In this document: piece by piece, positions 1 to 39,641 of the stretch | Layout of the letters: the number at the start of each line of letters is the position of its first letter | Numbering within the stretch: the first letter of the stretch is position 1 | Source of the DNA: Mycobacterium sp. | Lineage (GTDB): Bacteria > Actinomycetota > Actinomycetes > Mycobacteriales > Mycobacteriaceae | Assembly (NCBI RefSeq): GCF_025965855.1 | Contig: NZ_JAOPWB010000075.1 | Span: 1-39,641 of the forward strand | Length of the DNA: 39,641 bases | Reading direction: 5' to 3' | The notes under the pieces: model-generated | What the model saw: only the letters and a program-made list of their open reading frames with translations | What the model was told of the DNA's origin: nothing | Databases searched by the model: none | Made by a program: the position numbers and the translations under genes

Positions 1-741
1 TTCGTGTAGCCACTCGTCGTTTTTCGGCCGAACCGCGGCGACGGGACGGCCCAGGGCTTGGGCGTATTGCTCGGCGAGCTCGTCGACGTCAAGCGTTGCG
101 GGACCGGTCAATTCATAAACCGCGCCGAGGTGGCCCCGCGGCGCGGTCAGCACCGCGGTGATGACATCGGCGACGTCGCTGGATGCGACGGGGGACGTGC
201 GGCCGAGTCCGAACGGCAGGGACAAGCATCCGGTTTCTCGGATCGAGCGGGCGGCCAACGTCGCGAAGAGCGGGTTATCGAGCAGGACGGTCGGCCGGAT
301 GTGCACCGCCGGCACGCGCGACCAATTGATGACGCGCTCGGCGAGCCAATGCAGGCGTTGGTGTTTGGATTCCTCCGTGCTGGTGGCGGTCATCTGGGAG
401 ACCGTCATCTGCGACATGTTGACCAACACTTCCAGGCCGCCGAGCTCCTCCGCGGCGACGCACACCACGGTGGTGGCCTGCAGGTAATCCGGTGAGACGC
501 TCATGTTGAAGAACATCCTGTCGATGCCGGACATCGCCGCGAAGACGTCGACCGGGTTCGTCAGGTCACCGACGATCACCTCGGCGCCTTGGGCGCGCAG
601 TGCGTCGGCGCGAGCGTCGTCGCGGTGCACCATCGCCCGAACCGCCTCGCCCCGGCCGAGCAGTTGGGTCACCACCTGCGGACTGATACCCGCGACACCG
701 CCGCCGGCGCCCGTGACGAGGTAGCTGCGTGGCTCTGCCAT
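1..741 (-). CDS. NmrA-like NAD(P)-binding protein, C-terminus cut by window edge
   Basis: The frame is open from an ATG at 741 to the left edge, giving 247 residues without a stop. The N-terminus MAEPRSYLVTGAGGGVAG carries a glycine-rich Rossmann motif (TGAGGGVAG) for NAD(P). Further along are IVGDLTNP, VLVNMSQMTVSQ and HIRPTVLLDN, the pattern of atypical SDR/NmrA proteins, which either sense NAD(P) or reduce quinones or azo compounds. The catalytic YxxxK pair of classical SDRs is not evident, as is usual for NmrA relatives. An AAAGGTG ribosome site precedes the start. It is divergent from the reductase gene at 1017. Family is fairly sure; the substrate is unknown. Confidence 0.85.
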   Translation of the reverse strand, partial: MAEPRSYLVTGAGGGVAGISPQVVTQLLGRGEAVRAMVHRDDARADALRAQGAEVIVGDLTNPVDVFAAMSGIDRMFFNMSVSPDYLQATTVVCVAAEELGGLEVLVNMSQMTVSQMTATSTEESKHQRLHWLAERVINWSRVPAVHIRPTVLLDNPLFATLAARSIRETGCLSLPFGLGRTSPVASSDVADVITAVLTAPRGHLGAVYELTGPATLDVDELAEQYAQALGRPVAAVRPKNDEWLHE

Positions 742-1016
742 GAAAACACCTTTGTCTCAACGGGTTTGGAGCTGATCCTAGACCCGCGGGCGTGCCGAGA
801 CCGGTCGGTGCACACGAATGATCCTGTGTGCAACGGCGTACCGAGACGTATATGAGGGGTAAATGGCCAGGTAAACGAGATTTTCGGGGCCAAGCCGCCG
901 ATCACGGAGCACGGTTCAGCGAACATGTGTTTATTGAACGGCAGGTTTGGGAAGCCCATCGGGAACCGCGAATCAATCGATTGACGGTAACTTCGATCAG
1001 ACCACGGGAATGACTT
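742..1016. promoter_or_regulatory. Divergent intergenic region with two perfect palindromes
   Basis: This 275-bp gap separates the NmrA-like gene from the reductase/desaturase operon and must hold both promoters. Two symmetric elements stand out. TGCACAC-N10-GTGTGCA occupies 809-832, with 7-bp perfect arms. TCAATCGATTGA at 973-984 is a perfect 12-bp palindrome, 32 bp before the start at 1017. Either could be an operator. No clear -10/-35 pair could be assigned. Confidence 0.5.
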
Positions 1017-2144
1017 ATGGGTTCTCCGCTTCGTAGCCTCGCTCGATGGAGCACAGCTCCCGCGAAAGGCGTCCAGACTGCCAAGTCCTGGGTCAACGTG
1101 CCTCGGGGGTTGGCCGCCCGGGCGACCACCCCGCTGTTGCCCGACGACTATCTCAAGATGCTCAATCCGCTGTGGTCAGCGCGGGAGTTGCGCGGCCTCA
1201 TCGTGGACGTGCACCCCGAAACCGCCGATTCGGCCACCGTCACGATCAAGCCCGGCTGGGGCTTTTCGGGGCGGTACACGCCAGGCCAGTACGTCGGAAT
1301 CGGATTGCGCATCGACGGCCGATGGCATTGGCGCTCCTATTCGTTGACGTCGATCCCGAGGCGCGACAACAAGAACCTCACCATCACCGTCAAGGCCACC
1401 CCCGAGGGTTTCCTGTCGACCCACCTGGTCAACGGCGTCAAACCGGGCACCATCGTGCGCCTGGCCTCCCCCAAAGGAGACTTCGCGCTGCCCGACCCGC
1501 CGCCGCAGAAGATCCTGTTCATCACCGCCGGAAGCGGAATCACCCCGGTGATGGCCATCCTGCGCACCCTCAGGTCCCGCGGGCAACACGCGGACATCGC
1601 GCACATTCATTCGGCGCCCGGCACGGACGAGGTGATCTTTCAAGACGAATTGCGCGAGCTCGAAAACACCCAGCAGGGCTATCGACTCCACCTGCAGCTC
1701 ACGCAGACTCAGGGTCATATTGATTTCGAGCATCTCGCCGACATCGTGGCCGACTGGCGGGAGCGCCCGGCCTGGGTGTGCGGGCCGCCCGCCCTGCTGG
1801 ACACGGTCGAAGAGGTTTGGAAGGGCGCCGGTTGCAGCGATCAACTGCACCTGGAGCGCTTCACCATCGCCGCCACCGACAAGGGCGGCGAAGGGGGAAC
1901 GGTTACCTTCGCCATATCAGACAAGACCATCGAGATAGACGGCGCCACATCGCTTTTGGAAGCCGGTGAAAAAGTGGGGATCCAGATGCCCTTCGGCTGC
2001 CGGATGGGCATCTGCCAGACGTGCGTGCTTCCGCTGGAATCCGGGCACGTCCGCGACTTCAGGTCGGGGATCGAACACCGCGAAGGTGACCGCATCCAGA
2101 CCTGCATCTCCACGGCGTCCGGAAACTGCACCATCAAGATCTAA
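1017..2144 (+). CDS. Flavin/[2Fe-2S] ferredoxin reductase, electron donor to the desaturase
   Basis: The 375-residue protein has a ferredoxin-NADP reductase-type flavin domain (RSYSLTS for FAD, residues about 112-118) and an NAD(P)-binding segment ([14 protein letters not shown], about residues 170-183). A C-terminal plant-type [2Fe-2S] domain has ligands C328, C333, C336 and C363. This architecture and the gene order match M. tuberculosis Rv3230c-desA3, where the reductase passes NADPH electrons to the stearoyl-CoA desaturase. The start ATG follows ACGGGA. The desaturase begins 10 bp after its stop, so the two are almost certainly co-transcribed. The N-terminus is basic, without an obvious signal peptide. 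Confidence 0.93.
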
Positions 2145-2154
2145 GGGGAAACGA

Positions 2155-3387
2155 ATGGCAATCACCGACATCAAGGAATACGCACACCTGACCACTGAGG
2201 ATGTCGAGCAGCTCGCTCACGAACTGGACACGATTCGCGCCGACATCGAGGCGTCTCGGGGTGAGCGCGACGCCCGGTATATCCGCCGATCGATTCAGCT
2301 GCAGCGCGCGCTTGCCGCGGGTGGGCGAATTGCGTTGTTCGCCAGCAGAGACAAGCTGGCGTGGATCACTGGCACCGCGATGCTCGCGACGGCAAAGATC
2401 ATCGAAAACATGGAGCTGGGCCACAACATCACCCATGGCCAGTGGGACTGGATGAACGATCCGGAAATCCACTCCACCGAGTGGGAGTGGGACACCACCT
2501 GCCCGAGCGTGCAGTGGAAGCACTCCCACAACTTCGTCCACCACAAGTACACCAACGTCGTCGGCCTCGACGGCGACGTCGGCTACGGGATCATGCGTGT
2601 CACCCGCGACCAACATTGGGAAGGCTGGATGCTGGGCAACCCCGTCTACAACCTGTTGCTGGGAACGCTGTTCGAGTGGGGCGTCGCATTGCACCACATC
2701 GAAACGGTCAAGATTCGTAAAAAGCAGAAGACCTGGGCCGAAGCCCGCAAGGACCTGCGAGTGATCGGCAAGAAGGTGGCCAAGCAGGCCGGCAAGGACT
2801 ACCTGGTCTTTCCCGCGCTGACCGGGCGCAACTGGAAGCACACCCTCAAAGCCAACCTGACGGCCAACCTCATCCGTAACTACTGGTCCTACATGGTGAT
2901 CTTCTGCGGCCATTTTCCCGACGGCGCAGAGAAATTCACCGTCGAGGAGTTCGAGAACGAGACCAAGGGGGAGTGGTATCTGCGCCAGATGCTCGGTTCG
3001 GCGAACTTCAACGCCGGGCCCTTCATGGCGTTCATCAGCGGCAACCTGTGCTACCAGATCGAACACCACCTCTTCCCGGACCTGCCCAGCAATCGCTACG
3101 CGGAGATCGGCGTGCGGGTGCGCGAGCTGTGCGACAAGTACGACCTGCCGTACACCACGGGATCCCTTGGCCGCCAGTACATGCAGTCGTTCTGGACGAT
3201 TCTCAAACTCGCCTTGCCCGACAAGCTGCTCAAGGCGACCCGCGACGACGCCCGGGAGACGCGCTCGGAGCTGAAGTTTCGCGTCCGCGCGGGGCTTCGC
3301 GAGAGCTTCATCGATCCGGGTACGGGCAAACGACGCGGCCTGCGCACCGCGCTGCGTGAGCTGCGTTCGTGTGACTTGTCGGCGTAG
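2155..3387 (+). CDS. Membrane fatty acyl-CoA desaturase, DesA3-like paralogue
   Basis: This 410-residue protein belongs to the membrane FA_desaturase family and probably inserts a double bond into a fatty acyl-CoA using di-iron and O2. The three histidine boxes are visible: HNITH (90-94), HSHNFVHH (123-130) and QIEHH (301-305). The N-terminus MAITDIKEYAHLT resembles M. tuberculosis DesA3. The divergent middle part suggests a paralogue rather than the exact orthologue, so no symbol is given. The start ATG at 2155 follows AGGGGA; the frame is open further upstream, but that part overlaps the reductase. It is paired with its reductase at 1017-2144. Regiospecificity cannot be read from sequence. 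Confidence 0.93.
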   Translation: MAITDIKEYAHLTTEDVEQLAHELDTIRADIEASRGERDARYIRRSIQLQRALAAGGRIALFASRDKLAWITGTAMLATAKIIENMELGHNITHGQWDWMNDPEIHSTEWEWDTTCPSVQWKHSHNFVHHKYTNVVGLDGDVGYGIMRVTRDQHWEGWMLGNPVYNLLLGTLFEWGVALHHIETVKIRKKQKTWAEARKDLRVIGKKVAKQAGKDYLVFPALTGRNWKHTLKANLTANLIRNYWSYMVIFCGHFPDGAEKFTVEEFENETKGEWYLRQMLGSANFNAGPFMAFISGNLCYQIEHHLFPDLPSNRYAEIGVRVRELCDKYDLPYTTGSLGRQYMQSFWTILKLALPDKLLKATRDDARETRSELKFRVRAGLRESFIDPGTGKRRGLRTALRELRSCDLSA

Positions 3388-3441
3388 CAAACCCCGCGCC
3401 CTCGCCGGTCGACAGCCCGATGGAGTCCCCGAGGTTTGACC

Positions 3442-3460
3442 TTTGGTAAGGCAACCCTTA
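3442..3460 (+). promoter_or_regulatory. IdeR (iron) box-like operator
   Basis: TTTGGTAAGGCAACCCTTA matches the mycobacterial IdeR consensus TTAGGTTAGGCTAACCTAA at 14 of 19 positions, with the central symmetry kept. A second right half-site (GGTAACCTAC) follows within 20 bp. It lies about 150 bp before the irtA remnant. irtA in M. tuberculosis is a known IdeR target repressed by Fe-IdeR, so the position fits. The match is imperfect and binding is inferred. Confidence 0.65.
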
Positions 3461-3610
3461 GTTTGTGGGTAACCTACTAGCTGAAGGGTGCCAGATGCAG
3501 TTCGTCGCGTCCTGTCGGGGAGGGCGACCTCCTTTTATTGTGGCGGTGCCGCCGAGTCATCCGATCAGCGAGGTCGCGGCGGAACTCAGCGGCCCGGGAG
3601 AGTACCGCTG

Positions 3611-4506
3611 ATGGCGCGCGGATTGCAGGGTGTAATTTTACGGAGTTTCGGCGCCCGCGACCACATGGCAACCGTGATCGAAACTGTTCGGATTGCGCCA
3701 CATTTCGTGCGTGTGCGCATGGTGTCGCCGACATTGTTCGAAGAAGTGAAGGCCGAACCGGGCGGCGTGGCTGCGGTTCTGGTTTCCCGACCCGGGCGGG
3801 TCGAATACCGAGTTCCAGCGCGCATACACGATCTCCGAGGCGGACGTCACCGCCGGCAGGTTCGCGGTCGACATTGTGCTGCACGACCCAGCCGGCCCGG
3901 CGTCGTCGTGGGCGCAGACCGTGCAACCCGGCACGACGGTCGCGGCCATGTCGCTGATGGGCTCGTCTCGCTTCGACGCACCGGACGAGTCTCCGGCCGG
4001 CTACCTGCTCATCGGGGACTCGGCATCGATCCCGGCGATGAACGGAATCGTCGCAACCGCCCCCGACGACGTCGCGATCGAGATGTACCTCGAGCAGCAC
4101 GACGACAACGACACGCTGATCCCGGTCGCCGAACATCCCCGGCTGCGGGCGCATTGGGTTGCGCGGCGCGACGAAAAGTCGCTGGCCGCGGCGATCGAAC
4201 GTCAGGACTGGTCGGACTGGTATGTGTGGGCGACACCAGAGGCCGCGACCCTTAAGCATGTCCGAAGGCGGCTGCGCGACGAGTTCGGGTTTCCCAAGTC
4301 CGCGATACACGCCCAGGCCTATTGGAGCGCCGGGCGAGCGATGGGCACTCGCCGCGGAGACGAGCCGGAAACCCCCGTCGCTACCCCGCGGGTGCCCGAT
4401 GACAGGCAGGCGGAAGGCATTGCAGCAGATGGCCGCGGGTGGACGTTTCGAAGAATTTTGGCGGCAGCAGCGGGACGCCACCGAATGGCGCATCTTCGCC
4501 GAATAG
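3611..4506 (+). pseudogene. irtA: irtA-irtB remnant: SIP domain of IrtA joined to the tail of IrtB
   Basis: From ATG 3611 the translation [18 protein letters not shown] reproduces the N-terminus of IrtA, whose siderophore-interacting (SIP) domain reduces imported ferric carboxymycobactin. A single extra base near 3761-3768 shifts the frame inside the SIP domain. Removing it restores [18 protein letters not shown], and the match continues to [16 protein letters not shown]. After about 4400 another frame reads [20 protein letters not shown] and stops at 4506. This is the extreme C-terminus of IrtB-type ABC exporters. The transmembrane and ATPase parts of IrtA and nearly all of IrtB are missing, roughly 3.4 kb compared with the 859- and 579-residue M. 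tuberculosis proteins. The locus is not a working transporter; the SIP part could at most be a stand-alone reductase if the frameshift were an error. Confidence 0.9.
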
Positions 4507-4588
4507 GTCAGCATGATTGACCGCGGCTCTTGCGGTATGCCTTACAGTTGATCGGTCAGTTGCCCGTGGGAATGCTGGAGGCCTGCTT

Positions 4589-5666
4589 ATGAGTGCTGTG
4601 GTGTCGATTCCGCGGTACCCCGGCGACGTGACCCCCGAATGGTTGTCGGCCGCGCTCAGCGAACGCCGCGCACCCGTCGAGGTATCGGGCGTCGACGTGG
4701 TTGCGATCGGCACCGGCCAGACCGGCGCGACCTACCGGGTGACGGCCGGCTACGCGACGGATCCCGGTGATCTGCCGCAGACCTTTGTGATCAAGCTGCC
4801 GGCGCAGGACGACACGGTGCGCGACCGCGTCGTCATCGGCTATCGCAGCGAATGCGCCTTCTACTCGTCAGTGGCCGATCGGGTGCAGGTGCCGACACCG
4901 CAGTGCTTTTACTGCGAGATCACCGAGGACGCAATGGATTTTGCCCTGCTGCTCGCCGATCAAGCGCCGGCGGTGCAGGGCGACCAGCTCGCCGGCTGTG
5001 GTGAAGCCGAAGCGCGCCTTGCGGTTACCGCTCTGGCCGGCCTGCACGCGCCCAGCTGGTGCGATCCATTCTGGCTGGATTTTCCGGGCATCGCGTTTGC
5101 GCGGCCGGACGAAGCCGGTGCCAACGGCATGGGCGAGGTGGCGAAGATGAGCGCCGAGATCGCGCTCGAGAAGCTGGGCGATCGTATGAGCCGCGCGGAC
5201 CGCGAGACCTTCAGTGCGGCAATGGATTTGGTGGCGCCTTGGCTGCTGGCCGAGTATGACCGGTTTGCCCTGCTGCACGGGGATTATCGGCTGGACAACA
5301 TGTTGTTCGATCCGGACCGAACGCGGGTCAGCGTGGTCGACTGGCAGACGCTCGGCGTGGGCCTGCCGGCCAGGGATCTCGCGTACTTCACCGCGACCAG
5401 CCTGAACTCGCAACCTGCGCGCAAGCATAGAAGAAGGCCTCGTTGCCGACTATCACCGCGCGTTAACGAGCTGCGCGGTCACCGACTATGACCGCGAAAC
5501 GTGCTGGCGTGATTACCGGCTCGGCGTGCTGCAGGCGCCGCTGATCTCGGCGCTGGGGTTCGCCTTCGCGGCCGCCACCGAGCGCGGCGACGACATGGTG
5601 CTCGCCATGCTGAGCCGCGGCTGTCGGGCCATCCGCGAGCTGGGGACGCTGGAATTGATCGGTTAG
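4589..5666 (+). pseudogene. Phosphotransferase (APH/ecdysteroid-kinase-like) gene with a frameshift
   Basis: The gene begins at ATG 4589 behind TGGAGG and encodes an aminoglycoside-phosphotransferase-fold enzyme. Visible motifs are FVIKLP (ATP lysine), LLHGDYRLDNMLFD (catalytic loop, Brenner motif) and VVDWQTLGVGLPARDLAYF (DFG-equivalent metal site). Around 5409-5412 one extra base shifts the frame just after the catalytic core. Removing it restores LRASIEEGLVADYHRAL and runs on to TAG at 5664-5666. The total of 1078 nt is 359 codons plus one base. The C-terminal helical part, about 85 residues, is therefore lost if the insertion is real. In mycobacteria such proteins often accompany acyl-CoA genes and may phosphorylate small hydroxylated substrates, not necessarily antibiotics. 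Its stop overlaps the convergent stop of the next gene. Confidence 0.8.
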
Positions 5667-6088
5667 AGGTCGCCGGTGAAATCGGCGGTGAGCCACCGGT
5701 CGGGGCGGATGGTGAACAGCACCTCGTCAACGCCCTCCATGCTGCGGACGAACGCGCGCCCGCCTTCCTCGCCGAGGTAACGGATGGCGATGGCTTCCTG
5801 GACGTCGGCCGGGGCCGGTCTGGTCGTATCGACGACCGTGCCCTCAACCACCACGTATTGATACGGCGGCTCCTCGTGCTGAACCACCAGCGTCACCGCG
5901 CCGGCCCGCTCGATGAGCCTCGCCTTGCGGCTAGCGGACCCGGTGTTGACCCGGATGTTTCCATCGCGCGTGTAGTCGTACCAGATCGGGACGCTGGCCG
6001 GGGGCCGGCCGTCGGCGGCGACGGACAGCACCGCGACGTGCTTGGCGGCGAGGAACTCCTGACGTTCGGCTTCGCTGAGACTTCTCAT
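5663..6088 (-). CDS. PNPOx-like/F420-dependent flavoprotein (split-barrel fold)
   Basis: The 141-residue protein starting MRSLSEAERQEFLAAKHVAVLSV has the features of the pyridoxamine-5'-phosphate-oxidase-like split barrel: an early AVLSVAADGRPPASVPIWYDY strand pair, then VNTGSASRKARLIER and a C-terminal RPDRWLTADF. Relatives bind FMN or F420 and reduce small molecules. The ATG at 6088 is chosen because it gives the usual family N-terminus; a GTG at 6094 and a TTG at 6106 are alternatives, and none has a strong ribosome site. Its TAA overlaps the TAG of the convergent phosphotransferase gene. Cofactor and substrate cannot be determined here. Confidence 0.8.
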   Translation of the reverse strand: MRSLSEAERQEFLAAKHVAVLSVAADGRPPASVPIWYDYTRDGNIRVNTGSASRKARLIERAGAVTLVVQHEEPPYQYVVVEGTVVDTTRPAPADVQEAIAIRYLGEEGGRAFVRSMEGVDEVLFTIRPDRWLTADFTGDL

Positions 6089-6116
6089 GGGCACTATGAA
6101 CGCCAATCCCCAAGGG

Positions 6117-6197
6117 CTATTCCCGGTATGGCCCCTGGCCCTGGCCGCGCGCCGCCCCGGTGATGAAAGCCACCCGCCCCGCTAACCTGCCGCTCAT
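6117..6197 (-). pseudogene. 5' fragment of a short-chain dehydrogenase gene
   Basis: Twenty-six codons read [20 protein letters not shown], then leave the family pattern and stop at 6117. The fragment is the N-terminal beta-strand and TGxxxGxG cofactor loop of an SDR; GAARGQG is typical of mycobacterial, often mycofactocin-associated, SDRs of about 270 residues. Its ATG overlaps the TGA of the upstream acyl-CoA dehydrogenase (ATGA), so the two were once translationally coupled. About 90 percent of the gene is gone, with a deletion junction near 6120-6140. A 26-residue peptide cannot have dehydrogenase activity. Confidence 0.75.
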
Positions 6198-7366
6198 CGC
6201 TGCGCCGCCTTGACGAGGTTCGAACCGATGATCAGACGTTGGATCTCGCTGGTGCCCTCGTAGAGCCGCAGCAGCCGCACGTCGCGATAGATGCGTTCGA
6301 CGGGAACGCCGTGCATGTAGCCGCTGCCGCCGTGGATCTGCACCGCGAGATCGGCGACCTTGCCGGCCATTTCGGTGCAGAACAGCTTGGCCGCCGAGGG
6401 CGCGATCCGGCGGTCTTGATTGGTGACCCACGCCCGCGCGGCGTCGCGGACGAGCGCGCGCCCGGCCAGCACCCCGGTCTGCTGGTCGGCGAGCATCGCC
6501 TGCACCAGTTGAAAGCTTCCGATGGGCGTCCCGCCCTGCGTCGCGGTCGCGGCATACGCCACCGATTCGTCGAGCGCGCGCTGGGCAGCGCCTACCGCGA
6601 GGGCGGCGATGTGCACCCGGCCGCGCGCCAAGGAGGTCATCGCCGCTCGGTAACCGATGTCCTCACTGCCTCCGATCAGCGCGTCGCTTCCGACGCGGAC
6701 GTCGCTGAAGCCGACGTCGGCGGTCCACGCGCCCTCCTGGCCCATCTTCGCGTCCTTGGCGCCCACCTGAACGCCCGCGGCGTCGGCGGGAACCAGGAAC
6801 ACGGCGATCCCCGGCCCCTGGTCGTCGGCCGGTCTGGTTCGCGCGAACACCACGAACAGGTTGGCGACGGGCGCGTTGGTGATGAAGCGCTTGTCACCGG
6901 AGATCACCCAGTCGTCACCGTCGCGCACGGCCTTGGTGCGCAGGCCCGCGGGGTTCGATCCCGCGCCGGGCTCGGTCAGCGCGAAGGAGGCGACGACCTC
7001 GCCGGAGGCCATCGACTCCAGCCAGCGGCCCTTCTGTGCGTTGGTGCCGAAGCCGACGAGAACCTGTCCGGCGATGCCGTTGTTGGTGCCGAACATCGAT
7101 CGCACCGCGAGCGAGGTGTATCCCAATTCCATTGCCAGCTCGACGTCTTGGATGAGATTCACGCCGAGGCCGCCCCACCGCTGGGGGATCGCATATCCGA
7201 ACAGACCCATCTTCTTGGCCTGGTCGCGCAGATCGTCCGGCACCCGGTCATCCGTCAGGATCTCTTGCTCGCGCGGGACGACGGCGCTGCGGACGAAGTG
7301 ACGGGTCTGGGCGAGGATCTCCCGGAAGTCTTCGTCGGGCACTTCCTGGACTTCGGCGCTCGTCAT
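6194..7366 (-). CDS. Acyl-CoA dehydrogenase (FadE family)
   Basis: This 390-residue FAD enzyme oxidises an acyl-CoA to the 2-enoyl-CoA. Visible signatures are [14 protein letters not shown] (FAD and substrate contacts, about residues 129-142), [20 protein letters not shown], and the near-C-terminal [14 protein letters not shown] containing the EGTSE motif. Length and motifs are those of short/medium-chain family members. An AGGAG element precedes ATG 7366. It is divergent from the SDR gene at 7499, and an SDR fragment was coupled to its 3' end. Acyl specificity is unknown. Confidence 0.93.
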
Positions 7367-7498
7367 GGGCAGAGGCTCCTCTTTGGCACTTATCGCTCGG
7401 GTTCACCCACCCGGCGTCGGCCACGATCCTATATGAAATATGATATTCGACCATCGGGTACCCCATGGCGGGAGCAAAGCAAGGGAGGCGGGATTCAC
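7367..7498. promoter_or_regulatory. Divergent promoter region with an AT-rich core
   Basis: The 132-bp gap between two divergent starts must contain both promoters. A strikingly AT-rich stretch at 7429-7449 (TATATGAAATATGATATTC) contrasts with the GC-rich surroundings. TATGAT at 7439-7444 would suit a -10 element for the operon at 7499. The 19-bp dyad found upstream of the right-hand genes is absent. The site may be bound by the GntR regulator encoded at the end of the operon; this is inference. Confidence 0.5.
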
Positions 7499-8239
7499 GT
7501 GTCGTTGCTGGACGGTCAGACTGCAGTCGTCACAGGTGGTGCACAAGGCCTGGGCTTCGCGATAGCGGAGAGATTCGTCGCCGAGGGAGCGCGGGTCGTG
7601 CTCGGGGACGTCAATCTCGAGGCGACTCAAGCCGCGGCCAAGCAGCTGGGAGGCGAGGAGGTGGCGCTGGCGGTCCGCTGCGATGTGACTCAAGCGGCCG
7701 AGGTCGAAACCTTGATCCAGACCGCCGTCGAGCGCTTCGGTGGCCTGGACATCATGGTCAACAACGCCGGAATCACCCGCGACGCGACGATGCGCAAGAT
7801 GACCGAAGAGCAGTTCGATCAGGTCATCGACGTGCACCTGAAGGGAACGTGGAACGGCATCCGGCTGGCGGCGGCGATCATGCGGGAAAATAAGCGCGGC
7901 GCCATCGTGAACATGTCATCCGTGTCGGGCAAGGTCGGCATGGTCGGCCAGACCAACTATTCCGCGGCCAAGGCCGGGATCGTCGGGATGACCAAGGCCG
8001 CGGCCAAAGAGCTTGCCTACCTTGGGGTGCGGGTTAACGCGATCGCTCCCGGCCTGATTCGGTCGGCCATGACGGAGGCTATGCCGCAACGGATTTGGGA
8101 CGAAAAGGTGGCCGAGATTCCCATGGGCCGCGCCGGGGAGCCCAGCGAGGTCGCCACGGTGGCCTTGTTCCTGGCCTCCGATCTGTCCTCGTACATGACC
8201 GGCACCGTGATGGAAGTCACGGGCGGCCGGCACATCTGA
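7499..8239 (+). CDS. SDR-family 3-oxoacyl reductase / 3-hydroxyacyl-CoA dehydrogenase (FabG-like)
   Basis: The 246-residue protein is a classical SDR with TGGAQGLG (cofactor loop), [14 protein letters not shown], catalytic serine in IVNMSSVSG and the YSAAK catalytic pair. [10 protein letters not shown] closes the protein. FabG-like enzymes interconvert 3-oxo- and 3-hydroxyacyl thioesters; placed directly before a thiolase, this one probably acts as a 3-hydroxyacyl-CoA dehydrogenase in degradation. GTG 7499 is chosen because GGGAGG lies about 11 bp upstream. It is the first gene of the operon running to the GntR gene. Confidence 0.92.
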
Positions 8240-8263
8240 GTGGACCGGAATGGAATGGTGAAT

Positions 8264-9481
8264 ATGCGCCAGACCGTCATTTGTGAGCCCGTCCGCACGC
8301 CCATCGGCCGCTACGGCGGAATGTTCAAGTCGCTGACCGCCGTCGACCTGGGCGTGGCCGCCCTCAAAGGGCTACTCGAGCGGACCGGGCTCTCGCCCGA
8401 GGCCGTGCAAGACGTCATCCTCGGCCACTGCTATCCCAGCAGCGAAGCGCCGGCGATAGGGCGGGTGGTGGCGTTGGATTCCGGCCTGCCGGTGACGGTT
8501 CCAGGCATGCAGGTCGACCGGCGCTGCGGGTCGGGCCTGCAGGCGGTGATCCAGGCGTGCCTGCAGGTCGGCAACGGCGACCACGATCTCGTCATCGCGG
8601 GCGGTTGCGAAAGCATGAGCAACGTCGCTTTTTACTCGACCGACATGCGGTGGGGCGGCGCCCGCGGCGGTGTCCGGGTGCACGACGGGCTGGCGCGGGG
8701 ACGCGCGACCGCCGGCGGCCGGCACTACCCGGTGCCGGGCGGGATGCTGGAGACCGCCGAGAACGTGCGCCGCCAGTACAGAATTTCGCGCCTCGACCAG
8801 GACGAGCTCGCCGTGCGCTCGCACCAGCGTGCGGTGGCCGCGCAAAAGGACGGCCTGATGGGGGAGGAGATCATTCCGGTCCTGGTCCGCACGCGGCAAA
8901 GCGAGGAATTGATCGACACCGACGAGCACCCGCGCGCCGACACGTCGGTGGAGTTGCTGAGCAAGCTCAAACCCGTTCTGCTGGGCGAGGATCCGGAGGC
9001 GACGGTTACGGCCGGCAACTCCAGCGGACAGAACGACGCGGCGTCGATGTGCGTGGTGACCACGCCCGAGAAAGCGGCCGAATGCGGCCTGACACCGTTG
9101 GTCCGGATGGTGTCGTGGGGGTCGGCGGGCGTGGCGCCCAGCATCATGGGCATCGGCCCGGTGCCGGCGACCGAGGTGGCCCTGGCCAAGGCGGGCCTGC
9201 AGCTGTCCGACATCGACGTCATCGAGCTGAACGAAGCCTTCGCCGCGCAGGCGCTTGCGGTGATGCGCGAATGGAATTTCGGCGCCGCCGACCACGACCG
9301 AACCAACGTGCACGGGTCGGGAATCTCGCTGGGCCATCCCGTCGGTGCGACCGGCGGCAGGATGCTGGCGACCCTGGCGCGCGAACTCAACCGCCGCCGG
9401 GCGCGCTACGGGCTGGAGACCATGTGCATCGGCGGCGGCCAGGGGCTGGCGGCGGTCTTCGAGCGGGTCGCCTCGTCGTGA
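8264..9481 (+). CDS. Thiolase (acetyl-CoA C-acyltransferase, FadA family)
   Basis: The protein of about 405 residues cleaves a 3-oxoacyl-CoA with CoA. The nucleophile cysteine lies in DRRCGSGLQAVIQA (about residue 88), the histidine motif is GHPVGATGG and the second cysteine motif is MCIGGGQG, the full thiolase set. ATG 8264 gives the usual start MRQTVICEPVRTPIGRYGG and follows GGAATGG. ATG 8255 and a GTG at 8240 directly after the SDR stop are alternatives. Its TGA overlaps the GTG of the next gene (GTGA), indicating coupling. Confidence 0.93.
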   Translation: MRQTVICEPVRTPIGRYGGMFKSLTAVDLGVAALKGLLERTGLSPEAVQDVILGHCYPSSEAPAIGRVVALDSGLPVTVPGMQVDRRCGSGLQAVIQACLQVGNGDHDLVIAGGCESMSNVAFYSTDMRWGGARGGVRVHDGLARGRATAGGRHYPVPGGMLETAENVRRQYRISRLDQDELAVRSHQRAVAAQKDGLMGEEIIPVLVRTRQSEELIDTDEHPRADTSVELLSKLKPVLLGEDPEATVTAGNSSGQNDAASMCVVTTPEKAAECGLTPLVRMVSWGSAGVAPSIMGIGPVPATEVALAKAGLQLSDIDVIELNEAFAAQALAVMREWNFGAADHDRTNVHGSGISLGHPVGATGGRMLATLARELNRRRARYGLETMCIGGGQGLAAVFERVASS

Positions 9482-10680
9482 ACGGTCCCCTGAGCGGCAT
9501 CACCGTCGTGGAGGTGTCCAGTTTCGTCGCCGCACCGCTGTGCGGCATGACCCTGGCTCAGCTTGGCGCGCAGGTGATCCGGGTTGACCCGATCGGCGGC
9601 GCCTCCGACGTACAGCGATGGCCGCTGGCGGCCGGCGGCACGTCGATCTACTGGACCGGCCTGAACAAGGGGAAGCGTTCGGCCACCATCGATCTGCGCT
9701 CGGACGGGGGCCAGGAGCTGGTCCAGCGGCTGATAGTCGAGGGTGACGGCATCGTCGTCACCAACGCCGCCGGGCTGTCCTGGCTCAGCCACGATCTGTT
9801 GGCCGCCAAGCGGTCCGACGTCATCCACGTCCAACTGCTCGGACGCGGCGACGGGTCCACCGGGGTGGATTACACCGTCAACGCGGGCGTCGGGTTCCCG
9901 CTCGTCACCGGTCCGGCCGAGCACGCCGGCCCGATCAACCACGTGCTGCCGGCCTGGGACGTGTGCTGCGGCCTGTACGCCGCGCTGGCGGTCGTCACCG
10001 CCGTCCGGCGCCGCGACCAGAGCGGGGTGGGCGGGCGCATTAGTCTCGCGCTGGAGGATGTCGCGCTTGCCACGGCGGGAAACCTGGGGCTGCTGACCGA
10101 GCCTCAGGTCAATGGGACGCAACGCCAGCGGCTCGGCAATGCCATCTACGGCCAATACGGGCAGGACTTCGCCAGCCGCGACGGGGTCGGTTTCATGGTT
10201 GTCACCTTGACCGGCCGGCACTTTCGTGACCTCGTCGAGGTGACCGGCACGGGTGCCGCGGTGTCGGCGCTCGCGGAGGCGCTGGGCGTGGACTTCGGCT
10301 CGGAGGGCGACCGCTATCGCTACCGTGACGCCCTGTCGGGGCTGTTCGCGACCTGGTTCGCCGATCACACGGCCGACGAGGTCACCGCCGCCCTGTCGGG
10401 CAGCACCGTGTTGTTCGAGCGGTACCGCACCTTCGCCGAGGCCGCCGCGGACGCGAAGGTGACCGCCAACCCGCTATTTTCCCGGCTGCACCAACCGGGC
10501 GTCGGGGACTATTTCGCCCCCGGCATGCCGGTCGCGTTCGACGGCACGCATCCCGCGAGCGCGCCGGCTCCCGCCCTGGGACAAGACACGGCCGAGGTGC
10601 TCGCCCAGCGCTTGGGGTTGACGACCGCGGACATCGCGCGCCTGACGAGCGCCAAGACGATAGGGACACACAGCGCATGA
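9478..10680 (+). CDS. CaiB/BaiF family (class III) CoA-transferase
   Basis: The 400-residue protein is a class III CoA-transferase, which moves CoA between carboxylic acids. It opens with NGPLSGITVVEVSSFVAAPL and contains QLGAQVIRVDP and GLNKGKRSATIDLRSDGGQ near residues 20-80. The segment AWDVCCGLYAALAVVTAV carries the aspartate expected to form the acyl anhydride. GTG 9478 overlaps the thiolase stop and the gene's TGA overlaps the next ATG, so translation is coupled on both sides. In this operon it probably activates or transfers CoA to the substrate acid. Confidence 0.9.
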   Translation: MNGPLSGITVVEVSSFVAAPLCGMTLAQLGAQVIRVDPIGGASDVQRWPLAAGGTSIYWTGLNKGKRSATIDLRSDGGQELVQRLIVEGDGIVVTNAAGLSWLSHDLLAAKRSDVIHVQLLGRGDGSTGVDYTVNAGVGFPLVTGPAEHAGPINHVLPAWDVCCGLYAALAVVTAVRRRDQSGVGGRISLALEDVALATAGNLGLLTEPQVNGTQRQRLGNAIYGQYGQDFASRDGVGFMVVTLTGRHFRDLVEVTGTGAAVSALAEALGVDFGSEGDRYRYRDALSGLFATWFADHTADEVTAALSGSTVLFERYRTFAEAAADAKVTANPLFSRLHQPGVGDYFAPGMPVAFDGTHPASAPAPALGQDTAEVLAQRLGLTTADIARLTSAKTIGTHSA

Positions 10681-11870
10681 CCAAACTCGCCCAAACCCTC
10701 GGCCTGACCGAGTTCCAGACCGAGATCGTCGCCACCGTACGGCAATTCGTCGAGAAGGAAGTCATTCCCAACGCGCAGCAACTGGAGCGCGACGATGCTT
10801 ACCCACAGGACATCGTCGATCAGATGCGGGATATGGGCCTGTTCGGTCTGATGATTCCCGAGGAATACGGCGGGCTGGGGGAGTCGCTGCTGACCTACGC
10901 GCTTTGCGTCGAGGAACTGGCGCGCGGCTGGATGAGCGTGTCCGGGGTGCTCAACACGCACTTCATCGTGGCCTACATGCTGCGCCAGCACGGCACCGAC
11001 GCGCAAAAGCAGCGGTTTTTGCCGCGCATGGCAACCGGCGAGTCGCGTGGCGCGTTTTCGATGTCGGAGCCGGAGCTGGGCTCCGACGTCGCCGCGATCC
11101 GAACCCGTGCCCAGCGCGACGCGGACGGCGGCTACACCATCAACGGCCAGAAGATGTGGCTGACCAACGGCGGCAGTTCGACGCTGGTGGCGGTGCTGGT
11201 GCGCACCGACGAAGGCGCGGACAGGCCGCATCGCAACCTCACCGCGTTCCTCGTCGAAAAGCCGACGGGGTTCGGCGAGGTCGTGCCGGGCCTGGTGATA
11301 CCCGGCAAGATCGACAAGCTGGGCTACAAGGGCATCGACACCACCGAGCTCATCTTCGACGGTTACCGGGCAAGCGCCGACGACATCCTCGGTGATACGC
11401 CCGGGCAGGGCTTCTTCCAGATGATGGACGGCATCGAAGTCGGCCGAGTCAACGTGTCGGCGCGCGCGTGTGGCGTCGGCATCCGCGCCTTCGAACTCGC
11501 GGTGCGTTACGCCCAGCAGCGGCACACCTTCGGCAAGCCGATCGCCGAACACCAGGCCATCGCGTTCCAGTTGGCCGAGATGGCGACCAAAGTGGAAGCG
11601 GCACACCTGATGATGGTCAACGCGGCGCGGTTGAAGGATTCCGGTGAGCGCAACGACGTCGCCGCCGGCATGGCCAAATACCTTGCCAGCGAATACTGCT
11701 CGGAAGTTACCCAGCAGAGCTTCCGGATCCACGGCGGCTACGGCTACTCCAAGGAATACGAGATCGAACGGCTGATGCGCGACGCTCCGTTCCTGCTCAT
11801 CGGCGAGGGAACCAGCGAAATCCAGAAATCCATCATCAGCAAGCGATTACTCGCCGAGTATCAGGTGTGA
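10677..11870 (+). CDS. Acyl-CoA dehydrogenase (FadE family)
   Basis: The 397-residue flavoenzyme shows FSMSEPELGSDVAAIRT, MWLTNGGSSTLVAVLVRTD, QQRHTFGKPIAEHQAIAFQL, IHGGYGYSKEYEIERLMRD and IGEGTSEIQKSIIS, in canonical order. The EGTSE motif holds the usual catalytic glutamate. The ATG overlaps the CoA-transferase stop (ATGA). With the SDR, thiolase and CoA-transferase it makes a near-complete beta-oxidation set, lacking only a hydratase in this operon. The substrate is unknown. Confidence 0.93.
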   Translation: MTKLAQTLGLTEFQTEIVATVRQFVEKEVIPNAQQLERDDAYPQDIVDQMRDMGLFGLMIPEEYGGLGESLLTYALCVEELARGWMSVSGVLNTHFIVAYMLRQHGTDAQKQRFLPRMATGESRGAFSMSEPELGSDVAAIRTRAQRDADGGYTINGQKMWLTNGGSSTLVAVLVRTDEGADRPHRNLTAFLVEKPTGFGEVVPGLVIPGKIDKLGYKGIDTTELIFDGYRASADDILGDTPGQGFFQMMDGIEVGRVNVSARACGVGIRAFELAVRYAQQRHTFGKPIAEHQAIAFQLAEMATKVEAAHLMMVNAARLKDSGERNDVAAGMAKYLASEYCSEVTQQSFRIHGGYGYSKEYEIERLMRDAPFLLIGEGTSEIQKSIISKRLLAEYQV

Positions 11871-11874
11871 GGCG

Positions 11875-12567
11875 ATGACCATTCCGGATTTCGCTGCGCG
11901 CCCACAACTTTCCGACGATGTCGCGCGCTTCATCCGCAGACGGATCTTCGACGGCACGTACGCGGCCGGGTCCTATGTGCGCCTGGACCAACTGGCCGCG
12001 GAGCTGGGAATCAGCGTAACGCCGGTGCGCGAGGCGCTCTTCGCACTGCGTGCGGAAGGGTTGATCGCGCAGCAGCCGCGCCGCGGTTTTGTGGTGCTGC
12101 CGGTCACCGGGCGGGACGTCACCGACGTCGCGAACGTGCAGGGCTACGTCGGAGGGGAGCTGGCCGCGCGGGCCGCAATCAACATCACGGGTGAGCAGGT
12201 GCGCGAACTCAAACAGATCCAGGCCGAGCTCGAAGAGGCCTATGCCGGTGACGACAACGAGCGGACCGTCCGTCTCAACCACGAATTTCACCGCGCCATC
12301 AATGTCGCCGCGGACTCGCCCAAGCTCGCCCAGCTGATGTCGCAGATCACCCGTTACGCACCGGAATCGGTGTTCCCCGCCATCGAGGGGTGGCCGGAAC
12401 AGTCGATAAAGGACCATCGCCGGATCTTGTCCGCCCTCAAAAAGCATGACCACGAGCTGGCGCGGGCGGCGATGTCGGAACATCTTGCCGCGGGCGCCGT
12501 TCCGCTGATCGATCACCTGACTGCCCGAGGCGTGGTCATCGATGCGAGCCGTCCGCCGCCGGGATAG
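11875..12567 (+). CDS. GntR-family transcriptional regulator (FadR/FCD subfamily)
   Basis: The 230-residue protein has an N-terminal winged helix-turn-helix (about residues 12-75), with RLDQLAAELGISVTPVREAL as the recognition region and GLIAQQPRRGFVVLPV as the wing. An FCD ligand domain follows, with the metal-site-like residues LNHEFHRAIN and SIKDHRRILSAL. FCD regulators respond to organic acids or acyl-CoAs. It starts 4 bp after the dehydrogenase stop, so it belongs to the 7499-12567 operon and probably controls it. Confidence 0.9.
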   Translation: MTIPDFAARPQLSDDVARFIRRRIFDGTYAAGSYVRLDQLAAELGISVTPVREALFALRAEGLIAQQPRRGFVVLPVTGRDVTDVANVQGYVGGELAARAAINITGEQVRELKQIQAELEEAYAGDDNERTVRLNHEFHRAINVAADSPKLAQLMSQITRYAPESVFPAIEGWPEQSIKDHRRILSALKKHDHELARAAMSEHLAAGAVPLIDHLTARGVVIDASRPPPG

Positions 12568-12568
12568 G

Positions 12569-12622
12569 TGTTGTTGGTGAGGCACGCCAGGGCATAGGCT
12601 GCTTTTTCAGGGGGCAACAACA
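12569..12622. repeat. Inverted repeat between regulator and secreted protein gene
   Basis: TGTTGTTG at 12569-12576 is matched by CAACAACA at 12615-12622, a perfect 8-bp inverted repeat with a 38-bp spacer. It begins 2 bp after the GntR stop and ends 14 bp before the next start. It could form a weak stem at the operon end or be an operator; it has no U-tract and no GC-rich stem, so a strong terminator is unlikely. Confidence 0.4.
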
Positions 12623-12636
12623 TAGAGCGAGGAAAA

Positions 12637-12999
12637 GTGCCCCGAACGATTCGCGCATCGGCTCTATTCGTTGCGACTCTGACAGCCATCGTCCTCGCGC
12701 CGCCGGCGGTCGCTGACCCGGTCGACCCGATCCCCGGCAATGGTGTCTTTGTCGTGGGGCCTGACATCGCACCGGGCCTCTACCACACGGGCGGGTCGGG
12801 GTCGGCCTTCGGGGTTTGGATAAATAACGTGCCGACCCAGGACTCAATGTGCTCGTGGTTCACGTACAGCACGCCTGATGCGAACAAGGACCATGCACTC
12901 CAGACGAATACCTCTATCGGCCCGATGTACGCGAATGTCAACTCTGCGGTTAAGGCCTTCGAGTCGCAGAACTGTCAACCCTGGACGCGGGTTCCTTAA
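12637..12999 (+). CDS. Small secreted protein of unknown function
   Basis: The 120-residue product starts at GTG 12637 behind GAGGAAAA. It has a clear Sec signal peptide (MPRTIRASALFVATLTAIVL, then APPAVADP with an A-x-A cleavage site near residue 26). The mature protein of about 94 residues has two cysteines (in SMCSWF and QNCQPW) that could form one disulfide. It also has the motif VGPDIAPGLYHTGG, common in small mycobacterial exported proteins of unknown role. Its TAA overlaps the stop of the convergent synthetase gene. Confidence 0.8.
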   Translation: MPRTIRASALFVATLTAIVLAPPAVADPVDPIPGNGVFVVGPDIAPGLYHTGGSGSAFGVWINNVPTQDSMCSWFTYSTPDANKDHALQTNTSIGPMYANVNSAVKAFESQNCQPWTRVP

Positions 13000-14528
13000 G
13001 GCTGATTCGCTTCGACCAGCATCTTCCGCAGGCGGTGGGTGTCGACCTTGCCGGTGGCGCCGCGCGGAACGTCGTCATCGGATTCCAGCAACAGCCATAA
13101 TTTCGGCATCTTGAAGGCGCTCAGCAACTTTCGGGCCGACTCATGCAACTGGTCCGCGGTCAATGCGCTGCTGCATACCACCGCAGCGCCCACCCTTCCG
13201 CCGGCAAGTCCGGGCACGTTGGTGACGTAGGCATTCTGGACGCCGTCGATCGCGCGCAGCGCCCGCTCCACCTCGCTCGGGTACACGGTTGCGCCGCTGA
13301 CCTTGAACATGTCGTCGGATCGGCCGTGGTAGAACAGGAACCCGCCCTCGTCGAGGTGGCCGAGGTCGCCGGAGGGGTAGAAGCCGTCCGGGGTAAACAG
13401 CTCTTCTCGGCCGCGACGGCAGACGCCGCGCAGCGTGTGTGGTCCCCGGATCTGGATTTCCCCAACGGATCCGGGCGGGACCGGCTCGCCGCCGTCCGGG
13501 TCGACGATGCGAACCTCCACGCCGGGAAACGGTTTTCCGCAACTGCCCCACGCGGTCGGGGGCATGTCGGTGTCGGCGGCGTAGCCGCAGTACGGCCCGA
13601 ACGCTTCCGTCATGCCGAACAGCGTGGCCCGCGCGCCCGGTTGAGCCCGCTGCTCGGGGGGCAGCAGGGCTTCCAGGCTCCCCGGCCGCAACGCCGACAG
13701 ATCGGCACCGACCCGGTCCGCGTGCCGGGCCAGCACTTCGGCCTGATCGGGCCACCCCCGAAACAGCGTGACCCGCTCGGTTTCCAGTAGCCGCAGGGTG
13801 GTCTCGGGCCGCGGTATTTCCTCGGTCACCAGCGTGGCGCCCGCCAGCAGCGCGGACAAGATTCCGCTCCCGAAGCCACCCACCCAGAAAAATGGCATGG
13901 GCAGATATAGGCGGGTGTCGGACGTGATGCAGCGCGCTGCGAGGCCCGATTGCACCGCGGTCAGCGCGCTGCCGTGGGAGTGCACGACCCCTTTGGGTGC
14001 TCCGCTGCTGCCCGAGGTGAACATGATCACCAGGGGGTCGGCGGGGGTGACCGCCTCTGTCATGGCGCCGACGATCCGGCGGGCCGGCTCGCTGGGAACG
14101 GTATGGGCGAGGCGGTCGACCGGCCAGGCCTGGCGTAAGGCGGGAAGTTCGCGCCGCAGCACGAAATGCAGGTCGTCCAGGTAGCGGTGGCCACGGAATT
14201 CCTCGACGCTGACCAGGAATTGAACCGAAGCGGTCCGCAGCTGCGCGACCAGCTCGCCGGCCTGCAGCAGCGTGCTCAGCGGAACCAGCACGGCGCCAAT
14301 GCGAGTCAGGGCGATCGCCACCTGCACCCAGCGGGCGCTGTTGGGCATGATCAGCCCGACCCGGGCGCCCTTGCCCACGCCTGCTTCGACGAAGACCGCG
14401 GCCAAGTCGGCTGTGGTGGCGTCCAGTTCGCGATAGCTGATTCGGGCCGCCGGGTCGATCGCCATCGGCTTCGCGCCGTGCCGCGCGGCGCGGGACCGCA
14501 CCAGTTGATCGATGGTGCGGTCAGGCAT
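12996..14528 (-). CDS. Adenylate-forming enzyme (acyl-CoA synthetase-like), first of three
   Basis: This 510-residue ANL-superfamily protein activates a carboxylic acid with ATP and probably loads CoA. Motifs are MFTSGSSGAPKGVVHSHG (phosphate loop, residues 169-186), LFGMTEAFGPYCG, SGDLGHLDEGGFLFYHGRSDD and near the end PRGATGKVD with the A10 lysine. The ATG at 14528 overlaps the upstream gene's stop by 8 bp. It is the last gene of the minus-strand run starting at 19971. The acid substrate is unknown. Confidence 0.9.
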   Translation of the reverse strand: MPDRTIDQLVRSRAARHGAKPMAIDPAARISYRELDATTADLAAVFVEAGVGKGARVGLIMPNSARWVQVAIALTRIGAVLVPLSTLLQAGELVAQLRTASVQFLVSVEEFRGHRYLDDLHFVLRRELPALRQAWPVDRLAHTVPSEPARRIVGAMTEAVTPADPLVIMFTSGSSGAPKGVVHSHGSALTAVQSGLAARCITSDTRLYLPMPFFWVGGFGSGILSALLAGATLVTEEIPRPETTLRLLETERVTLFRGWPDQAEVLARHADRVGADLSALRPGSLEALLPPEQRAQPGARATLFGMTEAFGPYCGYAADTDMPPTAWGSCGKPFPGVEVRIVDPDGGEPVPPGSVGEIQIRGPHTLRGVCRRGREELFTPDGFYPSGDLGHLDEGGFLFYHGRSDDMFKVSGATVYPSEVERALRAIDGVQNAYVTNVPGLAGGRVGAAVVCSSALTADQLHESARKLLSAFKMPKLWLLLESDDDVPRGATGKVDTHRLRKMLVEANQP

Positions 14529-16074
14529 CGAACAGCCTTCCCAGTCGCTGCGAGTCGACCTTCCCGCTGGACAGCAATGGTATTTCGTTGTGTGCCAAGG
14601 CGATGAACCGCTTGGGGATCTTGTAGGAAGACAGCTCCCCCTTGAGCCGCTCGCGCAACGCCGCCTCGTCGAAGGTCGCGCCGTCCGGCGTCACCACGAC
14701 CGCGGCGACCAGCTGGCCACGCTGGGCATCCGGAATGCCCACGACGTGGGCGACCGCGCCGCCGGTCACCGTGGCGATGGCCTTCTCGACCTCGGCCGCC
14801 GATACGTTGGCGCCCGCCGTTTTGAGCATCGCGCTGAGCCTGCGGACGAAATAGAAGAATCCGTCGTCATCGGTGCGCACCAAATCGCCCGTGTGGAACC
14901 AGCCGTCGGCGTCGAAGCACTCTTCGCGGCTGCGTTTGTAATACCGCTGCATCACGTAGGGCCCGCGGATGCACAGTTCACCGACGCCCGAGGCGTCCGG
15001 GTCCAGGATCATGGCGTCGAATCCGGGCGCCGGCTTGCCGAACGATCCGCGGCGGCTTTCGGGTTGGTCGGATTCATCGTCGCTGATCAGTAGGACGCTG
15101 CCGGCTTCGGTCATGCCCAGCATATTGTGCCGCAACTCCGGATCGGCCGGGCGGGCGGCGGGATCCATGATCGGGTACAGGTTGCCCCGGCGCATCGACG
15201 ACAGGTCGCGTCCGGCGAAGCTCGGGTGATCGGCGAGGTAGGCGATGCCGGCGGCGAAACCATTGGCCATCGTCGGCTTTTCGGCTTCCAGCAAGTCCAG
15301 CGTCTGACCGGGGTCACCGGCGTTGGAGCACACCAGCGTCGACCCGGCGACCAAGGTTGCCAGCAGGCCGAAGGCGAACCCGCCGATCCAGAAGAACGGC
15401 GAATTGCAGAACAGCTTGTCCGCCGTCGTCAGGCCGCGGATTGCGTTGAGGTTTCGCTGGTGTCCGAGCAGGCCGGCGTGCGTGTGCACCACTCCCTTCG
15501 GGGCGCTGGTGGAGCCCGACGTGTACACGATCGCCAGCGGATCGCAGCCGTCGACGTCGTCTTCCATCGCATCAAGGAGCGCCGGGTCGACGGACCTGGC
15601 AAGCCGGTACACGCGTTCGGGATTGACTATGACATGGCGCAACTGCGGTGTAGCGGTAACGAACAGCCGCTCATCGTTGTCCGGCTCAGCATGCGATAGC
15701 ACCTCCGCGAGTCGCTGCACGTAGTCATGGGAGCGGAAGGACGCGGTGGCCAAGAGGATTTCGGCATCGCTGTCCATCAGCTGCTCGCGCAGCTCGCGAG
15801 CGGTGGCGAACGTGGAGAACGGAATCACCACCGCGCCGATTCGCGCCGCCGCGAGCATCCCGACGACGAACTCGGTGCCGTTCGGGTAGAGCAGCCCCAC
15901 ATGGGTGCCCTTGCCGCCCCCTTGCGCGATCAGTCCGCGGGCAAGCTCCGCCGAGCGCCGATCGGCCTCGGCATAGCTGATGCGGTCGCCATCGCAGACG
16001 AGAAGCGGGTGGTCCGCGCGCGAGCGAGCCTGATGCCGCAGGATTCCGGGGACCGTGGGAGCGTCACTGGGCAT
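14521..16074 (-). CDS. Adenylate-forming enzyme (acyl-CoA synthetase-like), second of three
   Basis: The 517-residue ANL protein contains IVYTSGSTSAPKGVVHTHAG, NMLGMTEAGSVLLISDDES, HTGDLVRTDDDGFFYFVRR and LSSGKVDSQRLGR (A10 lysine). It resembles its neighbour downstream in length and motif spelling (both share PFFWxGGFxxGxL), suggesting an old duplication. ATG 16074 is chosen because it overlaps the upstream gene by only 11 bp. ATG 16116 would add 14 residues and overlap more; neither has a clear ribosome site. Substrate unknown. Confidence 0.88.
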   Translation of the reverse strand: MPSDAPTVPGILRHQARSRADHPLLVCDGDRISYAEADRRSAELARGLIAQGGGKGTHVGLLYPNGTEFVVGMLAAARIGAVVIPFSTFATARELREQLMDSDAEILLATASFRSHDYVQRLAEVLSHAEPDNDERLFVTATPQLRHVIVNPERVYRLARSVDPALLDAMEDDVDGCDPLAIVYTSGSTSAPKGVVHTHAGLLGHQRNLNAIRGLTTADKLFCNSPFFWIGGFAFGLLATLVAGSTLVCSNAGDPGQTLDLLEAEKPTMANGFAAGIAYLADHPSFAGRDLSSMRRGNLYPIMDPAARPADPELRHNMLGMTEAGSVLLISDDESDQPESRRGSFGKPAPGFDAMILDPDASGVGELCIRGPYVMQRYYKRSREECFDADGWFHTGDLVRTDDDGFFYFVRRLSAMLKTAGANVSAAEVEKAIATVTGGAVAHVVGIPDAQRGQLVAAVVVTPDGATFDEAALRERLKGELSSYKIPKRFIALAHNEIPLLSSGKVDSQRLGRLFDA

Positions 16075-17536
16075 GGTCGCGATGGGCGGCGGAGTCACTG
16101 AAATAGAGCCTGACATCGCTGAGATCGGCCTTACCCGACGGGGTTCGGGGGATCGCGTCGACGATCGCGATCTCGGTGGGGATTTCGTAGCGCGCCAGTC
16201 GCGTTCGCAGGTATTCGACCAGCGTGTCGGCGTCGGCGGACGCGGGCTCGCGCAGTTGCACCATCGCGACCGGCGTCTCCCCGAGGCGTTCGTCGGATCG
16301 CGCGACCACGGCGGCGCCCGCCACCGCAGGATGGTCCTCCAGCGCGACCCGTACGTCGTCGGGCATCACCTTGAACCCGCCGCGGATGATCGCTTGGTCG
16401 GCCCGTCCGACGATCCAGACAAAGCCGTCCTCGTCGATGCGGGCCAGGTCGGTGGTTCGCGTCCACGTCGCCGATGGCCCCAGTTGTCCCGGCTTGACCT
16501 CCAGCAGGCCGACCCGGTCCGGCCCGAGCGTCGTGCCCTCGTCGTCGACCACCCGCAGCCGCGCGCCCGGGTTGGCCCGGCCTACGCTGCCACGCTTGGC
16601 TCGCCAGTACTCTCGGTAGTCCGCGAGGGTCCAGCCGGCGACGCCACCGCCGAATTCCGTTGCGGCATAAGAGGTGAGGACCGGTATGCCGTACTTCTCG
16701 GTGAAGGCGTCGGCGTCGTCAGGCGAAAGCGGGGCGGTGCCGCAGGTGACGGCACGGATGCTCTCCAGATCGGCCCGCGTCAGGTCGGAGTGCAACACCG
16801 TCCGCAGTGCGGCCGGCACCAGCGATACCGTGCCCGGCCGGTGGCTGCGCACCGCCACGGCCCATGCCTTGAGCTCGAAGCGTTCCAGTAGCACAAAGGA
16901 TCTGGCCTCCGCGATGCACTGCAGCACCCGGAACACGCCGCCAATGTGCACCAGCGGCGAGTTGACGATCGCGACGCCGCGTCGCAGCTTCGTTGGCGCC
17001 GGGGCACTTTCAGGGTCGGGGCCCATCACGCTGCGCGCCAGCATCTCGTAGCTGAGGTCGATTCGTTTGGGCGGCCCGGTCGTTCCGCTCGTCAGCATCC
17101 GCACCGCCACGCCGGGCCGTGCGGCGGATCCTTCGGTGTCGCAGGCTCGCCCACGGGCGTCGACGGAAGAACCCGTAATCGCCAGCGTCGCGGTCCCCGT
17201 CGGGACCAGCGTCGCCAAGTCGTTGGGTTCGCCGATGATCAACGGCAGCCGGAGCGCGGCGATGTCGGCCCTGGTGCGGTCGTCGCCGAGAGCCGGGTTG
17301 ATGGCGACGACGGTTCCGCCGCCCAGCAGTACCCCGAGGAAGGACGCGACGTGACCGGGCCGGTTGCGCAACAGCATGCCGACGCCCGCGTGGTCGGCGG
17401 CCTGGGATGCGACGCGGCGTGCCACGTCGCCCACTTCGCGCCACGAGATCCATTGATCCTCATACTCGATCGCGTACGAGTCGGGCTGCAGATCGAGCAC
17501 ATCGGCGATGCGCCGGCTGAGCGGGTGACGGGCCAT
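16064..17536 (-). CDS. Adenylate-forming enzyme (acyl-CoA synthetase-like), third and most divergent
   Basis: The 490-residue protein is an ANL enzyme with a shorter N-terminal lobe. It has RMLTSGTTGPPKRIDLSYEM, where the usual G after the lysine is replaced (PPKRID), SYAATEFGGGVAG in place of the common GxTE motif, then IVGRADQAIIRGGFKV and PRTPSGKADLS with the A10 lysine. It is likely an acyl-CoA synthetase with an unusual substrate. Its ATG at 17536 overlaps the hydratase stop (ATGA), so it is coupled to the gene upstream. Confidence 0.87.
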   Translation of the reverse strand: MARHPLSRRIADVLDLQPDSYAIEYEDQWISWREVGDVARRVASQAADHAGVGMLLRNRPGHVASFLGVLLGGGTVVAINPALGDDRTRADIAALRLPLIIGEPNDLATLVPTGTATLAITGSSVDARGRACDTEGSAARPGVAVRMLTSGTTGPPKRIDLSYEMLARSVMGPDPESAPAPTKLRRGVAIVNSPLVHIGGVFRVLQCIAEARSFVLLERFELKAWAVAVRSHRPGTVSLVPAALRTVLHSDLTRADLESIRAVTCGTAPLSPDDADAFTEKYGIPVLTSYAATEFGGGVAGWTLADYREYWRAKRGSVGRANPGARLRVVDDEGTTLGPDRVGLLEVKPGQLGPSATWTRTTDLARIDEDGFVWIVGRADQAIIRGGFKVMPDDVRVALEDHPAVAGAAVVARSDERLGETPVAMVQLREPASADADTLVEYLRTRLARYEIPTEIAIVDAIPRTPSGKADLSDVRLYFSDSAAHRDHAQ

Positions 17537-18327
17537 CAGCGGATCTCCGGTTCGCGTGCACCGATCTCGCCTTGCTGGGTGGCCAATTCCGCGGTGCCGA
17601 GCGGGTTGCCCAGACGGGTGTAGATGAGTCCCTGCTCCAAGGCGGCGCGGTAGGGCTTGTCCAGCGACTCCCAGATCGCTTTCACGGTGCCCTGGGTCGC
17701 CGATGGTGGCTTGGCGGCGATCGTCGCGGCGATCTCGCGGGCCCGCTTCCACAGCCTGTCGGGGGAGACCACCTCCGAAACCAATCCGATGCGCAGAGCG
17801 GTGTCGGCCCCGACCCGCTCGTCGTTGCCCATCAGGGCCATGCGCAATGTCTCGCCCAGACCGATGCGCCGCATCAGGCCGATCGGCTCCAACGCGCACA
17901 CCAGGCCGGCCGACACGTGTGAGTCGAAAAAGGTTGCGTCGTCTGAGCAGATGACGACGTCGGCTTCGTTGATGAAATAGAAGGCGCCCGCGGTGCACAT
18001 GCCTTGAACGGCGCACACCACGGGTTTCCACATCTTCTGCCACTTGGGGCTCAGCGCTTCGCCCGGATCCTCGTGGTTCCACACGTTTTCCGGCTGGCCG
18101 TACGGCGTCTTGATGTCCAGACCGGCGCTGAACGCCCGGCTGCCGGCCGCCCGCAGCACCACCGCGTGCACCGCCTCGTCAAGTTTGACCGCGCGCCAGG
18201 CCCGAGCCATTTCCTCACACATGGTGCGGTTGAACGCGTTTAGCTGCTCCGGCCGATTCAGCGTGATGGTGGCGACATGGTCGTCCGCGTTGACCTCGAG
18301 CAGGATGGTTTCAAAGGTGGAGCTCAT
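17536..18327 (-). CDS. Enoyl-CoA hydratase/isomerase family protein (crotonase fold)
   Basis: The 263-residue crotonase-fold protein has TITLNRPEQLNAFNRTM, the oxyanion-hole segment AFSAGLDIK and CAVQGMCTAGAFYFINEAD. The glutamates used by classical hydratases are not in their usual places (TAGAFYF for GGGxEL, and FDSHVSAGLVCALEP for the second), so the reaction may be isomerisation, hydrolysis or C-C cleavage rather than hydration. ATG 18327 is chosen over an ATG 15 bp upstream because it overlaps the preceding stop as ATGA. Confidence 0.88.
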   Translation of the reverse strand: MSSTFETILLEVNADDHVATITLNRPEQLNAFNRTMCEEMARAWRAVKLDEAVHAVVLRAAGSRAFSAGLDIKTPYGQPENVWNHEDPGEALSPKWQKMWKPVVCAVQGMCTAGAFYFINEADVVICSDDATFFDSHVSAGLVCALEPIGLMRRIGLGETLRMALMGNDERVGADTALRIGLVSEVVSPDRLWKRAREIAATIAAKPPSATQGTVKAIWESLDKPYRAALEQGLIYTRLGNPLGTAELATQQGEIGAREPEIR

Positions 18328-19139
18328 CAGCGGCACTGCCAATTCGGTTTCCGCTTTTCGACGAAGGCCTTGGGGCCCTCCCGCGCGTCCTCCGTTCGCA
18401 GCACGCGCTCGCGGAAGGTCTCTGCGAGTATCTCGGCCTCGTGCAGCGGCACATTCAGGCCCTTGAGAATGGCCAGCCGGGTTCCGCGCACCGCCAGGGG
18501 CGCATTGGAGTTGACGATGTCGGCGATCTCGTGGGCCCGGTCCAGTAGGCGGTCGTGCTCGACGACTTCGCTGATCAATCCGAGATCGTAGGCGCGTTGT
18601 GCGCTCATCCGCTCGTGCTTACCCATCAAGGCCATCCGCAGGGCGATCGAGCGGGGCAAGACCCTGGATAGCCGCACCAATTCGCGTCCGGCCACCAGCC
18701 CGATGCTGACGTGCGGATCGAAAAAGGTCGCCTGCTCGGATGCGATGACGATGTCCGTCGTAGTGACCCAGTCCATGCCGGCGCCGCAGCACAGTCCGTT
18801 GACGGCGGTCAGCACCGGCTTGGCCATGGTGCGAAACGGCGGCGTGCCTTCCTGCGGTGCCTCCCACTGGTCGTATGTCGACAGGTACGGCCGTTCGTAG
18901 ATCACCTTGCCGTCTTCGGGGATGGCTTTGACGTCGGCCCCTGTGCAGAACGCGCGGCCGGTGCCGGTGACCAGGAGCAGCCACACGTTCTCGTCGTTCT
19001 CGGCATCCCCGTAGGCGGCGCGCAGTTCGGTGATCATATGCGGGCTCAGAGCGTTGAGCGCCTCGGGACGGTTCAGTGTGATGATGGCCGTATGCCCGTC
19101 GACGTCGTAGTTGATGGTGTCGAACGAGTCGGTAGGCAT
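18327..19139 (-). CDS. Enoyl-CoA hydratase/isomerase family protein (crotonase fold)
   Basis: The 270-residue protein has AIITLNRPEALNALSPHM, AFCTGADVKAIPED (oxyanion hole) and AVNGLCCGAGMDWVTTTDIV, followed by FFDPHVSIGLVAGREL. It resembles the gene downstream (shared FFDxHVSxGLV and ALRMALMGxxER) and probably arose by duplication. It also lacks an obvious first catalytic glutamate. ATG 19139 has GAGGGAG about 8 bp upstream and is preferred to an upstream ATG at 19175 that would overlap the previous gene. Confidence 0.88.
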   Translation of the reverse strand: MPTDSFDTINYDVDGHTAIITLNRPEALNALSPHMITELRAAYGDAENDENVWLLLVTGTGRAFCTGADVKAIPEDGKVIYERPYLSTYDQWEAPQEGTPPFRTMAKPVLTAVNGLCCGAGMDWVTTTDIVIASEQATFFDPHVSIGLVAGRELVRLSRVLPRSIALRMALMGKHERMSAQRAYDLGLISEVVEHDRLLDRAHEIADIVNSNAPLAVRGTRLAILKGLNVPLHEAEILAETFRERVLRTEDAREGPKAFVEKRKPNWQCR

Positions 19140-19149
19140 CCGTGCTCCC

Positions 19150-19971
19150 TCATCTGCCACGGAACTTTGGCGCACGTCGTTGCCGAAACGCCTCCAGTCC
19201 CTCTTTGAAATCGCCCGTCCGACACGAGAGTTCCAGATTGAATAGCTCCTGCGTCATGGATTGGCTCAGCGTCGCGTGCTGACCGAAGGTCAGGGCCTGC
19301 TTGGCCAACCCGATCGCGGCGGTCGGCCCGGAGGCCAGCCGCTCCAGCAGCCTCTCGGCCGTGTCGTCGAGTTCGGGCCGGCTTACCGCTTGGTGGATCA
19401 GTCCCCAATCGGCCGCGTCCGTCGCGCTCACTTTCTCCCCCAGCAGCAGCATCCGCCTGGCCCGCACCAGACCGACCAGTCGGGGCAGCAGCCAGGAGGA
19501 GCCCGAGTCCGGGCTGAAGCCTCGGTCAACGAACGGTTCCCAGAACACCGCGTCGCTGGCGGCGACGGTGAAGTCGGCGGCGAGTGCGAGGTTGCAGCCA
19601 AACCCCACGGCCCATCCCTGAACGCTGCAGACCACCGGCAGCTGAACGCTCGCGACGAGTTCGATCACTCGGTGGGCGGCGTGGGGGATCCGCCGCACCA
19701 GATCGCCGGCGCGGGGACGTTGCCCGCCGGGATCATTGGCGGCCACCCAGTCGGCACCGGCGCAGAAGTCGTCTCCCTCGCCTCGGATGTGGATCGCGCG
19801 CAACGAATCGTCGGCGGCGGAATCGGTCAGCGCATCAACCAATTCGCCGATCATCAAGTGCGTCAACGCATTACGCCGCACGGGGCGATTCAGGGCGACC
19901 CGCAAGACCGCGCCTTCCCGGCACGCGGTGACCGACCCCTCGGCGCCGGCCGCGTCGGCCTCGTGACTCAC
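19150..19971 (-). CDS. Enoyl-CoA hydratase/isomerase family protein (crotonase fold), first gene of the run
   Basis: The 273-residue crotonase relative has VALNRPVRRNALTHLM, DDFCAGADWVAAND and SVQGWAVGFGCNLALAADFTV. The glutamate normally before LALAAD is an asparagine here (CNLALAAD), and the second site reads SPDSGSSWLLPR with an aspartate, a pattern closer to isomerases than hydratases. It is the first gene of a six-gene minus-strand run ending at 12996. GTG 19971 lies 26 bp from the dyad at 19997-20015. Confidence 0.88.
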   Translation of the reverse strand: MSHEADAAGAEGSVTACREGAVLRVALNRPVRRNALTHLMIGELVDALTDSAADDSLRAIHIRGEGDDFCAGADWVAANDPGGQRPRAGDLVRRIPHAAHRVIELVASVQLPVVCSVQGWAVGFGCNLALAADFTVAASDAVFWEPFVDRGFSPDSGSSWLLPRLVGLVRARRMLLLGEKVSATDAADWGLIHQAVSRPELDDTAERLLERLASGPTAAIGLAKQALTFGQHATLSQSMTQELFNLELSCRTGDFKEGLEAFRQRRAPKFRGR

Positions 19972-20102
19972 CGTCTACCCGGCCTCTCTCCGCCGATACG
20001 GTTACCCATACAGTAGGCAATACGATTGGTACGGGGTATAAGTTAGCAAGGAAACGCTGACGACGGAAATACCCTGGCGGAACCCGGCGAGAAGAGGAAC
20101 GC
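19972..20102. promoter_or_regulatory. Divergent promoter region of hydratase and thioesterase operons
   Basis: The 131-bp gap carries both divergent promoters and the dyad at 19997-20015. A second, weaker symmetric element, ATACGATTGGTACGGGGTAT (about 20020-20039), has matching ATAC/GTAT ends and may be a secondary operator. GGTATAAG could provide a -10 for the plus-strand genes. Promoter assignment is inferred. Confidence 0.5.
19997..20015 (-). promoter_or_regulatory. 19-bp dyad operator candidate, site A
   Basis: On the minus strand the site reads TACTGTATGGGTAACCGTA. It shares TACTGTA at the left and GTA at the right, with identical spacing, with three other intergenic sites in the window (22769, 25540, 36650). 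It sits 26 bp before the start of the six-gene run at 19971 and 88 bp before the thioesterase operon. A TetR-type operator is the likely reading. Confidence 0.7.
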
Positions 20103-20786
20103 ATGGTTGAGCGCGCAGCAGCCTCGCCGCTCGCCGGCGACGCCAAATTCGGCGAGGCGCCCCTCGCGCAGACGGTGGCGGCGGCGACCGCCATGCGGCG
20201 CCTGAGCTCACTGCTGGTATCTCTCGAGCACCCGCACCCCAGCGTGGACATCATGCTCGCGAAGTTCGCCGAGTGGGAAGGCGAGTTGGCCGCCGCGGCC
20301 CCGGCGGACAACGCACCGCGAATCGGCGAGATCGCCGACGATCCCCGGCGCGTCTACCTCAACCACGCCACCGACATCGGCGCCTACAACCCCTGCTTTC
20401 CCGAATACCGGTTCGACCAGCTCGATGCCGAAAAGGCCGGCGGTGTTGTGTGCTTCCCGCTGGTCTACGAGGGGCCGCCGGGACTGGTGCACGGCGGTTT
20501 CCTCGGCGTCTTCTTCGACTCCGTGATCCAGCACCACAACTGCGTCACCGGCTTTTCCGGCAAGACCCGGTCCTTGCTAGTCAGCTTCCGCCGGCCCACG
20601 CCGGTGCTGACCGACCTGCGCTTCGACATAGTTCGCTCGCAAGTCGAACGGGGCATCGCGTCGACGGCGCGGCTGCTGCTCGACGACGAAGTGCTGTGCA
20701 AAGGCGAGGTCAACACGTTGGCGTCGCCGCCCGAGACCCTGACCGGATTCAAGTTCGGCAGGCGGCGAAGGGAGTCCGATAGATGA
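20103..20786 (+). CDS. Hotdog-fold acyl-CoA thioesterase (PaaI/THEM4-like)
   Basis: The 227-residue protein has a C-terminal hotdog domain. VYEGPPGLVHGGFLGVFFDS carries the typical HGG turn at the active-site helix, followed by TRSLLVSFRRPTPVLTDLRF. This family hydrolyses acyl-CoA thioesters. The N-terminal 90 residues are alpha-helical and not assignable. The ATG at 20103 follows GAAGAGG. Its stop overlaps the next start (ATGA). It may release an inhibitory or dead-end CoA ester of the pathway; that is inference. Confidence 0.88.
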   Translation: MVERAAASPLAGDAKFGEAPLAQTVAAATAMRRLSSLLVSLEHPHPSVDIMLAKFAEWEGELAAAAPADNAPRIGEIADDPRRVYLNHATDIGAYNPCFPEYRFDQLDAEKAGGVVCFPLVYEGPPGLVHGGFLGVFFDSVIQHHNCVTGFSGKTRSLLVSFRRPTPVLTDLRFDIVRSQVERGIASTARLLLDDEVLCKGEVNTLASPPETLTGFKFGRRRRESDR

Positions 20787-21688
20787 GCGCCTCCGGCGTT
20801 TCGGACGACCGCGTGCTCTTTGACGTCGACCGCGACCGGCGCATCGCGACGATCACGCTGAACAACTCCGAGCAACGCAACTCCTATGACGCCACGATGC
20901 GCGAGGCCGTCGCCCGCTGCCTGGACCACGTGGCCGACGACGACGACCTCACGGTGGTGCTGTTGCGGGGAGCCGAGGGAGTCTTTTCCACCGGAGCCGA
21001 CATGAACAACGCGTACGGCTGGTACGGCGACGAGACCAAGGCGTCCGATGACGCGGCGGCCAAGCGCCGGCCCAGTCAGCGCAGACGACTTACCGTGGAC
21101 CGCAAGTCGTTTGGCTTCTACCACAACTTTATGGGCTTCCCGAAGGTAACGGTGGGGGAGATCGCCGGCTACGCACTCGGCGGCGGCTTCGAGATCGCGT
21201 TGATGACCGACATCTCGGTCATCGCGCGGGACACGAAGATCGGCATGCCGGCAACCCGCTTCCTCGGCCCGGCCCTCGGCAGCCTGCACATGTTCTTCCA
21301 CCGGCTGGGACCGGTGCTGGCCCGGCGTCTGCTGTTGACCGGTGACATCATCGAGGCCGGTGAGATCGAGCATCTCGGAATCTTCACCGACACATGCGAT
21401 CCCGGCGCGGTTACGGCGCGGGCGCGGTACTGGGCCGAGAAGGCGGCGAAGATGCCCGCCGACGGAGTCGTCATTGCCAAGGAAGCGTTCCGCCTTGTCG
21501 AGCAGACCCAGGCGTACCACGGCGAGGAAGTCGCGAGCTACCTTTTTCACGCCTTCGGCACCAACCTGCAATTCGCACCGGGCGAATTCAACTTCGTCAA
21601 AGCGCGCGCACAGCATGGTGCGAAGGAAGCGTTCCGGCTACGTGACGAGCATTTCCACGTGGGGGAGCCCCCGGAAACGCAAGCGTAA
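20783..21688 (+). CDS. Enoyl-CoA hydratase/isomerase family protein with long insertion
   Basis: The 301-residue crotonase-fold protein has ATITLNNSEQRNSYDATM, GVFSTGADMNNAYGWYGDE and GEIAGYALGGGFEIALMTD, where the first catalytic glutamate is present. It is about 40 residues longer than usual, with an insertion of basic residues (KRRPSQRRRLTVDRKS) between the oxyanion loop and the core. It is coupled to the thioesterase by an ATGA overlap. Confidence 0.88.
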   Translation: MSASGVSDDRVLFDVDRDRRIATITLNNSEQRNSYDATMREAVARCLDHVADDDDLTVVLLRGAEGVFSTGADMNNAYGWYGDETKASDDAAAKRRPSQRRRLTVDRKSFGFYHNFMGFPKVTVGEIAGYALGGGFEIALMTDISVIARDTKIGMPATRFLGPALGSLHMFFHRLGPVLARRLLLTGDIIEAGEIEHLGIFTDTCDPGAVTARARYWAEKAAKMPADGVVIAKEAFRLVEQTQAYHGEEVASYLFHAFGTNLQFAPGEFNFVKARAQHGAKEAFRLRDEHFHVGEPPETQA

Positions 21689-21868
21689 TGGCCGCGTCAA
21701 TTTACCTCTGCCACACCAGATTCAACAGGCGAGAGAGCGACAATTTGCCCGCCTCCCAGCGACAGTTGGGGACGCCGCTCCGCATCTAACGGACTTGTCG
21801 CTGTGAGACGGGCACAAAGCATGTCCCCTCCGGCAGAGATCCATGTGGCGAATGTGACTTGACGGCAG

Positions 21869-22660
21869 TTACCGCGTCGCGGTCGCCTTGGTCCGCCCCC
21901 GCTGGACGGGCGACTTGGCGGCCTTGCGCTGCCGGGACGGCGCCGACTTGCCGCCTTTGCCGCCCTTCTCGATCAGACTGCCGGCGTGGTCGAGGATGCA
22001 GTCCAGGCCGAATTCGAAGTTGGTATCGTCGGGTGCCCCGATGCGGTGCCCCTGCCCGGTCACTTGGGCGATCAGCGGGGTGGTCGCCGGATCGATGGCC
22101 ACGGCGTCCTCGATGGCGCGCGGACCGCTGTCCGGAGTCTGGTTCTTCTCGTACAGCCGGTGTAGCACCACCGAACCGCGCACGTGCACCGAAACCGCCG
22201 AGTAGGTGTCGAAGGCATCCTCGGGGGATAGGCCGGCCTCCACCAGATTGGAGATCGCGCGCTCCATCTCCTGGGCGCCCAGCCGCGCCGCTTTCGGGCT
22301 GAGAGCGGCGCGAATCAGAATCAGGTCGCACAGAATTGGGTTGCCCATGAACGTCTTACGCATCGAGCGCGCATGGTTGCGCAACGTCTCGCGCCAGTCG
22401 CTGGCCTCGACGTAGGGAGTGGCGAACACGTACTTGCTCAGGGCGCGGTCCGTCATCGCGTTGAGCAGATCGTCCTTCTTGCGGAAGTACCAATAGATGC
22501 TGGTGACGCCCACGCCCAGGTGTTTGCCGAGTAGCGGCATGCTCAGGTTGTCTATGGATACTTGCTCCGCGAGTTCGAATGCGCCGCTGATGATGTCGTC
22601 GGGATTGATGGATCCGCGTTCGCGTCGTTGACGCTTATCAGCGGTTGCCTGCTTTGCCAC
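21869..22660 (-). CDS. TetR-family transcriptional regulator, candidate master regulator of the cluster
   Basis: The 263-residue protein has an N-terminal TetR helix-turn-helix: DDIISGAFELAEQVSIDNLS, then LLGKHLGVGVTSIYWYFRKK, where the recognition helix ends in the family hallmark YWYFRKKDDLL. The C-terminal ligand domain is followed by a basic tail of about 30 residues (KGGKGGKSAPSRQRKAAKSP) not typical of TetR and perhaps DNA- or RNA-contacting. GTG 22660 is chosen because GGAGGTG lies at perfect spacing; an ATG at 22678 lacks a site. It is divergent from the SDR at 22850 with dyad B between them, which suggests autoregulation. Confidence 0.92.
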   Translation of the reverse strand: MAKQATADKRQRRERGSINPDDIISGAFELAEQVSIDNLSMPLLGKHLGVGVTSIYWYFRKKDDLLNAMTDRALSKYVFATPYVEASDWRETLRNHARSMRKTFMGNPILCDLILIRAALSPKAARLGAQEMERAISNLVEAGLSPEDAFDTYSAVSVHVRGSVVLHRLYEKNQTPDSGPRAIEDAVAIDPATTPLIAQVTGQGHRIGAPDDTNFEFGLDCILDHAGSLIEKGGKGGKSAPSRQRKAAKSPVQRGRTKATATR

Positions 22661-22768
22661 TACGGGCACCTCCATCACGATCTAGCCGTGCCACCGGTAA
22701 ACTGGAATCTACCGGCAGTTCCTCTCTGACCTGCGTATACGCTTGCGTGTCGTCGCGTTTCCGTCTGC

Positions 22769-22787
22769 TACTGTAATACCTATCGTA
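22769..22787 (+). promoter_or_regulatory. 19-bp dyad operator candidate, site B
   Basis: The site TACTGTAATACCTATCGTA lies between the divergent TetR gene (109 bp away) and the SDR gene (62 bp away). The first nine bases equal those of the near-perfect palindrome at 36650-36668. TetR regulators commonly repress their own divergent promoter, so this is the best candidate for the cognate operator. Confidence 0.72.
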
Positions 22788-22849
22788 GGCTTTTTGGTAA
22801 AACCCCTGGACACGTGAAAACGAGGCTGGGGACTTAGCGGGACTAGGCC

Positions 22850-23647
22850 ATGGATCTAGGGCTGGCGAATGCCACGGCGGTGGTAGTCGGAGGAAGTCGC
22901 GGCATGGGCCTGGCGACGGCCCGCTGCCTTGCCGACGAGGGCGCCCGCGTCGCGGTGGTCGGCCGCAGCCGTGACGCGCTCGACTCCGCGGTGACGGATT
23001 TGAGCGGCCGCGGGAGCCCGGATGCGCTCGGGTTCGTCGCCGACGTCGGTGACGCCGGTGCGGTCGACAAGGTGTTCGCCGATCTCGGTGAGCGTTGGGA
23101 CGGCGAACTGAACGTGCTGATCAATACCGTCGGGCCCGGCGCGGCAGGCAGTTTCGAGGTTTTGAGCGATGAACAGTGGCACCGGGCCGTCGAAGACGGG
23201 GTCATGGGCATGGTGCGCTGCGTCCGTTCGGCACTTCCGCTGCTGCGCAAGGCGCACTGGGCGCGGATCGTCAACTTCTCTGCGCACTCGACTCAGCGAC
23301 AAAGCGTCATGCTGCCCGCCTACACGGCGGCCAAGTCGATGCTGACGAGCGTCTCGAAGAACCTGTCGCTGCTATTGGCCAAGGACGAGATTTTGGTCAA
23401 CGTGGTATCGCCGGGCAGCATCGCGTCCGAGTCGCTGGTCGGCTGGGCGAAGTCCGTCGGCGTCGACGGCAGCGACCCCTACGCGCTGATGGACGCCATT
23501 GCCAAGCATTTCGGTCATCCCGCGCAAATGCCCCGGGCGGGCCTGCCGGAAGAGATCGGGCCGGTCGCCGCCTTTCTGGCGTCGCGGCGCAACTCGTACA
23601 TGACCGGAGCGAACATCAACGTCGACGGTGGTTCGGACTTCACCTGA
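22850..23647 (+). CDS. SDR-family oxidoreductase
   Basis: The 265-residue protein has the cofactor loop VVGGSRGMGLATAR, NTVGPGAAGSF in place of the NNAG motif, IVNFSAHSTQ with the catalytic serine, YTAAK with the Tyr/Lys pair, and a closing NINVDGGSDFT. It probably oxidises or reduces an alcohol or ketone intermediate with NAD(P)H. It is divergent from the TetR gene, with the DapA-type gene 34 bp downstream in the same direction. Confidence 0.9.
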   Translation: MDLGLANATAVVVGGSRGMGLATARCLADEGARVAVVGRSRDALDSAVTDLSGRGSPDALGFVADVGDAGAVDKVFADLGERWDGELNVLINTVGPGAAGSFEVLSDEQWHRAVEDGVMGMVRCVRSALPLLRKAHWARIVNFSAHSTQRQSVMLPAYTAAKSMLTSVSKNLSLLLAKDEILVNVVSPGSIASESLVGWAKSVGVDGSDPYALMDAIAKHFGHPAQMPRAGLPEEIGPVAAFLASRRNSYMTGANINVDGGSDFT

Positions 23648-23681
23648 CTCGAAATCGTTTGGCCGACAGAAGGAGTGAACA

Positions 23682-24690
23682 GTGGCGACGGCTGGCGAGG
23701 CACGCGTTTGGGCGCGAGGGGCGTTGCGGGGAATCGGCGACTCCCTCTACACGCCGTTCTGCGGCACCGACGGTGATGACATCGACTGGGACGCCTATCG
23801 GACGTTGGTGCGCTACTGCGTCGGCGACCTTGGACACCCGATGTTGTGGTGCACCAGCGGCATCGCCGAGTTCTGGTCGTTGACCATCGACGAGCGAAAG
23901 CGCTTGCTGGAGGTGGCAATCGAGGAGGCGCGCAGACTGAATCCGGACGTCGTTGTGCAGGCCTGCACAGCGGCGACGTCGGCGAAGGACGGTTTGGAAT
24001 TGACACTGCACGCCCAGGCGGCGGGCGCCGACATCGCCTATATCCAAACGCCGATGATGGAGGCCCACGGTGGCGAGGGCGTGCTGAGGTTCTTCAAGTA
24101 CATCGCCGCGCGCACCGATATCGCGCTGGGGATGTTCAACTCCCCGTCCTCGGGGCTACGTGTTGACTCCGGTCGAAAGCGCGCGGATCTATGACGAGGT
24201 GCCCGCGGTGTGCGCCACCAAGGAGGGCGCCTTCCGGCCGGAGGCGAGTCGGCGGCTGCACGAGCTGGCGCCTGGCCTGGCGGTCTGGGAATGCGACAGG
24301 ACCGTGTACCGCGCCGGATGGTTGCGTGCCGGTATCGTCTGCCCGGCGCAATTGGGCACGGCCGGGTACCTGTTCGAGACCCCGCAGCGGCGCCTGTTTT
24401 CCGAGTACTGGGATCTCGTGCTGAGTGACAAGCTCCTCGAGGCGATGGACTACGGCCGCGAATCCGGGATGGACCAGTTCGACCTCGACGTCGGATCGTG
24501 GTGGACGTGCTATCCGGGGCGCCCGGATTACTTCACCCACTGGGGTGGTGCTTTCAAATACGCCGCCTCACTGCTGGGGCTGCCGATCGGTGACTATCCG
24601 CATTCCCGGCCGCCGCAAGCGGAGCTGCCGGCTGAGGCGAAGGCCCAGATCGAGAGGGCCTACCGGCGGCTCGGGCTCATCGCGGCATAG
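23682..24690 (+). pseudogene. DapA-family aldolase/lyase gene with a single-base frameshift
   Basis: The GTG start at 23682 follows AGGAG. The product is a dihydrodipicolinate-synthase-like TIM barrel that makes or breaks C-C bonds beside a carbonyl through a Schiff base. The first frame runs to ALGMFNSPSSG. One extra G in the GGGG at 24152-24155 then shifts the frame; removing it restores YVLTPVESARIYDEVPAV and the match continues to TAG 24690. The Schiff-base lysine is in VCATKEGAF. The usual YNxP tyrosine is a phenylalanine (FNSP). The gene is 336 codons plus one base, so it is full-length apart from the insertion, which may be a real mutation or a sequence error. Confidence 0.82.
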
Positions 24691-24694
24691 CCAT

Positions 24695-24730
24695 CAACAG
24701 CGTGGCCGGGCAACAGCGTGGCCGGGCAAC
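24695..24730. repeat. 16-bp tandem duplication
   Basis: CAACAGCGTGGCCGGG occurs twice head to tail (24695-24710 and 24711-24726), followed by a partial third copy, CAAC. It directly follows the aldolase stop and precedes the terminator hairpin. It looks like a simple slippage duplication, without spacers or further copies. Confidence 0.8.
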
Positions 24731-24740
24731 CGATTACACA

Positions 24741-24777
24741 ACGGAGCGGACCCGGCGAGAAACCGGGCCCGCTTCGT
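24741..24777. terminator. Bidirectional hairpin terminator
   Basis: ACGGAGCGGACCCGG and CCGGGCCCGCTTCGT form a 15-bp stem with one G-U pair and one mismatch around the 7-nt loop CGAGAAA. It lies between the convergent aldolase gene and CsbD-like gene. There is no long T-run, as is usual for mycobacterial I-shaped terminators. Confidence 0.8.
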
Positions 24778-24788
24778 GGACTGGCTGA

Positions 24789-25028
24789 TTACTGCTGCTC
24801 GGCTCGCTCGCGCGACTCGTGCGCCTTCGCCTTGCCGCGGGCCTTCTCGGCCTCGGCTTCCTTCCGCCCAGCGTTGCGTTGGGCTTCGGCTTTGTCCTGC
24901 TGAGCCTTGCCTTCCTCGATCAGGTCGTCGCGGCCGATGATGACGCCGATGACCTGCTTGGTCTTCCCGAAGACGTCTTCGACGATGCCCCTGACGAACT
25001 CGACCGGGCCGGTCTTGATGTCAACCAT
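24789..25028 (-). CDS. CsbD-like/microaggregate-binding small stress protein
   Basis: The 79-residue protein reads MVDIKTGPVEFVRGIVEDVF, with KTKQVIGVIIGRDDLIEEGK in the middle and a charged Lys/Glu/Ala-rich helical tail. This is the pattern of mycobacterial CsbD-like or microaggregate-binding proteins, which are abundant, hydrophilic and stress-induced. ATG 25028 is chosen because GGGAGG lies at good spacing; an ATG two codons upstream is too close. It is divergent from the small membrane protein at 25185. Confidence 0.8.
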   Translation of the reverse strand: MVDIKTGPVEFVRGIVEDVFGKTKQVIGVIIGRDDLIEEGKAQQDKAEAQRNAGRKEAEAEKARGKAKAHESRERAEQQ

Positions 25029-25184
25029 TTGCATCTCCCTCCCATTGATGGCTGGCTCCTTCAAGGCTTCCCAGACACCCCGTCGACGCAAACATCTGCC
25101 GGCGTGACGCACGCCACAGAAGTAGCTTTACGGTGAGAGCTACTCGCTTCAGCTTCGCAGTGCCCGCTATCGAAAGGATCGGCA

Positions 25185-25457
25185 GTGCTCACGCTGGGTG
25201 TCATTGGCTGGATCCTCATCGGGGGCTTGGCTGGCTGGGTCGGCAGCAAAATCACGGGAACTGATGCCCAAATGGGGTTGATTCTCAATATCCTGGTCGG
25301 GATCGTGGGCGGCTTGATCGGTGGGTTCCTGCTGCGCGGCTTTGGCGTAAACGTCGCCGGCGGCGGTCTCGTGTTGTCGTTTGTGACGTGTCTGCTGGGG
25401 GCGGTGATCCTGCTGGCGATCGTCAAGTTGATCAGCCGCGGACGGGTGTCCCGCTAG
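25185..25457 (+). CDS. GlsB/YeaQ/YmgE family small membrane protein
   Basis: The 90-residue product starts at GTG 25185. It has three hydrophobic stretches (GVIGWILIGGLAGWVGSKIT, IVGGLIGGFLLRGF and VLSFVTCLLGAVILLAIVKL), rich in glycine as is typical of transglycosylase-associated GlsB/YmgE proteins. These are membrane proteins linked to general stress; enzymatic activity is not established. It pairs divergently with the CsbD-like gene, another stress protein. Confidence 0.85.
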   Translation: MLTLGVIGWILIGGLAGWVGSKITGTDAQMGLILNILVGIVGGLIGGFLLRGFGVNVAGGGLVLSFVTCLLGAVILLAIVKLISRGRVSR

Positions 25458-25539
25458 GGGTATCGGTACCGGGTCAGCGCCCCGAAAATCGCTGTTGGAT
25501 CGGGTTTGGCCCGGGCGTGGCGGCGGTTGTGGAATGCGC

Positions 25540-25558
25540 TACCGATAGGTATACAGTA
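25540..25558 (-). promoter_or_regulatory. 19-bp dyad operator candidate, site C
   Basis: On the minus strand the site reads TACTGTATACCTATCGGTA. Its core differs from site B mainly by a one-base shift (TACCTATCG is shared). It lies 54 bp upstream of the start of the six-gene operon at 25613. The TACTGT half points away from that operon, so it is unlikely to be only a -10 box. Confidence 0.7.
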
Positions 25559-25612
25559 TGGGTACAAAATCGGTTGGATCCGGTAGGCAAGCGTGAGGAG
25601 GTGCCGCGGCAG

Positions 25613-26455
25613 ATGTCCGGCAGCGACGGTGCTTCCGAAGATGCGGTGCTCTACGAGGCCACGGCGAGCGGCGTTGCGATCCTCACCTTCAACCGCCCGG
25701 ATCGCCTGAACGCCTGGGGTCCCGACATCGCCGCCGGGTTCTACGCAGGGATCGACCGAGCCGAAGCGGACCCGGACATCCGGGTGATCGTGGTGACCGG
25801 CCGGGGCAAGGGATTCTGCGCCGGTGCGTATCTGGGGGCGCGGAGTTCGGCAGCCACCTACGGCAAGACCATGGAGAAGGCGCGTCAGACGGACCTGGCC
25901 GCGTTGGTCGGCGAACGCCCGCCTCATTTCGTGACCACGGTGCGCAAGCCCGTCATCGCGGCCGTCAACGGTTCCTGCGTCGGCATCGGTCTGACCCAGG
26001 CGCTGATGTGCGATGTCCGCTTCGCGGCCGCCGGGGCCAAGTTCGCCGCCGTGTTCGCCCGCCGCGGGCTGATCGCCGAATTCGGCATCTCCTGGATACT
26101 TCCGCGCCTGACCACCTGGGGAGTCGCGCTCGACCTGTTGTTGAGCGGGCGCACCTTCCTCGCCGAGGAAGCGGCAGAACTCGGCCTCGTCAAAGAAGTC
26201 GTCGCGCCCGAAGATCTGATGAGCCGCGCCCTGGAATACGCGGAGGACATCGCGCGCAACTGCTCGCCGGCTTCGATGGCGGTGATCAAACGGCAGGTAT
26301 ACGGCGACGCCACTCGCGATGTCGTAGAAGCCACGTCGCGTGCCGAGGTCCTGCTGCACGAGGCGATGCCGCGCCCGGACGTCATCGAAGGGATCACCAG
26401 CTTCCTCGAGAAGCGGCCGCCGCAATTCCCTTCGCTCACTTCAACCGACGTTTGA
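25613..26455 (+). CDS. Enoyl-CoA hydratase/isomerase family protein, first gene of the right-hand operon
   Basis: The 280-residue crotonase-fold protein starts at ATG 25613 after GGAGG; GTG 25601 is possible. AILTFNRPDRLNAWGPDI and GFCAGAYLGARSS are the substrate and oxyanion segments. The aspartate usual in CAGAD is a tyrosine here. AVNGSCVGIGLTQALMCDVR lacks the first catalytic glutamate, but LIAEFGISWILPRLT keeps one at the second site. The reaction is therefore uncertain. It heads a run of six plus-strand genes to 32432. Confidence 0.9.
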   Translation: MSGSDGASEDAVLYEATASGVAILTFNRPDRLNAWGPDIAAGFYAGIDRAEADPDIRVIVVTGRGKGFCAGAYLGARSSAATYGKTMEKARQTDLAALVGERPPHFVTTVRKPVIAAVNGSCVGIGLTQALMCDVRFAAAGAKFAAVFARRGLIAEFGISWILPRLTTWGVALDLLLSGRTFLAEEAAELGLVKEVVAPEDLMSRALEYAEDIARNCSPASMAVIKRQVYGDATRDVVEATSRAEVLLHEAMPRPDVIEGITSFLEKRPPQFPSLTSTDV

Positions 26456-26484
26456 TCTTGCCGGTGGTACCGGAAAGGATGGTC

Positions 26485-27687
26485 ATGGCTACCTTGGATT
26501 ACAAGGCGATCGACGTCGACAATCACTATTACGAGCCGTTGGATGCCTTCACCCGCCACTTGGACAAGAGGTTCAAGCGCCGCGGCGTGCAGATGGTCAC
26601 CGACGGCAAGCGCACCTGGGCCGTGATCGGGGACCGCGTCAACCACTTCATCCCCAACCCCACCTTCGACCCGATCATCGTGCCGGGCTGCCTTGACTTG
26701 TTGTTCCGCGGCGAGATTCCCGAAGGTGTCGATCCGGCCTCGCTGATGAAAGTCGAGCGGCTGGCCAACCACCCCGAGTACCAGAACCGCGATGCGCGGG
26801 TCGCGGTGATGGACAGCCAGGACATCGAGACGGGGTTCATGCTGCCGACGTTCGCGTGCGGCGTCGAGGAGGCGCTCAAGCATGACATCGAGGCGACGAT
26901 CGCGTCGGTGCACGCATTCAACCTGTGGCTCGACGAGGACTGGGGCTTCGACCGGCCCGATCACCGAATCGTTGCCGCGCCGATCATTTCGCTGGCCGAT
27001 CCTGCCGCGGCGCTCGACGAGGTCGAGTTTGTGTTGGCACGCGGCGCCAGGCTGGTGCTGGTACGGCCGGCGCCGGTGCCCGGTGTAGCCAAGCCGAGGT
27101 CGCTGGGCGATCCCAGTCACGACCCGGTGTGGGCCCGGCTGGCCGAGGCGGGCGTACCGGTGGGCTTCCACCTCAGCGACAGTGGATATGTGCACATTGC
27201 GGCGCAGTGGGGAGGCAAGGCGACGTTCGAGGGGTTCGGCGAAAAGGATCCGCTGGAGCAGGTACTCCTCGACGACCGCGCCATCCACGACACGATGGCA
27301 TCGATGATCGTGCACGGCGTATTCACCCGTCATCCGAAACTCAGGGCGGTCAGCATCGAAAACGGCTCGTACTTCGTGCACCGGCTGATCAAGCGCCTGA
27401 AGAAGGCGGCCAACATTTATCCGCGGCATTTTCCCGAGGATCCGGTGGAGCAGTTGCGCAACAATGTCTGGATCGCGCCCTACTACGAGGACGATCTGCC
27501 GGAGCTGGCCGACGCTATCGGCATCGATAAGATCCTGTTCGGTTCCGACTGGCCGCACGGCGAAGGCCTCGAGTCGCCGCTGTCGTTTTGCGAAGAGCTC
27601 GCAGATTTCAGCGATTCGGATATCCGAAAAATCATGCGCGACAACGCTCTAGACCTGCTCGGTGTCCAAGTCGGATCGGTCGCTTGA
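26485..27687 (+). CDS. Amidohydrolase 2 family metal-dependent hydrolase/decarboxylase (first of two)
   Basis: The 400-residue protein belongs to the amidohydrolase_2 TIM-barrel family, which includes ACMSD- and gamma-resorcylate-type decarboxylases. It starts at ATG 26485 behind GAAAGGA; an ATG 6 bp upstream is possible. The N-terminal metal motif reads DVDNHYYEP rather than HxH. Later sites are VGFHLSDSGYVH, AVSIENGSYFVHRL and ILFGSDWPHGEG with the final metal aspartate. Such proteins in mycobacterial fadD/fadE clusters are usually uncharacterised. C-C bond hydrolysis or decarboxylation of a CoA ester or acid is plausible. Confidence 0.88.
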   Translation: MATLDYKAIDVDNHYYEPLDAFTRHLDKRFKRRGVQMVTDGKRTWAVIGDRVNHFIPNPTFDPIIVPGCLDLLFRGEIPEGVDPASLMKVERLANHPEYQNRDARVAVMDSQDIETGFMLPTFACGVEEALKHDIEATIASVHAFNLWLDEDWGFDRPDHRIVAAPIISLADPAAALDEVEFVLARGARLVLVRPAPVPGVAKPRSLGDPSHDPVWARLAEAGVPVGFHLSDSGYVHIAAQWGGKATFEGFGEKDPLEQVLLDDRAIHDTMASMIVHGVFTRHPKLRAVSIENGSYFVHRLIKRLKKAANIYPRHFPEDPVEQLRNNVWIAPYYEDDLPELADAIGIDKILFGSDWPHGEGLESPLSFCEELADFSDSDIRKIMRDNALDLLGVQVGSVA

Positions 27688-27709
27688 TTATTCGAGGCTG
27701 GTTGCGCTA

Positions 27710-29329
27710 GTGAGCGAATGGACCGTAGGCGCAGTTCTTGACGCCATCGCCGACGTCATCCCGGACCGTCTGATGACCGTCTGCGGAAACCGCCGAAGCA
27801 CGTTTGCCGAATCGGCCGGCCGCACCGACAGGCTCGCAAATTACCTCAGCGGCAAGGGGTTCGGGGCCTACGCCGAGCGCGCGACGCTCGAACCCTGGGA
27901 ATGCGGACAAGACCGGGTCGCGCTCATCATGTACAACGACCTGTACCCCGACATGGTGATCGGATGCCTCAAGGCGCGCACCATCCCGGTCAACGTGAAC
28001 CACCACTACTCGCCACGCGAAATCGCCGACCTCCTCGACTACGTGCGGCCGCGGGGAATCATCTATCACCGATCTCTCGGCGCCCGGTTCGCCGACGTGC
28101 TGCCCCCCGCCGGGACGGAGCTACTGGTGTCCATCGACGACGGAAGCGGCGCACCCGAACTGCCGGGCGCGGTGTCGCTGGACGACGCCTCGGCGGCCGG
28201 CGGCACGGGCTTTCCCCCGGTGGGGTCGCCGGACGACCTGATCATGATGTGTACCGGCGGAACGACGGGACGCCCCAAGGGGGTCCTGTGGCGTCAGAGC
28301 GACATGTACGTGTCGTCGATGGTGGGTGCCGACCACGCGAGCGTCACCGAGATCCACGACAAGGTGCGTAACGGAGGCCCGCCGTGGTTCGCGGTTTCGC
28401 CGCTGATGCACGCGGCCGGCATGTGGACCGCGTTCGCGGCGCTTTGCGCGGGCCTGCTGGTCGTGCTCTACGACGACCGCAACAAGCTCGACGTACGGTC
28501 GGTGTGGGAAACCGCCGAGCGCGAAAAGGTGGGCATGATGACGATGGTCGGCGACGCCTACGCCGGGCCGCTGATCGCCGAACTGCGCGCCCACCGCTAC
28601 GACTTGTCCTCGCTCAACGCCATCGGCACCGGCGGAGCCGCCACCAACGCGAAATACAAACGGGCACTGATGGAATGCCTCCCGCACATCACCATCATCG
28701 AGGGCTACGGATCCTCGGAGAGCGGCAACATGGCGTTCGGGCACAGCCGCGACGGGACCGCGAGCGAAACCTTCGAACCCAGGGCCGGCGCCTCCGTCAT
28801 ATCCGCCGACCGGAGCCGGTTCCTGCGCCCCGGTGACCAGGAGATCGGGTGGGCCGCCAGGACCGGCCGGATTCCGCTGGGGTACTACAACGATGCCGAG
28901 GCCACCCGACGGACCTTCACGCAGGTCGAGGGTCAGCGGGTGGTGATACCGGGCGACCGGGCATCCGTTGAGAAAGACGGCACCATCCGCCTTTTCGGCC
29001 GGGACTCGCTGGTCGTCAACACCGGCGGCGAAAAGGTCTTCGTCGAGGAGGTCGAGGAGGTGCTGCGCGCACACCCGGGCGTCGCCGACGCCCTGGTGGT
29101 GGGACGGCCAAGCGAGCGGTGGGGCCAGGAAGTCGTCGCGCTCGTCGCGCCACACCCGGGCACCGACCTGAGCGCCGACGAGCGTGCCCTCTATACCTTC
29201 TGCATCTCGCAGCTGGCGCATTTCAAGGCGCCCAAGGCGTTCATCTTCGTCGAACAGATTCAGCGTCTCGGCAACGGCAAGCCCAACTATCGGTGGGCCC
29301 GAGAACAAGCCGAAGAGAAGGTGTCATGA
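27710..29329 (+). CDS. Acyl-CoA synthetase (FadD family, FadD17/FadD19-like)
   Basis: The 539-residue ANL protein has MMCTGGTTGRPKGVLWRQSD (phosphate loop), the MLxH-like FAVSPLMHAAGMW, IEGYGSSESGNMAFGHS, GDRASVEKDGTIRLFGRDSL and GNGKPNYRWA with the A10 lysine. TGGTTGxPKGVLWRQ resembles mycobacterial steroid-side-chain synthetases such as FadD19. GTG 27710 is chosen because it starts after the previous stop; an in-frame GTG at 27662 would overlap it by 26 bp. A similar protein lies at 38068-39641. Its stop overlaps the second amidohydrolase start (ATGA). Confidence 0.9.
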   Translation: MSEWTVGAVLDAIADVIPDRLMTVCGNRRSTFAESAGRTDRLANYLSGKGFGAYAERATLEPWECGQDRVALIMYNDLYPDMVIGCLKARTIPVNVNHHYSPREIADLLDYVRPRGIIYHRSLGARFADVLPPAGTELLVSIDDGSGAPELPGAVSLDDASAAGGTGFPPVGSPDDLIMMCTGGTTGRPKGVLWRQSDMYVSSMVGADHASVTEIHDKVRNGGPPWFAVSPLMHAAGMWTAFAALCAGLLVVLYDDRNKLDVRSVWETAEREKVGMMTMVGDAYAGPLIAELRAHRYDLSSLNAIGTGGAATNAKYKRALMECLPHITIIEGYGSSESGNMAFGHSRDGTASETFEPRAGASVISADRSRFLRPGDQEIGWAARTGRIPLGYYNDAEATRRTFTQVEGQRVVIPGDRASVEKDGTIRLFGRDSLVVNTGGEKVFVEEVEEVLRAHPGVADALVVGRPSERWGQEVVALVAPHPGTDLSADERALYTFCISQLAHFKAPKAFIFVEQIQRLGNGKPNYRWAREQAEEKVS

Positions 29330-30156
29330 ACACCAAAGCGATTGACTGCCTGATAAATGTGCACTTCGGCGAGGCCGAATCCCAGCCCACCTGGATGCTC
29401 AAAGTCCGGGACGATTACTTCAAGGGCCCGGAGTCGATGTTCGCACCGGTCGACCTGTCGGAGCTGCTCGACGAGATGGACTCCCACGGCGTGCAGAAGG
29501 CGATCCTGATGGACTCGATGGCCGGCCCGTCCACCACCGCGCGCAAGTTCATCGAAGCCAGGCCGGACCGGTTCGCCCTGGCGATGGGTGGGATCAACCT
29601 GCTGCGTCCGGTGCGGTCGTTGCGCGAGTTGACGGCTATCGTGGGCGACCTGCCGGTGGCGTATGCGGTAGTGGGACCGAGCTTTTGGGGCGACGGGCAG
29701 TACCCGCCCAGCGACGCCGTCTACTACCCGCTCTACGCCAAATGCGCGGAGCTCTACCTCCCGCTGTGCATCAACACCGGCATCCCGGGGCCACCGATTC
29801 CCGGAGAGGTGCAGCATCCCATGCACCTGGATCGGGTGTGCGTGCGTTTTCCCGAGCTGAAGCTGTGCATGATCCACGGCGCCGACCCGTGGTGGGATGT
29901 CGCGATTCGGTTGCTGCTCAAGTACGCCAACTTGCGGCTGATGACCTCGGCGTGGTCACCCAAGCGGCTGCCGGACAGCCTGCTGCACTACATGCGGACG
30001 CGTGGCCCGGACAAGGTGATCTACGCGTCGGACTGGCCGGTGCTGCGCATGCGCCGAGTGATACCCGAAGCGCGTGCGCTGGACCTGCCCCCAGAGGTGC
30101 TGGACAACTACCTCTACAACAACGCTCAGGAATTCTTCTTCGGACGGGAGCACTGA
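29326..30156 (+). CDS. Amidohydrolase 2 family protein, short, with altered metal motif (second of two)
   Basis: The 276-residue protein has AIDCLINVHFGE at the N-terminus, where family members usually have DxHxH. LCINTGIPGPPIPGE, LCMIHGADPWWDV and VIYASDWPVLRM mark the remaining TIM-barrel strands, with the last metal aspartate kept. Only part of the metal set is visible, so it may bind one metal or act as a partner of the longer amidohydrolase encoded three kilobases upstream. It is coupled to the synthetase by an ATGA overlap. Confidence 0.85.
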   Translation: MNTKAIDCLINVHFGEAESQPTWMLKVRDDYFKGPESMFAPVDLSELLDEMDSHGVQKAILMDSMAGPSTTARKFIEARPDRFALAMGGINLLRPVRSLRELTAIVGDLPVAYAVVGPSFWGDGQYPPSDAVYYPLYAKCAELYLPLCINTGIPGPPIPGEVQHPMHLDRVCVRFPELKLCMIHGADPWWDVAIRLLLKYANLRLMTSAWSPKRLPDSLLHYMRTRGPDKVIYASDWPVLRMRRVIPEARALDLPPEVLDNYLYNNAQEFFFGREH

Positions 30157-30158
30157 CC

Positions 30159-31217
30159 ATGGACCGCTTCGAACTGCGCCGACTCGACTACAGCCTGTCC
30201 GGGGATCACGTCGCGTTGCAGAATGCCTACAAGCAATTCTTCAAGACCCATTGCTCGATCGAAACGGTCCGCGCCGCAGAACCGTCCGGCTTCGACAAGA
30301 ACCTGTGGGAGCGGCTGTGCGCGATGGGCGCGACCACGATGGCCCTGCCGGAGTCCTGCGGCGGTGACGGTGCGACGCTGGTCGATCTCACCCTGGTGGC
30401 CGAGGAGACCGGCCGGTCGCTGGCCCCGGTCCCGTGGATCGACCACGTGTGCGCCGCGCGGTTGCTCGGGCGCCTGGGAGGACTGGACGCCGACGCCGCC
30501 GGTGTGGCCAACGGTGAACAGGTCGCCGGACTCGATGCCCGCATCGACAGTCCGCCGGGCGTCCGGCTGATTCCGACGGGAGCGATCGCCGACCACATCA
30601 TCGTGCGTGACGGCGATGAGCTCGTCCGCCTGACGTTCGGGACCCGGCCGGCCAAGGTCGACAACATCGGCCGGTTGCCGATGGCCTGGGTGGACCCGGC
30701 CGCCGCGGACACCCGCACGGTCATCGGCCAGGGCCCCGATGCGGTGACGAGTTACCAACGGGCCCTGGATGAATGGCGGCTACTGACCGCGGCGGCCCTG
30801 GTGGGTCTGGTCGAGGAGACGATGACCATCGCGGCGGAGTTCGCCAAGACCCGCTACACGCTGGGCGTGCCGATCTCGACGCTGCAGGCCATCTCGCACC
30901 CGCTGGCGAACATGGCCATCACCGTCCAGGGCGGGCGTAACCTCGCCCGCCGGGCCGCCTGGTTCCTCGACAACGAACCCGACGAGCGACGCGAGCTGGC
31001 GCCGTCGGCCTTCGTCTTCATGGCCGAGGAGGCCGCCAAGGCGGCGACGATGGCGGTGCACATCCAAGGCGGCCTCGGGGTTTCCTCCGAAGCCGCGGCC
31101 ACGGCGTATCTGGTGCGCGCCAGGGGATGGCCGCTGGCCGGCGGCGACCCCGGCGCCACCGCCCTGCGCGTCGCCGAGATCGTCGCGGCCCGCGAGAACA
31201 CACCACAGCCCGCGTAG
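30159..31217 (+). CDS. Acyl-CoA dehydrogenase-like small subunit
   Basis: The 352-residue protein has the acyl-CoA dehydrogenase fold but is short and lacks the EGTSE catalytic segment; its C-terminus is IQGGLGVSSEAAATAYLVRA. EFAKTRYTLGVPISTLQAISH is the conserved helical stretch. Mycobacterial heteromeric dehydrogenases such as FadE28-FadE29 pair one subunit of this kind with a longer partner, and a longer gene follows 15 bp downstream. Together they probably form an alpha2beta2 enzyme acting on a bulky acyl-CoA. It starts 2 bp after the previous stop. Confidence 0.85.
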   Translation: MDRFELRRLDYSLSGDHVALQNAYKQFFKTHCSIETVRAAEPSGFDKNLWERLCAMGATTMALPESCGGDGATLVDLTLVAEETGRSLAPVPWIDHVCAARLLGRLGGLDADAAGVANGEQVAGLDARIDSPPGVRLIPTGAIADHIIVRDGDELVRLTFGTRPAKVDNIGRLPMAWVDPAAADTRTVIGQGPDAVTSYQRALDEWRLLTAAALVGLVEETMTIAAEFAKTRYTLGVPISTLQAISHPLANMAITVQGGRNLARRAAWFLDNEPDERRELAPSAFVFMAEEAAKAATMAVHIQGGLGVSSEAAATAYLVRARGWPLAGGDPGATALRVAEIVAARENTPQPA

Positions 31218-31232
31218 GACTGGAGCGAAACG

Positions 31233-32432
31233 ATGGACTTCTCCCGAGTCGAGCTGACCGAGGAAGATCAGGCCTTCCTCGAGGAGTCGCGGAATTTCCT
31301 GAGCACCCACATGACCGAAGAGGTCAGGCGTCGCGACCGCGAGACCGGCGACAACTTCGACGAGGGACTGCACCTGAAGTTCGGCGCCGCAGGCTATTTG
31401 GAGGCCGAGTGGAAGCCGGAGTCCGAGGGTGGGTTCACCCGGGTCCGCCGCCGCATCTGGGAGCTGGAGAAGCGGCGGGTGCACGTGCCCTGGGTGACAT
31501 GGGGCACCACCGCCATGGTGGCGCGCTCGGTGGCGAAGTTCGGCTCACCGGAACTGTGTGAGGAGGTGCTGCCAAAGGTCTTCAGCGGCGAGGTCCGGCT
31601 CTGCCTTGGCTACACCGAGCCCGAAGGCGGCTCTGACGTCGCCACCTGCAAGACCCGCGCGGTGCGGGAGGCGGATGGATCCAGCTGGGTCATTAACGGC
31701 TCCAAGATGTTCACCACCGGCGCGCACAACTGCCAGTACGTGTTCCTGATCACCAACACCGCCCCGGAGGCGCCGAAGCACAAGAGCCTGACCATGTTTC
31801 TGGTTCCGCTGGATTTGCCGGGCGTCGATATCCAGGGCATCCGCACGGTGGACGGCGACCGGACCAACATCGTCTACTACACCGACGTTCGCGTCGACGA
31901 CAAGTACCGGCTGGGGGACGTGAACGCCGGCTGGACCGTGCTGCGCGAGCCGCTCAACGTCGAGCACGGTGCGGTTGCGGCGGCGCGCGACGGGCTGCAG
32001 GACACCTCAATCATGATGCACCAGGCGGGATTCATGTCGGAGGCCGTCGACAAGGCCGCGGCGCGCGTGGCCCGGCCCGGCCCCGACGGGCACCGGTTGA
32101 TCGACGACAAATCCGTCGCCTACCGCTTGGGCCGCAGCGCCGCCCGGGTGGAGATTGCGCTGTCGTCCCCGAGCATCTTCGGCCGGGTCGCCATCGCACA
32201 AACCATGCGGGACATCTCCCCGGATCTGATGGACATCCTCGGGGCCGCCTCGGCCTTACCGCCCGGCGCCGATGGCGCCGAGGCCGCCGACGACGGCAGC
32301 GCCGAGTACGCCTACCGGTTCGCTCCCTTGGTGGGTATCTACGGTGGCACGCTCGAGGTGTTCCGCAACATGATCGGCCAATACACGCTCGGGCTGGGCA
32401 AGCCGAACTACTCACCGCCGAAAGCTTCCTGA
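31233..32432 (+). CDS. Acyl-CoA dehydrogenase-like large subunit
   Basis: The 399-residue protein has LGYTEPEGGSDVATCKTRAV, FTTGAHNCQYVFLIT, GWTVLREPLNVEHGAV and a C-terminal GIYGGTLEVFRNMIGQYTLG in place of EGTSE. This GGTxEVxRNxI ending is typical of the larger partner in heteromeric dehydrogenases. A remnant at 37048-37161 has nearly the same ending, so a paralogue once lay there. ATG 31233 follows TGGAGCG. It is the last gene before the hairpin at 32442. Confidence 0.88.
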   Translation: MDFSRVELTEEDQAFLEESRNFLSTHMTEEVRRRDRETGDNFDEGLHLKFGAAGYLEAEWKPESEGGFTRVRRRIWELEKRRVHVPWVTWGTTAMVARSVAKFGSPELCEEVLPKVFSGEVRLCLGYTEPEGGSDVATCKTRAVREADGSSWVINGSKMFTTGAHNCQYVFLITNTAPEAPKHKSLTMFLVPLDLPGVDIQGIRTVDGDRTNIVYYTDVRVDDKYRLGDVNAGWTVLREPLNVEHGAVAAARDGLQDTSIMMHQAGFMSEAVDKAAARVARPGPDGHRLIDDKSVAYRLGRSAARVEIALSSPSIFGRVAIAQTMRDISPDLMDILGAASALPPGADGAEAADDGSAEYAYRFAPLVGIYGGTLEVFRNMIGQYTLGLGKPNYSPPKAS

Positions 32433-32441
32433 CGCGACGAA

Positions 32442-32490
32442 CGTGTAACCGCTGCGACCGGCGTCGGCGTGTCGTCGCAGCGATTACACG
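32442..32490. terminator. Strong hairpin terminator between convergent genes
   Basis: CGTGTAACCGCTGCGAC (32442-32458) pairs with GTCGCAGCGATTACACG (32474-32490) in a 17-bp stem with one mismatch around a 15-nt loop. It begins 10 bp after the dehydrogenase stop and lies just beyond the end of the minus-strand genes. It probably ends transcription from both sides. Confidence 0.82.
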
Positions 32491-32495
32491 CTCGG

Positions 32496-32615
32496 TCAAG
32501 AGGTGGGGCCGGTTCTCGGCCAGTGGGCGGTGACGGCCTTCCCGGCGCCGATGCCGGTAAGGGACCGGACCTCCATCTCGGCGTTGCGCACCGGCTCACC
32601 GCGTAGGTCAATCAC
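32496..32615 (-). CDS. Small coupled ORF, 39 residues, unknown
   Basis: GTG 32615 overlaps the TGA of the upstream NAD(P)-binding protein gene (GTGA), the arrangement of translationally coupled genes. The peptide reads MIDLRGEPVRNAEMEVRSLT and ends AHWPRTGPTS. It has no signal peptide or membrane segment and I do not recognise it. The amino-acid use looks coding, and it may be the 5' or 3' remainder of a longer gene lost before the terminator at 32490. It could also be chance. Confidence 0.4.
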   Translation of the reverse strand: MIDLRGEPVRNAEMEVRSLTGIGAGKAVTAHWPRTGPTS

Positions 32616-33331
32616 GACGCCGCGGCATTCGTCGCGTGCGCGTCGCTCTTGAAGGCCTCGCGCCGGACCATTTCCCACACCGTCGGCGTGTGCTCCGTTG
32701 TCGAGACGACAACGGTCTGCCGCCTTGCCATCCCGTCTTGCGCAAGTTTGACGAGGTAGTCCGCCAGGTCGATGCGGGCCGTGAATGCGCCTACCGGATC
32801 AATTTCTCCCGCAACATAATTCGTACGCTGAGGCAAATCGAATAATCCCGACGGGCGCACGATCGTCCAGTCCAGGTCGCTTTCGCGCACCAACCCTTCC
32901 ATCCGCCGGATATCGTCGTACACGGTCTTGCCAATGGTGCGGGTGATGATCGGCTCGACGAGCCGTAACGCCAGCGGCGTATGGCGCCGGCCGGGCGCGG
33001 GGTAGGCGCCGATGGAACTGACCACGACAAGCCGGTTGACGCCGGACTCGCGCATCGCGGTCACGACATTGCGGGTGCCGACGGAATACGTGTCGACCGG
33101 CTGGCGGGTGAACGGCACACCGAGCGTCGATAGCACGGCGTCGGCGCCCGCGACGATCCCGGCGAGGCCGTCGCGCAGCACGTCCGCGCCTGCGACGGTC
33201 AGCCGCACGTCGGAGATGGGGAACTCGTCGGGCCGCCGGGTCACGGCCACAGCCGAGTGACCGGCGTCGAGCACCCGACGCGTCAGCAGCCGTCCGGTCA
33301 ATCCGTTGGCGCCGAAGATCACGATTTGCAT
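32612..33331 (-). CDS. Atypical SDR / NmrA-like NAD(P)-binding protein
   Basis: The 239-residue protein starts MQIVIFGANGLTGRLLTRRV, with the GxxGxxG loop. It contains ADAVLSTLGVPFTRQPVDTY, VNRLVVVSSIGAYPAP and a WTIVRPSGLFDLP segment, the usual pattern of NAD(P)H-binding atypical SDRs. These often reduce flavins or quinones or sense redox state. The start follows GGAGTCCTC at good spacing. It follows the membrane protein by 17 bp, so the two form an operon that reads toward the terminator. Confidence 0.88.
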   Translation of the reverse strand: MQIVIFGANGLTGRLLTRRVLDAGHSAVAVTRRPDEFPISDVRLTVAGADVLRDGLAGIVAGADAVLSTLGVPFTRQPVDTYSVGTRNVVTAMRESGVNRLVVVSSIGAYPAPGRRHTPLALRLVEPIITRTIGKTVYDDIRRMEGLVRESDLDWTIVRPSGLFDLPQRTNYVAGEIDPVGAFTARIDLADYLVKLAQDGMARRQTVVVSTTEHTPTVWEMVRREAFKSDAHATNAAAS

Positions 33332-33348
33332 GAGGACTCCTTCGATAG

Positions 33349-33780
33349 TTACCGGCGGCGGGTTGCCGTCGTGTACCGCCGGGGCAGGGCGGGGATCAGG
33401 ACCGCGGCGGCGACACAGTGCAACGCGGTCAACATGAGTTGGGTGCCTAGGTTCGCGGTCGTGAAGAACACCGGCACGATGGATAGCACGAGAACGACCA
33501 TGGTCAGCGCGATCCACACGCCCCGGGCGGATGAGGTGTACCGCTCCAGCAGGGCGATCACGATCCAGCCGGCCAGTCCCGCGGCCACGGTCGCGACGAT
33601 GGTCAGCGCGAGGGTGATTTGCCGGGTGCCGGTCGGCGTATCGACGATGTAATCGACGTCCGCCAACCGCCCCAGGAGCCACGCCAGACCTGTTGCCGCC
33701 GCGGCGATCCCGATCGCCACCACCCGGCCGGCGGGCCACCGGGCGTTGTGGACCGCCAGTTGCCCAGCCATATGCGACAT
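33349..33780 (-). CDS. Four-helix membrane protein (DUF6069-like)
   Basis: The 143-residue protein has four hydrophobic helices: VVAIGIAAAATGLAWLLGRL, ITLALTIVATVAAGLAGWIV, GVWIALTMVVLVLSIVPVFF and LMLTALHCVAAAVLIPAL. The arrangement resembles small actinobacterial membrane proteins of the DUF6069 type, whose function is unknown. ATG 33780 has AAAGGGA upstream and is chosen over an earlier start at 33816. It is co-directional with the NAD(P)-binding gene. Confidence 0.75.
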   Translation of the reverse strand: MSHMAGQLAVHNARWPAGRVVAIGIAAAATGLAWLLGRLADVDYIVDTPTGTRQITLALTIVATVAAGLAGWIVIALLERYTSSARGVWIALTMVVLVLSIVPVFFTTANLGTQLMLTALHCVAAAVLIPALPRRYTTATRRR

Positions 33781-34152
33781 CGCGAATTCCCTTTCGGCCA
33801 CCTGCTTTGCGGGCAAGGGCTTCTTGCCTGCCCGCTACTACGACGAAACGGGCCGGCCGAAAGTTACAGGTGCGGCGTCGCCGAACGTGCAGTCAGTGCG
33901 AGAAATCGGCGGTCGTTTCGCGCTGAGTACACGCTCGGCGAGGCTCAGGTGGTCGGGATCGTCGCGGCGGCGGTGCCGGGGGGCGAGCAGCGCTCCAGGG
34001 CGCGCACCAGCAGTGCTGACAGGGGTGCGGCGTTCTGCATCGTCGGCGGCCACGTACTGATCACGTGATCGGACGCGCTGAACCTTTCACCGAGTGGATC
34101 GTGTGGATCGATAAGCTCGTAATAGGCGCCGCTCACTTCTGGTCCGGCGCAT
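33781..34152. other. Non-coding stretch holding a thioesterase remnant
   Basis: This 372-bp gap between the membrane protein and the CoA-transferase holds the gene remnant at 33945-34136. Between 33781 and 33944 I see no gene; the promoter for the membrane protein operon probably lies there. No dyad of the TACTGTA type occurs in it. Confidence 0.55.
33945..34136 (-). pseudogene. 5' fragment of an acyl-CoA thioesterase-like gene
   Basis: Sixty-three codons from a GTG read MSGAYYELIDPHDPLGERFS, then PPTMQNAAPLSALLVRALER, before ending in a short unrelated tail. The segment looks like the N-terminus of mycobacterial TesB-like thioesterase-family proteins of about 260-280 residues, with the QxxAPxSALLVRALER region intact. 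The rest is absent, so this is a truncated copy. It starts 17 bp after the CoA-transferase gene and was probably its operon partner. Confidence 0.6.
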
Positions 34153-35379
34153 TCACGCGATGGCTCCCGACTCTTTGAGTTCGGCGATGCGGTCCCAGTC
34201 CATGCCGAGCTCCATCAAGACGATCTCGGTGTGCTCGGAGGCTTGCGGCGCGCGGGTTGTCACCAGCGGCTCATGGTTGAACTGTACCGGCCCACGCACC
34301 ACGCGGAATGGCTTTCCGCCGCTTGCTAGTTCGACCTCGGCGATCATGTCGTTGGCGATGGCCTGCTCGTCGTCGGTCAGGTCGATCAGGCTCTGGAACG
34401 GGGCCCACTGACCCTTCATCGTCTTCAGATGCCGGCGCCAGTACTCAAAAGGCTTGGCGGCGACGGCCTTCGCGATCAGCTCGGCGGCCGCGTCGGCGTT
34501 CTGGATCAGCGGGAGCACATCGGAGAAGCGGGGATCGTCGGCGGCCTCGGGGATGCCGAGGTGCTCGAAGGTGTCGCGGATGATTCCCGTCGGGCTGATG
34601 ATGCACAGGTTGATCGTGCCGCCGTCGGAGGTTTGGTAGTTGCCCATGAAGGGATTCACCGATGCCGCGAGGGAACCCGGCATGGACGTTCGCATGACCT
34701 CTCCGGTCTCCATGCCCTGCGTCACGCTGGCGCCCGCCGCCCACCAGGCCGTGCTCAGCAACGACACATCCATTTCGAGGGCCTCGCCGGTGCGCTCGCG
34801 GTGCAGCAACGCGGCCGAGATGCCGCCGGCGATGAACATGCCGCCGATGGAGTCGCCGAACGCCGGAATGCCTTGGCCCAGTGCGCCACCCAGCTCCTCC
34901 GGCGTCAGCGCGTACCCGACCCCGCTGCGCGTCCAGAACGCCGTCCCGTCGTAGCCGCCGACGTCACGCTCGGCTCCCTTGTCCCCGTAAGCCGAACCGC
35001 GGGCGTAGACGATGTTCGGGTTCACCGCGCGGAGGTGCTCGACGTCGAACTTGTGCTTCTGCCGCTGTGCGGGCATGTAGTTGGTCAGGAACACGTCGGA
35101 CGTCTTGGCCAGTTCGTAGATCACTTCCTGGCCGCCCGACGTGGAAACATCGATCCCGACGCTGCGCTTGCCCCGGTTGGGATGCTCCATCAGCGGGTGC
35201 CGGTCCGGGTCGACCTGGATGCCGCCCATGTTGAGGAAGCCGCGCTGGGTGTCGCCGCGCACCGGGTGCTCGACTTTGATGACGTCTGCGCCCCAGTCGG
35301 CGAGGATCGCCCCCGCTGCCGGGACGAACGTGAACTGCGCAAGCTCCAGGACCCGAAAGCCCGCCATTACCTTCACCAT
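34153..35379 (-). CDS. CaiB/BaiF family (class III) CoA-transferase, second copy
   Basis: The 408-residue protein shows AGFRVLELAQFTFVPAAGAI, WGADVIKVEHPVRGDTQRG, NRGKRSVGIDVSTSGGQEV and DVGGYDGTAFWTRSGVGYAL. PAFGDSIGGMFIAGGISAAL holds the expected active-site aspartate (GDS). It transfers CoA to a carboxylate, possibly the P450 product. ATG 35379 is chosen. The frame is open upstream into the P450 gene; a GTG at 35391 (overlapping the P450 stop) and an ATG at 35367 are alternatives. GGAGGA lies just before the chosen start. Confidence 0.9.
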   Translation of the reverse strand: MVKVMAGFRVLELAQFTFVPAAGAILADWGADVIKVEHPVRGDTQRGFLNMGGIQVDPDRHPLMEHPNRGKRSVGIDVSTSGGQEVIYELAKTSDVFLTNYMPAQRQKHKFDVEHLRAVNPNIVYARGSAYGDKGAERDVGGYDGTAFWTRSGVGYALTPEELGGALGQGIPAFGDSIGGMFIAGGISAALLHRERTGEALEMDVSLLSTAWWAAGASVTQGMETGEVMRTSMPGSLAASVNPFMGNYQTSDGGTINLCIISPTGIIRDTFEHLGIPEAADDPRFSDVLPLIQNADAAAELIAKAVAAKPFEYWRRHLKTMKGQWAPFQSLIDLTDDEQAIANDMIAEVELASGGKPFRVVRGPVQFNHEPLVTTRAPQASEHTEIVLMELGMDWDRIAELKESGAIA

Positions 35380-35390
35380 TTCCTCCGACA

Positions 35391-36599
35391 CTACTTCGCG
35401 TCGAACGTCACCGGAAGGGCTGTCGGCGAACGGAAGGGCTGGCCGTCGATGTGTGGATCGCCGTCGGACAGCAGGGTGACGTTGGTCAGCCGATTCAGCA
35501 GGCATTCGACCGCGACCCGGGTTTCCAGCCGCGCCAGGTGAAGACCCAGACAGGTGTGCTCGCCGGCGGCGAAGGAGATGTGCGGCATGTGCTTACGGAA
35601 GATGTCGAACTGTTCCGAACGTTCCCAGCGCCGCTCGTCGCGGTTCGCGGAACCGATGCACACGCCGATCACCGCGCGCGCCGGAATCTCGACTCCGTCG
35701 AGCTCGGTGTCTTCCGTCGTGAACCGCTGCACCGTGGTCAGCGGCGTCTCGAAGCGCAGCCCTTCCTCGATTGCCTGGCCGATGAGCTCGCGCTCGGCTT
35801 GCACCGCCGCGAACTGATCGGGGTGAGTGAGCAGCAGATACAGCAGGTTTCCCGACGACCGGTACGTGGTCTCCAGCCCGGCGGGCAGCAGCAGACGCAG
35901 GAAGGAGTAAATCGCCTCGTCGCTGAGCCTTTCGCCATCGATCTCGGCGGTGACCAGGTCGCCGATGATGTCCTCGGTGGGCTTGGACTTGCGCTGCTCG
36001 ATCTGCCCGACGAAGTAATCCTTCAGCGCCGCCGACGCCTCGAACGCGCGCTCGTAGTCGACGTGGTAGCTGATCAACTCAACGGCGCGCTTGCGAAACA
36101 CCGGCAGATCGTCGGCCGGCAGTCCCAGCAGTTGGGCGATGACGCGGGTGGGGACTTCGAAGGTGAATTGCCGGACCAGGTCGGCTTCGCCCGTGTCGAT
36201 GAACTCGTCAATCAGCGCGTTGCAGATCGGCCGCACGACGGTGTTCTCCCACCGGGCCAGGGCTTTGGACTTGAATGCCGCGGACACCAGGTTGCGATGG
36301 TCGCGATGCTTCTTTCCCTCCATCGCCAGAATGGTCGGCCCCATGAACAGGCCAATCGTCTTGTCGTACGGCGCGGAGCTGAAGATCCGGCCGTCGCGAA
36401 ACACCGCGTTCACCGCGTCGAACGAGACCGCGGAGTACTCGTTCTTGGGCAACAGTGACTCGGGCGTCTTGGAGTAGTCCATGACCGTCCCGCGGAACAC
36501 GCCGGCCTGCCGTCGCTTGTGAGCGAAGTACGGGTAGGGATCACGCAGGCTGACGGTCTCTTGGCCGGTTTGGGAGCCGGTCGAAACGTTGGTCGTCAC
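35391..36599 (-). CDS. Cytochrome P450
   Basis: The 402-residue soluble bacterial P450 has the heme-binding FAAGEHTCLGLHLAR with the thiolate at C350. The K-helix EEGLR (ExxR) is present, and the I-helix oxygen-activation site LPAGLETTYRS has a glutamate where aspartate is more common. It hydroxylates a hydrophobic substrate with O2 and electrons from a ferredoxin; no ferredoxin gene is adjacent. GTG 36599 follows GGAGAT. It heads the minus-strand operon with the CoA-transferase, and site D lies 51 bp upstream. Confidence 0.93.
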   Translation of the reverse strand: MTTNVSTGSQTGQETVSLRDPYPYFAHKRRQAGVFRGTVMDYSKTPESLLPKNEYSAVSFDAVNAVFRDGRIFSSAPYDKTIGLFMGPTILAMEGKKHRDHRNLVSAAFKSKALARWENTVVRPICNALIDEFIDTGEADLVRQFTFEVPTRVIAQLLGLPADDLPVFRKRAVELISYHVDYERAFEASAALKDYFVGQIEQRKSKPTEDIIGDLVTAEIDGERLSDEAIYSFLRLLLPAGLETTYRSSGNLLYLLLTHPDQFAAVQAERELIGQAIEEGLRFETPLTTVQRFTTEDTELDGVEIPARAVIGVCIGSANRDERRWERSEQFDIFRKHMPHISFAAGEHTCLGLHLARLETRVAVECLLNRLTNVTLLSDGDPHIDGQPFRSPTALPVTFDAK

Positions 36600-36649
36600 C
36601 TAGATCTCCAGCATCTTCAGCAGGAACAGGCTGTCGTTGCGTAAGATCG

Positions 36650-36668
36650 TACTGTAATTATTACAGTA
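36650..36668 (+). promoter_or_regulatory. 19-bp dyad operator candidate, site D (perfect palindrome)
   Basis: TACTGTAA-TTA-TTACAGTA is a perfect inverted repeat with 8-bp arms and a 3-bp centre. It lies between the P450 gene (51 bp from its start) and the aldehyde dehydrogenase remnant. It is the most symmetric of the four related sites and defines the consensus TACTGTAW-N8-GTA. Confidence 0.75.
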
Positions 36669-36674
36669 GACAAT

Positions 36675-36936
36675 ATGGGCACGGCGCACAGCACGATCGA
36701 TGGGCAGCGCGCGGCGCTGGGAGTGATGCTGGACCGACAAAGACGAGCCTTCATGGCCGACGTGCCGCCACCGATGCGTTTGTCGACGCCATGGCCGCCG
36801 ATTTCGGCACCCGATCGCGGGCGGCGACGCTGTTCACCGAGTTCACTCGGCATGTTATCGGTCATCGAGCACACGAGATTCCATGTCGCCCAATGGATGC
36901 GGCCAACCAAACTCACGCGCGCCGCGCGGCCGTGCG
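36675..36936 (+). pseudogene. Aldehyde dehydrogenase remnant (coniferyl aldehyde dehydrogenase-like)
   Basis: The first frame reads GVMLDRQRRAFMADVPPP, then the reading frame jumps to TDAFVDAMAADFGTRSRAAT, then back to VIEHTRFHVAQWMRPTKLT. These three blocks, in this order, resemble the N-terminal 100 residues of coniferyl-aldehyde-type dehydrogenases; about 20 residues are missing between the first two blocks. No catalytic cysteine region remains. It was divergent from the P450 across the dyad at 36650. The assignment rests on remembered family patterns and is moderate. Confidence 0.55.
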
Positions 36937-37047
36937 GCATCGCCTGCCCCTTATCGGCTCAACAGTTCGAGCCGCGCAGAGCAGGCGCCGGTGATGAGGC
37001 CGGCGATTCCTCGAGTCCGTCGCGGTAGCCTGGTCCAAGGCGCGGGG
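36937..37047. other. Degenerate sequence between two gene remnants
   Basis: No frame here matches a family I recognise. It probably contains the deletion junction between the aldehyde dehydrogenase and acyl-CoA dehydrogenase remnants. Confidence 0.5.
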
Positions 37048-37161
37048 GCGCCGCTGAAGGGGATTTATGACGGCACCATCAACGTCTTCCGTAACATGAT
37101 CCCTCAGCAGGTGTTGGGTCTGGGCCGCCCAAGCTATTCACCGCCGAAGAAGGTGACCTGA
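37048..37161 (+). pseudogene. 3' fragment of an acyl-CoA dehydrogenase gene
   Basis: The frame reads APLKGIYDGTINVFRNMIPQ, then QVLGLGRPSYSPPKKVT and a TGA at 37161. This matches the last 37 residues of the dehydrogenase at 31233-32432 (GIYGGTLEVFRNMI...LGLGKPNYSPPK). Everything upstream is missing. Its TGA overlaps the ATG of the SMP-30-like gene, so the two were once coupled. Confidence 0.78.
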
Positions 37162-37998
37162 TGACGATCGAAATGATCGCCGATGGTTTGGGATTCACCG
37201 AAGGGCCCGCCTACCTGCCCGACGGTAGGGTCGCGGTGGCCTCGGTCAGTCACGGCTGCGTGTACATCATGGACCCGGGCGGGGGTTCACCGGAAAGGAT
37301 CGACACGGGCGGCGGGCCCAACGGTCTCTGCGTCGGGTCCGACGGATCCATCTACGTCGCGCAGAACGGCGGCAATTTCGGTGCCGACGCAACAGCCGGG
37401 CCTGGCGTGCAGGTCATCCGCGACGGCCGAGTCGACTTCCTCGCCGAAGGCATGGACGCGCCGAACGATCTCGTGTTGGGGCCCGACGGCCGCCTCTGGG
37501 TCACCGACACCCGCGCCGAAATGGATTTCTTTCACCCCGACGAAAGCAAGCCGGTGATGGCTGTGGACCGTTGATACAGCCACCGGCGCAAAGGAATTGG
37601 TGCTTGAATCCGGGCCGGTTTGGATCAATGGCCTTGGTTTCAGCCCGGATTCGACCCGACTGTTGGTGACCGCGACGTCCGGCGCGCAGCTTCTACGTTA
37701 CCCGATGGGAGCGACGGCCTTGCCCGATGGCCACGCCGGTGAGGTGGTGTGCACATTCGAGCGGGGATGGCCGGCGGGAATGGCGGTTCGGGCCGACGGA
37801 GCGTCTTGGGTGGCGTTGACCGGCGGAGACCGACTCGACCTCGTCGGCGAGACGGGCGAAATCCTGGATGTGACGGTGTTGCCAGCTGGGACGCTTCCGA
37901 CGAGCGTGTGCCTGGGCGCTGAGTCCGAGAACGAATTGCTCGTCACCGCCGCGTTTCACCAGGCGCTATTGAGAATCCGGCTGCCGCAGCGTGGGTGA
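37161..37998 (+). pseudogene. SMP-30/gluconolactonase-like beta-propeller gene with a frameshift
   Basis: The product starts MTIEMIADGLGFTEGPAYLP and shows SMP-30/lactonase propeller repeats: FTEGPAYLPDGR (metal Glu), GPNGLCVGSDGSIYVAQNG, APNDLVLGPDGRLWVTDT and WINGLGFSPDSTRLLVT. Near 37560-37563 one extra base shifts the frame after KPVMA; removing it restores WTVDTATGAKELVLESG and the frame ends at TGA 37998. The length is 279 codons plus one base, so the gene is otherwise complete. The family hydrolyses lactones or related esters. If the insertion is real, the second half of the propeller is lost. Confidence 0.8.
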
Positions 37999-38067
37999 AT
38001 CAGGCAAGCATCGGGTGGTCGTCGTTGGCGGCATCAGAAATCGGCGCGAGGGCTGCCGGTATAGCCG

Positions 38068-39641
38068 TCAGCCGTTCACCGCCTGCTCGTGCGCCCACCG
38101 GTAGTCGGCCTTGCCCGACGGGCTGCGCTCGATCACCGGACGGAACACGACCGTCTTGGGAAGTTTGTAGCGTGCCAGAGACTGCGCGGCGTGTTCGATC
38201 AGCTCCTCGGCATCGGCACTCGTGCCTTCGGCCAGCGCGACCACGGCAACCACCTCCTGGCCCCACTGCTCGCTGGGCCGCCCGGCGACCACGACGTCGG
38301 CCACCGCGGGATGCGACGCGAGCGCGGTTTCGACTTCCTCGACGAAGATTTTCTCGCCGCCGGAGTTGATGGTCACCGAATCGCGGCCCAGCAGTTCGAT
38401 GGCGCCGTCGGCGCGGTGGATGGCGCGGTCGCCGGGAATCGCGTACCGCACCCCGTCGATAACCGGGAATGTCTTGGCGGTCTTGGCCGCGTCGCCCTTG
38501 TAGCCCAGTGGAACGTAGCCGCGCTGCGCGAGCCACCCCATGCCGTCGTGACCGGGTGTGAGGATCTCGGTCAATTCTTCGGCCGCCACGAAGGTGTCGG
38601 GTCCCGCGTTGAAGGTGCCGGTCGACACCGCCCCCGACGTGGACAGGTGGTGCATCTGCGCGCCTGTTTCCGACGATCCGACGCCGTCGATGACCACGGC
38701 GTTCGGCAGCGCTTCGATGAGGCGTTGCTTGACGAACGGTGTGAGCAAGGCGCCGCCATTGGCGACCACGGCCAACGACGACACGTCGGCGATGCCCTTC
38801 TCGATGGCGGCGACCAAGGGTCGCGCCATGGCGTCACCGACCACCGTCACCGCAATCACCCGCTCACGCTCGATGGTTCGGACGACGTCTTCGGCGTCGA
38901 AATGATCGACGACGGAAGGGAAGACGACGGTCTGCCCGGTGGTGATCGCCGTCATCACGCTCCACTGGGCGGCGCCGTGGATCAGCGGGGGCAGGATCAT
39001 CAACTTGGTCCCGGGGCCCGCCGCAGCTCCGGCAACGATCTCGTCGACCGAGCCGAAGGGCTCGCCGGTCACGAGATTTCGCCCGCCAAAGGACGTCATG
39101 AAGATGTCGTGCTGGCGCCAGAGCACGCCCTTCGGCATCCCCGTCGTGCCACCGGTGTACAGGACGTACAGGTCATCGGGGGAGTGCTGCACCCGCGGCG
39201 GTTCCGGCGGATTGGACGCCAGGACGGCCTCGTAATCCACCGCGCCGTAGAGCAAGTCGTAGCCGGAGTCGTCGGCGATCTGAATCAGGACGCGCAGCTG
39301 CGGAAGATCCGGCAGGATTTCGGCGACTCGGGGTGCGAACGCGGCCTGGTAGATCAGGGCGCTCGCGCCGGCGTCCTTCAGCAGATATTGCAGCTCGCTC
39401 TTGACGTAGCGGAAGTTGACGTTGAAGGGGGCGACTCGCGCCTGGAAGGTCCCCAGCAGCGCCTCGACGAATTCGTTCCCGTTGTAGGCGTACAGGCCCA
39501 GCAAGTCCTGACCCACCTCGTGGCCGGCCAGCGCGGAGCGCTCGGTGCGGCACCCCAGGCCCCGCGAGTGCAGGTATGCGGCGAGCCGGTTCGAGCGCTC
39601 GAGGAGCTGTGCGTAGCTGTAGCGCCGCTCCCCCCGGATCA
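38068..39641 (-). CDS. Acyl-CoA synthetase (FadD19-like), N-terminus cut by window edge
   Basis: The frame is open from the right edge (RGERRYSYAQLLERSNRLAA) to TGA at 38068, about 524 residues. It has LYTGGTTGMPKGVLWRQHDI (phosphate loop), ILPPLIHGAAQWSVM, IDGVGSSETGAQMHH, GDRAIHRADGAIELLGRDS and SPSGKADYRWAHEQ with the A10 lysine. It closely resembles the synthetase at 27710-29329 and probably activates a related bulky acid. The start lies outside the window. It converges with the SMP-30-like gene. Confidence 0.92.
   Translation of the reverse strand, partial: IRGERRYSYAQLLERSNRLAAYLHSRGLGCRTERSALAGHEVGQDLLGLYAYNGNEFVEALLGTFQARVAPFNVNFRYVKSELQYLLKDAGASALIYQAAFAPRVAEILPDLPQLRVLIQIADDSGYDLLYGAVDYEAVLASNPPEPPRVQHSPDDLYVLYTGGTTGMPKGVLWRQHDIFMTSFGGRNLVTGEPFGSVDEIVAGAAAGPGTKLMILPPLIHGAAQWSVMTAITTGQTVVFPSVVDHFDAEDVVRTIERERVIAVTVVGDAMARPLVAAIEKGIADVSSLAVVANGGALLTPFVKQRLIEALPNAVVIDGVGSSETGAQMHHLSTSGAVSTGTFNAGPDTFVAAEELTEILTPGHDGMGWLAQRGYVPLGYKGDAAKTAKTFPVIDGVRYAIPGDRAIHRADGAIELLGRDSVTINSGGEKIFVEEVETALASHPAVADVVVAGRPSEQWGQEVVAVVALAEGTSADAEELIEHAAQSLARYKLPKTVVFRPVIERSPSGKADYRWAHEQAVNG

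Follow-up and report, generated by a model that had tools for sequence, protein, structure and literature searches.

Predicted operator sites and regulon

The TetR-family protein encoded in the window (the whole stretch of 39,641 nucleotides analysed here) very probably binds a 19-bp inverted repeat as a dimer, repressing tetR along with the operons served by four sites, labelled A to D, in a regulon predicted from sequence (Table 1). The consensus of the predicted operator, TACTGTAA-N3-TTACAGTA, was derived from relatives, and scores against it are given as letters matched out of 16. Site D scored 16, sites A and B 13 and site C 12, the latter three each possessing one good and one poor arm; a further site at 4531 scored 12, and no place in the window scored higher than these five. 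All four 19-mers were intergenic, with start codons 25 to 90 bp away, confirming the placement given in an earlier sequence-only reading of this DNA. That reading also had the sites preceding named operons, which held for all four, with the correction that the two operons around site A are divergent. It had aligned the sites without gaps: the ends do agree, but anchoring at the ends masked a 1-bp shift in the middle, as the block CGATAGGTAT (reverse strand) is offset by one base between sites B and C. Its remark that the motif occurred nowhere else between genes was correct for the exact form in the window; the weaker 4531 site, conserved in relatives and outside the interval it had considered, is a probable further operator.

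Table 1. Predicted operator sites and the genes around them in the window.
Feature	Position	Strand	Remarks
Weaker predicted site TGCGGTATGCCTTACAGTT	4531..4549	+	Intergenic, 39 bp upstream of ATG at 4589
Phosphotransferase-like (APH/EcKL) gene	4589..5491	+	Behind 4531 site; Pfam PF01636, PF02958
GntR-type protein gene	11875..12567		
Six-gene run	12996..19971	-	Behind site A; 3 enoyl-CoA hydratase-family, then 3 AMP-binding acyl-CoA ligase genes
Predicted site A TACTGTATGGGTAACCGTA	19997..20015	-	Between divergent operons 19971 (-) and 20103 (+)
Thioesterase-like and hydratase-family genes	20103..21688	+	Other side of site A
TetR-family regulator gene	21869..22678	-	269 aa as called; start maybe slightly later
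Predicted site B TACTGTAATACCTATCGTA	22769..22787	+	Between tetR (-) and SDR gene (+)
SDR oxidoreductase gene	22850..23647	+	Behind site B
Predicted site C TACTGTATACCTATCGGTA	25540..25558	-	54 bp upstream of gene at 25613
Six-gene operon	25613..32432	+	Behind site C; in order hydratase, amidohydrolase, acyl-CoA ligase, amidohydrolase, two acyl-CoA dehydrogenases
Cytochrome P450 and family III CoA-transferase genes	34153..36599	-	Behind site D
Predicted site D TACTGTAATTATTACAGTA	36650..36668	both	Perfect palindrome; 50 bp upstream of P450 gene

The thioesterase-like gene had no Pfam match. It matched the sequence of 2ov9, a hypothetical protein, and more weakly members of the thioesterase superfamily, while its hydratase-family neighbour had an ECH_1 match. 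Matches to the phosphotransferase-like gene in relatives began near its ATG.

Occurrence in the window and the genome

The pattern TACTGTAW-N8-GTA was found in the window as five strand matches at four places, against none in 100 shuffles. In a set of 100 Markov-1 sequences as long as the window a single one scored 12 and none scored higher, and among windows taken at random, those with the D palindrome left out, 26 of 1691 scored 12 and again none scored higher. Chance is thus excluded for the four-site set as a whole. Looser versions of the motif do arise by chance, since permitting two mismatches gave 14 strand matches in the window and a shuffle mean of 2.89. With three mismatches permitted, seven places were found in the organism's own genome and five with the reversed control. 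Single weak sites may therefore be due to chance.

The sequence-only reading had proposed a genome scan, with a pattern of 20 letters that holds one N in excess. Scanned as TACTGTA-N9-GTA, the exact motif proved not to be scattered: it occurred at five places in the 6.15-Mb genome, four of them inside the 39.6-kb window, and the reversed pattern gave four matches. The fifth place, site E, is on the contig abutting the right end of the window, upstream of a KshA-like Rieske oxygenase gene. Another site, F, separates a luciferase-like/P450 operon from an acyl-CoA carboxylase gene, and two further P450 genes in the same genome are preceded by weaker copies of the repeat. The genes at E, F and the 4531 site and these two P450 genes have the same repeat upstream and are therefore likely to belong to the same regulon.

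Conservation and co-occurrence with the tetR gene

Orthologous promoters were compared in named Mycobacterium loci, picked by protein rather than by motif and with their upstream DNA. Site A was exact in 62 of 69 loci (the remaining 7 being variants of 1-3 bases), site B in 77 of 79 and site C in 55 of 72 (of the 17 misses, 11 were 1-3-base variants and 6 had no site); the species in these counts, and in the co-occurrence counts below, are related and the counts are not independent. The poor arm of sites A to C was conserved as well, which simple dimer binding leaves unexplained. Thirty orthologs of the P450 gene, also picked by protein, had perfect arms upstream in 26 cases, 15 of 16 letters in one and no site in three. 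Both 8-bp arms were kept in the orthologs of site D, whereas spacer and flanks varied. For the 4531 site, a score of at least 11 was found upstream of 18 of 20 orthologs (picked by protein, own genome included).

The Mycobacterium sample comprised 148 genomes, of which 113 (own genome included) possessed a strong tetR ortholog and 35 did not. The strict pattern was present in 110 of the former and in 2 of the latter. Strict-pattern matches numbered 587 in the 113 genomes, compared with 115 for the reversed control, and 2 compared with 33 in the 35 genomes; two genomes without a strong ortholog had one match each. The perfect palindrome was found in 86 of the 148 genomes, every one of them among the 113, and its reversed control in one. 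In 24 genomes of other genera, the motif was detected in 10 of the 11 possessing a strong ortholog (one had the ortholog and no match), in 2 of the 4 whose ortholog was weak and in none of the 9 without; the reversed control was detected in 3 of the 24. In five of these genomes the tetR homolog was preceded by a site no more than about 200 bp away. Four genomes gave no strict match although their homologs reached 44-46% identity and had almost the same helix-turn-helix. Of 23 homologs compared, just 7 had genes preceded, within 330 bp, by a site scoring at least 12 of 16. The reading of the sites as a TetR regulon, offered earlier from the letters of the window, is supported by a motif that is conserved at orthologous promoters and follows the tetR gene.

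The TetR-family protein and the proposed mechanism

The protein matched PF00440, the N-terminal helix-turn-helix, with 45.0 bits (cut-off 24) and PF02909 at its C-terminus with 47.5 bits (cut-off 21), the latter an all-helical ligand domain as assigned by the sequence profile alone. An AlphaFold model built with 33 close sequences was of poor quality, its mean pLDDT being 50.2. The core of the recognition region, TS(I/L)YW(Y/H)FR, was kept in all 23 homologs, down to 37% identity. A search of plasmids detected a homolog in Rhodococcus, 40% identical and in a different gene setting.

We suggest that the protein would sit as a dimer on the repeat and repress tetR itself and each of the operons behind the four sites. 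Blocking of RNA polymerase at the sites is the likely mode of repression because the sites in the window are so near to start codons, at distances of 25 to 90 bp. The pathway substrate or a CoA-bound intermediate would then release the protein and switch the genes on; an acyl-CoA as the ligand is a guess. The presence of P450s, a Rieske oxygenase, acyl-CoA ligases, hydratases, dehydrogenases, a CoA-transferase and a carboxylase suggests that the cluster serves to degrade a cyclic or branched lipid, for example a terpenoid or steroid-like acid.

Alternative explanations

The mycobacterial -10 form is TANNNT, and both TACTGT and TACAGT fit it. The sites could thus be promoter elements of a shared sigma factor rather than TetR operators, and the nearby start codons and the conserved flanks adjoining site A agree with this. 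However, a promoter scan found no consensus promoter at any of sites A to D, and a plain -10 box is rejected because the D orthologs keep both arms and the motif follows one tetR gene, being nearly confined to genomes that possess it. We consider promoter elements very unlikely. The sequence-only reading had argued against a -10 box from the direction of site C, an argument that is unneeded since an inverted repeat has no direction. It is hardly credible that another regulator binds the sites. Candidates are present in or near the cluster, namely the GntR-type protein and a LuxR-type protein encoded on contig C22, but site B lies inside the divergent promoter of tetR, where the earlier reading had put it, and the five genomes of other genera repeat this proximity.

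That the TetR-family protein binds the sites as an activator or mixed regulator is improbable. Such a role would suit the conserved asymmetry of sites A to C, as possible where contacts with polymerase matter, and the divergent promoters served by A and B. Against it, the closeness of the sites to start codons suits repression, and PMC4482099 describes TetR-family members as often being repressors. Repression by the TetR-family protein is thus the reading we retain.

Comparison with known regulators

A locally acting TetR-type catabolic repressor is of a well-known kind, and the general view of how these proteins act is unchanged; the new elements are the operator and the extent of the regulon. 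A literature search by the operator letters gave no published account of it, judged by title among the matches listed. The operator would provide a regulator and a target list for a large orphan cluster whose genes are of the oxygenase and beta-oxidation types. It also opens a route to the substrate, as the ligand that frees one protein from one 19-bp sequence, and a genome-scan rule leading to further P450 genes likely in the same pathway. Palindromic operators of mycobacterial TetR regulators have been predicted from conserved divergent promoters by Balhana and others (PMC4482099), whose Table 2 lists 30 regulators by their M. tuberculosis gene numbers.

The tetracycline repressor shares the domain pair PF00440 and PF02909, and its structures, such as 5mru, were the best sequence match among solved structures. 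Identity with it was rejected (NF010319, 78.1 bits, curated cut-off 265), as was identity with the mycofactocin regulator MftR2 (NF038211, 40.2 bits, curated cut-off 285). Unlike the tetracycline repressor, the protein is predicted to control catabolic operons and not an efflux pump, and the tetO sequence differs from the operator described here. The arms TACTGTA...TACAGTA resemble those of the E. coli LexA SOS box, which is CTG-N10-CAG in 20 bp; the mycobacterial SOS box is another sequence. Site D, in contrast, is CTG-N9-CAG in 19 bp, a search with N9 spacing found the palindrome in the 86 genomes, and the targets are catabolic. A LexA-type box was rejected on this spacing.

KstR and KstR2 are described as TetR-type repressors of mycobacterial cholesterol use (PMC3068626). 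The system proposed here is like theirs in its TetR-type protein, its palindromic operator and its several lipid-catabolic operons with P450, ligase and beta-oxidation-type genes. It is unlike them in that the protein belongs to a different cluster and has PF02909. Their operators are other, shorter palindromes. We tentatively entertain, at somewhat less than even chances, a separate catabolic regulon common to most sampled mycobacteria and on a par with those of KstR and KstR2, in which one TetR-type repressor with a 19-bp operator of its own would govern several P450s together with the KshA-like Rieske oxygenase. In relatives its reach would extend beyond the cluster to a flavin monooxygenase-like gene, an aldehyde dehydrogenase and a thiolase, and the whole set would serve the use of one cyclic terpenoid- or steroid-like nutrient.

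Predicted binding sites in the window

The four 19-bp sites described in the sequence-only reading (A to D in the table) were present in the sequence as claimed. The pattern TACTGTAW-N8-GTA had five matches at four places in the window and no match in any of 100 shuffles. The motif was not scattered either. Across all 362 contigs of the 6.15-Mb genome, TACTGTA-N9-GTA occurred at five places, sites A, B, C and D and one on C22, another contig of this genome; read backwards, the same pattern had four matches. Scored against a palindromic consensus derived from relatives, TACTGTAA-N3-TTACAGTA, the best places in the window were D (16/16), B and A (13 each) and C (12), with position 4531 level with C. 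Among 100 Markov-1 sequences scored in the same way, one reached 12 and the remaining 99 at most 11. The place at 4531-4549, upstream of a phosphotransferase-like gene, was kept in 18 of 20 protein-chosen loci including our own; this weaker conserved copy lies outside the interval first proposed.

Sites and neighbouring genes (sites E and F are on contig C22)
Feature	Position	Strand	Description
Site A	19997-20015	-	intergenic; 25 bp from start 19971 (-), 87 bp from start 20103 (+)
Site B	22769-22787	+	intergenic; 90 bp from start 22678 (-), 62 bp from start 22850 (+)
Site C	25540-25558	-	intergenic; 54 bp upstream of start 25613 (+)
Site D	36650-36668	palindrome	intergenic; 50 bp upstream of start 36599 (-)
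Site E	C22:66679		TACTGTAACGGACTTAGTA; 25 bp upstream of KshA-like Rieske oxygenase gene, SnoaL-like gene on other side
Site F	C22:61882		TACAGTAAGCAATTCAGTA; between luciferase-like/P450 operon and acyl-CoA carboxylase gene
Minus run	19971-12996	-	three hydratase-family genes, three AMP-binding ligase genes (profiles)
Thioesterase-like gene	20103-20786	+	sequence match to 2ov9, weaker matches to thioesterase superfamily members; no match in Pfam search of product
Hydratase-family gene	behind 20103-20786		profiles
tetR	21869-22678	-	PF00440 and PF02909 (profiles)
SDR gene			profiles
DHDPS-like stretch	23682-24690		seemingly divided between two frames; PF00701 match in 23682-24194, no profile match in second frame (24160-24690)
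Plus run	25613-32432	+	hydratase, two amidohydrolases, ligase, two acyl-CoA dehydrogenases (profiles)
P450 operon	36599-34153	-	P450 and family III CoA-transferase (profiles)
Gluconolactonase/SMP-30-like gene	37161-37998		split over two frames; no blastn match in two relatives compared

Conservation at orthologous promoters

Conservation was examined in 80 named loci (79 titled Mycobacterium, one Mycolicibacterium), the top 80 among 287 relatives detected, which were retrieved with the TetR protein and without use of the motif. A locus was counted if it held the neighbouring gene (identity of 55% or more, with the match beginning no later than residue 40) and 250 bp or more of upstream DNA; others were dropped. 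The predicted conservation was borne out. Site A was found in its exact form within 250 bp upstream in 62 of 69 loci, and all seven misses were one- to three-base variants. Site B was exact at tetR in 77/79 loci (one miss was a one-base variant, the other lacked a site) and on the SDR side in 55/56. Site C was exact in 55 of 72; the 17 misses comprised 11 one- to three-base variants and six loci without a site. In site-anchored alignments mean information was 1.96-1.98 bits per position inside the site, compared with 0.52-0.97 bits for flanking positions apart from those to the left of A (1.51 bits), though the search itself fixes 10 of the 19 positions (11 for C), the remaining ones having 1.7-2.0 bits.

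Site D was likewise conserved. Thirty loci were drawn from 60 sampled genomes on the basis of similarity to the P450 protein. Perfect arms (the two 8-bp halves of the palindrome) lay within 200 bp upstream in 26 and an arm pair with 15/16 letters in one, with nothing in that range in three. In two comparisons, one of them with loci picked by motif, the arms were constant across relatives while spacer and flanks varied.

Co-occurrence with the TetR regulator

Among 148 genomes of the genus including our own, 113 had a strong tetR ortholog (E <= 1e-80) and 35 did not. The strict pattern was found in 110/113 and 2/35, respectively, counts that are not independent and whose Fisher value overstates independence because the species are related. 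Matches to the pattern and to its reversed control numbered 587 vs 115 in the 113 genomes and 2 vs 33 in the 35. Perfect palindromes occurred in 86 of the 148 genomes, every one among the 113 (reversed control, 1/148). The strict pattern was not found in G026, G041 and G070, which have the ortholog, though G041 has a B-like upstream variant. Nor was it found in G050, G088, G092 and G147, whose homologs (44-46% identity) have an almost identical helix-turn-helix. G020, G034, G049, G065 and others had a further TetR copy (51-60% identity) at a distance of 15 to 30 kb; in G020 and G034 a site was located near this second copy, upstream of the P450 ortholog preceding it.

Outside the genus, TACNGTA-N5-TACNGTA was searched in every family-sample genome that had a homolog at E <= 1e-30 (15 genomes) and in 9 of the 172 that had none. 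It was present in 10/11 genomes with a strong ortholog, 2/4 with a weak one and 0/9 with none (reversed control, 3/24). In G166, G191, G285, G290 and G261 a site lay no more than about 200 bp upstream of the gene for the homolog. The exact 19-mer of site C also stands upstream of a tetR homolog in G290. The ortholog of G177 was accompanied by no pattern match. The core TS(I/L)YW(Y/H)FR was unchanged in 23/23 homologs compared, at identities down to 37%. Seven of these had a site of at least 12/16 in the 330 bp preceding their own gene and 16 had none; this counts against the association, as do the genomes that have an ortholog or an almost identical helix-turn-helix but no match.

Further candidate regulon members

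C22 adjoins the window: in blastn comparison with two relatives, window base 39641 and C22 base 69024 are separated by 6 bp. It carries sites E and F, and F was found again, slightly altered, in both relatives inspected. Matches with three mismatches were located upstream of P450 genes on two other contigs, C199 and C302 (the C302 P450 having 57% identity to that of the window). One further match of this kind lay on C331. Such single weak sites are uncertain, since at three mismatches our genome had seven places against five for the reversed control. In relatives, perfect palindromes preceded flavin monooxygenase-like, aldehyde dehydrogenase and luciferase-like genes. A thiolase gene outside the cluster had the strict pattern upstream in G031, G046, G132 and G143 (Pfam on one), and TACTGTATAGGCAATAGTA or a one-base variant in loci L122, L125, L127 and L128; it is possibly a distant regulon member.

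Proposed mechanism and known systems

The sites, their symmetry, conservation and co-occurrence with tetR, and the gene families were established directly. A TetR dimer would bind the sites and repress the adjoining genes, and a compound of the pathway may release it. TTG triplets were seen by eye near A, C and D, at a spacing that would make the operator overlap promoter elements or fall between them; a consensus promoter scan at the four sites found none. Sites A, B and C each combine a good arm with a poor one that is itself conserved unchanged. On the reverse strand, both B and C contain the block CGATAGGTAT, but its distance from the dyad ends differs by one base between them. The asymmetry and the shifted block would most simply be read as graded affinity or as overlap with a promoter element.

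A published survey of regulator motifs, PMC4482099, deals with 30 regulators, which it lists by M. tuberculosis gene number. A literature search for the operator gave no report of it among the matches listed. Control of neighbouring catabolic operons by a TetR repressor through a palindromic operator is a well-known type of system in mycobacteria.
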